NCBI GenBank assembly: GCA_963971425.1
Contig: OZ020514.1
Coordinates: 25,408,602 to 25,472,601, forward strand
Direction of reading: 5' to 3'
From: Bryoerythrophyllum caledonicum
Lineage: Eukaryota > Streptophyta > Bryopsida > Pottiales > Pottiaceae
DNA: 64,000 nucleotides
The notes under the pieces were generated by a model, which did no database searches, was not told the origin of the DNA, and saw nothing but the letters and a program-made list of their open reading frames with translations. Positions 1 to 64,000 of the stretch are shown here, one piece after another. Both the position numbers and the translations under genes were made by a program. Each line of letters starts with the position of its first letter. Position 1 is the first letter of the stretch.

Positions 1-34
1 AATCTGGTATGCTCTCATTTGTATCAATGTAGTG

Positions 35-165
35 TATCCTCGAGTTGAGGATATACCATACGGTATGCTGTCGTCTGTATCATTGTAGTCTATCCTCGAG
101 TCGAGGATAGACAATTATGTTTGTTGTCATTAGTTTCAGAGTGGTTTATCCTAAAGTCGAGGATA
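35..165. repeat. Palindrome array, family P1
   Basis: Three near-palindromes lie at 35-53, 91-109 and 147-165, exactly 56 bp apart. The best copy reads TATCCTCGAGTCGAGGATA. They end about 75 bp before the splice acceptor and ATG at 239, so they sit in the 5' intron or leader of the following gene. A fourth copy lies inside the coding exon at 1618-1638. Confidence 0.85.
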
Positions 166-238
166 GACAATTGATTATATTTCAGATTTTTTTTTCCATT
201 ATCCAGTTTCTAATCTCGATTTCTCCTGTCTCATGCAG

Positions 239-1897
239 ATGTTTGGAATGTCTTTCTATGGACTCATTGATGAATCCTTCCGGCTTCGGTACAAGAATCA
301 AATGCAGCGCATTTTTGAGTTGGACATGAATGATTTCATCCACAAAGACTATGTCTACCTTCAGCCTTTGCCTTCCAACGTTGGAGGTGCATCTACATCG
401 ACGTCTCAGGCTGCACCTCTGGAACGCGTTCCAAGGGCCCGAATATTGCCAAGGAGGGCTGAACGTGTTCGCCAACGTGCTCAATGCTCTAGTGCTGGAT
501 CGCGGCATGACTCCCTCAAGACCTAGAGGGCATCTGGTAGAGGTGCACCGACTCAACAACCTCCTCAGGATGACTCTCCCTTGCTCGTCAATCCATATGG
601 GAGCAATGACGGCGTCAATCTTTTGATCCTCAGCTTGGATGATAGTGAGCCGTCATATCGATCTCGTAGTAGATCGCCTCCTCGCCGACCTCATGTGCTC
701 GTGCACGAAGACTTTCCGGTGAACAACGGAGCCGTTCATATGGAAGTTCAAGGTGGTCCTGACATATCTCCTTTGGTTGGTTATGCCCCTGCAACAGATG
801 TTCCCGTCGCTCATACCGCCCCGGCAACAGATGTTCCCGTCGCTGGTAACGCTCCTGCAGCAGAAGTTCCCATCGCTGGTACCGTTGTGAGATATGTCCC
901 TATCATCCTGCTCTCCAACTCCAGTGATGATGAAGGTGGAGATCTTCCCAGTACATCTCAGAATGTGGGGGCACCCACCGTGATGACAATGATGGTTACG
1001 ATGGATGTGGAGGTCGCTTCCCTACCTGATGCCGCCTCCGCAAATGCAGCTGGGCATGCTCCGGCCCCTCGGCCGCCTGTGGAGGGCGCTTCTTTACCTG
1101 ATGCCGCCTTCGCAGATGTAGATGGGCATGCTCAAGCCCTAGGGCTGCCTCTGAAGTATGAACTCGGTGCTAACTTTTATCAGCACCAACGCAACCAACG
1201 CCTTTAGGAGCGGCAAGAGAGGCAGACAATCTTGGCACAGTTAGAGGCTACCCAAAAGAGACAGGCTGAGATGGAATTTGCTTTCGAGAAGCAGCGGGTG
1301 GAGTCTGAGCAAGAGAAGGAGAGGATGGCGGCGTCAATCCGCGCGGAGATCCAAGCGCAGATGTTGGTGGAACTCAACCGACGTCTTGCTGAGCAAGCTC
1401 ACATTTCGGTTCCAGTCCCCACTGCTCCATCCGAATCCGTCGTGTCTCATCCCTTCACATATCCTCGCACCAAGGATAACACTGTGGTTGTGCGTCAATC
1501 TCTTTCAACTGGATTGCAACCTTGCTTTTCATCTCACCCAGTTGGAGAAGCCGCCATTTTGGTTGAGGCGCCAGTTCTGCTTGGGGATATCCCCTCTTCA
1601 TCGTCCGGGCCTTCTGAGTATCCTCGACCCGAGGATACTTTGCCTTTTAATCCAACTCCGATTTATCCTACGGCAGAAGGGGTCGGCGCTGCTGTTCGTG
1701 AGCGTGATGTCCATGCTGGTGGTGCTCCTCTTCCTAGCGGTTTGACTCCATCGGTCCCTGCTCAACTTGGAGAAGAGTCGTCTCATGTGGAAGATGCGGT
1801 GGAGGGAGAGGAGGTCTGCATGGAGGAGCGCATCGACTACGAGTCGTCTCCAGAGCCTCGCGGACCACAATCATCGAACGTGGATAAGGTTGGCTAG
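239..1897 (+). pseudogene. N-terminal exon of NIF-like gene, coiled coil, two in-frame TAG codons
   Basis: A polypyrimidine tract and CAG end at 238 and the frame opens with ATG at 239. One frame runs to 1897 and is interrupted only by TAG at 524-526 and 1205-1207, with no frameshift. The start reads MFGMSFYGLIDES. Next come a Ser/Arg-rich stretch and Ala/Pro-rich imperfect repeats (ATDVPVA; ASLPDAA). After the second stop there is a strongly helical, charged Q/E/R segment of about 50 residues that looks like a coiled coil, then an acidic Ser/Pro tail. The second TAG falls inside the coiled coil, where glutamine would fit. A P1 palindrome at 1618-1638 is translated as EYPRPED. The exon probably ends near 1887, before a GT. 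I do not recognise the N-terminal family. The gene could be a pseudogene or a gene with tolerated nonsense codons. Confidence 0.5.
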
Positions 1898-2089
1898 CTT
1901 TTTAATACATTTTTTGCTCGTTTTATCATGAAGTGTAGCCTTGATTTTTTGGAATGACTGTACTCAGCCTCAGACTCAGTAGGTTTTTTCTTGGATGTGT
2001 TTCCATGCTGGCGTCGGATCCATACGCATTCTTATGTACTTTACAAGGAGTGTATATTTTTGTATATACAATGTTATCATAATTTAAAG

Positions 2090-3125
2090 AATTGTTTAAC
2101 GATTCATTTTCTTCAATTGTTTCTCAAATTGGATTGGATGACATTGTCCACCGTCCTCTTGCATTGAAGTCTCCAAATGGGATAGTTGTATCCCAGTCGC
2201 TATGTGAGGGGGAATTTGTGCAATCAGTGACAATTCCATTACATATTACTCACTCTGCATTTTATCAGGTACCTTCCACTTATTGCTACCATTGACTGTA
2301 TTGTGTGTTGGTCCTGACCCAGGACCTTGTTCTTAGAACTGTGTCTGTTGTTGAGAGCGCCGGACCAGCAAAGTGGCTAAATCTCGTCATGGATTTGAAT
2401 GGCATTCTATGCGTGACGAATTCAGTCTCTATTGTTGTGAGGATTACTGCGCATAGCTCACAACGGACTGATTATTCGTCCACCATTCCTACCTTGATTG
2501 GACCAAAGGCGGTCTACTTTCGTCCCGATATTCGTGAGTTTTTATCGGTCATCAGAAACTTTATGAACTCTGTAGTCATCTGGAGCTCTATGAAGAAATC
2601 CACAGTCGAGGCGATCGCGGCTTGTCTCTTCAAGGATCTGGGGCCTCCCTTTCTTGTTCTAGGTCAAGAGAAATGTTCACAGATAAAAACTTTGCGGAAT
2701 GTGTACCTCATGGCTAAAGATAATAAGGAGAAGCCAATGTTTTTGAAAACCTTGTCAAAAACGTTGTTTAGCCTTCGACATGATTCGGTAGTCTTAACTC
2801 CGACAACACTCTTCTTATAGACGACAGCCCGGAGAAGAGTGTTTGTAATTTTACCGGGAACGCCATCTTCTTGCCTCCATGGAGACGCGGAGATACAAAT
2901 GATGATGTCCTTACCGGGACCCTTCTTTCGAGGCTTCGCCGCTTGCATTCTGAATGTCCTCTCCCGCAATTGAAGAATTACGTGGATAGTAATCGTATAG
3001 GGGAACCTCCTTTGGTGCGTAATAGTCCTATAATGAAGCATATCATTGATGGAATGGCTCTCTCCACAAGGAACATGGGTACTGCGTACGAGATTCCCAA
3101 TGTTTTTAAATCAGCTCCTAAATAG
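2090..3125 (+). pseudogene. NIF/FCP1-like domain without catalytic aspartates, frameshifted
   Basis: Two exons follow: about 2090-2268 (donor CAG|GTACCT) and 2323-3125. The intervening 54-bp intron ends in GACCCAG. The second exon carries LVMDLNGILCV, then YFRPDIREFLSVI and VVIWSS, which are landmarks of the NLI-interacting-factor (FCP1/SCP) HAD phosphatase fold. The family signature DxDxT/V reads DLNGI here, so the second Asp is gone. Near 2803 the frame shifts by one. The new frame continues with TLLIDDSPEK, the expected third motif, and ends at TAG 3123-3125. Loss of catalysis is inferred from the missing Asp. This exon probably belongs to the same gene as 239-1897. Confidence 0.6.
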
Positions 3126-3428
3126 TTGTAGGAGTAACTCTTACTCAAGATATAGGGGAACTTTTATATATGTAGGGGTTTTCAATGTAGGTTTAGTACG
3201 TGGGATATATTTTGTTATATATTTGTAGCTAAAACGTACTTGTAAATCTTGTATATATTGTGAAAGCTGTTAATATATATAAACGGTTTGTTTTCTCGTT
3301 CTACATATTTGTCGTGTTTCTCACCTCTTATGATGCCATAAACTTATCTTCGGGTCAAGCATAATTTCATTGCCTCGCATGTGTTCATGTCATTCTCTCA
3401 TTTCTTGCTTTATTCCAATGTATTTCAG

Positions 3429-4172
3429 ATTTCAAAGTCTAGTGTTGATCCTACCGCATGCCTGAACATTGGTAGTATGCTGCCCTCGGATGTTAGCGTC
3501 ATTCCGGAGTACTCTGGGTCTTATGGTGGTGACATCTCCCAGCCCCAACAATCGAAACCATATCTTATGTGCACTACAACTGATGTTGCCTCTGCTATCA
3601 TGGACTTCTCCAAGCAGAAGGTCGATGATGGTTTTGTGGATAGCCCTCCCGAGCGGAGGGCCGGGATAGTGCCTGTTGCATCCCCTTCACCTCTGAAGCG
3701 GATGTTTGCTGTTGTTCAAGATAGAATTGATTGTACTCCTCAACGGAAGCTGTACGGAGATGATGGTGTCGATCTCAATATGGAAAAGGAGGATGTGCCT
3801 AATTCTTCCGATCGTAGACAGCCGCCTGCTAAGCAAAGTCGGAATTCCACTACACGTTCTCAAGGTGCAATGAAGGACATAGCCTGTCCCAGTCGTTCAA
3901 TGAGGTGTCAAACTCAATCTGTGGGTGTACAACCGAGGCTTCGAAGCTCAGGACCGTCAACGAATCAAGTGGAGTTTGTTCTGTCTCGAGTTTGTGATGG
4001 TTGTGGGGCTCATATTGGTCTTTGTCCTACGTCATCTCTTTCTGAGAGTGTGCTGGCAGTTGACCCGGATTGGTGTTTTAAGCCTTATTCTCGGAGAAGG
4101 GAAATCATGATTGGTTATGCAAAACTTAAAGCACAAGAGGCATTGCGTCTGAAGGCCCTAGGACTTGAGTAA
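3429..4172 (+). CDS. Basic Ser/Pro-rich protein with a C-terminal Cys cluster
   Basis: This exon is open from a splice acceptor (TATTTCAG ending at 3428) to TAA at 4172, about 247 codons without a break. It contains VASPSPLKRMFAV, a basic linker (PPAKQSRNSTTRS), a CDGCGAHIGLC cluster that could bind a metal, and a charged helical C-terminus (AKLKAQEALRLKALGLE). I do not recognise the family. A decayed relative lies at 16.9-18.1 kb and shares an SPSPL...MFA block. The upstream exons are not resolved. The exon may be the 3' part of the preceding gene by alternative splicing, or a separate gene with its first exon around 3.3 kb. Confidence 0.55.
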   Translation: MSKSSVDPTACLNIGSMLPSDVSVIPEYSGSYGGDISQPQQSKPYLMCTTTDVASAIMDFSKQKVDDGFVDSPPERRAGIVPVASPSPLKRMFAVVQDRIDCTPQRKLYGDDGVDLNMEKEDVPNSSDRRQPPAKQSRNSTTRSQGAMKDIACPSRSMRCQTQSVGVQPRLRSSGPSTNQVEFVLSRVCDGCGAHIGLCPTSSLSESVLAVDPDWCFKPYSRRREIMIGYAKLKAQEALRLKALGLE

Positions 4173-5511
4173 AATGTATCTAGTAGATACATTTAGTACA
4201 CAATATTATATGATGATTCTATATGTTAGGGTTGATTATTCTAGAATCTATTGGGGAAGTTGTCTTTGTATATAGCCAGCACTGAGTTGTTTGGATTTTA
4301 TAAATAAAGTTCCCTAAACCATTCATTTCGTTTGTGCATATTATTCAAAATGCATGTATTTTTGTATGGTGTCCTACTATTAATAATTTGTAGTCGGAAC
4401 CATTGCATGTTTACTTCGGTTTTGCCTTCTACCATGCTCCCACCTTTGTTTTGTCACTTGTGATATCTAATTTTAGATTTTTATTTTTCAAGAGTATTTA
4501 GTTTTGGTGAATAGCTAGTTCTCTATGGTAGTAGCCAAGATAGATCCATCAGGTCATACCACTTTAAATTAACAATTAACTTAATGTCTAAGTCTTTAGT
4601 TATTATTTGAAATATAACACAATAGTATGTACTCAGAGAGAACTGTCTTCCAATATAGGCACTCCCTAACTTGTTGATAATTGGCCCAAATTCAGTAAAT
4701 TACCTTTTCTTCTAAGATAAATATTTAGAATTTTGCCCTTACAATGTTGGGGGGGCCGCTTGGTGGGGTGAAAGTCCACTAAGGTGATATATTTATAGTG
4801 TCACAAATGGTTTTGGAAAGAGTCACGAACCTTCTTTTGCTGCATAGTGCAAATGTGGGATCAATCTTGGAATTCTATTGATGGAATGTGATAATTGCAT
4901 TGATTTAAAGTTTAGGAACCTCAAAAATGTTGAGTTTTGACTTACAGTTTGGCCAATATAGGTATATCTTTCATCAGTATATACCTGTCACAAGTATGTG
5001 ACATTTGCCAAATATACTTATTTTGAGAGTTCTAGGAAGTTAAATGCTTCAAAAGTTTTGGAACACATTCATGCTATAATGTGTTCATATATTATAATTG
5101 AAAATTCTAGATCGGAAACTTATTTTCACTTTTATTGCTAAAAAACGAGATATTTCTTCAAGGCTCCTAAAATAGGACTCAATGTTGATTTTTGCTTTGA
5201 TTTCTTATCCAATTAGATACATCATGCATAGATCCATCTTGAAACATAATTTTTTCTTAAGAAAAACCTTTTTTTTCCATTAAATTGGGCAAAATCAAGT
5301 TTTTTTGGCCAAAAAAATATACTTTCGGATATATTTTTTTTGCCCAAAAGTGAGTAACCCTAGCTGACATCTACCCGGTGATGCTTTTCTTTATGTTGTT
5401 TATTGTATTTTACAGTTTGCAATAACTATACACGTTGTTTATTGTTCCGAAATAATAGGCTTTTAGTCTCAAAACTCACCATTTGTCTCATTTCAATGAA
5501 TATAGTGTTGA
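4173..5511. other. AT-rich spacer, no gene seen
   Basis: No open frame of note and no convincing repeat. It contains A/T-rich tracts and ends where the duplicated segment at 5512 begins. Confidence 0.6.
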
Positions 5512-5513
5512 AG

Positions 5514-5996
5514 GTCGCTTTCAATCCATGGCGAGACGTTGTTTCCGGATCTTGGGTCCTTATCCGTCCATCTAACCCTGAGATTTATCATGTCTGGTTA
5601 GGGAGAGCACAATCAACAATCAATAGAGTAGTTGGTGATGAGAAATATGGAATGTTTATTATCCAATTCTGGGAGCCAAGAAATGCGTTCAAGAACCACA
5701 AGAAGAAGTACGAGGATTGTTGGTCGGCAACGTGGGTTCCGGAGAAACGACGTCCGGTGCACGTTCATGTTGATTCCGTCGTATTTTCTTCTTGGTCAAG
5801 TACATTGAACCCTCAGACTCAAACAATTCCACGGAGGGATCGAATAGGAGCAATGACAAACCTTGAAGCTGCAAACGCGGCGGATCCTCGAGTTCAAAGA
5901 CTAGACGACCTATTGATCTTCAGGCGATATCCTATATCGACCCTAAGTCTAGAAGATTGGAAGATCTATCGATCCCTCCTCTATCTGAATGTGTAA
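5514..5996 (+). pseudogene. Orphan C-terminal exon of DUF7869-like gene
   Basis: A 160-codon open stretch with YHVWLGRAQST, FIIQFWEPRNAF and a C-terminal TLSLEDWKIYRSL, almost identical to 47606-48082. The upstream region lacks the rest of the gene. The frame is intact, so duplication is recent or the sequence is under constraint. It is called a fragment because the homologue at 47.6 kb is only the last exon of a longer gene. Confidence 0.65.
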
Positions 5997-6281
5997 GATT
6001 TCACATCCTAGTACATACGATATTGAATCGCTTGTTGTTGTGATAAAAATTCTTTACTGAATCAATCCTCTTTGGAAAAGCCTTTTTTGCCTACTCGAAC
6101 CGATTGTATGTTACATTTGTTGGGTGCTCTTGAGTGTAGGAGATAGGAAGATCTATCGATTGCACCTATACCAGCATGTGTCTGATTTGCGTATTTTAAT
6201 ACATTCGGTTATGAATTTGTCTATTGTTGTCATGAATTGTCTTCAGTGAATCAGTCCAAGAGATAGGAAGATCTATCTATC
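5955..6281. repeat. Three P5 palindromes in the 3' flank of the orphan exon
   Basis: Copies at 5955-5974, 6142-6161 and 6262-6281 read about GATAGGAAGATCTATCGATC. The first overlaps the end of the coding frame (encoding EDWKIYRS). They are the duplicated counterparts of those at 48.05-48.37 kb. Confidence 0.8.
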
Positions 6282-6855
6282 CCTCCTATATCTGCATGTG
6301 TTAGATTTTCACATCTCAATTTATTCTATTATTGATTTTCCTCTTGCTGTCATGATTTATCTTTAATGTCTCGGCCTTTTTCTAAATTGCTTGTTGTGTC
6401 TATTGGATCCGACTATATGCCACATTTATTTCCTACGGGTTTGTTCTCGCATGTACTACTAGCATGTCCCCCTTGATCCGCTTTGGAACATCATCAGTTT
6501 TTTTGTAAAGGATCCATTCACTCTTATTTATCATCAGTTATTCTTTCCTCATACTTTTGAGGGATTCACTTCCAAGTTCTCTAGGTACAGTTGGTCACAT
6601 CGGAAGATCCTCCTATTTGTTTTTGCAAGTGCACATGGTACCATTTCACACCCATTAATGTTTCTAACGCTTCTTCTATAAAGCTCCTTTTTTTTAGAAG
6701 AATTTCACGATCTTCAATTTCTTCGATGGATCTCCCAATGCACCTTTGAGCCGTATTTTTTGCACATTCTCTTGATGACTAAATCTAGGCTTTGACCATT
6801 CTGGACTTTTCAAAGTCTAGATTTAATTAAATATGGCATCAAAGAAAAAATTCAC

Positions 6856-6953
6856 ACTTTAGCTCTATTAGAGCTAAAGTATGCACCATCACTAAATGTG
6901 GGGAACTAAAAAGAAAATATGCACACTTTAGCTCCAATAGAGCTAAAGTGTGC
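6856..6953. repeat. Two P6-type inverted repeats
   Basis: Copies lie at 6856-6880 and 6921-6953, 65 bp apart. The second has 14-bp arms (GCACACTTTAGCTC and its complement) around 5 nt. They start directly after the end of the 1.3-kb duplication. A related array lies just beyond the other copy at 49.38-49.60 kb. Confidence 0.8.
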
Positions 6954-7127
6954 ACTGCCATTTATTTTAAAGTTATACTATTGCAAGATGTGGTCTTAAC
7001 ATACTTAGTGTCTATTTGATTCTCATAGTAAATAATATCAAACTCACAAAAAAGTAAAACTTGAATTCAAAGTAACAGAATCTTAAATCGTAGCTTTAAA
7101 ACTCTCTTAAATGTGCTTCACCTAATA

Positions 7128-8790
7128 ACTACACTAAAAATCACATTTAGTGTCGTCTACACTAAATGTAATCCTAACCACCATGGTCATTGCCTCTCCG
7201 CCGGCAACAACATCCGCGTACTTCACGGAAGTATCTCCACGAAAGCCAAGGGTTTTACCATTGTCAACATTAATGGAAAAGTGAATCTCGTCCAAATTTT
7301 CCATCAAATTTTCATCAAATTCGCCCGAAAGAAACCCACGGTGTAAAATGCCTAAATGAAAAGCTGTGTTCATTTCAATGCATGCCTCTTTTTCCGGACT
7401 ACAAGTTAGACGGCCTCTTTGTGATAATAATACTATACTATAGGCATCCATAAAACGGGAAATCCATACGTTTGTTATTTTCTTTGTTAATAGAACATTG
7501 TCCTTAGGGTCGGTTGATTGGGAGTTGTAAGGTAAATTTATCGACAAAAGAATAGAGAGAGCCAGTTCTATAAGGATGGCGGGAGAGAATTTTATCCCGG
7601 AGGTGCGGTACACTTCAAAGGATTGCAGCAGCCTTGGGTATAGCCATTGCACCCAAAGTGAACGACGGGGCCCTCGTCCTGCAGCAGTTTTGGTGAGAAT
7701 CTGCTTTCGGATGCCCATGATACTACGCGTGATCTGGGCTGTTGGGGGGTGCGAGCTGGTTTCTGCAGGCAGGATTGTGTCGCGCAGGCTCCACCAACGG
7801 CTAGCGCGGACGAGGTTGGTTCGGTGTTGGCCGCGGAAATGCTCTGGAAATGCTGTAACGGTGCGGGTGGTGAGTCCATGAGTGCCATGGAGCGCGTGGT
7901 CCTCCACCATCCACGCCACGACGGTTCGGCGTGTTCGGATGGTGGGAACCTGCTGAACTGCTCGACGATGTGGAATGGAAGTTGATGATTCCGTCCCTGC
8001 ATAGACGGAAAACGGGAGTTACATCTGTGATTCCTACTCAACTTTTGGAAATGGATGAATCTCGTGGATGGATTTCATACCTGGGGGCGGTTGTGCGGTG
8101 GTGTCGTCACTGTGGTCCATGGCTGGGGCGTTGTTCCTGCTGGTGGGGCCGTGGTCACGCGTGGGGTGTGGGCGGAATCAGGCGGAGTCGCAGCCGAAGT
8201 CAGCTACACCAAAAACTCTGTTTTGGGGAACAGCCGGAATCAGCGTCCCTCCTGCTTGTTTCGGAATGCAGCTTCGGAGTCGCAGGTGGTCTTCAACAGA
8301 GTTCGCACAGAATCAAGGTAATTATCCCATAAGGTTTGACAGATCTGCAGCAGCTCCTCCCCCACAGGTCGGGGTATAACCCCCCCCCCCCGTGCGTAGG
8401 AAGCTGAAAACAGAGTTTTTCGTGTACCCCAAAACAGGAGCCCTAGTCGCCTCAAACCCCAGAATTCTAGTAACCCCAGCAACTCCTAGACTACAGTCCT
8501 GCCGGTGAACAATCACGGTGAGCTCGAGTTGAAGTAAGAGATGGAATTATAAGATTTCAATGAAAAGAATTAAGGCATGACGGCCGGTAGGCGAATGATT
8601 GGGGGTAGGGAGAGGTGGAAAACAAGAATAGTCAACTTAGAGATTAAATACTTGACGGCTAGTAGGCGGTTGGTGGAGGCATCATTAATGATGTTGGCGG
8701 CCAACACTAATTGTGTACAAGTTCGCAAATAGTGTAGTAGGGTAATTACACTCTTTGTGTGACTACACTAAATGTGATTTTTAGTGTAGT
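7128..8790 (-). mobile_element. DDE transposon with 26-bp terminal inverted repeats
   Basis: The left end 7128-7153 (begins ACTACACTAAAAATCACATT) and right end 8765-8790 are exact reverse complements over 26 bp. The internal sequence is more GC-rich than its surroundings and carries a minus-strand transposase fragment that runs straight into the left repeat. The flanks allow a TA target duplication but do not prove it. The element looks like an internally deleted, non-autonomous derivative of a Tc1/mariner-pogo-type (DDE_1) element. Confidence 0.85.
7134..7919 (-). pseudogene. DDE_1-type transposase, C-terminal half deleted
   Basis: A 261-codon open frame. The N-terminal half (EHFRG...RWW, PKDNVLLTKK, LLSQRGRLTCSPEKE) leads to SGEFDENLMENLDEIHFSIN, where the Asp of NLDE/T is the first catalytic residue, and GFRGDTSVKYADVV. 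After MTMVVRI the frame enters the terminal repeat and stops, so the part that holds the second and third catalytic residues (present as VWVDNCSAH in the relic at 38.9 kb) is absent. The upstream start is unclear, because the frame before 7919 is open only in other registers. It cannot encode an active transposase but could retain DNA-binding parts. Confidence 0.75.
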
Positions 8791-9356
8791 GTAGGAGGAA
8801 CTTATATATAACGATGGTAATGAATTTACTCCTTGTGTAATGCAGAGTTGAAATTGAGTCAAGTCAAAGCCAGCTGATCCACTGAAAGCATGAAAGAGAA
8901 CTAAACACTATAATCTTGATTCTAATACTAAACATGCCATATTTAAGTAAATCCAGACTTTAGGGTTAAATCTGGACTCTGGCACAAAAACATGTGTCAG
9001 AAGGTACACGGGAAATCCCCCAATCCTAAAGGTAAATAAGGAAATATTCAGAAGAATTGTGAATTACTGAGGTAAATATGGGTGCTTACAAAGGAAAATC
9101 ATTTGAGAATCAAATTTAAATTTTAGTTTGATGAGAACCAATGTCTAAAGATCGGAGGATCATCCAATTCCTGTCAAAGAGACAAATCACTCAATTCATC
9201 AACGGTAACACAGAGGGATCCAACAACACATAACGTCTGCATGAAACAAATAGGCAGTTACTCAGACACGACGTATGAGAAAAATATTGACAAATCGTAA
9301 CTTTATTCATAGAAATTAACACCTCCACGTAAATAACTATCTTATGTAGGAACCAT

Positions 9357-9983
9357 CTACAAAGCCCGTAGTACTCGGTCAATATGCCATGGTTCAAGCA
9401 GTCTACGTCTAAACTTTCCATCCATCTCATGCTGATGAAGATATTTCTTCACCGAGCGATAAGATCGAAGGGGAAAAATGAACGGAAGCAACGCTGTTGC
9501 AATGTCTGGTATGACATTGGATGCATTGGGTAATTCCATTTCACCAAGCCACGACTTCGGAAAGTAACAAGTATCATTTCCGTTGAAAACATGCCGCATT
9601 AGTTGGTCATCAACCATTAATACTCTGTCGGGAAGACAGAGGTTCATAGTCTTCGGATCCGTTGAGAGTCTGTGGAGAACCTTGTCGCATAGAAGATAAT
9701 CCCCAGGCCTAGAGCACTTGTTCCGCCCATAGACGAAAAGAAGCCGAGTCCGTATCTCTTCGGGGAGAATGACTTCAAGAACCTTCTTCAGTCGCGATGG
9801 TACCATGCAAGACCAAATCCCAACATGGAAGGATCTCAAAAGGATTCTAAAGAACTCCAAGAGTCCAGGCCGAACTAAAATATTCTTCGGATTGAAGCGT
9901 CGAGGGGTGCAATGACTGTATTGCTCAAAGGAAAGCAGTCCGTTTACAGAGCAGACGATAACTTTCTTTGGGACGTCAAGTCG
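9357..9983 (-). CDS. NIF-like domain exon, composite locus 1 (second domain)
   Basis: The exon opens after TTGTAG at 9983 and runs about 208 codons to its stop at 9357. It reads KKVIVCSVNGLLSFEQ, then VRPGLLEFFRILL and VGIWSC, which are NIF/FCP1-like landmarks with the catalytic DxD replaced by SVNG. Further on are VLMVDD and ATALLPFIFPLRSYRSVKKY. It is clearly paralogous to 53538-54188 (LPRFNIGLWS; ATVIIPLIFPLHRFSSV). It is the last domain of the minus-strand locus that begins near 16.1 kb. Whether it is spliced to the preceding domain or is a separate gene is unresolved. Confidence 0.6.
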   Translation of the reverse strand, partial: RLDVPKKVIVCSVNGLLSFEQYSHCTPRRFNPKNILVRPGLLEFFRILLRSFHVGIWSCMVPSRLKKVLEVILPEEIRTRLLFVYGRNKCSRPGDYLLCDKVLHRLSTDPKTMNLCLPDRVLMVDDQLMRHVFNGNDTCYFPKSWLGEMELPNASNVIPDIATALLPFIFPLRSYRSVKKYLHQHEMDGKFRRRLLEPWHIDRVLRAL

Positions 9984-10190
9984 CTACAAACATAACAAAT
10001 GAGAAAGGTTATGAAGACAATTGAAGGATCCTCCGGTCGTAAACAATCAATAGACGAGATACAAAAGGACGAATGAAGGTAAAAAAATTTAGAAGAAAAT
10101 TTAAAAGGAATGCACCATGCAACCTTCAAGTTTACTATATGAAAACCAAAGTACAAGATATGACACAAACTATCGCCGAGATACAATTAA

Positions 10191-10876
10191 TCATTTGAAT
10201 CGATTGTTTTTGAGATCCCTCGGCCGAGAACACCCGGTAATGATATTTCTCGCTTCTTCAATAGACCTAAAGCGACTGCCACGCACACATCCAAGGGGAA
10301 CATTTTTCTGAACAAACTTTGCTACAGAGAAGTTGGACGAAAACATCCTCATCAGCCAAGGCTTTAAGTCGGTAATGAGAAACTTATCCGTCATTACACC
10401 AGCCCAAGGGAGAGGATGAATAGCATCATACTCGCCATTAAGGAGGTTTTTCTCAGGACTGTCGTCAATTAGAAACGTCAAGTCACGTGCCACGTGATCA
10501 TGCAGTTTAACGAGTACCGAGAGATCCTTCAACATGTATGCTTTGTTTCTATTCGCGGCTCTGGGAAAGGATGACTTCGTAACATGTGATTGGGTAAGAA
10601 CTATGAGCTCTGATTTGGCATCCACAGTAGAACCTCGCAAAGCATCCTGTAACATGGTATCGATATTCTTCTTCGTGGCGCAATTCCATATCACAACATT
10701 AGCCTGTTGATGCAACCACGCCAGGAAGAGGGGACAGTCGGGCCTAACAAGATTTTCCCTCACCGGACCCAGAGTCCTGTGAATAAGAAATCCATTCAAG
10801 TCGAGGATAATAGTGTATCTCGGCATCCTTACCTTCAACACAGTGGGCGCAAGTGGGACAGCGGCACCAAGAACAT
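10191..10876 (-). CDS. NIF-like domain exon, composite locus 1 (first domain)
   Basis: The frame contains RYTIILDLNGFLIHRT, then LFLAWLHQQANVVIWNC and LTFLIDDSPEKNLL, the ordered blocks of an FCP1/SCP-type HAD phosphatase domain. DxDxT reads DLNGF, so the general-acid Asp is missing; the late DDSPEKN block is kept. The stop is TGA at 10191. The 5' edge is taken as the AG before AAATG near 10870. The splice phase from the exon ending at 10990 does not fit cleanly, so a small lesion or another acceptor is possible. A P2 palindrome sits in the upstream intron at 10922-10941. Confidence 0.6.
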
Positions 10877-10921
10877 TTCTTGTACAAGAGCAAGGTATGA
10901 AGGATGAGTGCGGTGCCAAAT

Positions 10922-10941
10922 GACCGGAGGATCCCCCGGTC
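10922..10941. repeat. P2 palindrome in intron
   Basis: GACCGGAGGATCCCCCGGTC lies between the exon ending at 10990 and the NIF-like exon starting near 10876. A half-site with the same core is at 10026-10038, in the spacer before the second NIF-like domain. Confidence 0.85.
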
Positions 10942-10989
10942 AGATAACAAAGTGGACAATGAAGGCAAAAGATGTGAGGTGGAACTAAC

Positions 10990-11788
10990 CCTGTGAAGAA
11001 GCTGCCAGACCATCATGAGGACCTGATGATTCACCCCTTTTACCAACAATAGCATCAGAAAACGTGGGCACTTTCTTAGGAGGGCTGAATGGCACTAGAT
11101 CGGCACTGGCGTCCTCGAAAATGCTTTGCATCATAGGCTCGTCGGTGCCCTCGGCACCTGTGGAATCTGTAACCCGTACATGAAGTTCAGGAGGAATAGT
11201 AGGATGCAACGTCTGCAGATTCGCTAGTGTGGCGGCTGTTGCCAATGTCGCCGTGCCATCAAGCTGTTGTGCAGCCTCCACTAGGAGGCTGGTGGAGGGC
11301 AGAGAAGAGGGATCAACCCGCTATGCTGTAGGTCGATCATCGGTTGGTGGTACAACCCTTGGTGTGACCCTGCGGGATTTCCTAGTTCTAGGACCAGTGG
11401 GTACACTAGGTACACCGGTTGACGGTGGAGAATGGACATGATCTTCATTTTGTTGCATCTCATCATCCTCGGCCAAAAGGCCTGCCTCCCTTAGTAGAGT
11501 CGGCTCCACAGCATCGAGGACATGTACAACTAAATCGCTCCTAGATACATTCGGGATTGCAGATGCCTTTACAAAGAACGGGTGATCTTCTTCCACTGTA
11601 GAAGACTGCATCAAAGAAGGATCGAGGTAATCGGGGTCCGGAAGCTGCGACCAAGAATAACAGTCTGTGAGTTCGACGTCCCAGTCAGGATTTGCAAACC
11701 CGAATCCAGCACTCCGCATTGAAGGGGGACGGAAGAGAGGATCAAGCCTGAATCGCTCCAGATCGGGATGAATATAGGGATTATTTAC
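10990..11788 (-). pseudogene. Low-complexity linker exon of composite locus 1
   Basis: Acceptor GGATCCAG precedes 11788. The donor is CAGG|GTTAGT at 10989. One frame is open throughout except for TAG at 11321-11323. The start reads VNNPYIHPDLERFRLDP. The exon has an acidic stretch (EDDEMQQNEDHVHSPP), a basic one (RTRKSRRVTPRVVPP) and an Ala/Thr-rich segment. There is no recognisable domain. It lies where the Ser/Pro-rich linker exon (57820-58864) sits in composite locus 2. Confidence 0.5.
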
Positions 11789-11873
11789 CTGGATCCGGCA
11801 GAGAATATGGATTACTAAAGTGGCTGAAAAAGTAATGACTCTATGGCAGACTTGAAAAAAACCAAGGGAAGGC

Positions 11874-11924
11874 GACCGGAGGATCCCCCGGTCCATGCAA
11901 GGAGGACCGGCGGATCCCCCGGTC
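11874..11924. repeat. Two adjacent P2 palindromes in intron
   Basis: Copies at 11874-11893 and 11905-11924 (GACCGGCGGATCCCCCGGTC in the second), 31 bp apart, upstream of the acceptor at 11789. Confidence 0.85.
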
Positions 11925-12233
11925 CATAAAAGGGAAGAGAGAAATTTCAAGCAAAGATTTGAAGATTGTTACCGGGAAAGAAGATGTGTATGCACTCATC
12001 CCGCGACCATCTAGAGCCTGAGATGCCTGCAGCAGGAGGGATATCGAGAATGAAAAAGAAATATCCGATCAAGAGAGACAAGAGCAATTTACCGTCCATT
12101 AAAAGCATAATTTTGTACAGAAAGTATTTAAGCTATCGATTACGTCTAGTTCATGAGTTTGGAGTTAGTAATTGCATCATACATCGTCAGTGCTTTGATC
12201 GGCACCACCAGATTCTCCGTGTTGATCAATATC

Positions 12234-12835
12234 TTAAGCTTCATCTTGGGTTTCCCTAGGAATCTGGGTGAGCAGCAACACCTCCTGCTCTGCTGCGTCG
12301 TCGTTATCCCGTCCGTGTGACGATTCCCCGACCCCAAGTTTCGGGAGCTCGCCTTCCACCTCCACCTCAACGTGACGCTCATTCGAGGGGTCGATCTCTT
12401 GCACTTTAGGCTGACCTGCAACATCTCTCTCTAAAGATGGAGAATCCGAATGTTCAGATCCCATCGACGTTCCCCTATGATCCAAATCCGCACCCGACCC
12501 CGAATCTGTGTGATTAGAATCTGAGTCCGAGTCACGTCTTCCACGTGGTGGGGGGCATCAAAATCCAAATTCCGCTTGGAGCGCAAGTTCTCCTGACGCG
12601 TTATGGCGACTCCACCAGCCTTCTGACCGCCCGTTCGACGTGCTTCGGCTCGCTCCTTCTTTTGCGGTGTCTTTCGCTTACTCTTTTGCAGAGTCTTCTG
12701 CTTCTTCGGTGTTAGTTGAGGAGGTGCCGTGAGGGTAAGCACAACTCGAGATTCTCAGATCGCAGAAGCTCTGGAATGAGCACGAGCCTCATCAAGCTTG
12801 TCGTAGACGATCTCGAGGACTTGTGCGTCCTTAGT
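12234..12835 (-). pseudogene. Charged linker exon(s) of composite locus 1
   Basis: After a possible acceptor TTGCAG the frame reads TKDAQVLEIVYDKLDEAR, hits TGA at 12755-12757, and continues in the same register through a Lys/Arg-rich region (PKKQKTLQKSKRKTPQKK). Around 12550 the plausible coding register changes to an Asp/Ser-rich segment (DSDSNHTDSGSG) and an acidic tail (VEVEVEGELPKLG) that ends at TAA 12234. This is nuclear-type low-complexity sequence. One nonsense codon and one frameshift are visible. Confidence 0.4.
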
Positions 12836-12869
12836 CTGCAATCAAAGAAACAACTTGAGTTGAGATTAC

Positions 12870-13547
12870 CCAATCCATGATATAGCTGAACCCCCGCCAA
12901 CGTTCACAATGACATCGTTCTTCTTCCCGAGCGGGCCAATCAGTTGGTTAACCGCTTCGATGTTGTCATTGCCGCGGCTGTCCTCAACCCATAGAGTGCT
13001 TGCATCCTTGAAGTCTGCTACGTCAAGAACATGCTGGTAAACCAATTCATTACCAAAGAATCTACGGAAGCTGTTTTCCGCGTTGATATTCAGGATCGTG
13101 ACCATAAAGGAAGTTGAAGTACAAGGGTAGGGTAGGCTCAGGAGTTGAAGGATTAGTGAAGCCATCAGTCCCAGACGTAATATACAACGTCGAGGTACAC
13201 TGCCACACTTGCTGCTGCTGGATAGCCTTAGCCTGCTCCGACACAACATTCTTTACTTCCACCATCCCATCTCGATGGGTGATGAACACCCCAGCGAGCA
13301 ATGGCCTCCTGAATTTTTGTTTGTCCTTATACTCCATTGCACCCAAAGTACGGTTGACCTGATCTTTGATGTTCCAGCTGGTACCTCGCGACTCTTGATT
13401 GACGAAGCTGTAGACAACCACGGCCGTTGAACCTTCGATGTACCAGTTCAAGAGAGACCCGTGTTTGAGAGTCCTCTCCAGGTCTCCTGATTTCCGGTTC
13501 ATCACCCAAATACTCAGTCACAATTGCCCCTAGCCTCTCAACCCATG
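12870..13547 (-). pseudogene. Middle exon of the ParB-like gene, composite locus 1
   Basis: The register from 13505 reads LLNWYIEGSTAVVVYSFVNQESR and RPLLAGVFITHRDG, which parallels LYAPSVFIPDDESNFVIETE and RPIVHVGILFNQHG in 58994-60286. Near 13110 the register shifts to ENSFRRFFGNELVYQHVLDV and ends in SAISWIG before donor GTAATC. The exon edge matches the paralogue's VTTLAL|GTAAGT. The possible following intron (12836-12869) is only 34 bp. Function unknown. Confidence 0.5.
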
Positions 13548-13609
13548 CTTGCAATATAATGTTTCAACTAAGTCAGATTGGAGGAAAATGATTGTGATTA
13601 AAGCAGAGC

Positions 13610-13629
13610 GACCGGAGGATCCTCCGGTC
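13610..13629. repeat. Perfect 20-bp P2 palindrome in conserved intron
   Basis: GACCGGAGGATCCTCCGGTC, a perfect palindrome, lies in the intron that starts at donor AAG|GTTAGT (13675). The same intron in the paralogues at 60.3 and 29.9 kb carries other palindromes. Confidence 0.9.
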
Positions 13630-13675
13630 TAAATCTAAGGGGAAGAAAGTTGGAAGAATATCAATCGAGACTAAC

Positions 13676-15032
13676 CTTAAACTCGGGCGTGTTAGGATTA
13701 CCCCGAACCGACGGCCTTGGGCAGCCAGCTTCTTTCCAGCTCTCCTGCGTGGTTGTTAGCTGGGTAAGGTAATTATCCTCGGTTCGACTGCCAGCAAGGT
13801 CTTGGTTGAGTACTCGGGAATAATATACGAGGCTTCCAAAATTTGATGGTTTCGCCCACACGATGGTGACCACAAAGTTCCACGCATCCTCGGCGTCTCT
13901 AGGACTGAGGCTTCCCTCGTTAATAAGAACCTTGTGCGCAGCAACACAGTGTTGGCCACCAATGATGTAGTAGTGGGTCCGTATGTTGATGTCGTTCTTC
14001 GTTGGTTTCTGCTCGAGGTACACTACGGGCCTATATGCTGGATCATCGTCATCTGCCTCATGAGGAGGTCTCCGAATCAGCATCACGTACAGATGCTGCA
14101 ACGAGGCCTGGAAGGAAGGCATAGTCCTCTTCTGATCTACAAGTTGAGCAACTTGAAGCTGATCGAGTGGACGATACACCACCTTCCTCGCAGGTGCTTT
14201 GTGCAGGCAATCAATGTCAATAGTCATATCGGTGTTCTCATCCGCCTCCTTCATTAGGCGCCTACCAAAGATGTGCAGCTCTGCGAACGCCTTCTTGTAC
14301 AACGCCTTCACTTATTGCAGATCTTTCGGAGAGTACTTTGTAACCGTTGTGTGAGACAAGGCCACAACCGTCGCCAATGTCATGCCATCCTCCTTCGGAT
14401 CCGACTTCTTCTTCGGAGGCTTCTTCTTTGAAGGCTTGCCTTCACTAGCAGTAGCGGTGATTGATGGCCTCTTCTGTATCTTTGTAGGTGTTGGCGGATC
14501 GTTCTTCCTCTGGTTTGCGTTGGCACTGTCGCGCTCGGCCCGCAGTTCGGCCCGCAGTTCGGCCCAGTTTGACGCAACGATGTAAGGATCTGGTTCCATT
14601 CGCAAGACTTGGAATCCAAAGTCGAGAACAGTCGAGCAGTGTCTGGGGCTCAAAATCGAGGATCATATAACAAGGCCATAGACCCTACAACATCCAGTAC
14701 TGAGCACAAACTTGCTGATGAGAAGAAGAAACAGGTCTGACTCCTCAAATCGCTTCAGATCCAGCACCTCAAGGTGTTTCGTCGATAGCACGAATGGATT
14801 GCCAGGGTCCTCGCTTTGTATCGCAATAACAGGAGCAATCCGAATAAAATCCTTCTTGCAGTCCTTCTCCCAAGCCAAGCCCCACTCGAAGACATTTTCT
14901 GCTAAGAAAAATGCAAGGGGTTCAAATTCCTCGTGTTGATAATCAAATTTCTTCAGCCCTATTGTGATCACAGGTTCAAGCTTCACTGGACACCAATCAG
15001 GGTTCATATCTTGCTTCTTGATATAGTTTTGG
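13676..15032 (-). pseudogene. ParB/sulfiredoxin-like protein, two in-frame stops (composite locus 1)
   Basis: The exon opens after TTTTCCGCAG at 15032 and ends at donor AAG|GTTAGT. The register is continuous except for TGA at 14663-14665 and TAA at 14312-14314. The intact paralogue at 39221-40318 has Ser and Lys there. Order: VFEWGLAWEKD and RIAPV (N-terminal module), a basic Lys/Pro linker (KPSKKKPPKKKSDPK), then VVYRPLDQLQVAQLVDQKRT and HYYIIGGQHCVAAHKVL. The last block resembles the GxHR box of ParB/sulfiredoxin-like folds, with GQH in place of GHR. That assignment is an inference; DNA binding or nucleotide use is not shown. The 5' intron carries the P2 array. Confidence 0.6.
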
Positions 15033-15216
15033 CTGCGGAAAACGACAACCGCAAACAAAATTTACAAAACCATTATACAATCTACTCGACAAAATTTCAT
15101 GCTCCGGGTGGCAATTGACATGAAGAGATTCAAATATGTAAATGTAGTCAGCCAAATTATCATTCAGAGTCCAAAGGGTAAAATACATTCCAGAGAGACA
15201 ATTGATACATGTATAG

Positions 15217-15696
15217 GACCGGAGGATCCTCCGGTCAATGAAGAGTCCGAAACACAATAAAGCAGAAAGAGAAAATGGAAGGGACCGGAGGATCCTTCGG
15301 TCTCAAAAGAGTCCAAAAAACAAAGAAACAAACAGAAAAGATGGAAGGGACCGGCGGATCCTTCGGTCAACATAGAGTCCAGAACATTTTGACACAAAAT
15401 TACAAATAGAGGGGACCAAAGGATCCTCCGGTCTCCATATACTCTAGAAATTTGGACTCACAAAGCTCAAATGTAGGAAACCGGAGGATCCTCCGGTCTT
15501 CAAAGACTAGACAACGTAAAGATACACAAAGCTGAAATGGAGGAAACCGGAGGATCCTCCGGTCTCCACGGACTCCTGAATGGAAAGACAAACAAAGGTG
15601 AAATGGAGGGGACCGGAGGATCCTCCGGTCACCACAGACTCTAGAACGTACAGACAAATAAAGTTGAAATGGAGGGGACCAGAGGATCCTCCAGTC
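15217..15696. repeat. P2 palindrome array, eight units of 65-66 bp
   Basis: Copies start at 15217, 15283, 15349, 15414, 15479, 15545, 15611 and 15677. The consensus is the 20-bp palindrome GACCGGAGGATCCTCCGGTC. Spacer sequences of about 46 bp are only loosely alike (AGAGTCC, AAATGGAGG recur), so the palindrome is the conserved part. The array lies in the intron between the candidate 5' exon (about 16.0 kb) and the first coding exon (15032) of composite locus 1. Confidence 0.95.
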
Positions 15697-15968
15697 TCCT
15701 CAGAGTCTCCTAATATGCAATAATTTACCCTAACAACCTACTTTGAGGACCAGACTGCATCCATTGTCCGTACAGTACTTTCTTGATTCTGAACTTCTGT
15801 TTTCCGTCAAGCTTTGGCACAGGTTCTAAGTGACGTCGAAGATATTATCAATCGGTCCGTAAGCATTCTTCTTACATCACTAGATATGAATGGGTAACAT
15901 AAACCAATCTTGTGTCGATAAGTTTGTAGCAAACATCAATCTCATGTTCTATATAATTTGAAACGTAC

Positions 15969-16155
15969 CTCTGGAGGAACTCCGGCACTCGCACGATTGC
16001 TCCTGAAGAAACGCCTGCCATGATACCGACAATTTGCGTTTCACAGAATTATAACAACAGCGTAGGTTTGAAATATATTTGTCCGGGAATACCAGGAGGT
16101 TTGTACAATCAGAACCTGGACAAAACCTTGATACAAAACAGAAATTCTGAATCAA
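15969..16155 (-). other. Candidate 5' exon of composite locus 1
   Basis: A donor CAGAG|GTACGT falls at 15968 on the minus strand. The open frame before it ends in WQAFLQEQSCECRSSSRG. It lies between the GC-rich region at 16.2-16.8 kb and the P2 array, where a first exon or leader would be expected. Coding status is uncertain. Confidence 0.35.
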
Positions 16156-16221
16156 TAAACAAGTTTTTGCATACCCGAATTCAATGTCGCTAGTTTAGGA
16201 ACGCCACGCCCGTTTGTAACG

Positions 16222-16827
16222 ATGCGGCCCTCGAAGTTGCACCAAGATCCTTCCAAATCTCACCCTTTCGCGGCGCTAACAGTAGTTTCTCGAGAGCCTT
16301 TCGCTCCTAATCTGACGGCTCAGAATTCTTCCCACTCTCACAGGATGCGCAACTATCGCACAATACTCACAACGCAACTCTCGCCTAGTGCACAGATTCC
16401 TTACAGCTCGTCACAGCGCAATTCTAAGACAATAGCACTGCGAAAGTTGACTCGCACGAGACGTTCCTCACAGCTCCTCACTGCTCACAGCTCCTCAAAG
16501 CTGCTATCACCTTCTCGCAACACAACACCATCCATCGCACCGCAATGCAATCCACCGCAACGCAAGTGTGAAAAAGCGCACTCAGAAACATGTCCAGCAA
16601 GAACTTGGAAATGGCGACGGGGGGAGGGGAAAATGGCGATGGCAAGTGGAAAGAGATGGGCGACCGCGTGTGGAGTTCGGCTGCACAAGAGTGCAGACTT
16701 AGGCCTCTCGAAGTTTCGGGTGGAGAATCAATTAGGTCGTGCTTCGCTTAGCGTGGAGCCGTATAGTGTAGAGTACAGAGAGCTAATTAGCGCCATTGAG
16801 AAATCCAATGGTCTCTCATGGCAGTAG
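16222..16827. promoter_or_regulatory. CpG-richer region upstream of composite locus 1
   Basis: This stretch is richer in CG and GC than its flanks. It holds a 201-codon plus-strand open frame of unlikely composition (Ser/Thr/Arg-rich). Its place, directly 5' of the minus-strand locus, fits a promoter or transcription start region. A similar region lies 5' of the 40.3-kb gene (41.4-41.9 kb). The promoter role is inferred from position and composition only. Confidence 0.3.
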
Positions 16828-16919
16828 CTGTTTGGACAATTATAATTAGGGACACCTCCATGTTGTTAACATTCTGTGAAATTTTTGGAATGAAAGTGGT
16901 TGGTGTCTTTTTTGAAAAC

Positions 16920-18020
16920 ATGTCCTTGTCATTTGATGATGGTTTGTTTCTTGGATTCATGTGTAAGCATTAGTTCACCATTTTCTCAAGGAAATTATTG
17001 TATTGCCTCCGTCGATTTAATTCTCAAATCTGAAGATTGTGGACATTCTATCAAGAGCAAAGGGAATTTGTTGTTTTCTGCTGCTACAACTCATTCAACA
17101 ATGGACTATTCCAAAGCTCCACTCAACAATGAAGAGGTGAACACTCCGCCAACAAAGTTACGTATTACTTCCGTGAGCTCACCTTCTCCTCTTCGGCCTC
17201 GTCATATGTTTGCGTCTCCCGAAAATGAAAGTCGATGGGCAATTGGAGGTTAGCAAATTGCATTCGACGATGATGAGGCGCCGACCCCCGTTCGTCGTTG
17301 CGTGGTAAAGCATGCCCCCCGCCCTCCTTCTGCACATCAGGTTGCTTGTAGATGCATACAATGAGCTTGGGCAGAGCTGATTATGCAACGTTTGCATGCA
17401 CTTCTGTTGATACGTAGCTTTTTCTTTGATGGCAGGGTCCAGTTCTAAAATCTGAGGTTGTTGTCGCATTACCTTCTTCCATTGACATGTGTGCAAAGGT
17501 GCCCGGCGGGCTTAATGTCTTTGTGCCTGGTATTGGTGTTGATCATTTGGGGTCGGATCTTCTCTCTTCCCATGAGATTTCAGCTGGTTCAACCAGGGTT
17601 TGTTCACCATTTTCTTGCATTGTTTTGAATGGAACATATATTTGCATATTCAGCTCCATTCGAGCTGATATCTTGCAGATCATGCTTATCAGTGCATCAA
17701 ACTCTCGAATTCCGTCGCGCCATTGTATTATTCAATAAGATATCTTAGTGGTGTTAACTTGTGATGGTTGACTTAATTCCATATTCACCTCCGTTCGAGC
17801 TGATTCTTTGTTCTATTTTGCTAGGTTCCACACGTCGAGCATCCAAGTCCTTCTTTGTGTGTGCCCTTCCAAGGTTTCCATTTGAATGCAATGTCAGAAC
17901 GGCCACGTCCTCGGCTTGTTTCGAGGAAGAGTAGAGAGAATAGAACGACATCATTGGCTCCATCCCGTCGCCACCCGCTTCCACAGCCTAAGTCTGTGGA
18001 ACGTAAGAAGGGATAGTCCA
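16920..18020 (+). pseudogene. Decayed paralogue of the 3.4-kb basic protein gene
   Basis: 17101-17250 reads MDYSKAPLNNEEVNTPP and SVSSPSPLRPRHMFASPEN. This matches IMDFSKQKVDDGF and VASPSPLKRMFAV of the gene at 3429-4172 in order and spacing. Downstream, 17891-18016 gives a basic stretch (SERPRPRLVSRKSREN) like the basic linker of that gene, but stops and register changes separate the pieces and the Cys cluster is not found. Two short inverted repeats with a GAGCTGA-type arm lie at about 17.65 and 17.78 kb. Confidence 0.45.
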
Positions 18021-21000
18021 CTGTTTAGCGAAGTTATTCCCTGCCAAGAATTCAAGCCGTCCATCAGCAATGTTGTGGGCATAATTAGATGCTCTAGGGG
18101 ATGGAGATTATGATTCAATTTGGATAAGAGATGCATAAGATTGGTTCTTCCTTGTAGTGCAACATTTGAAATCGGTATTGCAAATGTTCTTCCATATAAG
18201 TGCTAATGAATTCAAGTTTAATATAATGAAGGTGCTATTTAGCTCGATCAGAGTTGAATTTTCCAACGCTCAGACATATGCATCTATTTTTGGGTTATAT
18301 AATACTCAATAAAGGATGTAATAAGAGAATATTCCTTCATTTACTTTCTATTTTTGTCGTATGCAAAATGTATATTCCTTCTATACTAAAGCACATGCAG
18401 TGTTAGTGTATTATGTGCATGTTTAGCTCTCTCCATTCACATCTGGGTTTCAACTTAAGCGTGAGCGCTTGTGACTGCCTGAGCGCTAGTCGGTGCGAGA
18501 GCGCTCGTGGGTAGGTCCGCGCTTGTAAGTGCATGAGCGCTTATGCGTGCGTGAGCGCTTGTGAGTGCGTGAGGGCTTGTGAGTACGTAAGCGCTTGTGA
18601 GTGCGTGAGCACTGGTCAGTGCGAGAGCGCTTCTGAATGCGTGAGGGCTTGTGAGTGCGTGAGCGCTTGTGAGTGCGCGAGCGCTTGTGAGTGCGTGAGC
18701 GCTTGTGAGTGCGTGAGCGCTTGTCAGTGCGTGAACGCTGGTGAGTGCGTGAGCGCTTGTAAATGCCTGAGCGCGGGTGAGTGCGTGGCCGGTGGTGAGT
18801 GCGTAAGCGCTTGGGAGTGCGTGAGCGCTTCTCAGTGCCTGAGCGCTTATGAGTGCATGAGCGCTGGTGAGTGCGTAACCGCTAGTGAATGCATAAGCGC
18901 TGGTCAGTGCGTCAGCGCTTGTAAGTGCCTCAGCGCTTGTGAGTGCGTAAGCGCTTGAGAGTGCGTGAGCGCTGTTGAGTGCGTGAGCGCTGGTGAGTGC
19001 GTGAGCGCTGATGAGTGCGTGAGCGCTGGTGAGTGCGTGACCGCTGGAGAGTGCGTGGGCGCTTGTGAGTGCGTGAGCGCATGTGAGTGCCTGAGCGCTT
19101 GTGAGTGCGTCAGCGCTTGTAAGTGCGTGAGCGCTTGTGAGTGCGTAAGCGCTTGTAAGTGCGTCAGTATTGGTTAGTACCTGAGCACTGGTCAGTACGT
19201 GAGCGCTGGTGAATACGTCAGCGCTGGTGAGTGTGTAAGCGGTTGTGGGTGCGTGAGCGGTCGTGAGTGCGAGGGCGCTTGTGAGTGCGTGAGCGCTTTT
19301 AAGTGCGTGAGTGCGTGAGCGCTGGTGAGTGCATGAGCGCAGGTGAGTGCGTGAGCGCTGGTGAGTGCGTGAGCGCTGGTGAGTGCGTGAGCGCTGGTGA
19401 GTGCGTGAGCGCTGGTGAGTGCGTGAGCGCCTGTGAGTGCGGGAGCGCTTGGGAGTGCGTGAGCGCTGGTGAGTGCGTGAGTGCTATTGAGTGCGTGAGC
19501 GCTATTGAGTGCAAGAGCGCGGGTGAGTGCCTGAGCGCTGGTGAGTGTGTGAGCGCTGGTGAGTGTGTGAGCGTAGGAGAGTGTGTGAGCGCTGGTAAGT
19601 GCGTGGGCGCTTGCGAGTGCGTGAGCGCATGTGACTGCGTGAGTGCTTGTGAGTGCGTAAGCGCTTGTAAGTGCGTGAGCGCTTGTGAATGCGTAAGCGC
19701 TTCTAAGTGCGTCAGTATTGGTTAGTACCTGAGCACTGGTCAGTACGTGAGCGCTGGTGAATACGTCAGCGCTGGTAAGTGTGTAAGCGGTTGGGAGTGC
19801 GTGAGCGGTCGTGAGTGCGAGGGCGCTTGTGAGTGCGTGAGCGCTTTTAAGTGCGTGAGTGCGTGAGCGCTTGTGAGTGCGTGAGCGCTGATGAATGCAT
19901 GAGCGCTGGTGAGTGCTTAAGCGCTAGTGAATGCGTAAGCGTTGGTCAGTGCGCCAGCGCTTGTGAGTGCGTGAGCGCTGGTGAGTGCGTGAGCGCTGGT
20001 GAGTGCGTGAGCGCTGGTGAGTGCGTGAGCGCTGGAGAGTGCGTGAGCGCTGGAGAGTGCGTGAGCGCTGTTGAGTGCGTGAGCGCTTGTGAGTGCGTGA
20101 GCGCTGGTGAGTGCGTGAGCGCTAGTGAGTGCGTGAGCGCTGGTAAGTGCGTGAGCGCTGGTGAGTGCGTGAGCGCTCGTGAGTGCGTGAGCGCTGGTGA
20201 GTGCGTGAGCGCTTGTGAGTGCGGGAGCGCTTGGCAGTGCGTGAGCGCTATTGAGTGCGTGAGCGCTATTGAGTGCGTGAGCGCTATTGAGTGCGTGAGC
20301 GCTGGTGAGTGCGTGAGCGCTGGTGAGTGAGTGAGCGCTGGTGAGTGGGTGAGCGCAGGTGAGTGTGTGAGCGCATGTGACTGCATGAGCGCTTGTGAGT
20401 GAGTGAGCGCTTGTGAGTGCGTAAGCGCTTGTGAGTGCGTCTGCACTGGTCAGTACGTGAGCACTGGTCAGTACCTGAGCGATGGTCAGTACCTGAGCAC
20501 TGGTCAGTACCTGAGCATTGGTCAGTACGTAAGCGCTAGTGAATACGTCAGCGCTGGTGAGTGTGTCAGCGGTTGTGAGTGCGTGAGGGGTCGTGAGTGC
20601 GAGGACGCTTGTGAGTGCGTGAGCGCTTCTAAGTGCGTGAGTGCGTGAGCGCGTGTGAGTGCGTGAGCGCGTGTGAGTGCGTGAGCGCTTGTGAGTGCGT
20701 GAGCGCTGGTGAGTGGGTGAGCGCTGGTGAGTGCGTGAGCGCTTGTGAGTGCGTGAGCGCTGGTGAGTGCGTCAGCGCTGGTGAGTGCGTGAGCGCTTGT
20801 GAGTGCGTGAGCGCTGGTGAGTGCGTGAGCGCTGATGAGTGCGTGAGCGCTGGTGAGTGCGTGAAGGATTGTGAGTGCGGGAGCGCTTGGGAGTGCGTGA
20901 GCGCTGGTGAGTGCGTGAGTGCTATTGAGTGCGTGAGCGCTATTGAGTGCAAGAGCGCTGGTGAGTGCCTGAGCGCTGGTGAGTGCGTGAGCGCTTGTGA

Positions 21001-23670
21001 GTGCGTAAGCGCTTGTAAGTGCGTCAGTATTGGTTAGTACCTGAGCACTGGTCAGTACGTGAGCGCTGGTGAATACGTCAGCGCTGGTAAGTGTGTAAGC
21101 GGTTGGGAGTGCGTGAGCGGTCGTGAGTGCGAGGGCGCTTGTGAGTGCGTGAGCGCTTTTAAGTGCGTGAGTGCGTGAGCGCTTGTGAGTGCGTGAGCGC
21201 TGATGAATGCATGAGCGCTGGTGAGTGCTTAAGCGCTAGTGAATGCGTAAGCGTTGGTCAGTGCGCCAGCGCTTGTGAGTGCGTGAGCGTTGTTGAGTGC
21301 GTGAGCGCTGTTGAGTGCGTGAGCGCTGTTGAGTGCGTGAGCGCTGGTGAGTGCGTGAGCGCTGGAGAGTGCGTGAGCGCTGTTGAGTGCGTGAGCGCTG
21401 GTGAGTGCGTGAGCGCTGGTGAGTGCGTGAGCGCATGTGACTGCATGAGCGCTTGTGAGTGCGTGAGCGCTGGTGAGTGCGTGAGCGCTTGTGAGTGCGG
21501 GAGCGCTTGGGAGTGCGTGAGCGCTGGTGAGTGCGTGAGCGCTATTGAGTGCGTGAGCGCTATTGAGTGCGTGAGCGCTATTGAGTGCGTGAGCGCTGGT
21601 GAGTGTGTGAGCGCTGGAGAGTGGGTGAGTGCTGTTGAGTGCGTGAGCGCTGGTGAGTGCGTGAGCGCTGGTGAGTGCGTGAGCGTTGGTGAGTGCGTGA
21701 GCGCTGGAGAGTGCGTGAGCGCTGTTGAGTGCGTGAGCGCTGGTGAGTGCCTGAGCGCTTGTGAGTGCGTGAGCGCTGGTGAGTGCGTGAGCGCTTGTGA
21801 GTGCGTGAGCGCTGGTGAGTGCGTGAGCGCTGGTGAGTGCGTGAGCGCTGGTGAGTGCGTGAGCGCTGGTGAGTGCGTGAGCGCTGGTGAGTGCGTGAGC
21901 GCTGGTGAGTGCGTGAGCGCTCGTGAGTGCGTGAGCGCTGGTGAGTGCGTGAGCGCTGGTGAGTGCGTGAGCGCTGGAGAGTGCGTGAGCGCTGTTGAGT
22001 GCGTGAGCGCTGGTGAGTGCGTGAGCGCTTGTGAGTGCGTGAGCGCTGGTGAGTGCGTGAGCGCTTGTGAGTGCGTGAGCGCTGGTGAGTGCGTGAGCGC
22101 TGGTGAGTGCGTGAGCGCTGGTGAGTGCGTGAGCGCTGGTGAGTGCGTGAGCGCTGGTGAGTGCGTGAGCGCTGGTGAGTGCGTGAGCGCTGGTGAGTGC
22201 GTGAGCGCTGGTGAGTGCGTGAGCGCTGGTGAGTGCGTGAGCGCTTGTGAGTGGGTGAGCGCAGGTGAGTGTGTGAGCGCATGTGACTGCATGAGCGCTT
22301 GTGAGTGCGTGAGCGCTTGTGAGTGCGTAAGCGCTTGTGAGTGCGTCTGCACTGGTCAGTACGTGAGCACTGGTCAGTACCTGAGCGATGGTCAGTACCT
22401 GAGCACTGGTCAGTACCTGAGCATTGGTCAGTACGTAAGCGCTAGTCAATACGTCAGCGCTGGTGAGTGTGTCAGCGGTTGTGAGTGCGTGAGGGGTCGT
22501 GAGTGCGAGGGCGCTTGTGAGTGCGTGAGCGCTTCTAAGTGCGTGAGTGCGTGAGCGCGTGTGAGTGCGTGAGCGCTTGTGAGTGCGTGAGCGCTTGTGA
22601 GTGCGTGAGCGCTGGTGAGTGCGTCAGCGCTGGTGAGTGCGTGAGCGCTGGTGCGTGCGTGAGCGCTGGTGAGTGCGTGAGCGCTGGTGAGTGCGTGAGC
22701 GCTGGTGAGTGCGTGAGCGCTGGTGAGTGCGTGAGCGCTGGTGAGTGCGTGAGCGCTGGTGAGTGCGTGAGCGCTGGTGAGTGCGTGAGCGCTGGTGAGT
22801 GCGTGAGCGCTGGTGAGTGCGTGAGCGCTGGTGAGTGCGTGAGCGCTGGTGAGTGCGTGAGCGCTGGTGAGTGCGTGAGCGCTTGTGAGTGCGGGAGCGC
22901 TTGGGAGTGCGTGAGCGCTGGTGAGTGCGTGAGTGCTATTGAGTGCGTGAGCGCTATTGAGTGCAAGAGCGCTGGTGAGTGCCTGAGCGCTGGTGAGTGT
23001 GTGAGCGCTCGTGAGTGTGTGAGCGTAGGAGAGTGTGTGAGCGCTGGTAAGTGCGTGGGCGCTTGCGAGTGCGTGAGCGCATGTGACTGCGTGAGTGCTT
23101 GTGAGTGCGTAAGCGCTTGTAAGTGCGTGAGCGCTTGTGAATGCGTAAGCGCTTGTAAGTGCGTCAGTATTGGTTAGTACCTGAGCACTGGTCAGTACGT
23201 GAGCGCTGGTGAATACGTCAGCGCTGGTAAGTGTGTAAGCGGTTGTGAGTGCGTGAGCGGTCGTGAGTGCGAGGGCGCTTGTGAGTGCGTGAGCGCTTTT
23301 AAGTGCGTGAGTGCGTGAGCGCTTGTGAGTGCGTGAGCGCTGATGAATGCATGAGCGCTGGTGAGTGCTTAAGCGCTAGTGAATGCGTAAGCGTTGGTCA
23401 GTGCGCCAGCGCTTGTGAGTGCGTCAGCGTTGTTGAGTGCGTGAGCGCTGTTGAGTGCGTGAGCGCTGTTGAGTGCGTGAGCGCTGGTGAGTGCGTGAGC
23501 GCTGGAGAGTGCGTGAGCGCTGTTGAGTGCGTGAGCGCTGGTGAGTGCGTGAGCGCTGGTGAGTGCGTGAGCGCTGGTGAGTGCGTGAGCGCTGGTGAGT
23601 GCGTGAGCGCTGGTGAGTGCGTGAGCGCTGGTGAGTGCGTGAGCGCTGGTGAGTGCGTGAGCGGAGCGCT

Positions 23671-24417
23671 GGTCAGTGCGTGAGCGCTGGTCAGTGCGTG
23701 AGCGCTGGTCAGTGCGTGAGCGCTGGTCAGTGCGTGAGCGCTGGTCAGTGCGTGAGCGCTGGTCAGTGCGTGAGCGCTGGTCAGTGCGTGAGCGCTGGTC
23801 AGTGCGTGAGCGCTGGTCAGTGCGTGAGCGCTGGTCAGTGCGTGAGCGCTGGTCAGTGCGTGAGCGCTGGTCAGTGCGTGAGCGCTGGTCAGTGCGTGAG
23901 CGCTGGTCAGTGCGTGAGCGCTGGTCAGTGCGTGAGCGCTGGTCAGTGCGTGAGCGCTGGTCAGTGCGTGAGCGCTGGTCAGTGCGTGAGCGCTGGTCAG
24001 TGCGTGAGCGCTGGTCAGTGCGTGAGCGCTGGTCAGTGCGTGAGCGCTGGTCAGTGCGTGAGCGCTGGTCAGTGCGTGAGCGCTGGTCAGTGCGTGAGCG
24101 CTGGTCAGTGCGTGAGCGCTGGTCAGTGCGTGAGCGCTGGTCAGTGCGTGAGCGCTGGTCAGTGCGTGAGCGCTGGTCAGTGCGTGAGCGCTGGTCAGTG
24201 CGTGAGCGCTGGTCAGTGCGTGAGCGCTGGTCAGTGCGTGAGCGCTGGTCAGTGCGTGAGCGCTGGTCAGTGCGTGAGCGCTGGTCAGTGCGTGAGCGCT
24301 GGTCAGTGCGTGAGCGCTGGTCAGTGCGTGAGCGCTGGTCAGTGCGTGAGCGCTGGTCAGTGCGTGAGCGCTGGTCAGTGCGTGAGCGCTGGTCAGTGCG
24401 TGAGCGCTGGTCAGTGC
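23671..24417. repeat. Homogeneous satellite block, 42 near-identical units
   Basis: Forty-two copies of the GTCAGTGC-type unit follow one another, with no substitution seen by eye. The left border is a 5-nt phase jump (GAGCGGAGCGCT at 23660-23671). Surrounding units are mixed variants, so the block looks like a recent expansion of one unit. Confidence 0.9.
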
Positions 24418-26159
24418 GTGAGCGCATGTTTGTGCAGGAGCGCTTGTGAGTGCGTGAGCGCTTGTGAGTGCGTTAGCGCTTGTGAGTGCGTTAGCGCTTG
24501 TGAGTGCGTGAGCGCTTGTGAGTGCGTGAGCGCTTGTGAGTGCGTGAGCGCTTGTGAGTGCGTGAGCGCTTGTGAGTGCGTGAGCGCTTGTGAGTGCGTG
24601 AGCGCTTGTGAGTGCGTGAGCGCCTGTGAGTGCGTGAGCGCTTGTGAGTGCGTCAGGGCTTGTGAGTGCGTGAGCGCTGATGAGTGCATGAGCGATGGTG
24701 AGTGCGTAAGCGCTAGTGAATGCGTCAGCGCTGGTGAGTGCGTCAGCGCTTGTGAGTGCATCAGCCCTTAAAGTGCGTGAGCGCTGGTGAGTGCGTGAGC
24801 GCTATTGAGTGCGTGAGCGCTATTAAGTGCGTGAGCGCTGGTGAGTGCGTGAGCGCTGGTGAGTGAGTGAGCGCAGGTGAGTGTGTGAGCGCATGTGACT
24901 GCATGAGCGCTTGTGAGTGCGTGAGCGCTTGTGAGTGCGTAAGCGCTTGTGAGTGCGTCTGCACTGGTCAGTACGTGAGCACTGGTCAGTACCTGAGCGA
25001 TGGTCAGTACCTGAGCACTGGTCAGTACCTGAGCATTGGTCAGTACGTAAGCGCTAGTGAATACGTCAGCGCTGGTGAGTGTGTCAGCGGTTGTGAGTGC
25101 GTGAGGGGTCGTGAGTGCGAGGGCGCTTGTGAGTGCGTGAGCGCTTCTAAGTGCGTGAGAGCGTGAGCGCGTGTGAGTGCGTGAGCGCTTGTGAGTGCGT
25201 GAGCGCTTGTGAGTGCGTGAGCGCTGGTGAGTGCAAGAGCGCTGGTGAGTGCGTGAGCGCTTGTGAGTGCGTGAGCGCTGGTGAGTGCGTGAGCGCTGGT
25301 GAGTGCGTGAGCGCTTGTGAGTGCGGGAGCGCTTGGGAGTGCGTGAGCGCTGGTGAGTGCGTGAGTGCTATTGAGTGCGTGAGCGCTATTGAGTGCAAGA
25401 GCGCTGGTGAGTGCCTGAGCGCTGGTGATTGTGTGAGCGCTGGTGAGTGTGTGAGCGTAGGAGAGTGTGTGAGCGCTGGTAAGTGCGTGGGCGCTTGCGA
25501 GTGCGTGAGCGCATGTGACTGTGTGAGTGCGTAAGCGCTTGTAAGTGCGTGAGCGCTTGTGAGTGCGTAAGCGCTTGTAAGTGCGTCAGTATTGGTTAGT
25601 ACCTGAGCACTGGTCAGTACGTGAGCGCTGGTGAATACGTCAGCGCTGGTAAGTGTGTAAGCGGTTGTGAGTGCGTGAGCGGTCGTGAGTGCGAGGGCGC
25701 TTGTGAGTGCATGAGCGCTTTTAAGTGCGTGAGTGCGTGAGCGCTTGTGAGTGCGTGAGCGCTGATGAATGCATGAGCGCTGGTGAGTGCTTAAGCGCTA
25801 GTGAATGCGTAAGCGTTGGTCAGTGCGCCAGCGCTTGTGAGTGCGTGAGCGTTGTTGAGTGCGTGAGCGCTGGTGAGTGCGTGAGCGCTGTTGAGTGCGT
25901 GAGCGCTGTTGAGTGCGTGAGCGCTGGTGAGTGCGTGAGCGCTGGAGAGTGCGTGAGCGCTGTTGAGTGCGTGAGCGCTGGAGAGTGCGTGAGCGCTGGT
26001 GAGTGCGTGAGCGCAGGTGAGTGCGTGAGCGCTGGTGAGTGCGTGAGCGCTGGTGAGTGCGTGAGCGCGGGTCAGTGCGTGAGCGCTGGTGAGTGCGTGA
26101 GCGCTGGTCAGTGCGTGAGCGCTGGTGAGTGCGTGAGCGCTGGTGAGTGCGTGAGCGCT

Positions 26160-26421
26160 GGTCCGTGCGTGAGCGCTGGTCAGTGCGTGAGCGCTGGTCA
26201 GTGCGTGAGCGCTGGTCAGTGCGTGAGCGCTGGTCAGTGCGTGAGCGCTGGTCAGTGCGTGAGCGCTGGTCAGTGCGTGAGCGCTGGTCAGTGCGTGAGC
26301 GCTGGTCAGTGCGTGAGCGCTGGTCAGTGCGTGAGCGCTGGTCAGTGCGTGAGCGCTGGTCAGTGCGTGAGCGCTGGTCAGTCCGTGAGCGCTCGTCAGT
26401 GCGTGAGCGCTGGTCAGTGCG
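26160..26421. repeat. Second, shorter block of GTCAGTGC-type units
   Basis: About fourteen units of the same variant as the 23.7-kb block, with a few substitutions, flanked by the same GCGCATGTTTGTGCAGGAGC segment (26424 here; 24421 in the first). It is the shorter counterpart in the next higher-order unit. Confidence 0.85.
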
Positions 26422-28546
26422 TGAGCGCATGTTTGTGCAGGAGCGCTTGTGAGTGCGTTAGCGCTTGTGAGTGCGTGAGCGCTTGTGAGTGCGTGAGCGC
26501 TTGTGAGTGCGTGAGCGCTTGTGAGTGCGTGAGCGCTTGTGAGTGCGTCAGGGCTTGTGAGTGCGTGAGCGCTGATGAGTGCATGAGCGATGGTGAGTGC
26601 GTAAGCGCTAGTGAATGCGTCAGCGCTGGTGAGTGCGTCAGCGCTTGTGAGTGCATCAGCCCTTAAAGTGCGTGAGCGCTGGTGAGTGCGTGAGCGCTAT
26701 TGAGTGCGTGAGCGCTATTAAGTGCGTGAGCGCTGGTGAGTGCGTGAGCGCTGGTGAGTGAGTGAGCGCAGGTGAGTGTGTGAGCGCATGTGACTGCATG
26801 AGCGCTTGTGAGTGCGTGAGCGCTTGTGAGTGCGTAAGCGCTTGTGAGTGCGTCTGCACTGGTCAGTACGTGAGCACTGGTCAGTACCTGAGCGATGGTC
26901 AGTACCTGAGCACTGGTCAGTACCTGAGCATTGGTCAGTACGTAAGCGCTAGTGAATACGTCAGCGCTGGTGAGTGTGTCAGCGGTTGTGAGTGCGTGAG
27001 GGGTCGTGAGTGCGAGGGCGCTTGTGAGTGCGTGAGCGCTTCTAAGTGCGTGAGTGCGTGAGCGCGTGTGAGTGCGTGAGCGCTGGTGAGTGCGTGAGCG
27101 CTGGTGAGTGCGTGAGAGCTTGTGAGTGCGTGAGCGCTGGTGAGTGCGTGAGCGTTGGTGAGTGCGTGAGCGCTGGTGCGTGCGTGAGCGCTGGTGAGTG
27201 CATGAGCGCTGGTGAGTGCGTGAGCGCTGGTGAGTGCGTGAGCGCTGGTGAATGCGTGAGCGCTGGTGAGTGCGTGAGCGCTGATGAGTGCGTGAGCGCT
27301 GGTGAGTGCGTGAGCGCTTGTGAGTGCGGGAGCGCTTGGGAGTACGTGAGCGCTGGTGAGTGCGTGAGTGCTATTGAGTGCGTGAGCGCTATTGAGTGCA
27401 AGAGCGCTGGTGAGTGCCTGAGCGCTGGTGAGTGTGTGAGCGCTGGTGAGTGTGTGAGCGTAGGAGAGTGTGTGAGCGCTGGTAAGTGCGTGGGCGCTTG
27501 CGAGTGCGTGAGCGCATGTGACTGCGTGAGTGCTTGTGAGTGCGTAAGCGCTTGTAAGTGCGTGAGCGCTTGTGAGTGCGTAAGCGCTTGTAAGTGCGTC
27601 AGTATTGGTTAGTACCTGAGCACTGGTCAGTACGTGAGCGCTGGTGAATACGTCAGCGCTGGTAAGTGTGAAAGCGGTTGTGAGTGCGTGAGCGGTCGTG
27701 AGTGCGAGGGCGCTTGTGAGTGCGAGAGCGCTTTTAAGTGCGTGAGTGCGTGAGCGCTTGTGAGTGCGTGAGCGCTTGTGAGTGCGTGAGCGCTTGTGAG
27801 TGCGTGAGCGCTTGTGAGTGCGTGAGCGCTTGTGAGTGCGTGAGCGCTTGTGAGTGCGTGAGCGCTTGTGAGTGCGTAAGGGCTTGTGAGTGCGTGAGCG
27901 CTGATGAGTGCATGAGCGATGGTGAGTGCGTAAGCGCTAGTGAATGCGTCAGCGCTGGTCAGTGCGTCAGCGCTTGTGAGTGCATCAGCCGTTAAAGTGC
28001 GTGAGCGCTGGTGAGTGCGTGAGCGCTGGTGAGTGCGTGAGCGCTGGTGAGTGCGTGAGCGCTGGTGAGTGCGTGAGCGCTGGTGAGTGGGTGAGCGCTG
28101 GTGAGTGCGTGAGCGCTGGTGAGTGCGTGAGCGCTGGTGAGTGCGTGAGCGCTGGTGAGTGCGTGAGCGCTGGTGAGTGCGTGAGCGTTCGTGAGTGCGT
28201 GAGCGCTGGTGAGTGCGTGAGCGCTGGTGAGTGCGTGAGCGCTGGTGAGTGCGTGAGCGCTGGTGAGTGCGTGAGCACTGGTGAGTGCGTGAGCGCTGGT
28301 GAGTGCGTGAGCGCTGGTGAGTGCGTGAGCGTTGGAGAGTGCGTGAGCGCTGGTGAGTGCGTGAGCGCTGGTGATTGCGTGAGCGCTGGTGAGTGCGTGA
28401 GCGCTGGTGAGTGCGTGAGCGCTGGTGAGTGCGTGAGCGCTGGTGAGTGCGTGAGCGCTGGTGAGTGCGTGAGCGCTTGTGAGTGCGGGAGCGCTTGGGA
28501 GTGCGTGAGCGCTGGTGAGTGCGTGAGCGCTATTGAGAATGCGTGA

Positions 28547-28862
28547 GCGCTTGTGAGGGCGTAAGCGGTGCTGCTATGGTTTTGAGTGCGTGAGCGCTGG
28601 TGGGTGTGTGAGCGTGCTGCTGCAGCTATGAGCGTGCTGCTGCAGCTATGAGCGTGTGAGTTCTGGTGGGTCCGTGAGTTCTACTTTTGTGACTATCAAT
28701 GTGTGAGCGCTGATGTGAGATTGTTGGAGCGTGAGCGCCGCTGGAGTATGTGAGTGTGTTGTGGCGATTGTGAATGTGTGAGCGCTGGTGGATGCGTATG
28801 CGCTGCTACTGGGGTTGTAAGTGGGTGAGCGCTGGTAGATGCTTGAGCGCTGCTGCTACTGA
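28547..28862. repeat. Degenerate edge of the satellite
   Basis: GTGAGCGCT blocks become irregular and are mixed with GCTGCTGC-type triplets before the repeat ends. The next kilobase (to 29.9 kb) holds no gene I can support; an A-rich AAAAGAAAAAG tract is at 29.33-29.39 kb. Confidence 0.7.
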
Positions 28863-29826
28863 TGGACATGTCCTATGTAGACAAATTGTAGTAGTGCTGC
28901 GGAGTGCTGTCTGACCTGTTATTGCCGCATCGGTTGTCAATGTGTGAGGGGGCGATGTTGTTGCTGTGTGTTTTGTGCACACCTGAGGATTTAAGGTTGT
29001 CCGTGCAAGTCTGCTTGTGGTGTGCGTTGGGAAGTGGGGGTCTTTGTGGCGGTGCCGGAACGCTGCCTGAATTGGAAATAGATCAAGGTTGGAGACATTC
29101 AATTTCCACCACCTAATCCTAATTACAGTGTGTCTTCATGTGCTGATCTTTGTAGTGCATTGTGCACCTGGATTCCCATAATTGTGAAAAAATCCTTCCT
29201 CTATCGTCCATCCTTTGGTTCAAATCTTCAACTTGACGTATTGAGTTGTCTCGTGGATCTATGTTGTTGATGGTGCACGATTGGCTCAAGCTAAAAGAGA
29301 TATTGATAGTAACTAACTTGAGTATAAACCAATTAAGGAAAAGAAAAAGAAAAAGAATCAAAAAATAATCAAAAGAAAAAGAAAAAAGGCGATAGAATGG
29401 TGAAGGAAAGGATATAAGAGGTGGTGATCAAGTAAGGGTACTCTAATTGAGTTTAATTACTAGAGATCAAGTAACCAAAATCACATTAGAATAAGAAAAG
29501 TAGGTTGATTCTAGTGGGTCCAAGTAATCCTAACTACATAGGGACGCTAATTCACTAAGGAGAGTCAAATCAATTTAGAATCCACCATTAAAGAGTGGGT
29601 TTGCATTTCTTGTGTGTGACCGATTGTGGAAGTAGTAATGTGGTGTAATCTTGAACTCACTCCTTGACTACACAACGGATTTAAGGGGAGTGCATTTGAG
29701 ATTAGACTAGTGGTAGCTTTGTGGTGTCAACTTTCGGATCCTTACTCATTATGACAAAGAGGTGCTCTTTGCACAAGTCGAGTGCAATGCCATTGATAAA
29801 AATCAGATGAGACGGATTGAAATCTC

Positions 29827-31343
29827 ATCGGCTATCAGCCAATAAATCAAAGTCAAAGTCAACGTCAAAGTTTCTATGCAAATACAACGAGAAATGAAAA
29901 GAAAAATTGTGAAGGAAAGTTTTAGAATACCTTCCAAATCTTGTGGTTGATGTGTTTGTCGGGCCGACCATGCTCTTTCCACTTTGCCCTCATTCTACAA
30001 AGCTTTGGAGCATATGTCTCCTCCGCCTTTTTGTCGACTACATCAATGTTGAGGAGGTTGGAGAGTTTTACCACCTTGTCTTGATTATCCTCCTACATAA
30101 AGATGTCGTCCCATTCTAGTAAATAAAGCGTCCTAGCCAATCTTGGGCCAAATTCCGCTTCTCCCAATTTTGTGCACACCTTAAACAGTTGTTATCCACC
30201 AGTGATGTACCAATGACATGTTGGTGCTTTCCACCACTTAAAGGTTGTTCCTCCATAGAATACTTAGCCATCCATGTCCTTGGAGGACAACAAAAGTAAA
30301 AGGGGCATCCCAATCAACTCCGTGCCATTCTCCATTGTACCTGGTTGTGTACACGATGGAACACAATAAAATGGGGGTTTTGCCCGCACGGATCGCAAAG
30401 CCTTGTAATTATTCAAAGTTGGTCGACGCGCTTATTGACAATGCCTTGGTACACCATTCCTGCGGGTGCAATGTGGATCCTTGACGCCCGTTCCTTAGGC
30501 TATGCATTCAGGTGATCCTTTTTGTCTTTAAGGATCCAAAAATTGAATCCAAAAAACCAACTCCTTTAAATTGTCTATCATTTCCTCACTAAATTGCATG
30601 CCCCTCTCTTGTGCTGATAAGCAGAGCTCTTGTGTGCATTAATTCTAGGGGATAATGACTACGTAGAAATGGGGGGTTGTCATCCGCCATTTTGACCTTT
30701 ACCTTAAGTAAGAGCCTTATGTTATTGACAATCTCTAGGTCTTCCATCATGGTCACCAACTTGACAAAGGTTGCCACCCAAGGAGCTCTTGCTCCCATGT
30801 TTTTTGACTATTCTCAACAACATCGCCTTGCCTTTAGGTGAAACCTCATTTTGTAAGGTGTGGTCGAGCAACATATGTTGCTTGTTGCATAAATTCATTA
30901 AGCCACACCATCTCATCTTTTGGTATTGAGGTCTGCTCTAAAAGCTACATGCGCGTAGATAGCTTCTACAACAAAATGACCACTCATACATCAAAATCTT
31001 ATGCCATACATTTTGTCGGTTGGCAACCGACAGCCCATGTGGTCTCATAAACGCATGAGGCATTTGACTTCCAAATGGGCAGTCATAGAACACATGACAT
31101 ATTCCATTGGCTAGCAACCAACAATTTGGAAGACATCATGTATTATCGGTTGGCAATCAACAGTCTATAATATCAATTACTAATACATCATAACCTCTAC
31201 CAATGGATTTTATAGAGATAGTAAATGTCAAACGTAAAAAAAATGATAAAAAATATAGGGATTTGGTTGTCAATAAATCTAAGAATCATTGGCCGGCAGC
31301 CTAAAACAAAGAACAAGCTATGTGCTATCGGCTACGAGCCGAC
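29827..31343. repeat. P4 palindromes, dispersed copies
   Basis: Copies: 29827-29843 (ATCGGCTATCAGCCAAT), 31015-31031 (GTCGGTTGGCAACCGAC), 31106-31122, 31145-31161, a weak one near 31288, and 31327-31343. The first lies in the intron next to the ParB-like exon that ends at 29931. The others cluster upstream (5') of that minus-strand gene, as in the other loci. More copies occur at about 32.97, 34.06, 37.26, 37.46 and 37.66 kb. Confidence 0.8.
29931..30930 (-). pseudogene. Third copy of the ParB-like gene, decayed
   Basis: From the 5' side: LLLKVKVKMADDN matches LLIQVKVKMTDEN of the 61.4-kb exon. FKWWKAPTCHWYITGG, then TAA, then QLFKV, matches FKWWNSPTCHWYIIGGQHTYLA at 60.7 kb, with TAA in place of CAA. 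DKKAEETYAPKL and KEHGRPDKHINHKIWK precede donor AAG|GTATTC at 29930, at the same residue as the paralogues' intron. Several stops and register changes make a working product unlikely. Confidence 0.75.
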
Positions 31344-32199
31344 GGATTGTGAACATTTCAAGAATTAATGGCTGGTAATCAGTGATTTACATAATCCAAA
31401 TCACACAATCACTTCAAAAGCAACACGAATTTGTCTTATCTTCAATCACAAAATTTTTAACTACATTATAAGAAAACACAATCTGTTGGCTTGCAGGTGA
31501 TAAACATTGATAAAATCCTTTGACGTCTTCCGACTGCTAGACATCGACTATTCGCCAGATACCATCACAACACAATTGATGAGAGAAACTAACAAATCCT
31601 AATGACGCTAAACATAACAAAGCAAGAACCCATCAAAAGCATGTTGCAAATGACCAAAATTAGTGTGAATACATGGCTTTTATACTTGTAGGAAACAGAT
31701 CGCTGCAATCGTTTGATCATGAATGCTTGAATGGCCTTGTCAAACTCGATGAAACTCAATGTGTTTCGAGGTGACAATTCTAAACTAAGATGCCATGTCG
31801 AATGGACACCTAAAGAGTAAAGTGACATTCTAATTTATTTGACATTCTAGAAAATCTTTGGCTCTTTGGTTCTAGGCCAAAGATGTCACATCAATTGATT
31901 AAATTAAATTGACCTTTCAAGTTTGCCCTTGACACTTTGATTGATTTTGTGCCAGTGAGCATAAGCGGGATGATGTAAGTCCCAGGGTGCAAAATCAAGC
32001 TCAAAACTCTAGCGCACGATTACAAATTTGATGTTTGCGAGCATTGATAGGACAAGGGGGTAAGTATGACCTTTTCCCTTGGGAATCCTTCATCAATTCT
32101 ATACTCTTATTTCTTCTCTTTAATGCTTATGCCCTCACGCTTGAAGCTAGTATTCTTTTTTTACTTCTCCATTACCTCTGCATATCAATGATTAATCTT

Positions 32200-32760
32200 T
32201 GTCCTATTTTTTTAGATGTCCATTACTTTCCCTGATTCAAGGTCAGTCATGTGTTCTTGCATTCTTTAGCACAGTATCTAAACATTCCTATTGTGTAACA
32301 ATTACTAATATTGATTCAGATTTAGTCTTAAATTCTTGCATACTTCTGCACAATTTTAGTTCAATTTGTTGGATTGTCTATTTTCTTTCCATTTTTCAAT
32401 GTCTATCCTAAACTTTTGCATACTCTTGCAAAATTTTCGCACAATCCATTAGGTTGTCACTAACTACCTAGAAACTACGTCTAACTTTTTATATTCTAGC
32501 ATTCTTGAGCGCAACGTGTGATCAATCCAATGGATTACTTTATTCTTTCTTAATTCTTTGACAATCTAAAATTCAAGCACAACTTTTCTAGATTAGGCGT
32601 CAGCCTGAAAGTCTTGCGTAATCTATGACATAATCTATACATTCATTTCTGGATTGTCTATTATATTTTCTAATTTTAGGTCAGGAAAAAGTTCTTGCAT
32701 CGTTGCTCGATTTTAGTGCAATCAATCCGAATGTTTTGGGCATAAATTTGTTCTGCGATA
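32200..32760. repeat. Decayed tandem repeat of about 110-120 bp
   Basis: Four to five loose copies of a unit with TTCTTGCATACT, GCACAATTTT and a CAATCCATTGGATTG-like inverted repeat. Too degraded to set exact borders. Confidence 0.45.
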
Positions 32761-33333
32761 GTCAATAATTCTTGGAGATTCAATATCAAATTTTGAGGGA
32801 TCCATTTTGATCTTGTTCATTGATTGATGAGTCTTAAACTCAATTTTGAGTGATCAAGTCCTCTCAACTTCTTTTCTTTGGTTCATTATTCCTTCAGCTG
32901 ATTGAAAACCCATCCTTGGCTAATGTTGCATGCGTATAATTGTCAAACTCCGTTTAATTGCACCTTTAATTCAGCCAGTTGGCAACCGAGAAAGTGGATT
33001 AGGTGGTCAGATTTTGGGGACAAAGGTTTTAGGTGGATAAAGGTCCTTCTACTAGCTCTAGCATGCTTGGTCAAGGGTAAGCAGGCAGAATCAAGGGCAA
33101 GCAGCCGACAAAATCATTGTAGCTCTCCAATCTCCGACCACTGATGCGATTACAAATATCATTCAATTGACGTCATCATGAACCATGAACCCATCATCTT
33201 GTTTATGAAAAACAAAAAATCGAGAGGGTGGAAGCGCTGCAAAGGTGTCTTTGTCGCCCCCACACATTCCAGCCTCTACTTTGGAGGTCAGGCAATTGTT
33301 GAAAGAATCTTTCTTAGAGATCCATGGTTACTT

Positions 33334-33545
33334 TGAGTGAAAGTGATTGAAGTGTCCAACGCAATGGAGAAGTCCATTCCTTTTCCATCACATGGTTTAT
33401 CAATGTTGCCCTACTGCATTGGCCGCTCCATCATACTTCAATCACTTTCTTAGAGTGAAGGTTTATATTGTCAATTATAGCATAAAGTCTTAGGTTTAGG
33501 GTTAGCCTTAGTGAAGACTTTATGCTATAATTGACGAAATCAATA
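33334..33545. repeat. Nested inverted repeats, strong potential hairpin
   Basis: 33470-33491 and 33524-33545 are exact 22-bp reverse complements around a 32-nt loop that holds TTTAGGGTTAG. Just upstream, GAAAGTGATTGAAGT near 33340 and its complement near 33440 form a second 15-bp pair, with further pairing of AACGCAATGGAG and CCGCTCCAT-like segments inside. No coding frame overlaps. Confidence 0.85.
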
Positions 33546-33559
33546 AAGGGCCACCAATG

Positions 33560-35620
33560 AACTCTCTGCTTTTAGTTGTGGACATCAAACCCGTCCAAGA
33601 GTTTCTAGATCTACAAGTCGGCTTAGAAGTTGTCTTTCTTGTCAACAGTAATTATTAGAGAGGCTTTGCTCGAGTTGAAGTCATTGAAAGTGCTCTCCAA
33701 AGGGTACATGGGAGGAATTTCTCATTCTACACATCTCCTTTCTGGTTGTCCGAGTCTACTCTATGAGTATCAAGTTTGTTAATCACCCTGCGTATTGCAG
33801 GATTCTAGATGTGGCCGCACTTGGCAATTTTGTTGGCTACATTGTTTTTAAGAGTGGCTATTGGGTTTATCCATTACCATTTGATATTAGCTTGAATGAT
33901 GCGGTAGAGGATAAACGTCAAATAAGTGACAACTCACAAGCATTTGATGACAACGACCACAATTTCAAGGTTCATGATGAAAACTATAATTAAGGGTCGT
34001 ATAGTCTTGTGGGGGATCAAGCTTAGACAATGAAGCTTGCAATAAAAGTGATGACGACAACTCATTGGTTGGGAGCCGACGACATAATGATTGTCCATCT
34101 AATGCTACCACTGCTTCCTCTGAAGTCTTTTGTCATCCAAACTAATATACAGATTGACCACAATGGAGACACCAGTACTGCTATCTTCTAGATGGCAGTT
34201 ACAAAATTGTTGGGCCTACGATGATCAAAGTGTGCTTGCCAGACAAGGCATGTGATTTGAACATTCTTTGACACAATGACGTAGGAGTACTTGTTGTTTT
34301 CAAGGTCAAGGATCTTGGAATGACTACAATGGGTTGAAAGTTAAAGGTGGTCCTCTAATATTTGACTACCTGATATTTTGTTCAAAGCAAAATCATGCAG
34401 CAAGCAAGGATGATGGACTTGAAGGAGTAGAGAAAGATCCCAATAGAGGTGTTTGGCGTGAAATTAAGGACAAGGATGATGTGACAGTCTCAAAGTTCAA
34501 TCGCCTTCAAGACCCAGTAGCGTGCCAGCTTATTAGTTCAAAAGATGTTGTTTAAGACAATGCTGTCATTATATCTTTAGTCGTGTCAATTTTAAGAGTT
34601 ACATCGTTGACTTCCTTCACAAGGGCAATAACAAGATTGTTGGTCTTGGAGAAATGCACCTTTTCAAATTTTACATTGAAGAAGGTGACAATGCTAGATG
34701 GCCTATCATAAGATACAAGAGGTGCGCAACCAATTCCTCGTGGCTTCCCCATGGGAAGCCACTCATGATTACCAATCATACTTTATTGAAATCAAGTTCC
34801 TTCCACATTGCTCATGGACTTTCGTTGTTGATTGTTAGCCGACATGCTTTATCTTTTGTCTTGAATGTGATTAGTTGAATGTCAAAATCATTGCTCTGAC
34901 ATTTCCGTCCTTCTCTCCATGGTATGGTTCAGAGAAGCCTATGAAGATGTCGACTGCGGATAAATTTGGTAATCCATGCCTTCCTACAGGAGATCAGAAG
35001 CGAGTCCTCTTCAAGCCCCTCTGAGGTGACGTTCTAATCAATGCAAAGAAAAGAAACTAGGAAAAAGAAGTTGCTAGGGCCACTAGAAACAACAAGACAC
35101 AGTCCTTCATCAAGAACAAGATTTTGTAATATATTGAGTTCTAGAAGACCGGCATGGCCTTGACAAGAGATATGTTGAGGATATGGCCCCTTATATTTCA
35201 TATTGGGAGCAAATACATCATCTAATATTTAGTCCCCTGCCACCAAACCTTGTGTGTCTCCAAAAAGGATTTTGGCCTAAATCCAATTGGATTCAAGATC
35301 ACGCTCATGGCTCTACATTGTCCAATAATGTGAATGTCAATCTGAACGTCTCTCCAAAAGATGATCCTAACCCGTACCCATTATGTGGTCCTCAATTGAG
35401 CGGTTCAAAGCTATCCTTCAATCCATATTGAGATGTTCTACTAAATGATTTTGTCCTTTGCCATCCAAGCACTACCTTCCCGTGTGGATGGGCCGTGTTA
35501 TTGAGTGCATTAACCTATCTCCTAGAGAGTGCTACGGAAATTTTAAGGTTGAATGGTGGTTATTCATGAGAAGGAAGAAGGATATCAAGCAAGTCGCCAC
35601 AAAGGAGTACTAGAAAAGGA
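33560..35620 (+). pseudogene. DUF7869-like gene, decayed copy
   Basis: Blocks collinear with the 45-48-kb gene: LQVGLEVVFLVNSN (like WVGMVVIRYNCKG), YIVDFLHKGNNKIVGLGE then MHLFKFYIEEGDNARWP (like MHLFKFYVHDDGWPV), SFIKNKILQYIEF (like SFIKSRIQGYIKF), and FPVWMGRVIEC...FKVEWW (like YPVWLGRAQST...FIIQFW). Stops and frame changes separate them, and the central RNase H-like part is not recognisable. P4 palindromes lie in and around it. Confidence 0.65.
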
Positions 35621-36299
35621 AATGAGAACAAGGAAATTAAGATGTTGACGTACAAAACTACAACATTGTTCTGTATTCTCACCGCTACTTGTCCTACACT
35701 AAGAACAACTCTCCTAAGTCCCACCATATCTAGCCAGAAGAAGCACTACAATTGCTTGTTTAGAGGCTGGAGGAATCTCAATCCATTTTGGTGACCACAA
35801 ATTGTACTTGAAGTTCGTTGTTGATCGACGGATTGTTCCTTCAGTGATGCCCTAATCGAATCCTCAATCAAATTTCCTTGTTGATTAAACTCTGTTATTA
35901 ATTTCCTTGAAGGAACTCCTTTTGACGTAAGCCAAGTCTAATGATCAATTACACTAACATTGAAGATTTATACTTTGGCTACTAGCGGACGGCCTCCTCA
36001 TTTTGTTGTAGGTGGTCAATAGAGCAGTGGTGGTCAATGTCTTCAATCATGTGGAAGTATAAATTCAAACAAATAAATATGAATTGGTCAGATAATGATG
36101 TTGAAGTAGGAGTGCCATCGACTTGTCACATGATTCAATTCTATGTTATAGTAGAAAATCATTGTATCCATTAATGAATGCAAGTAAATATGACTAGGTG
36201 AGGAACGTTTTGAAGTTAATGGAATGTCATTCAAAGATCTTTTTCCAATGATGACAATTGCATGAGATACGTACGGTCGATTGCTCATATTAATGATCA

Positions 36300-37239
36300 T
36301 GTGGGATGAAACTCAATATATATAGAGAATGTGCTACGTGTAATTCATCTCCTTCACAATTTGATTTTACTGACACAACGTAACGGAGAATCATGGTAGA
36401 GACACGGAAAATGGCCATTGTTAGGAGAGAGAGAGAGAGAAAGGCAAGGAAGGCAGAGAAACAAAATGAAGATAATTGTTTATTGAGTGTGGGGAGTAGC
36501 ATACCTTAAGTAAAGTTGTTGATGTTGAGCTAGTGTCGGTTGTTAGCAATGCAGAGTTGATGTCTTTGAGGTGCGACTACACTGTCACTACATAAGTGGA
36601 CGATGACGATGGCCTTGCAACAATGGAGATGAGCGAGAGTTCATAATACAGAAGACGACAACGTCGAAGTCGAATATGAAGCAAAAGAAGATGATGAGGA
36701 AGTAGACAATCATTGGTTCAAGACGATGTAGACACGCCTTTAAGCAATTGTGGTGGTGCTTTTGAAACCCGGTGTGACATAGGACTGGATGTGGACTCCG
36801 TTACGTACGCACCATCATCGTAGAAGGACTTATAGAGATTGGAATGTGGTTTAGGGTGACACATTGTGCACTGAATTCCTCTTTTGCTCTCGATTTTGAA
36901 GTCTGCTTCTAGCAATAGGGATCTTAGTTTTGTACCCACTTTTCTATCAATCATATCAAGTAGGCTAGGCCAGGCTATAAAACAATATTGCTAGACTAGG
37001 AGACCTAGTCTAGACTCTTCACTTGAGGTAACCGCACTATATTTGCAGACATACCTTTGGAGTCATCGTTGGTATTTCCCATGAAGCATGGAATTGTAGA
37101 TATGTAAGTGTCGGAATATCAACACAATGTTATCATATCAACCTAGCTGATGACATGGTTGACTTGATGGAGGATGTCAGGTTCTATTTTGCTATATTAA
37201 TCAAAAGTATGTATGCCAATGAAAGTTCGCAAATGAGAT
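36300..37239. other. No gene seen
   Basis: Only short frames. A (GA)n tract of about 16 bp lies at 36425-36440. Confidence 0.5.
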
Positions 37240-37810
37240 TCACATTTATACCATTTTTCCTTAAGCTGTCAGCCAATGGTGTCCTCAAAGTGCATCCAAT
37301 TTTATTTTATTCATTACCAGCTTCATTTGTATATTTACATATTTGCCTTCCATGTCTTACGCATGTCTACTCAGACCTTTGACTTGTATCATTTATTTTG
37401 ATATATTGTCCTTTACTCTAATGCACCAAACTGAAAATTCTAGTTAATACCATTTTCTAGTCAGCTGCCAGCGGATGGCTCCCTTAATATGTATTCTATT
37501 TTTTATTAATCATTACCATCTTCATTTGCATTACATATTTGCCCTACCATGTCTTATGCTTGTCTACTCTAACTCATGTTTTGAATCCTTTACTCACTAT
37601 TATGAAGTCTTTTACTTTGACAATCTCAACAAGAGATTCTAGTTAATACCATTTTCCATTCAGTTGCCAGCCGGTGGCCTCCTCTTAATGTAACCAAATT
37701 TCTTAGAATCATAACCAGCTTTATTCAGGTCACATATTTGTTCTATCCTTTCAAATGCACGTCGATTCTTTCGCATGATCTAAATCCATTACTCTCAATA
37801 ACATAGTCCT
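37240..37810. repeat. Three tandem units of about 199 bp, each with a P4 palindrome
   Basis: Units are recognised by AGTTAATACCATTTTC followed by AGCTG(T/C)CAGC-type palindromes at 37264, 37463 and 37662, then TTCATTTGTATA/ACATATTTGCC and CATGTCTTA. Similarity falls from unit to unit; the spacing stays at 199 bp. Confidence 0.75.
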
Positions 37811-38534
37811 TTTCACTAACAATAAGGACAGACTGTGTAGTGTTGTTTTTCCCTCTAAGAGTCATTCGATTAGTTGTCAATTATTTATAGCCAAGTAATG
37901 GACGGACCTTGTAATGTTGATTTAGACGTGATCCCACGTCACTTGATTCTGGACATTTAAATAGTTGAGTGCCAAGTGATGTCACTAAGGTTTTTTAACC
38001 ACTCAACATCTAGATAAGTATCATTTTGTTTAACATGTAACATTCACTTTTTCTACAATTCTACTAGTAGGAGATATGTCATTACTTTGTAAAGTATTTA
38101 ACATATTGTCAATTGGCGGCTCGTGAGTGAGAACAATTGCAAATATCTAGGTCTAAGCGAATCTCTGGATCATTTTAATTGTATATCCTACTCAAATTTG
38201 CCAATTTGTGCAATTGAGGAGATGAAGTTTAAGGGTCAATTTTTTAATTTTTGGTCCACAATTTATTGTTTTGTCCATATTTAGTCAAATATTTGTTTAA
38301 TAAAAATTCACCACATGCCAAATGAACACAAAATCCAAGAAATCAACACCAAATCCAAAATAATTTGGGCTTACCTAACATTTACATGACCAAGATTTTT
38401 TGAGATTTCCTCAGTAGATGGTTGTAATTCATCAAAGATTTTATAAAGGGTTGTTGAAAATATATACTAGACATAGTATGGGTTTGTCAAATTTGTATAA
38501 AGTGTACTCTGCTTCTACTCGCTTACCACCTAGG

Positions 38535-39135
38535 GGTTTAACAATGCGGCTTTCAACTTGGGACATTTGATGAAAATCTCATTGAAAACCTGGATGAAAC
38601 CCATTTTTCAATTAACATGGACAATGGGCAAACACTAGGCTTTAAGAAAGATTGTACTATCAAATACGCAAATGTTGTTAACATGGAGGATGCTACAACC
38701 ATGGTCATTTGCATTTCCGGGGGCCATAGATCCATCATAGAACCCCCTATGTTGATTTTCAAAAATGAAAATAGCAATTATCATATCCATGGATTTGAGG
38801 ATAATATTTTTGGGGTTTGTTACAGTATCGGCCCAAAAGGTTGGATGGATCAATCCATTTTTCTCCAATACGTTGCGGAACCACAGGCTTATCGACCCGA
38901 CATCCATAATGACACAAAATATGTTTGGGTAGATAATTGTTCGGCACACTATATCACCCCTACTTCAACCGCACTTTTAGCTCAAAAATGAACCATTTTG
39001 AGTTATTTGTTGATTGTGCCACCCATCTTTGGCAATCGGCAGACTCTTTCATCATTTTAAAGATCAAGGATGCATGGACTAAGCAATGAAAGACCAAAAA
39101 AACCAAACTTATTCAACAAAACGCTTGGCAAAGCA
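38535..39135 (+). pseudogene. DDE_1-type transposase relic
   Basis: FDENLIENLDETHFSINMD (first catalytic Asp), KDCTIKYANVV, GGHRSIIEPPMLIF, GPKGWMDQSIF and VWVDNCSAH (second Asp) follow in order; the register is open from 38617 to 38991. A frameshift near 38990 then leads to THLWQSADSFII and KIKDAWTKQ before TGA. It covers the part missing from the element at 7.1 kb, with which it shares the DENL.ENLDE.HFSIN block. Terminal inverted repeats were not found. Confidence 0.8.
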
Positions 39136-39220
39136 CCCAGCGGTGATCATCCGGTCTAGCAAACTTGCCAATGCTTAGTTATCAGCTCCAACTAGATCAT
39201 CACCTGCTGCGTCCTCACCT

Positions 39221-40318
39221 TCACCTCACAATCACTTCACCGTAGCCCCATTTTGGTTGCGTATCATCTGTAATGTCTCGTCTAGTCGGCTTTGTCACAA
39301 AATACTCGAATAAACTATCGACGAGATCCACACCAAAATTGTCAGCAGAGGGCTTGCTCTCAATCGGCATAACGTACAGATGCTGGAGCGAAGCTTGAAA
39401 CGGCATCGTCCGCTTCTGGTCAACAATCTCGCCAACACGTTTCTTCTCGAGCTTCCGATACACCACCACCCTGGGTGTGGCCCTATGCAGACGTTGAGTT
39501 TCGACGACGAGGTCAGTCTTCGCATTATCGAGTCTCTTTACCGGGTGCGTATCAAATATATGCAGACTCAAGAATTCTTTCTTGTACAACGCCCTCACTT
39601 TCTGCAGGTCCTGTGCCAAATACTTCGAAACAGAATTGCTTGATAACATCATGGCCTGAGCCAATGAGAATTCTTCAATCTTGGGATCTGACTTCTTTCG
39701 TTGTTTCTTCGTGTCTCCACGTCCTGAAGTCTCCCCAGCTGCCTGTGACGGCCTCTTCTTCTTTCTGGGAGGTGTATGCGGATCCTGCTTGGTCAACTTG
39801 CTATAGGCGCCATCACAACAGGCTTGGAGCTCTGCCCAACTGTCTAAAATTCGTTCAACGTCTGGTCCTGTCCTAGCAATAGAAAAACCGTGATCTCTGA
39901 CCGAAGCACAAAGTTGGGGGACCATATCCTTACTTGATACAAAAAGGCCGTAGATCCTCGAATACTTTGCACTTGCAACAAACTCTTTAATAACAAGAAC
40001 AACAGTCTCTTCAATTCCAGGCATGTCCACCACATCCAACACCTCCACGTTCTGAATCGTGAGCGCAATCATTTCTTCACATTGGGCAACATCGGCTAGA
40101 AACATAACTGGTGCAATTTGGATTGTCCGCTTTGATTCATCTCGTACCCATGCAAGACCCCATTTGGTGATATTATCTCCAATAAACAAGGCGGTGGATT
40201 TAGAGTCATTGAATGTGCGGCCAACGGCCTTGACACCACAGGTCACCGCATCACGGAAGCAGTGAGCAAGCCAGTCCTGGTTTGTCTTCGACCACGGAAT
40301 CAAGTTTTCATTGCTCAT
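39221..40318 (-). CDS. ParB-like family protein, C-terminal GGQH box missing
   Basis: A 365-codon open frame from ATG at 40318 to TGA at 39221. It matches 13676-15032 throughout: ITKWGLAWVRDESK and IQIAPV, EVLDVVDMPG, YGLFVSSKDM, a Lys/Arg linker (PPRKKKRPSQ), QDLQKVRALYKKEF, RVVVYRKLEKKRVGEIVDQKRTM and FQASLQHLYVM. At the point where the paralogue has HYYIIGGQHC, this protein ends with TQPKWGYGEVIVR. A GTGAAG donor just before the stop could instead splice to a lost exon. A DDE relic lies 90 bp downstream, so truncation by insertion or rearrangement is possible. It is the least damaged member of the family here. Confidence 0.65.
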   Translation of the reverse strand: MSNENLIPWSKTNQDWLAHCFRDAVTCGVKAVGRTFNDSKSTALFIGDNITKWGLAWVRDESKRTIQIAPVMFLADVAQCEEMIALTIQNVEVLDVVDMPGIEETVVLVIKEFVASAKYSRIYGLFVSSKDMVPQLCASVRDHGFSIARTGPDVERILDSWAELQACCDGAYSKLTKQDPHTPPRKKKRPSQAAGETSGRGDTKKQRKKSDPKIEEFSLAQAMMLSSNSVSKYLAQDLQKVRALYKKEFLSLHIFDTHPVKRLDNAKTDLVVETQRLHRATPRVVVYRKLEKKRVGEIVDQKRTMPFQASLQHLYVMPIESKPSADNFGVDLVDSLFEYFVTKPTRRDITDDTQPKWGYGEVIVR

Positions 40319-40352
40319 ACAAACAGAATGGTCAGATCAAGCGGCATGATGG

Positions 40353-40865
40353 GATAGGGAGATCTACCGATCAAAACTAAACCAGTTGTTGCAAAGTACC
40401 CTCGCGAAGGGATAGGAAAATCTATCGATACACAAACACTCAGATAACCCAAGCCCACCGCAGTGTGGGATAGGAATATATTCCGATCTACGAACTCCCT
40501 CTAAATTAATCCCGATCCTATGACACCAATAGGGGAGATGGGAAGATCTACCGATCCACAAACTCTCAAGCATCAGAAATCCAGCGCAGAGTGAGATAGG
40601 AATATATTTCGATCAACAAACAGCCTCTGAACTAATCCCGATCCTATGACCCCACAAGGATAGATGTGAAGATCTACTGATCCACAAACTCTCAAGCAAC
40701 CCAAGCCCACCGCCTTGTAGATAGGAATATATTCTGATCTACGAACTCCCTCTGAACTAATCTCGATCCTATGACCCCACAAGGAGAGATGGGAAGATCT
40801 ACCGATCCACAAACTCTCAAGCCATCCAAGCCCACCGCAGAGTGGGATAGGAAGATATTCCTATC
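40353..40865. repeat. P5 palindrome array, nine copies with alternating 58/68-bp spacing
   Basis: Copies start at 40353, 40411, 40469, 40537, 40595, 40663, 40720, 40788 and 40846. From 40469 two types alternate, GATAGGAATATATTCCGATC and GATGGGAAGATCTACCGATC, so the repeat is really a 126-bp dimer. It lies directly 5' of the start codon at 40318. Confidence 0.95.
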
Positions 40866-41399
40866 ATCTAAAATCCTAATCCTCAAGGAGATATCGCTAT
40901 GTCCACTGATTTACGAAGTGCTTTGAAAACCTTTCTCTCAATAAGGAGAAATACATAGAAATTTCTATCTATTGCACCTTGAATTGCAATGCATAATATA
41001 ACTAAGCGTAGTTCATATCATTCATATGATATTATCATTGAGCTTGGTTTGTGTGTATCACAATAGAGATCATTCAGAGCATGGAATCTTACTTGACGAG
41101 ATTGTCTGAGGTTTCGGACATTGTGCTGCGTCTAAAACAGTGTGCAAGCTAAAAATCATAAGAAAACATGTTGGAATTAGTTGTTATTGATTCCTTACAT
41201 GATTAATTACGTAACTAGTATAAGCAGATTGATATTCATTTGAGGAACTCTATTCCAAAGTGAAAAAAAAAAAAAACTGGAGAGATAACTTAGGTTTAGT
41301 ACATTGTTTTGGTTCTAAAAACCTTCAAGCATGCAAGAGAAAGCTGAGGAATAAGAATGAGAGCTGAAATTACCTTCCTCTTTATGAATCAGCGCGTCG

Positions 41400-41880
41400 A
41401 GGCACCCGCTGGTTAGCACTAAGGTTGCACCCGTTGGGCGCACCGGTTAGCTGCAGTTGCTCGCTCAGAAAATTAACTCGCTTGCTCGCTTGCTGGCCTG
41501 CTTACTCCCTTACAACCTTCAAACACTGGCGTTGCTCGTGCTCTTCCTGAACCTTCCGACACTACTCCTCGCCGCAGTGCTCCTAATCTTGTTGCTCCTA
41601 ATCACAATAATCCTGATCGCGCTCACGAAATCGCCTTCGACCGACACTAACACCTCGCACTCCAGCTGCTGCTACTCACAAATAGACCTCGCACTGAAGC
41701 TCACGCTATCGTACTACAGTCCATACACAACGCAGGAAAGAACAACATGCGGGAGGAGAGAGACGAAGGCAGGGAAGCTAAAAAAACAAGAAGCGTTTGA
41801 AAAGCAAGGATGGGAGGAGTTGGAAGAGTTGGAAGGGCTGGAGTTGGTGGTGGCAGGAGCGAGGCGATGGAAAAAGTAAT
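41400..41880. promoter_or_regulatory. GC-richer region upstream of the 40.3-kb gene
   Basis: It is rich in CTCGC and GCTC motifs and more GC-rich than its flanks. A plus-strand frame at 41457-41879 would be Leu-rich (LLLAAVLLILLLLI) and looks incidental. Its position 5' of a minus-strand gene and beyond its palindrome array matches 16.2-16.8 kb. A promoter or leader role is inferred. Confidence 0.3.
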
Positions 41881-42139
41881 GATGATGGAACCAAGTCGTC
41901 GACCACGACGGCTGAGTTACCATTTGGCACTTCTAATGATGATTTTTCCATCATTTGTCTCGAGTCAACTTCTCTTCAAGCCGTGAAGTTCTTTTCCTGA
42001 TTTGACTCTTCATTCCTTTCTTATGTGATTTGAGTCTTCATTACTTTTTTTTCATGAATTTTCATTACTTCCTTTACCGTGAATTTTTTTTTGTGATTGG
42101 TTTTTTAGATTTATATATTTAATTTACTAAAATTATGTT

Positions 42140-42430
42140 TCATTACTTTATAAATTTAATTTTCAGATATAATTTCTATATTTATTTTTCAAAAAATATT
42201 TATATATTTAATTTGCAAAATTGAATTGTAAATTCAAATTGCAAATTTTAATTATATATTTGATTTCCAAATTGAATTGTAAATTCAAATTGCAAATTTT
42301 ATTTATATATTTGATTTCCAAATTGAATTTTACACATTTCATTTGCAAATTTTATTTTCACACATTTCATTTGCAAATATTATTTTACACATTTGATTTA
42401 TAAACTTCCTTTCACAATTTAATTTCCAAA
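42140..42430. repeat. AT-rich tandem repeats
   Basis: Two to three units of about 60 bp with AATTGAATTGTAAATTC and ATTGCAAATTTTA, followed by shorter ACATTTCATTTGCAAAT units. Confidence 0.75.
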
Positions 42431-42672
42431 GTGGCGGCCGCGGTACTCTACATGTATTATGGTGTATTTGAACATGATAAAGTTTAAACTTTGGAATAAC
42501 CTTTAAAGGAAAGATGTTAGTTGAAAATTATCAATTAAATGAAGTAGGTCTTGTTAATTTCAATACATTTTTTAAATACATCAAAATCCAGAAGATTAAT
42601 TGTTAAACAATCAAGGTATATACTTTTGCATTTGTGAATTAAATTTAAAAAACATTGAATACAATAAAAAAT

Positions 42673-42718
42673 ATCAAACCTAAATCCTAACCCTAAATCC
42701 TAAACCCTAAACCTTATT
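42673..42718. repeat. Interstitial telomere-like tract
   Basis: Imperfect CCTAAACCCTAAA repeats, the complement of TTTAGGG, in an AT-rich region with TATATATGTATA stretches downstream. Confidence 0.7.
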
Positions 42719-42929
42719 ATTGTATGTTGTATATATGTATATATAACATCTGTGTATGTATAGTTGTATGTTGGATATATATATATATAAAAAATGTATC
42801 GATATATAATTATTGTATGTTGTTTATATATAAATAATGTATGTATGTATAATTGTATCTTGCATATATAGATTTAAATTGTATGGAGATATAATTGTAT
42901 GTTGTATGTATAATTCTAGTAATTTTCAT

Positions 42930-43180
42930 TCAATCTTTTAATCTAATTCTTTATTCTACTTTTTGATTCTAATTATTTCTATTCAATCTTTCATTGTATT
43001 TCTATATTCTACCTTGTGATTCTAATTATTTCTATTCAATCTTTCATTCTATTCTCTTAATTTCTTTTGTTATTCTAGTTATTACTATTCAATCTTTCAT
43101 TCTATTTCTTTATTCTATTTTTTGATTCTCTACTCTATTTTGTGATTCTAATTTTTTCTATTCAATCTTTCATTAGACTA
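42930..43180. repeat. Tandem repeat of about 60 bp
   Basis: About four units of ATTCAATCTTTCATTCTATT followed by CTTTATTCTA...TGATTCTAATT. Confidence 0.75.
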
Positions 43181-43221
43181 ATTCAAACCGTCGGATGTTA
43201 ATGAGCACTTGTGGTGCACCG

Positions 43222-43246
43222 TGGCATGCACATGAGAACTGATGAA
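43222..43246. repeat. Isolated P5-like inverted repeat
   Basis: GATGAAGATC and its complement flank TGTAG. It is the start of the P5 domain that continues at 44.3 kb. Confidence 0.6.
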
Positions 43247-43249
43247 GAT

Positions 43250-44320
43250 CTGTAGGATCTTCATCATTAAATTCCGACAAGTTAATCATCAAGAACCATT
43301 ACACTCAAGATTCCATTTCATCTGCCAATCATTACAACAAAATACTACTCTCTATCCTCGCCAAAATGGTCAATCATTCTATGATGCCAAGGATTGGACG
43401 TACAATTTCCCGCTCAAGTTTGAAAGGAGAGCTATCCCTGACTTGAAGCAATTTCAAGTTTTATTTTTCAGCACTACAAGTGGTCGGCATCGTGTGTAGT
43501 AAGGCGCAATTAGGTTGACAAAACGTTTGAGCAAATGTTAGAGGGAGAACGTGAGGGACGTGGTCAGGGAGTTCGTATTCAAGGCAGCAGAGCTTGAGCA
43601 TGCGTTGTATCGAGTGTGGTGTTGGAGTATGAGCGCTTAAGCGTTCGTAGATGTTGGCGCCTTCAGCGCAAGCTTGGTCGTGGGTGTTCGTGCGTGGAGT
43701 TGGACTGTGTTCATTAATGCTAGCGTCTAAAGCTCGATTGTGATCCATCTCTGCTCAGTTTCGTCTCAAACAACGGTACCGTCGCCTCCCTCTTTCAGCA
43801 TTTCTTCTCCGAGTGCGTTTGTTATCTCAAACATTAGGAAATTGCCATGACGCCGTACATCCGATGTGTTAAGGTTGATACTGTCTCCTGAACTTCAACG
43901 TCAATCACTTCCATACTAGTGCTTTCTATATACGAGAGAAATTGAATTGTTGTATGCCTCGAATTCCAAGGCTCTCACAATTTGTATGTAAATGTAATTA
44001 AGCTTGTGGTATGGATTCATACTTTGCACAGTTCTATCGATTTCGTTCGAGTGTCAATGTTGTCTTACAACATTGACTTCATTGACTAGGTACATGATTC
44101 CGTTCCAGTGTCGATTTAATTTGTGAATGGAATTAAGCTTGTGGTATGGATTCATACATCACACAATTCTATTGGTTTTGTTCCATTGTCAATGTTGTTT
44201 CCATTCTGATAGAACACACTAAATCGAGGTTTATAAATAACCACCAGATCCTCTCGTTGCTTTTGTTGATCGAATTACCTATCGATCTCCTCATCAACAA
44301 CTTCTAGGAGAGGAGGACCT
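43250..44320. other. Spacer, no gene supported
   Basis: A short frame at 43242-43499 has no recognisable features. A GAGCGCTTAAGCGTTC inverted repeat lies near 43630. GTTGTATGCC/GTATGGATTCATAC-type segments of about 120 bp recur between 43.95 and 44.2 kb. Confidence 0.4.
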
Positions 44321-44324
44321 TGAA

Positions 44325-44808
44325 GATAGGAAGATCGTTTTATCCTCTACAATTCTTTAATAGTCAAATCACTCCTAAATATTAAGTAAGAGTGAGATGG
44401 TGTGGATGGGAAGATCTTTCGATCTATTCAATAATCCTATGCCCAGCATAGGATCCTACGTCGACCCTCTTGATAGGAAGATCTTTCGATCTCACTTGGT
44501 TCATCTAAGGTTTTTGCAAGACCTCGTGGATTGGAGTATCTTTCAAACTCCCTCATAGACAATTTTGGTGTGTTTGAGACCTAAAGATCGGAAGATCTTT
44601 CAATCACTCTCATGGTTAACTTTGATTTGTGAGGGACCTTGGGGATTGGAAGATCATCGATCCGCTTAATGTTTTGGTCAGTCTCTAGGAAGACCCTGTA
44701 GATAGGAAGATCTGTCTTATGGTTTATTATGGCTACTGAGTAACCTTGTAGGCTGGATGATCTTTGAGTCCCTTAGAGGGACCCATTGGATAGGAAGGTA
44801 TTTCAATA
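44325..44808. repeat. P5 palindrome array upstream of the DUF7869-like gene
   Basis: Eight or nine copies, including 44405-44424, 44472-44491, 44529-44548, 44586-44605, 44644, 44701 and 44789-44808, mostly 57-67 bp apart. The best read GATAGGAAGATCTTTCGATC. Further single copies in the gene's intron region are at 46086 and 46170. Confidence 0.9.
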
Positions 44809-44929
44809 TTTCTCGTGGTCGACTTATCTCTCAAGGTGACTATGAATTTTGCCGAATATGTTGATCTGTCAATCTCTCTTCTATGCCTGATGGTGTTTTT
44901 GTCCGGTTGTTGATCGACTGTTCTGATGT

Positions 44930-46084
44930 TTGCGCTGGGCCATTATCGGACCAATTAGGATGTTTTCTTCTTGTGCCGGTGACAATGGCATGCAAGACCG
45001 CCAAGGTGAACTGGCGCTTGGAATGGCTGTTCTGCTTTGCTATGCCGGCCATGGAGTTGTGGGACGCGCCATTGTTATTGAAGCAGCCCCCTCAGGGCGT
45101 TGGCATGGCGTTGACATCAACGTTTACATGCCTCAAATGTCTCTTCTCCGACCTGTGGAAATTTGTCCTACGGCTAGATGTCTTCTAATTCATCCAATTC
45201 AAGAGGGTGTTACTTTGTTGGCTGATTCAATCAGAAGAACTGTTCTTTGGGTGTCAACATGCGTTGTCCTTCCAGATGAGCCAGTATCGGTCGACCCAAA
45301 ACTTGATGGCAGTTCCGAATCTGCGGACTCTCGTCCGTTCTTTCCGCAAGAGGAATGGGTGGGGATGGTGGTGATACGCTATAATTGCAAAGGACTTCCG
45401 ATTGCAGCTGGTCGCATCAATTGCGCCCTACCTGCTGAGCCTTTCTAGGACAGTACATTGGGGGAGGGATATATTGTCACTGTCTTTGACGTATTCATCG
45501 GAGACCATAATGACATCATGAGCCATCAGAGGTGGGCCATTCTTGATTGTAGATTCGATGGGGGCCGTGGTCTTAGTGAGACAATGGACCACTTCATCCG
45601 ACTTCCTCCTAGTGTGGACCCCAACACTAGGAGGAAGTCGGATGACCGACGGGAGTATGGTAGAGCTGTGGGTGGGCAATTGCGTTACTTGGGAAATAAT
45701 AGGAAAAGAAAGTATGTGGCTCTGCTTGGACAAGATGTCTGCTCAACAGCATGGTACCAAATCCATGGTATTCCAAAGTCAACGTTTCACACCTATATCA
45801 ACGAGTACAAGGAGGACATCATTTTGTCAACGCACGAGAACAAAGGCGTCAAACGTCCGCGCCTTGGAACCGTGCAAGCCATGGGTACGATTTCGGCTAT
45901 CATAACTGAGAACGGTGATTACATGCCTCATCAGATGTGCATGACTATATCGGGGCGGATGGACACATCGAAGTTTCTACCCTCTGGGCATAGTTGAAAG
46001 AGGATCGAGGCTGACGCCATAGAGGTACTACTTGACCCAGTTCACCTCAATTCAGTCTTTGACTCATTCATGTGGGTGCTTTAG
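44930..46084 (+). pseudogene. DUF7869-like gene, N-terminal part
   Basis: One register from 44930 to 46084 is broken only by TAG 45446-45448 and TGA 45995-45997. It contains EEWVGMVVIRYNCKGLPIA, VALLGQDVCSTAWYQIHGI and GVKRPRLGTVQAMG, blocks shared with 51929-52779. The TAG aligns with Ser in that copy. After TGA the frame continues KRIEADAIEVLLDP until TAG 46082-46084, before the intronic P5 palindrome. The family is widespread in plants and animals and looks transposase-derived; that is recalled, not tested. Confidence 0.6.
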
Positions 46085-46282
46085 AGGATAGGTAGATCTT
46101 TCTATCTTACTCATGAGTTATTGTTTGGCTTTTATCACTTGTAAATGGCATCGATTCCATCTCCTAGTAGATAGGAAGATCTTTTGATCCCTTCACTGCC
46201 TACAATGACACGTTTCTTGATTTCTATTGTTGGGCTTTGCCTATAGACAAATCTACAGTATGGGTTGCCCATTGTTTTGCAG

Positions 46283-47219
46283 TCTGCTATGAGTAGAATC
46301 AAGAAGGAGTTCTTCAACAATGTTGCGGTTAAGCCTGTTGGGAGTTCCTTTGCCAAGTGCATCGTCTGCGACACTCTTCAACAGTTCATCAACAAATCAG
46401 TGAACGGCTCTGCCAAGTATGTATCATTTGTGAAACAACGGAGTCTTTATGTCCATCTTTACGTACGCCCACTATTCTACCAACTTGTGGCTAGGGGACT
46501 CAAATTACACAATCTCATCCGTAGGGGGATAGCTTTGTCGTCTTGAAGAACCTCACACTCGCGTTACGGGTAATTTTTTTCCTTACGAGCCGGCAAACTT
46601 GTTTTCTGAGGCTTTGCTAAAAGGAAAGTTTAGATGTAACCTTTTACCTACGGTGGTATCAAATCACTCAATTACAGTCGTCCCACATTCCAAAAATTTG
46701 TATTTGCAGCTGGACAACTCCGCAAATGACAACAAGAACGAGTTTCTCATGGTGTTCTTATTGATGTTGACTTATCGTAGGGTGTTCAAGGAAATCCAAG
46801 TTGGATTCTTACTAGTCAGCCACACGCAAGAGGATATCAATGCTTACTTTAGCCACTTATCCAAGGCCTTTACAAATCGGAATACTTATGTGGTAGCGGA
46901 CTTGATGAGGTCTATTATGGAATCACAAGAGATGGGCTTTATGCCCGAGTTTGTTCAGGAGGTTGCGGATTTCAAATCATTCGTCAAAGGCTTTCTATGT
47001 GACGGCCAAAATACACATACTGGTTTAGGAGGTATGCACCTTTTCAAATTCTACGTACATGACGATGGTTGGCCTGTCATGCACTACAAAGAGAACGCAG
47101 TTGATGCTCATTGGCTACCCGGAAACAGCTCTGGTCTACAGATTTGGAAGTCGGATGCCGACGGAAGTTCCAAGATACCTTCCGGCCTCCTAAAGCCAGT
47201 GCCTTTCAGGCAAGTGTGA
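46283..47219 (+). pseudogene. DUF7869-like gene, central RNase H-like part
   Basis: Acceptor TTTTGCAG ends at 46282. The first exon reads SAMSRIKKEFFNN and FAKCIVCDTLQQF; a register change near 46520 leads to VVLKNLTLALR and a GTAATT donor. After ACGAG the frame resumes at PANLFSEALLKGKF, then LYLQLDNSANDNKNEFL, RVFKEIQVGFLLVSHTQEDIN and GGMHLFKFYVHDDGWPV. LQLDN...N and the SHTQEDI box are what I associate with DUF7869 (usually GHTHEDID). The substituted first His and the frame break argue against normal activity. Confidence 0.6.
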
Positions 47220-47605
47220 GGAGACGAGGTTCCTTATCCAACAAGCAATCAAGAAAAGGCAATTGAGAAGGCAAAAGATAGGGTTTTCAAAGCAATTGAT
47301 AAGAGGTCCTTCATTAAATCAAGAATTCAAGGTTATATAAAATTCTGGGAAAAGGGGATGGAAAAATGTGAGGGCTTTCGACGTGCTTTTCCACCGTATA
47401 TTGCATACTGGAATGCAATTCTTGAAGAACTTGAGAACCTCTTCCTTCCACACCCCTGGCTTTGGTAGAAGGATTTTGGCCGATTCAAGATTGGAGTGCG
47501 ATAATTTTTGCTGCTTTGAGCCTTAATACTAGAGGAGATGTCACACCTAAAAATTAGGAGCCTAAACCTTTCTGTGGCCCACGTTCAAGCTGAACGAAGG
47601 TCGCT
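47220..47605 (+). pseudogene. DUF7869-like gene, helical linker
   Basis: After TGA at 47217-47219 the same gene continues as AIEKAKDRVFKAIDKR, SFIKSRIQGYIKFWEKG and FPPYIAYWNAILEEL before TAG near 47469. It matches the decayed copy at 35.0-35.2 kb. Confidence 0.5.
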
Positions 47606-48917
47606 TTGAATCCATGTCGAGACGTCGTTTCCAGATCTTGGGTCCTTCTCCGTCCATCTGACCCTGAGATTTATCCTGTCTGGTTAGGAAGAGCGCAATC
47701 AACAGTCAATAGAGTAGTTGGTGATGAGCAATATGGAATGTTTATTATCCAATTCTGGGAGCCAAGAAATGCGTTCAAGAACCACAAGAAGAAGTACGAG
47801 GATTGTTGGTCGGCGACGTGGGTTCCGGAGAAACGACGTCCGGTACACGTTCATGTTGATTCCGTCATATTTTCTTCTTGGTCAAGTACATTGAACCCTC
47901 AGACTCGAACAATTCCACGGAGGGACCGAATAGGAGCAATGACAAACCTTGAAGCTGCAAACGCGGCGGATCCTCGAGTTCAAAGACTAGACGACCTATT
48001 GATCTTCAGGCGATATCCTATATCGACCCTAAGTCTAGAAGATTGGAAGATCTATCGATCCCTCCTCTATCTGAATGTGTAAGATTTCACATCCTAGTAC
48101 ATACGATATTGAATCGCCTGTTGTTGTGATAAAAATTCTTTATTGAATCAATCCTCTTTGGAAAAGCCTTTTGTGCCTATTGGGACCGATTGTATGTTAC
48201 ATTTGTTGGGTGCTCTTGAGTGTAGGAGATAGGAAGATCTATCGATTGCACCTATACCAGCATGTGTCTCATTTGCGTATTTTAATACATTCGGTTATGA
48301 ATTTGCCTGTTGTTGTCATGAATTGTCTTCAGTGAATTAGTCCAAGAGATAGGAAGATCTATCTATCCCTCCTATATCTACATGTGTTAGATTTTCACAT
48401 CTCAATTTATTCTATTATTGATTTGCCTCTTGTTGTCATGATTTATCTTTAATGTCTTGGCCTTTTTCTAAATTGCTTGTTGTGTCTATTGGATCCGACT
48501 GTATGCTACATTTTTTTCCTACTGGATTGTTCTCACATGTACTACTAGCATGTCCCCCTTGATCCGCTTTGGAACATCATCAGTTTTTTTGTAAAGGATC
48601 CATTCACCCTTATTTATCATCAGTTATTCTTTCCTCATACTTTTGAGGGATTCACTTCCAAGTTCTCTAGGTACACTTGGTCACATCGAAAGATCCTCCT
48701 ATTTGTTTTTGCAAGTGCACATGGTACCATTTCACACCCATTAATGTTTCCAACGCTTCTTCCATAAAGCTCCTTCTTTTTAGAAGAATTTCACGATCTT
48801 CAATTTCTTCGATAGATCTCCCAATGCACATTGGAGCCGTATTTTTTGCACATTCTCTTGATGACTAAATCTGGACTTTGACCATTTTGGACTTTTCAAA
48901 GTCTAGATTTAGTTAAA
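47599..48917 (+). repeat. 1.3-kb segment duplicated at 5512-6835
   Basis: Parent-like copy of the 5.5-kb segment. It comprises the last coding exon (47606-48082) and the 3' flank with P5 palindromes at about 48041, 48229 and 48348. Confidence 0.9.
47606..48082 (+). CDS. DUF7869-like gene, C-terminal exon
   Basis: A 158-codon open frame with SWVLLRPSDPEIYPVWLGRA, YGMFIIQFWEPRNAFKNHKK, CWSATWVPEKRRP and a C-terminal TLSLEDWKIYRSLLYLNV. The block order parallels the decayed copy at 35.45-35.6 kb, where it follows the same upstream parts. It is nearly identical to the orphan exon at 5.5 kb. Confidence 0.6.
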   Translation: MNPCRDVVSRSWVLLRPSDPEIYPVWLGRAQSTVNRVVGDEQYGMFIIQFWEPRNAFKNHKKKYEDCWSATWVPEKRRPVHVHVDSVIFSSWSSTLNPQTRTIPRRDRIGAMTNLEAANAADPRVQRLDDLLIFRRYPISTLSLEDWKIYRSLLYLNV

Positions 48918-49249
48918 TATGGCATATATGTAAGTTTTTTTCTTTTCCAATATTCCTTTCTTTTCTCACTTTCATTTCCAAAAGAATGTTCTTATTTTTT
49001 CCAATCTTCTACTTGTAGTTTCATTTTCCCTCTATATATACATTCTACTCTGTCCAATTTTTGAGATTTTCCTTTTGCTCCATACCTACGTCGTATTATT
49101 CCCAATCTCTTTCTTGCAAATTCTTGTTTTTCCACACGCACTCAACCTTTCTTTACTTTGATGCTTAAGATGTTCACAATATCATTTTTATGGTATCATA
49201 CGCTAATTGTCCACAAGTAAAAAACTTTATGTTCCACTATTTACTAGAA

Positions 49250-49605
49250 TTGACATTTAGTGTAGTAGTTGACATTTAGTGTATTATGGTTTTGTCACTA
49301 CACTTATTGTAAATTTTACAACTAGTGTATGGGTTCGTATTAAGTGTCCACTACACTTGAAGCCATCTTGTGTATAGTGGAGCTAAAGAGTGCATTTTTG
49401 CTTTCTAATCCACTCCATTTAGTGATGGTGCACAATTTAGCTCTAGTGGAGCTAAACTGTGCGTACTGTCTTTTTAGTTCACTGCACCTAGTGATGGGGC
49501 TCACTTTTGCACTACTGGAGCTAAAGTGTGTGCACACACTCCTTTTAGTTCATTGCATGTAGTGATGGAGCACACCTCCGCTAAAAACCGAGCTAATGTG
49601 TGTGC
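49250..49605. repeat. Transposon-end-like motifs and P6-type hairpins
   Basis: 49254-49290 has two copies of GACATTTAGTGTA, close to the inner end of the terminal repeat of the 7.1-kb element. From 49375 to 49605 four units of about 60 bp carry (TTTAGCTC)...GAGCTAAA pairs, for example around 49438-49462. The same kind of hairpin follows the other copy of the 1.3-kb duplication at 6.86 kb. Confidence 0.65.
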
Positions 49606-50940
49606 AATGTGTATTTCCACTTCTTCAAACAATCATTTTAAACTCCCTACTTCTTTTGATGGTTCGGTATTTCACAAGGTGAAATACAAATCTTTTGAAT
49701 TTTAAAAGGATTTTCAAAATATGTGGACCTAAATCTCCAATAATCATATTAAAAAGCAAAAAAATATGACAATCTCTTAGTCTTCACTGGATATGAAGTC
49801 TAAGTATTCTTGGTACCCTAAACCAAAAATATGTGACAATGTGTGAGAATGTATGAATTGGGATATAATCTTATTTTTCACTAGAAAAATAACATGTTTT
49901 TCCACAATATTAATTGTTCTAATATTAGTTCTATGTATTGAAAATATCACATTCCATAGTGTGTCATAGCAAAAGGTTTTTAAGTTGCCGGACATGCCGG
50001 CAATCGAGAAGTTTCTCTTTTGGCTAGCATAACTTTTATTGAAGACGTTCAATGAGAAAATAATTTACTTAGTAATATGCCTCATGTCTTCTATCATCCT
50101 TCTACAAAATTTTGAGAATTTAAAATATAATTTGCAACCACAAGAACGTGCTCAAAAACTTATTATTCTTTTATTGCATGTATAAACAAATCCAAAATTA
50201 CTTACATTACGAACATTAAATCATGCTTGATGGACTAAATGTATGTTTCTTCTTTGTATTAGTTATATTTTATATTTTGATTATCCTTTTTTTGTCATGA
50301 AGAGGTCATTCCATTTCTTGTTTAAATCTTTTAATATTGTTCCACTCTCTATTTTTTACAAATGACAAAGTCTTTAATTTCACGTCAAAACATAAAATAA
50401 ACTTCGTATTGTCAAGAATTCCTCCATCTTTCATGTCATGCTTAGATTGTTACACCCTAATCTCATGATAATACAATGTGAACTCAAGAATAAGATAGTT
50501 TAATTTAACCATTAGTTTGCGCACATTTTCAGTCTTTGAGTACTTAGTGGATAGTAATTAATTTCAATTCCAAATCCAGACCATGGGAAGACTAGGATTT
50601 TTGCAAAAGAATGAACATTCTAAAATGATTACAAAATAGTAAACATTATTCACTTTTTGAAAACCCCCAAAAAGCGATGTCCAAAGCATGTTTGAATACA
50701 TACTTTTTTGCTCAAAATACATGTGCACTTATAATTTGTTTTTTGTTTTTCTAATGCTAATCCTTCGTTGAGGTCTTTGCTTTCAACTTTATAAATAAGT
50801 CCTATTTGGATTGTAAGACAAATTCATTCTAATCATCTCAATATCTTCTCTACATTTCCTCATATCCTAGTTAAATTCTCAATATCCGAAATACTCAAAG
50901 TATTAGTAAATTGAAATGAAATATCATCACAAGGATAATA
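49606..50940. other. AT-rich spacer, no gene seen
   Basis: Only short frames and no clear repeats. Confidence 0.5.
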
Positions 50941-50944
50941 CCTA

Positions 50945-51075
50945 AACCAAGGGCCCCAAACCCTGAGCCCTAAACTTGAACCTAAATTCTAGACTCTAAA
51001 TCCTAAACCCTAAATCCTAAACCTCAAACCCTAAATCCTAACCCTAATCCTAACCCTGAGCGTTACCGTAACCCT
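50945..51075. repeat. Interstitial telomere-like tract
   Basis: About a dozen imperfect CCCTAAA/CCTAAAC units (for example AAACCCTAAATCCTAACCC), the complement of TTTAGGG. Confidence 0.8.
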
Positions 51076-51289
51076 TAATCCCACAATTATGTGTATACTG
51101 GTCGCATGTGCGAGTATATTCGAGGTATGTACTCTTTCGAATTGAATCTACCGAGTAAGAGTTGATTCAGTTTCCCGCCGCGATTTCAAATTTTCACTTT
51201 TTAAGGGGCTGTGGAAAAGTTTCCTCCCGCCAATTCTTAAATTGTAGCCCGCAATTGAAACGGTCGTGTGTCCGTGATTGACCTCGGCG

Positions 51290-51643
51290 AACTTCGCCTA
51301 GTTTCTTCATTTCTTTCCTTCTTTACTTCTTTCCTTCTTTACTTGAGCTAATTTGGCTTTCTTCATTTCTTCATTTCTTTCATTTCTCCATTTCTCCATT
51401 TCTCCATTTCTCCATTTCTTCATTTCTTTCCTTCATTTCTTTCCTTCTTTACTTGAGCTAAATTGGCTTTCTTTCCTTCTTTCCTTCTTTACTTGAGCTA
51501 AATTGTCATACCATATCACCATCAACAGTTTAGCTCGACTCAAGCTAAACTGTCATATCTTATTTTCTACGATAGTTTAGCTCGACTCGAGCTAAATTGT
51601 CATACCGTTTGTAGTCAACTTTTTAGCTCGGATCGAGCTAAAA
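51290..51643. repeat. Pyrimidine-rich repeats and P6 palindrome array
   Basis: 51290-51500 is built of TTTCTTCATTTC, CTTCTTTCC and ACTTGAGCTAA units. It leads into three clear palindromes at 51528-51550, 51575-51597 and 51621-51643, with 46-47-bp spacing and core TTTAGCTCGACTCGAGCTAA. The array lies about 290 bp 5' of the ATG at 51929. Confidence 0.85.
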
Positions 51644-51928
51644 TGTCATTGTCAAGGGGGTGATTATTTCAGAATCGCATTAAAAGCGTTGACATGAAAT
51701 TGTATTCTTCGGATATATACCATTTGAGTTTTCCTCGAGTCAAGCTAAGATTCCTTATTCTACAATGTCAATTCTGTTAAATGAAAGTCCTTATTCCAAG
51801 GGCCAGACCTTACCGAGTCAAGCTAAATTACCCACTTCATATGCTTCTTCATTGATTTCCATTCCTTCAAGGTATTCACCCATACTTATTGGAAGGATTA
51901 TCTAATATTTTTCTTATTGGAATGCAAG

Positions 51929-53032
51929 ATGTCCTCCTCGGACGATGACGTTGTTTATGTTGACGCTCCCATGAACCCCGACCATCCTGACTTTGATGTA
52001 ATTCCTCGCCGTCTCTGGGTCGGGATGATTGTTTCGCTTCACAATGTTTCGGGTGTTCGCATTGCGAAGGGGTTGATTTGCAATGTCCGGTCCAGTGCAA
52101 TTCTAGGTTCTTCTGGTCCTCTTGGAGATTCTAATGTTGTAGTACAGGTGTCCAATACTTTTGTTGAGGAGGAAGCTCCTGATGAAAGGAGGTACTCATT
52201 TAAGTCATGGCCAATTCAACAAGTCTTTTAAAATAATGTGAGTCTCTTCCATCATTGTCTTTGGGATGTTTACAATGTCTGGTTGGTTGAGCGTAATAGA
52301 CCTCATAAAACAATTCCTCTAGGAATACACGTCCAACAGTGTCTAGGAATGTTGAATTCCTCATGACCCCTCATTCCATTAACGAAGTTGCGAGCAATAG
52401 TTGTTACATTCAAAATTATGTTCAACACTACCCTAGAGATAAAATAAAAGTCCTCCGGACGCGCTTGTACAGTGAGACCGTCGTGCAGTTTAGAAATCAT
52501 ATCAAACTCGACGTTTACAGATAGTTTCATAGAAACGCTGCGGGCAGAAAGGTTGTGACTCTAGAGGGTATGGACGTTTGTGCCCATGCCTGGATGAAAA
52601 TCATGGGTGTAAGTTTGAGTACCTTCTGTGAGAATGCAAAGGACGTTGCCGCTGGTCATGCGGCTCAACACCACGGGAATACCGGTTTGCGTAAGCCTAG
52701 AGGTCATACGGTTGTGGCTATTGCCGCACTTGGAGCCATCCTTAATAGAGATGCAGACTATAAACGGATATTTAACTAAATGTGGAAAAAAAAATTCCAG
52801 AAATAAGAGTGGCGATAACATTTCATCGGCGGACAACTGACTCATGAAAATGGGCTTCACCCATTCTAGAGAGGGTTTAGGCCGAAAATGTTGCCAGACC
52901 GTTGTTGTAGTTCGGAAAATCTACCACTGTCGTAGATTCCAGTGGCGCCCGATGGATGAGGGTGTTGTTATCAAATTCCAGATCATACATACCGGTTTAG
53001 AAAGTTTAAAGAACGACGACAATATTATTTGA
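51929..53032 (+). pseudogene. DUF7869-like gene, N-terminal part only
   Basis: AATGCAAG precedes ATG at 51929. The first exon is open to 52231: an acidic start (SSSDDDVVYVD), then RRLWVGMIVSLHNVSGVRIA, like EEWVGMVVIRYNCKGLPIA of the 45-kb gene. 52520-52779 reads VVTLEGMDVCAHAWMKIMGV and GLRKPRGHTVVAIAALGAIL, like VALLGQDVCSTAWYQIHGI and VKRPRLGTVQAMG. The connecting part (52.25-52.5 kb) has stops. The RNase H-like and C-terminal blocks are absent before the P3 palindromes begin at 53054, so the gene is truncated. Confidence 0.6.
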
Positions 53033-53053
53033 AAAATCACAGTATGTGATTGT

Positions 53054-53523
53054 CGGCTTACAGCCAATCAAAGACAAGGACAACATACCGCATCAATTTG
53101 CTTAAACCTTTTCTACGGTAACAAATAAATCGAAGGAAATATAAACGGAAAAAATTGCCGAAGATAAAAGATATGCGGGAGGAATTGTCGAACATGGGTT
53201 CTGAGTATGGCGTCGAAAACATTGAACGGCAGTGGCAAGACAACGAAGATGCAGCCAGAGAACATGAACACATAAATTAATCGGAGGATAAGTACTATGT
53301 TGGTTGCCCGCCGACTAACAAAATAGACCTGGTAGAGAAAACAATGTCTTTTATAAATCACTAATTCTACTAAAAAAAACCTCTTAGTCTATCCAACAAG
53401 ATAAGTTCTAGAACAGTTTGAATATAAAGAACATGTGATATAGAAAGCGCTAGGAATTGTCAGTATGACATCAGAAGATTCAAAGGTAATATGCTCAACA
53501 AACAATAGTCGGCGGGCCGCCGA
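53054..53523. repeat. P3 palindromes beyond the 3' end of composite locus 2
   Basis: Weak copy at 53054-53070, better copy at 53299-53315 (GTTGGTTGCCCGCCGAC), and perfect-arm copy TCGGCGGGCCGCCGA at 53509-53523, only 15 bp after the last coding frame of the locus. Confidence 0.8.
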
Positions 53524-53537
53524 TGGAAAAAGACCTA

Positions 53538-54188
53538 TCATTCAACTTCCGACCATCTGACGACGGCTCGCCCATACTTGCGCGCATGCGTAACCGCCCA
53601 ATGCGCCTGCCCCACGCGTTCAACCTGCGTCATAAATTCAGGGACGGATGAAAATCTATGGAGGGGGAAGATGAGCGGAATGATGACGGTCGCCATATTC
53701 GGGATTACTCCATCTTCGGTTGGAGAGGTCAAATGACCACGGAACGGCCAGGGGGTATAGCACATCCAGCCAGGATAACGTCGGAGCGATTTGGGATCTA
53801 CGTCGACAAACAATACTTGGTGGGGCTTGCAGACTCGTCTAGATTGCTTCTTCTTGTTGAGCGTGTACGGCGTTTTGTAGCTCCAAGGAAACCTGGAACT
53901 ATCAGCTAAGTCACTTTTGCTATAAACAAACGACAAACATTGAAAGACTCCTTCTGAAAGAATATGCAACAAGAGCGGCTTTAACTTGTTTAGAGGCATC
54001 GTTGACCACAACCCGATGTTGAAGCGTGGAAGTAACATTTCGAATAGTTTTTTAGGCCCGGCCTCCGGACAACATTCCCATGAGGGAAATGAGAAGATAT
54101 CGGCTTGCAAGGGTCCACATAGCAAAGAAGACCATTGACGCATAGTACAATACATTTTTGAATCGGTGATGGAGGAGCGTGCAGGCAT
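53538..54188 (-). CDS. NIF-like domain 4, composite locus 2
   Basis: A 216-codon open frame that ends in TGA at 53538. FEMLLPRFNIGLWS, FVYSKSDLADS, VLFVDVDPKSL and ATVIIPLIFPLHRFSSVPEF match the second NIF-like domain of locus 1 (9357-9983). The N-terminal DxD block seems to be missing or in a short upstream exon. The acceptor is CATTTCAG before ATG 54188 or TTTTCCAG 23 bp further up. A P3 palindrome lies in the upstream intron at 54273-54289. Confidence 0.55.
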   Translation of the reverse strand: MPARSSITDSKMYCTMRQWSSLLCGPLQADIFSFPSWECCPEAGPKKLFEMLLPRFNIGLWSTMPLNKLKPLLLHILSEGVFQCLSFVYSKSDLADSSRFPWSYKTPYTLNKKKQSRRVCKPHQVLFVDVDPKSLRRYPGWMCYTPWPFRGHLTSPTEDGVIPNMATVIIPLIFPLHRFSSVPEFMTQVERVGQAHWAVTHARKYGRAVVRWSEVE

Positions 54189-54272
54189 CTGAAATGGAAG
54201 GATGTTCCCTGGAAAATGTTAAAGAAACATTGTCATGATGCAAACTACAGGTGGAAGTGAGAAGTTAAACAC

Positions 54273-54289
54273 GTCGGCGGGCCGCCGAC
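54273..54289. repeat. Perfect-arm P3 palindrome
   Basis: GTCGGCGGGCCGCCGAC in the gap between NIF-like domains 3 and 4. Confidence 0.9.
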
Positions 54290-54561
54290 AAAGGAAACTA
54301 CAACAAGTAGATGGATAAGAAACAAACCAATCAAATGAAATATGCGAGGAATATAAAACAGAGAAAAGTAGTTCAACAAAATTTGAGATGAATATATAAA
54401 AGTAATTACATGAAATTGTCTATAACATTCATCAGTGTATTACGATGGGCTAGAGTCCAGTGAATTTAAGTGAGTGCCCTTTCGAGAGGCCCTTTGAGAA
54501 AATATGGCTCTCTAAGGTGAGGGAGTGACTGTCAACTTGGCCATTACTTCATCTAGACAAC

Positions 54562-55533
54562 CTAGCTTGTCGTAGCCCTCTTGGTAAGAAGAGAGGACTT
54601 CTCGGTATCTGTTGTGGATAGCTGTTCCCGGAAAAATACAATGCTGACCAAATCAGAGTTCAGCCTGCAGTAATCCTGGACGCTGAATCTGGACTCGAGT
54701 AGTCCCTAGAGCCAGGGAATCAACATACTTTGAAGATACGTATGTCCTCCAGGCAGTGTGTGTTCCGGGGGAGAGTATGTAAATATTGAAGGATGCACTG
54801 CATTAAAAGGATCATTTATGATATTATGGAGGGGGTAATGATCGATCAAAAGTGTGTTCCGTTCATTTGCGTCTGGCTCAATAAGATAGCGTCTATCTTA
54901 AAAATGACGAGCAAGCCGCTTCAGCAGCATGTAGCACTTCATTGTTTTGGGATTCGTCCAGGCAGATATATCACAAAACCCGTTAGTCATCTCTCGGACG
55001 TCCTTATGTAGGTCAGGGTACACCTCGCGCAAATAACCCATGTGTCTGATCATGGGTTGATATTTCTCGGCAGACCAGAATGCCAATCCAAAGTTGGACT
55101 GGCAGAGCGTCAGAAACTCAAGAAGACCCAACTTAGGTTTTTGATGAAAATGGGGCTTCTTATCTCTTCCCGGATAACCATATCGTTCAGCCATTAGAAG
55201 CCCTCTAACTTCTAGGACGAGATAGTATCTTGAAGGACCCACCTGAATGTTCCTTGGAACAACTTCGGAGCTCACACTAGCAGCCGGGTATGAGGTAGAT
55301 GTAGCTGTCGGCGGCCCGCCGACTACTCCGACCGCCCCAGGCCAAGCTTTGTCAGAGACAAAGGCTTGGCTGTCGCCTTCTCGGTTGATACCGTGGTCCG
55401 CGACGGATTCGAGAGGAACACGGTGGACACATTCGGGCCCTACCTCGTCCATCGGTGATGATGCAAAGTCTCGATCGTTAGCTTCCGTACAGAAGAAGTG
55501 GGAAGGACGAATGTCGGGGAGGGAAGCCGTTGA
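54562..55533 (-). pseudogene. NIF-like domain 3, composite locus 2, nonsense codons
   Basis: One register carries YYLVLEVRGLLMAERYG (catalytic DxDxT replaced by EVRGL), KPKLGLLEFLTLCQSNFGLAF, then TAA at 54898-54900, then NERNTLLIDHYPLHNII and DPFNAVHPSIF. TAG at 54706-54708 follows PWL, and GLLESRFSV then matches GLLESGLPV of domain 2. It ends at TAG 54562. No indel is needed to follow the homology. Upstream, another TAG (55534-55536) closes the frame. A P3 palindrome at 55307-55323 lies inside the frame and is translated as VGGPPTA. Confidence 0.6.
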
Positions 55534-55826
55534 CTACCAGCCATCGATCGGGTGACGACTCGGTCTCTCCGGTGAGCTGTCATCGAGTATTATAATAACC
55601 GGATTTTTTGAAATCGAAACAAGCTCCTCAATCTCCTCAAGAGGACAGTCCACTTGAATGAAAAAGTCAATTCAAATGCATACAATAAGTGATGAGCCAT
55701 GTGCAAGGGAGACTGTAATTATTGAGAGGAATTTTATTTCGAAGAGAAATGGTGTTACAGACATGAATGTCAAAGCCTGACAAAATTGGGCGATTTTGGC
55801 GTGGGCTGCCCGCCGGCGCCGAATTA

Positions 55827-56546
55827 CTATGCAACGATACAAGGGGGACGCCTACTGCTTGGGTACGCCAAAACAAAGTCCTCCCATTGTGGGTCACCGG
55901 GGGAGAGTCGAGGGCATCCAGAGCCTGGATTCCTCCGAATACATTTGGGTACAGGCAAGCCTGACTCTAACAAACCGGAAAGGTACTTAACGACCCTGGG
56001 AAGAACGACGTTCTTGTCCAACTCCGTTGACTCTTGGGTTAATGTCATCAGATGCATGACATTCAGAGGATTATTCTCGACATTCCTGATAGGACAGTCG
56101 TCAAGCAAAAGGGTGTTCTGACTATTCGCGCCAGATCCTAACATTGCCTTTCGGTTCAAAAACAAAGTAGACAGTCTCATGAGGAATACGTTCCGAGTTC
56201 CTACCAGTTTCTTAGCTACATCACAGTAGGAATTATTGTACACGTGTCTGACTACTTTAAGAATAGGGTAGTGGCCTCTGAGGGCTATCAATTAGGCAGC
56301 GAGTTTAGGCTGACTTTCGCTACTCCAAAGCACAACTGTGAAGTTATCCACTCAGAAGTTGATAAACTCAGCCAACTTCGGCCTGAATTTGGTATGCCAC
56401 TTTCTGTCCCTGCCTATATTCTGTGCGATCAACAAACCATTTACACCTAGGACAATGAAGTAGTCATTGACCTTCACAGTTGGCAGCTCAGGATGCTTCT
56501 GGATGGATTCTCCCCCCGCTTGAGACCCTGCCACAATGTGGAGCAC
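55827..56546 (-). pseudogene. NIF-like domain 2, composite locus 2, two nonsense codons
   Basis: Acceptor GCCTCCAG precedes 56546. The frame reads YFIVLGVNGLLIAQNIG (DxD replaced by GVNG), KFRPKLAEFINF, TGA (56352-56354, where domain 1 has Cys), VDNFTVVLWSS, TAA (56292-56294, where domain 1 has Glu), HVYNNSYCDVAKKLVGTRN, NTLLLDDCPIRNV and LSPGDPQWEDFVLAYPSSRR, ending in TAG-TAA at 55827. The block order equals that of domain 1, and both end shortly after SYPSNRR/AYPSSRR, so this TAG is probably a true terminus. Confidence 0.65.
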
Positions 56547-56714
56547 CTGGAGGCAAAAGTCGACGACATAGATATAATAAGTATCAAACATAAGCACCGA
56601 ACACTGTGATTGTTATGACGACATAAATTTGGAATATGAACCTCAGAAAGTTGGAGACAATATTTATTTATGTAGATTTATATAGGCGTGAATTACAACA
56701 CGGGTTCTGCAAGT

Positions 56715-56731
56715 GTTGGCTGCCTGCCGAC
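56715..56731. repeat. P3 palindrome after domain 1
   Basis: GTTGGCTGCCTGCCGAC, 9 bp beyond the stop codon of domain 1 and before the acceptor of domain 2. Confidence 0.8.
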
Positions 56732-56739
56732 GGCAAGTT

Positions 56740-57602
56740 CTAAGTAGGACTAGGACGTGGACGCCTATTGCTTGGGTACGACCATATGTACTGCTCCCAT
56801 TCAGGGTCACCTGGTAGGAGACGACGGATCCAAGGGACGACGGCCCTGGCAGTGGAGGTTTTCTCTTGTTCTACCAGGCGAAGGGCTGCCATTTTTGGAC
56901 TTTCAAAAGGCACAACCGATTCCTTCACCAAAGAAAGGCAATCAACAACCGCGGTATACAAAGATATAGGCATGCCTGACTCTTTCATGGCTTCAAGGAA
57001 TTTTGAGACCTTGAAGAGAATAGAGGACTCATTCGTAAAGGTCTCAATAGAATCCATGGTGAAGGAAACCGGATGGATGGCATTATATGGACAGTTTTTG
57101 ACATTTGAAAAAGGAGAAATGTCAATCAACAGAGTGTTGCCGCTATTCACTTCAGTTCTTTTTAGCGCCGCGGGACTCAAGAAAAGAGTAGACAACCTCT
57201 TTAGGTAGAGTTTCTGACCCCCAACACCAAACCTCGCCACGTCGCAGTACGACTGATCAAAAACATAACGAAGCCTTCTAATGCTGGGACATGCATCTCT
57301 AAGGGTTTTCATTTCATGGGCATGCCTATCTGGATTCTCCGAACTCCAGATCACAATACTGAAGTTCGTAACGCAGTAGTTAAGAAACTCAACCATGCGT
57401 GGCCGGATCTTGCTATACAACGACCCGTCCTTGTCAATATCGAAGGCGAGTAACAGACCGTCTACTTGGAGGACAAGGAAATAGTTACTGAGTGGTTGTC
57501 TGCCCACCTGAATGAAGTGCTCAAGTGCCTCCGTTTCCCGATCCGCTCCATCTTCGTCGATTGCTGGAGTTGAAACGGCAGCAGTAGGAATACCCGGATG
57601 AA
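56740..57602 (-). CDS. NIF-like domain 1, composite locus 2, intact frame
   Basis: The exon begins after CAATCAGCAG at 57602 and is open to TAG 56740, about 287 codons. GADRETEALEHFIQ leads to NYFLVLQVDGLLLAFDIDKD, KIRPRMVEFLNYCVTNFSIVI, VFDQSYCDVARFGVGGQKLY, NTLLIDISPFSNVKN and LLPGDPEWEQYIWSYPSNRR. It is the best preserved NIF/FCP1-like domain here; the nucleophile position of DxDxT reads QVDGL, so only one acidic residue remains. The splice from 57820 (phase 1) gives a continuous reading SGVHPGIP, which ties this domain to the ParB-like exons upstream in one transcript. Confidence 0.7.
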
Positions 57603-57641
57603 CTGCTGATTGATAGAAATATGGAAGCTATTAGATATACA

Positions 57642-57658
57642 ATCGGTGGGCAGCCGAC
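57642..57658. repeat. P3 palindrome in intron 57603-57819
   Basis: ATCGGTGGGCAGCCGAC, about 40 bp from the acceptor of the domain 1 exon. Confidence 0.8.
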
Positions 57659-57819
57659 AGAGAAATGGAACATGAAAACACATTCTGATAACAGACTGCG
57701 AACTTAGAAGAACAACCATGGAAAAGAAGCTTTGAGTTCACGTGATAAAGTACATGTATTAAAAAAGTAGTGTCCTAAACTGCAAGAAAATTTCCTAGGT
57801 GCACTATCTCGTGACTAAC

Positions 57820-58864
57820 CTCCGGATGTATTGCCTGTATCCTGCCTTATAGAAGGAGCAGTAGGCGAAAGCCTCGTGTTGGAATGATCAACAGAATCAG
57901 GGGACATTGAAAGCTCTCTTGGGGTGGAACCAGCGCTACCCCCCCTCTTTGGCTTCCGCACTCCCTTTTTCGCAAGCGGAGGCGACCACTTCCTTGACCG
58001 CCCCTCCTTGCTGATCTTTGAAGTGCTCTTTGGTGACGGCACTCCAAAGGAAACGCCACCTTCTTCCGACAGTGCCTTGCTCTTCAGCGAATGGCTCCGT
58101 GGTTTTTTTTTCGGTGGCTCGGTGGGGGCGGAACTCAGGGGAGTCTGTCCTCCACTGATCTCGGGAGCCGCAACGTGAGTAGTCCAATTTGGAGGAATAA
58201 TCCTCACGTTCGATGTCTTCTTCGTGCCCACCACTTCTATCACCGGTACCTGATGTAGAACATCGCCAGATTTGGGAGTAGCGGACACGCTTGGCTGTGA
58301 AGAACTCGAAGGATTCTCACGCGGTACAGGCCCACCAGATACACCTGGGCTTGGTGGAGGCGGCGTCGGCGGGCGGCCGACTCGTGGGTCGATTGGGGTC
58401 ACAGCTCGAGGAGGGACGAAGGCACCTTGCAAGCGGAAGACGATCTCATCCGCAGGCTGTGCGAATAGAGGGACGGTCATGCCGCTTGGTGCAGGGGGAC
58501 GATCATCGCGCCGTGGCGCCACCTCTGGTCGCACCACAGCTCGTGCCTTTCCTCCCTTCTATGGCCTTATCAGATGTGCTTCATCAAGATGAACACCTAA
58601 GTGGGCTGCTGTGAGCACTCCATCGTTGTTGACGTTGTTGGAAAAAAGGCCCACGTCCATCGCATCCTCGCCCATGTCGGTTCCATGGTCTGAATCCTGG
58701 TCGGTTTGAATCAATGTGACCACCTCGTTGGGTCCCACAACGGGCTCAGCTAGAAACGTTAGCGCAAGCAGGTGAGCTTTGCCCGGCAGGAAGGACATTG
58801 CCTGCACCCGCTCCATCGCGACAGCAACCTCCGCCTCCTCGCGAACAAACTCGATCACTGTTGC
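57820..58864 (-). pseudogene. Ser/Pro-rich linker exon of composite locus 2
   Basis: From acceptor ACACAAG the frame reads ATVIEFVREEAEVAVAMERV and AEPVVGPNEVVTLIQTDQDS. TAG at 58559-58561 interrupts IRP and KGGKARA, and the register then continues through a Pro/Ser-rich stretch (GRPPTPPPPSPG) and a Lys/Arg-rich one (KKKPRSHSLKSKALS) to donor GGAG|GTTAGT at 57819. A P3 palindrome at 58365-58381 is inside the exon and encodes VGRPPT. Disordered, nuclear-type composition; no domain recognised. Confidence 0.55.
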
Positions 58865-58920
58865 CTTGTGTCTGTGTTGGGCAATTAGTGTAGGTCAATA
58901 ATCAAAATAAAAACTGCCTC

Positions 58921-58937
58921 ATCGGCGGGCCGCCGAT
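58921..58937. repeat. P3 palindrome in intron 58865-58993
   Basis: ATCGGCGGGCCGCCGAT, mid-intron. Confidence 0.9.
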
Positions 58938-58993
58938 AAACACGAGAAGGTGATGGAAAGACGGAATGATTGGATGAAAGAGAGGTGACTTAC

Positions 58994-60286
58994 CAAGGCC
59001 AATGTAGTCACGTTGCCTCCATCCCAAGTGTTGAAGACGGTTAGATTTGAGTCGCCCTTCACCAGTGTGGATTGCAAAATCGATGAGAGCAACCCCAAGC
59101 TTGGATGGCATTCATCTCCAGTCCAACTCTCAGCCGAGGGCGAGGCAGCGTCGTCATAGAGTGGACTGAGAGGCTTCTTCAATCCAGTTACCATTTGAAA
59201 CTGGCGCAGGCGGTCCTGTCGAGCTCCATGCTGGTTGAAGAGGATGCCGACATGCACAATGGGTCTCTCGTCCATGGCGGAAGGAGTGAATCTACCGTTG
59301 GAGTCTGGAAGGTAGCGGATGGTGTAGACTGCGCAATCCAGCTTCTTCGAACGACATTCAGTCTCAATCACAAAATTGGACTCGTCGTCTGGGATGAAGA
59401 CTGAAGGGGCGTAGAGTTCCCGGTCATCCCCATCACCCCACAACACCGTCTCTGCTACAGCCTTGAGCCCGTCCTTGTTGCAGTAGATTGGATCCCCGCC
59501 CTTATTGAAGCCAAACATGATAAACATCTCGCGCGCCGCCTTCTCGAGATTGAAGAGTCCGGGTTCATCGATCAGGCTCACGACGTCCTCAAGCTCCTGC
59601 GCAACCCGTACTTTGTGACGGACACTATGCTCATCTACAACATCATTGCAGTTGAGGGCATACTTCCGTAACGCCGCATGGAACTCCGTTGGCGTTGGGG
59701 TGGTACTTGGAGTAATCCCGTTGTACCTCCCTTTGAGGTAGGCCTTCCCCGGATCACTAAGCTCTAGCTCGCGTATGATGTTCATGATGGTTTCGTTGCT
59801 TATGCCCTTCTATTTTGTCAGCTGCATGTATTCTTCAACCGGCCAAGGTGAGTAGGTGTTATCGCCAACCTTCTTCAAAGGATACTTCCGATACATCAGC
59901 ATGAGCTCGTTCTTGATGATGTATTCCATCTTCTTGTCTTGACACCAGGATTTGAGCGATACTCCTCTTGCATCCTTGTCGCGCCCCCCGGTTACCTTCA
60001 AATAAACTTTCTTCGCGAGGATTTCATGAGCAAGCTTCATGGATTCCTCGTCCCAGAGGGCGAGAATGTGTTGAAGGTCGTGGAGGGTGAGGTCCCGTTG
60101 AGGAATTTTAAGGATGTTTTGGGGCTTCTTCCCATCCTCACCAATCAGGGTGCCCCGATTCCATGCGTCAAATACTTCCTGCCACTTGTTGTAAAGATTG
60201 TCTCGTGCAAAGACAAGCGGCAGCTTCAACGTGTCTATCCTGGAGTCCTTCCACAACAGTGTTGCAAGGTATTCCTTGCAGAACTT
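58994..60286 (-). pseudogene. ParB-like gene, middle exon, composite locus 2
   Basis: Acceptor CATTTTACAG precedes 60286 and donor TTG|GTAAGT follows 58994. It reads KFCKEYLATLLWKDSR, NLYNKWQEVFDAWNRG and YSPWPVEEYMQLTK, then TAG (59810-59812), then KGISNETIMNIIRELEL and the rest without a break. RPIVHVGILFNQHG and TVFNTWDGGNVTTLAL correspond to the 12870-13547 exon of locus 1. Function unknown; only the single nonsense codon speaks against coding. Confidence 0.6.
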
Positions 60287-60436
60287 CTGTAAAATGATGA
60301 AGATTACATAAACAGGAGCTCAAGCACAATGTTGTCGGCTGCCCGCCGACGAAACATAAACAATGATTTAATTCCACCATGCTCATGAGATTGCCAATAA
60401 CGGAGCGTGAAATTGCTGAGTGAAGTAGCACATTAC
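60287..60436 (-). other. Conserved 150-bp intron with P3 palindrome
   Basis: Donor GTAATG at 60436 and acceptor TTTTACAG at 60287 join WK|KFCK in phase 0. GTCGGCTGCCCGCCGAC lies at 60334-60350. The same donor position is used in the copies at 13675 and 29930, where the introns contain P2 and P4 palindromes. Confidence 0.85.
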
Positions 60437-61773
60437 CTTCCATTTCTTGTAGTTGGTCCTCCTATCGAGTCGACCATGCTCGATCCACTTATCCCTCATC
60501 TTCCACAGCTGTGACACGAAGGTCTCCTCCGCTTTCTTGTCCTTGATTTCAATGTTTAAGAGGTTGGAGATCTTCACAAGGTTTTCCGGATCCCTCAACC
60601 ACAGTGGGATAATATCGTGATCAAGGAAGTAATTCGCCCTGTCCGAATCCACAGGCTCTAACTCGCCGAGTGCTTTGCATGCCAGGTACGTGTGTTGGCC
60701 ACCAATGATGTACCAGTGGCATGTTGGAGAATTCCACCACTTGAAGTGTACTCCGTCAAGCACAACTTCGACGTCCATGGACGCGTGAATCCTTGGCAGC
60801 ACAAGCTCGATCCCGTGCAACACCCTCCCATTCTCTTTTGTTCTCGGAGGACCCTGCAGAGGAACACAGTACAGAGGCGGCTTTGCCCGCCATGGTCCCA
60901 ATGCTCTGTAGAATAGCACGAGTTGTTCTGTGCGCTTCGCGATGATGGGTCTGTACTTCATTGAGTCGGGAGCAACATGAATTTTTCGGAGAAGATCTTT
61001 GCCGGAAGCATGTTCTGCCCGAATGGATAACAGGCGCTAAGACCATCCTCTAACGCCTTGTACATGATGTCCAGCTCCTGACCACTTGTCTTGACAGAGA
61101 GGTGGTTGGCAAATGAAAGCGCATCGGCCACCGACTTCACCTTCGGCTCCTTCATAGATGCCCTCCTCTTGACCACCTACATACTCAACTCTCCGATGTC
61201 GGGAGTTCCAGCAACTTCAGTCCGAGCGTTGCTACGTACTTTCCTGGAGTTCCTGGGCTTCCTCATAGTCTTTGATTTTGAGGCCGTCATGACCCCGACC
61301 CTGGAGTGCTCCGCGTCCCTAAGGTCCTTCGCTTCTTCAAAACAGGTAAGCAAATCCATCATGTCTTCAGGAGTCAAGCCGAGGAACTGCATCCCGCTCT
61401 CCTGAGCAGTGATGCATAGCTCTTGAGTGCAGGTCATCCAGGGAATTCGAACTGCGATGATGTCCGAGTTTTCGTCAGTCATTTTGACCTTCACCTGAAT
61501 GAGGAGTCGCACTTTCTCCTCGTCCTCCGGGTCCTCCTTCATGTCAAGCACGGACACCAGGCTCCCACCCAGGAATGTTTTTGGGTTGTGATTTCCGTTG
61601 ATACCCAACTCGGCAATTACTTACTTTCTCCATGTGATGCCCCATGGCGTTAACTGTGGGTGAACTTCACATGTGACTCGTGGCATGATGTCATCCGGCC
61701 AGCCTACGTCCACTTCAACGTCCACAGCACTGCCGACGAGCCACTTCAGCTTGTTTGGAACTACAGTCCTGCG
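60437..61773 (-). pseudogene. ParB/sulfiredoxin-like exon, composite locus 2
   Basis: From acceptor CGTCGCGCAG: VVPNKLKWLVGSAVDVEVDV, PWGITWRK, TAA (61621-61623), VIAELGINGNHNPKTFLGG, LLIQVKVKMTDE, a basic linker (KSKTMRKPRNSRK), TAG (61177-61179), VKRRASMKEPK. Near 61020 the register shifts, and RKIHVAPDSMKYRPI leads to GVHFKWWNSPTCHWYIIGGQ and HTYLACKALG, the ParB-like GGQH box, then KKAEETFVSQLWKMRDKW before donor AAG|GTAATG. WGITWRK and IHVAPDSMKYRP align with WGLAWEKD and LHKAPARKVVYRP of locus 1. Two nonsense codons and one frameshift are visible. Confidence 0.6.
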
Positions 61774-61811
61774 CGACGTGATGGAAGATCAGACAACCTG
61801 CCAAAGACTTT

Positions 61812-62277
61812 GTCGGCGGGCCGCCGACGACCACAGTGACAAGTGTACAACACATAGACGGTTGTTTGGAGACACTATGACCTTGGAATCCACACTACAC
61901 ACTCTACTTATCACCTCTGTGCGATAGACCCTAATACAACATAAGCTTCTACAAGACTGAACTTAGCATTCGTCGGCGGGTCGCCGACGGACGCAGTCAA
62001 TTGTGAATCACAAAATAACATTTTGAAGATCCTATGACATATTCATTCTGAAACCTGACTACATCCACTTGTGATCACTTCTAAGTTCTGAACGAAAATT
62101 CAATTACAACAGTATGTTTAACTACACTGAACACAACATCCATCGGCGGGCCACCAACGAAACACCATAAACCAAAAGGGCATATCTAATACGGCATCCG
62201 AAATCGGTCGGCTGGCCGCCGACGGTGATGATGTACATACCTCTGCGTTGTCGCCATTTTGTCGGCGGGTGGGAATT
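61812..62277. repeat. P3 palindrome array upstream of composite locus 2
   Basis: Copies at 61812-61828 (GTCGGCGGGCCGCCGAC), 61972-61988, 62142-62158, 62207-62223, and a half-site at 62261. Spacing is 54-170 bp, wider than in the other arrays. The array lies just 5' of the exon that begins at 61773. Confidence 0.9.
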
Positions 62278-64000
62278 ACTCCTTGGCTGATGAGTTGCGC
62301 TGAAGCGCCTCTGCTAGCCTCCGACGTCTGTCGGCTTCTATTGATCGGCGGATGAACCCAAACACTAAGCTTAAAGCCGTAAGCGCGCTTAACTTAGCGA
62401 GAACGCGAAATCAAGAAGAGCAGGATTAGTAATGACCAGAAATTGGAAGACGACAGGGTTTTGTACTCGGATCCGGTGGACCGTCGCAACCGTTCGATCT
62501 TGCTTGCACTATAAGAAACCCGTGTTTTTTGTAACATGGTGAAAAACATGCCTGAACGTCAAAAGTAACATGTTGTTTTGTCAATGTTGATGTCACCTAA
62601 AATCCGTCAAGATGAACAGGCCAAAAACGTAAGAAAATTTGTCGTAACATGGTTATCAACCTCTTGACATCCAACTGAACGTGGCCTGAAATGTGAGAGT
62701 AAGGGCTCTACGTGGAGGGGGGCCCATGTCCACATCAGCTATGTTTTCTTTTGGGCAGCGCCACGCGGGATTTTTTTCATCCAACTCCATTTTGAGTGGG
62801 TAGTGACGTGGAATTTAAGAATTGCTGACTTGGACCTGAAGAATTGTGACGTAGACAACCCACGTCAGCTGACGTCAAGCTTTTAGAGCATTTTCTTCCA
62901 CACAAGGCTATTACTTTTGATGTTCATTTTGACATGCTCGTGTTGCTCATGACATCAATCTTGACGTTGGCGCGTTCTGCTTATATGTTGTCATTGACCT
63001 TTTTCATGCTGGAGATTATGTTCACTTGAACATCTAGCATGTTCTTTTGGACGTTTTTCTAAACATGTTTCTAAAAAACTGCTATTCTACGTGATGTGCT
63101 CTTTAACGTGGCATGAACGTGTGACAATGTCAGTGAAGACGTCAAGCATTTGTCAGCCGTGACGTGAGGATACACAATTATCCTAAATGATCAAAACCCT
63201 AATATGTGTGACTTGGCGCTTGCTGGGGCAATTGATGAACGAGCATGGGCATTTGGGAAGGGTTTAGGGTGCCTAAAAATTGTTCTTCAAACTACGTTGG
63301 AGGAGTGCAACGGACTAGGTCACAACTTCGGCGCTCAAGAGGATCTACAGAGCTCGAGTTCGGTGCTGCGTGGATGGAAGAGCTGCCGTTTGCAGCTTGG
63401 CACGACCTGTGCCTCAAGGAGAAATTCGGCGCGAAGATGATTTCGAGGTGGAGCTCCGTGCAAGTTCGTGTTTGAATAACGTACCTGCAGTTCGATGCGA
63501 AGTCATCACGACGTGCTTCACAAGTTCTAAGTGAGTGGAGGTGTAGAGCCAAAATGACAAAATTAGCTTTTTTCCGAAAATTAAGTGTTAAAAGGGTTGT
63601 AGATATATGGAAAATTAAAAAATTAATGATTAAGTTTACACTAAGTAGATAATTAGGTGGAAAGTACCTATTCATATCCAAGAATAAGGAAATAATGGGA
63701 AAAGGGTTGGACTCGCACCCTTTGGATAGGATGTACCTTTTCATGAATAGATATAAAGAGATGTGAAGATTTAGTGGAATTAATCTTAATGGTTAATACT
63801 AGGGAAAACCTCTTTCCAAGAGTTGTACCTCTTGGATGTTGAGTAGAATGACTAGCTTGAATTTTTAGCATTCTTGGCCATTACCATAGAAATTCCTTGG
63901 AGGAAGATTGGAGTGAGCCCTAGCTTTAGGTGAAAGAGCTAGTTGATGACTCTTAATGTTGTAAGAGTATTTAATTTTATATATGAATATATAATTGTTA
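62278..64000. other. No gene supported
   Basis: Short frames only (for example 63204-63475). Between 62.5 and 63.15 kb the words ACATG, GACGTCA and GATGTCA recur in both orientations more than expected by eye, without a clear period. The last 0.4 kb is AT-rich. Confidence 0.4.

What the first reader, a model, noticed from the sequence alone, without database searches (positions are those of the whole stretch)
35..62277. Six or more families of short palindromes, each confined to its own stretch of the window
P1 (TATCCTCGAGTCGAGGATA) 0-1.7 kb; P2 (GACCGGAGGATCCTCCGGTC) 10-16 kb; P4 (GTCGGTTGGCAACCGAC) 29.8-38 kb; P5 (GATAGGAAGATCTTTCGATC) 40-48.4 kb plus its duplicate at 6 kb; P6 (TTTAGCTCGACTCGAGCTAA) 49.4-51.7 kb plus 6.9 kb; P3 (GTCGGCGGGCCGCCGAC) 53-62.3 kb. 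The arms differ completely between most families while the architecture (dyad symmetry, 46-68-bp arrays, intronic singletons) is the same. The family follows the neighbourhood, not the gene: P5 flanks both a ParB-like gene and a DUF7869-like gene. This suggests local copying or homogenisation of hairpin-forming units, or domain-specific binding sites. I know of no named system with this layout.
Basis: partly seen in the sequence, partly recalled or inferred. Interest (0 to 1): 0.9.

Follow-up and report, generated by a model that had tools for sequence, protein, structure and literature searches.

The report
Transposon-specific palindromic DNA recognition sites
In what looks like a moss genome, most of these palindrome families belong each to one family of large DNA transposons with a transposase-like gene and a companion gene; the palindromes keep their symmetry as they change alongside the companion protein, as expected of self-recognition sites in related selfish elements.

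Summary
The palindromes are real: perfect arms of 8 or more, 35 against 5.0 in shuffles. They do not mark chromosomal domains. Each family belongs to a family of large, often nested transposons. Four class B1 copies with both ends found are 16.9-19.1 kb, with 28-bp inverted ends (26 of 28 match) and 4-bp target duplications in 4 of 4; the window holds three such ends. The elements carry a DUF7869 gene whose predicted fold resembles DDE/D transposases and a companion gene; 71 of 72 pairs found are head to head. Palindromes lie upstream of the companion gene, near the DUF7869 gene and between companion exons. Of 241 listed genomic sites of four types, 151 lie within 8 kb of a listed companion gene: 150 of their own class, one by an intermediate gene; 90 are unassigned. 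Scattered P2 and P3 sites share the core but hardly their flanks. Loci of a further class, fetched blind, carried a new variant of the expected template. Best reading: sites for an element-encoded dimeric DNA-binding protein, working like VANDAL/VANC anti-silencing in Arabidopsis, but on Sola-like transposons with unrelated proteins. Binding is untested.

The parts
35..165 (.). P1 array (35, 91, 147), 56-bp period; another P1 site at 1619 and, outside the window, at -2937 and -1468 (L041)
2296..3122 (+). NIF/FCP-like domain frames of the P1 element; its companion (GQH) exon lies at -1888..-1529 in L041
   Evidence: 2296-2817 is PF03031, E 6e-5; 2784-3122 matches the P2 NIF frame, 44% over 50 aa; GQH match 25% over 80 aa, E 3e-4
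6812..6839 (-). Transposon right end (P5-type), end of the 5510-6839 duplicate
   Evidence: 3 mismatches of 28 to the class B1 end; duplicate ends here
8934..8961 (+). Transposon left end: start of the P2 element
   Evidence: 3 mismatches of 28
9360..11012 (-). NIF-like frames of the P2 element (10194-11012 is PF03031; 9360-9983 a diverged relative)
10019..13629 (.). P2 scattered sites (10019 weak, 10922, 11874, 11905, 13610) between or beside open frames
13664..15061 (-). P2 companion (GQH, 'ParB-like') coding region in three open pieces
   Evidence: 30-48% to 39221-40318; 57% to the L039 companion
15217..15696 (.). P2 array, 8 sites at about 66 bp, upstream of the companion start
29877..30983 (-). 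Decayed P4 companion gene
   Evidence: 46-48% to P3 and C48 companions over 175-177 aa
31015..31161 (.). P4 sites (31015 perfect, 31145 with 3 mismatches), upstream of the decayed companion
33175..35428 (+). Decayed opposite-strand gene of the P4 element: 33175-33625 matches a frame upstream of and opposite to the C48 companion in L045; 34537-34875 matches the P5 DUF7869 gene
   Evidence: 49-62%; 46% over 54 aa
39221..40318 (-). P5 (class A) companion gene, 365 aa open frame, lacking its downstream part
   Evidence: 115 genomic matches listed
40353..40865 (.). P5 array upstream of the companion ATG, 126-bp double unit
   Evidence: upstream P5-type sites (up to 3 mismatches) in 30 of 30 class A loci, the window's own copy included, at least 4 each
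44325..44808 (.). P5 sites upstream of the DUF7869 gene
44927..47216 (+). DUF7869 (DDE/D-like transposase) gene of the P5 element
   Evidence: PF25273 E 4.9e-30 at 46533-47216; fold of a relative
46087..48367 (.). P5 sites within and downstream of the DUF7869 gene (46087, 46170, 48041, 48228, 48348)
48898..48925 (-). Right end of the P5 element
49436..51641 (.). P6 sites (49436, 49505, 51529, 51576, 51622); others at 6858 and 6927
   Evidence: P6-type sites also bracket a 956-aa DUF7869 frame in L036
51827..52776 (+). Start of a P6-type DUF7869-related gene, broken off near 52.78 kb
   Evidence: 66% DNA to L036 4646-4988; 35-37% protein to the P5 gene
53299..62223 (.). P3 sites, 14 between 53.3 and 62.2 kb, both orientations, unrelated flanks; two (55307, 58365) lie inside long frames
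53541..57627 (-). NIF and NIF-like frames of the P3 element
   Evidence: PF03031 E 3.3e-10; paralogy
60386..61788 (-). P3 companion (GQH) gene; P3 sites upstream at 61812-62223
   Evidence: 150 genomic matches, all that were scored; L043 copy 87-95%

Best explanation
Each palindrome family is the recognition-site set of one family of large (about 17-19 kb where measured), Sola-like DNA transposons with inverted ends and 4-bp target duplications. SHOWN by sequence: elements carry a DUF7869 gene with a DDE/D-type fold and a companion gene (GQH domain, collinear with NIF-phosphatase-like frames in P1, P2 and P3), head to head in classes A, B1, L39 and P2; the palindrome lies in arrays upstream of the companion gene, near the DUF7869 gene, between companion exons and towards the end; the palindrome differs between companion classes while dyad symmetry is kept. 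INFERRED: an element-encoded protein, most likely the companion, binds the palindrome as a dimer in a class-specific way and so picks out its own element, to keep its genes expressed against host silencing (VANC-like anti-silencing or autoregulation). Arrays grow by tandem duplication.
For: Excess of palindromes. Class specificity against 279 gene places in six companion classes: class B1 20-mer exact, 34 of 46 sites within 8 kb of a B1 companion (all 34 within 1 kb upstream), 0 near another class; P2 exact, 21 of 39 near P2-class genes, 0 near another; L39 type with up to 1 mismatch, 38 of 59 near L39 genes, 1 near a 64%-identical intermediate that I had counted as P2, 0 near another; P3 exact sites listed on C1, 57 of 97 near P3-class genes, 0 near another, random placement mean 1.4 and maximum 4 of 200 trials. 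Blind test: two loci of the C48 class, fetched without knowing their palindromes, each had GTCGGCTGGCAGCCGAC-type sites (3 each) as the largest local family; in 8 of 8 element stretches the largest family was reached by 0 of 60 shuffles for one of the two word lengths tried, and a 7-kb retrotransposon-like control had none. Flanks: P3 core 1.48 bits per position, flanks 0.04 and 0.13 (n=14); P2 scattered sites of two copies, oriented by the gene, core 1.61, flanks 0.15 and 0.08 (n=12). Companion identity (C-terminal region) against palindrome mismatches: 52-60% with 4-8 of 20; 48-53% with 2-4 of 17; 13-29% with palindromes of other lengths. Head-to-head pairs 71 of 72. Ends and target duplications 4 of 4. 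Transposase-like fold.
Against: No binding was measured. Gene and palindrome in one transposon share descent, so association alone would also arise by hitchhiking. 90 of 241 listed sites (12 of 46, 18 of 39, 20 of 59, 40 of 97) have no listed companion within 8 kb; gene lists are lower bounds. 49 of the 121 DUF7869 hits used had no listed companion within 25 kb, and none of the 121 lay by a P3 or C48 companion (the list holds P5-like forms), so the pairing is not shown for those classes except for traces in L045 and P4. No DNA-binding domain or ParB membership could be shown for the companion; its model was useless, pLDDT 36. The N-terminal part of the DUF7869 gene also diverges (49% against 79%, L035 against P5), so the transposase may be the binder. 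Class B1 sites of L038 (mostly array, flanks 0.51 and 0.41, n=15) and P5 sites near DUF7869 (0.27 and 0.36, n=10) do share flanks. Intron palindromes of class A copies are no clearer conserved than neighbours (0.033 and 0.050 against 0.02-0.09). In the table the class A and L39 palindromes are idealised symmetric forms. No P6 companion was seen.
Confidence: 0.7

Rival explanations
1. The palindromes are sites for the transposase itself (DUF7869), used to build the transposition complex or to regulate its promoter, as with subterminal repeats of other DNA transposons; the companion does something else.
For: Sites lie near the DUF7869 gene and towards the element end (L047 988 and 1226, end at 1719); P6 sites bracket a DUF7869 frame with no companion seen; the N-terminal part of DUF7869 diverges between P2 and P5 (49% against 79%).
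Against: Arrays sit at the companion start (P2, P5, B1) and many sites lie between companion exons, far from the ends; class assignment was made on companion classes only, so this test does not separate the two proteins.
Confidence: 0.25
2. The palindromes act as RNA hairpins in 5' leaders and introns.
For: Most sites lie between exons or just upstream of genes; 7-8-bp stems with 3-4 nt loops are possible.
Against: Asymmetric pairs are not biased to G.U in the sense strand: GT 66 against AC 72, p=0.67, 198 of other kinds (one subset, the P5 sites near DUF7869, is 17 to 1, but its sites are related); P3 sites occur in both orientations; no Rfam family in the window.
Confidence: 0.05
3. The palindromes are tiny mobile units or are spread by local gene conversion.
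For: Tandem arrays exist and differ in copy number between class A copies.
Against: Scattered P2 and P3 sites have nearly unrelated flanks; the same variant recurs in copies on many chromosomes. Precise presence or absence of single palindromes was not tested.
Confidence: 0.05
4. Passive hitchhiking: the palindromes are old features of each element without present function.
For: Shared descent suffices for class association; no clear conservation signal in class A introns.
Against: Many non-homologous positions in one element share one variant, and symmetric sites occur with different arms in different classes; chance decay would break symmetry.
Confidence: 0.1

Closest known systems
VANDAL transposons and VANC anti-silencing proteins (Arabidopsis; PMC5735166, passages read; PMC10398659, abstract and section list read)
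   Same: Element-encoded protein with class-specific short motifs in non-coding regions; tandem repeats of targets, found in introns of VANC21 and VANB21 and upstream of VANA21; related proteins have different targets.
   Different: VANC21's motif is a 9-bp YAGTATTAY; here the motif is a 17-20 bp palindrome. No Pfam, NCBIfam or PDB relative of the companion was found; the transposase-like protein matches only DUF7869 in Pfam and the elements show 4-bp target duplications. No silencing or methylation data here.
Sola superfamily of DNA transposons (PMC10741241, passage read)
   Same: DDD-type transposase, 4-bp target duplications, lengths sometimes over 15 kb, known in the moss Physcomitrella patens.
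   Different: No Sola reference sequence was at hand, so homology is untested; palindrome arrays and a companion are not mentioned in the passage read.
ParB-parS partition (PMC7383237, search listing and start of abstract seen)
   Same: Palindromic sites and a protein family whose DNA preference has diversified; the companion has a GGQH motif like the ParB/Srx group by eye and recall.
   Different: No ParB profile match; a nuclear transposon, not a replicon.
En/Spm TnpA with subterminal motifs (recalled, not looked up)
   Same: Element-encoded protein binds arrays of short motifs and activates the element.
   Different: Motifs sit at the ends only; different transposase superfamily.

Membership tests
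Cut-and-paste DNA transposon | Inverted terminal repeats and target-site duplication of fixed length | tested here: met
   28-bp ends, 26 of 28 match; 4-bp duplication in 4 of 4 class B1 copies with both ends found; of five copies looked at, one (C9) had its left end outside the fetched stretch
Cut-and-paste DNA transposon | RNase H-fold DDE/D transposase | tested here: met
Sola superfamily | 4-bp target duplication | tested here: met
   feature from PMC10741241
Sola superfamily | Sequence homology to a Sola transposase | not testable with these tools
   No Repbase library; Pfam gives DUF7869 (PF25273) only, apart from sub-threshold matches
VANDAL/VANC | Class-specific motifs in non-coding regions, often in tandem arrays | tested here: met
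VANDAL/VANC | Mutator-type transposase and VANC-family protein in the element | tested here: not met
   No such Pfam family for the companion or DUF7869 proteins scanned; a relation too distant for profiles is not excluded
VANDAL/VANC | Sequence-specific loss of DNA methylation by the encoded protein | not testable with these tools
   needs methylome data
ParB-parS | ParB/Srx domain by profile match | tested here: not met
   No ParB match in Pfam, NCBIfam or PDB sequences at E <= 10
ParB-parS | Fold of the companion | tested here: inconclusive
   Model pLDDT 36

The most novel reading that the evidence does not exclude
The companion is one long protein in which a palindrome-binding part is followed by NIF/FCP-like (RNA polymerase II tail phosphatase-like) domains, so the transposon tethers a transcription-machinery effector to its own chromatin through a class-specific palindromic code: a second, independently evolved self-recognition and anti-silencing system of plant transposons, with at least eight palindrome-companion pairs in one genome (P1, P2, P3, P4, P5/A, B1, L39, C48).
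Probability: 0.3. Interest if true: 0.88.

Novelty: new variant of a known kind. Interest (0 to 1): 0.74.

Why it matters
One genome holds at least eight palindrome variants on three templates, each found with its own companion class. That is a natural experiment on how a DNA-binding specificity and its dispersed sites change together, and a test of whether transposons outside the Mutator group evolved element-specific anti-silencing. It also gives DUF7869 a likely role as a transposase.

Tried and rejected
Chromosomal-domain sites: rejected, since the same variants recur with the same gene class on many chromosomes. RNA hairpins: no G.U bias overall. ParB membership: no profile support, so 'ParB-like' is kept only as a nickname. 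Companion structure: pLDDT 36, not searched. DUF7869: Foldseek alone gave no significant match; VIA-align re-ranking did. P3 partner: I expected a DUF7869 gene to the right of the window; the 7 kb fetched there reads by eye as an LTR retrotransposon, with no P3 site and no DUF7869 match, so the head-to-head layout is not shown for P3. P1, P5 and P6 palindrome scans of the genome, an end-mapping search for P3 and a genome count of the transposon end did not complete. Purifying selection on intron palindromes: not clear. Homologues of the companion in public proteins: 1 and 2. Paper searches: DUF7869 (0 papers); moss, sex chromosome, transposable element, Ceratodon, transposase together (0); physcomitri, transposon, transposase, palindrom (4, unrelated by title and abstract start): no report of this system seen, in that library only. 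On re-checking, my first P2 flank figures mixed the orientation of homologous sites; the corrected ones are, and the class tests, first run on four classes, were rerun on all six there with the same counts.
Full report
OBSERVATION. The window lies at C1:25408602-25472601 of a 437-Mb assembly. The relatives of its DUF7869 protein that bear an organism name are moss proteins, from Ceratodon purpureus and Physcomitrium patens, so the organism is probably a moss.

WHAT THE PALINDROMES BELONG TO. Within the window a companion ('ParB-like', GQH) gene recurs in the P2, P3 and P5 stretches and as a decayed copy in P4; in P1 a weak match to it lies just left of the window (25% over 80 aa). Palindromes sit upstream of its start in each of P2, P3, P4 and P5. 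P2 and P3 continue from it into NIF-phosphatase-like frames, as does P1. The P5 stretch also has a DUF7869 gene on the opposite strand, and DUF7869-related pieces lie in P4 and P6. Genome searches with the companion listed 115 matches to the P5 form, 95 to the L039 form (overlapping sets) and 150, all that were scored, to the P3 form. From these I sorted 279 gene places by identity into classes A 63, B1 30, L39 26, P2 10, P3 105 and C48 45. Of 121 DUF7869 hits used (of 150 listed), 72 have a companion within 25 kb and 71 of these are head to head, with median gaps of 7-9 kb by class; DUF7869 identity to the P5 form differs by class: A median 79%, L39 68%, P2 66%, B1 65%. None of the 121 lies by a P3 or C48 companion; the list holds P5-like forms only. 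In L045 (C48) a frame upstream of and opposite to the companion matches window 33175-33625 in the P4 stretch, which fits the same layout.

THE ELEMENT HAS ENDS. Three class B1 copies stop matching at the same base. The end reads as a 28-bp terminal repeat; the other end was found in inverted orientation with 26 of 28 matches. In all four copies with both ends recovered the flanks carry a 4-bp direct repeat: AAGT, GTGT, AAAG and ATAT; a fifth copy had its left end outside the fetched stretch. Lengths from those coordinates are 18,556, 16,968, 19,137 and 16,942 bp. The window shows the same end at 6812-6839 and 48898-48925 (P5-type right ends) and 8934-8961 (P2 left end). So these are DNA transposons. 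P1, P3 and P6 ends were not found.

PALINDROME AND COMPANION GO TOGETHER. Class B1 (GATCGTAAGATCTTACGATC): 34 of 46 exact genomic sites lie by a B1 companion, all 34 within 1 kb upstream, none near another class. P2: 21 of 39 exact sites within 8 kb of a P2-class companion, none near another. L39 type (up to 1 mismatch): 38 of 59 near L39 companions, one near an intermediate gene counted as P2, none near another. P3: 57 of the 97 exact sites listed on C1 near P3 companions, none near another class, against 1.4 expected. All 30 class A loci, the window's own included, have at least 4 P5-type sites within 1.5 kb upstream. Two loci of the C48 class fetched afterwards showed a variant not seen before, GTCGGCTGGCAGCCGAC, on the P3/P4 template, which none of 60 shuffles reached. 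Symmetric sites with different arms occur in each class; the arms differ at matching positions (class A and L39 forms are idealised).

WHY BINDING SITES. Scattered sites of P3 share the core (1.48 bits per position) but not the flanks (0.04 and 0.13; n=14); scattered P2 sites likewise (1.61 against 0.15 and 0.08; n=12 from two copies). That pattern is what a trans-acting recognition factor leaves and is not expected from copying of larger units. Arrays have related flanks and are tandem duplicates; P5 sites near the DUF7869 gene lie between (0.27 and 0.36). Perfect symmetry suggests a dimer. Each of nine variants contains one to four CpG, which would matter if binding depends on methylation; that is only an idea.

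MECHANISM. The closest parallel is VANDAL/VANC (PMC5735166): class-specific motifs in tandem repeats, in introns of element genes and upstream of the transposase gene, bound by an element-encoded anti-silencing protein. I commit to a functional analogue: the companion (or, less likely, the transposase) binds the palindromes of its own class and keeps the element expressed. Steps shown: element, genes, arrays, class-specific association, kept symmetry. Steps inferred: protein binding, its dimeric nature, anti-silencing. Introns are inferred from open frames and splice-donor-like ends read by eye. It is not a VANDAL by membership: no Mutator transposase or VANC family was found.

LIMITS. 90 of 241 listed sites have no listed companion gene within 8 kb. 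Shared descent of gene and site inside one transposon explains part of the association by itself. The companion's binding domain is unknown. P6 has no companion in what I saw. The copy-level conservation test was not clear.

Noticed in passing
window 18459-28567: A 10-kb tandem array of an 18-bp unit (556 copies, 86% matches) with strong GC skew (about 0.4), open in several frames on both strands.
   Followed up: no
window 7128-8790 and 38542-38988: A separate small DNA transposon, it seems: inverted ends ACTACACTAAAAATCACATTTAGTGT (by eye) and a 294-aa frame 63% identical over 57 aa to 38542-38988, which matches DDE_1 (PF03184).
   Followed up: partly
G000:C1 (65 Mb): 82 of the 129 companion places of classes A, B1, L39 and P2 lie on C1, which is 14.9% of the assembly (binomial p about 4e-36); C1 may be a non-recombining sex chromosome.
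   Followed up: partly
window 2296-3122, 10194-11012, 56743-57627: NIF/FCP-like domains carried by the P1, P2 and P3 elements; by eye the P1 and P2 forms read DLNG where the DxDx(T/V) catalytic motif (recalled) is expected, so they may be inactive or altered phosphatases.
   Followed up: no
L036 3632-3774: A 143-bp near-perfect inverted repeat (70 pairs) built from P6-type palindrome units, upstream of a 956-aa uninterrupted DUF7869 frame.
   Followed up: no
L011 141-308: An inverted repeat of 81 pairs with a 4-bp loop beside a class A companion gene, perhaps a small non-autonomous element.
   Followed up: no
L046 1-7000 (right of the window): Reads by eye as a gypsy-like LTR retrotransposon with zinc-knuckle-like frames; it has no local palindrome family.
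   Followed up: partly
window 42679-42711 and 50981-51053: Interstitial telomere-like CCCTAAA repeats.
   Followed up: no
window 52.76-52.80 kb: A P6-type DUF7869 gene appears to break off where the P3 stretch begins, suggesting that the P3 element was inserted into it; the junction was not confirmed.
   Followed up: partly
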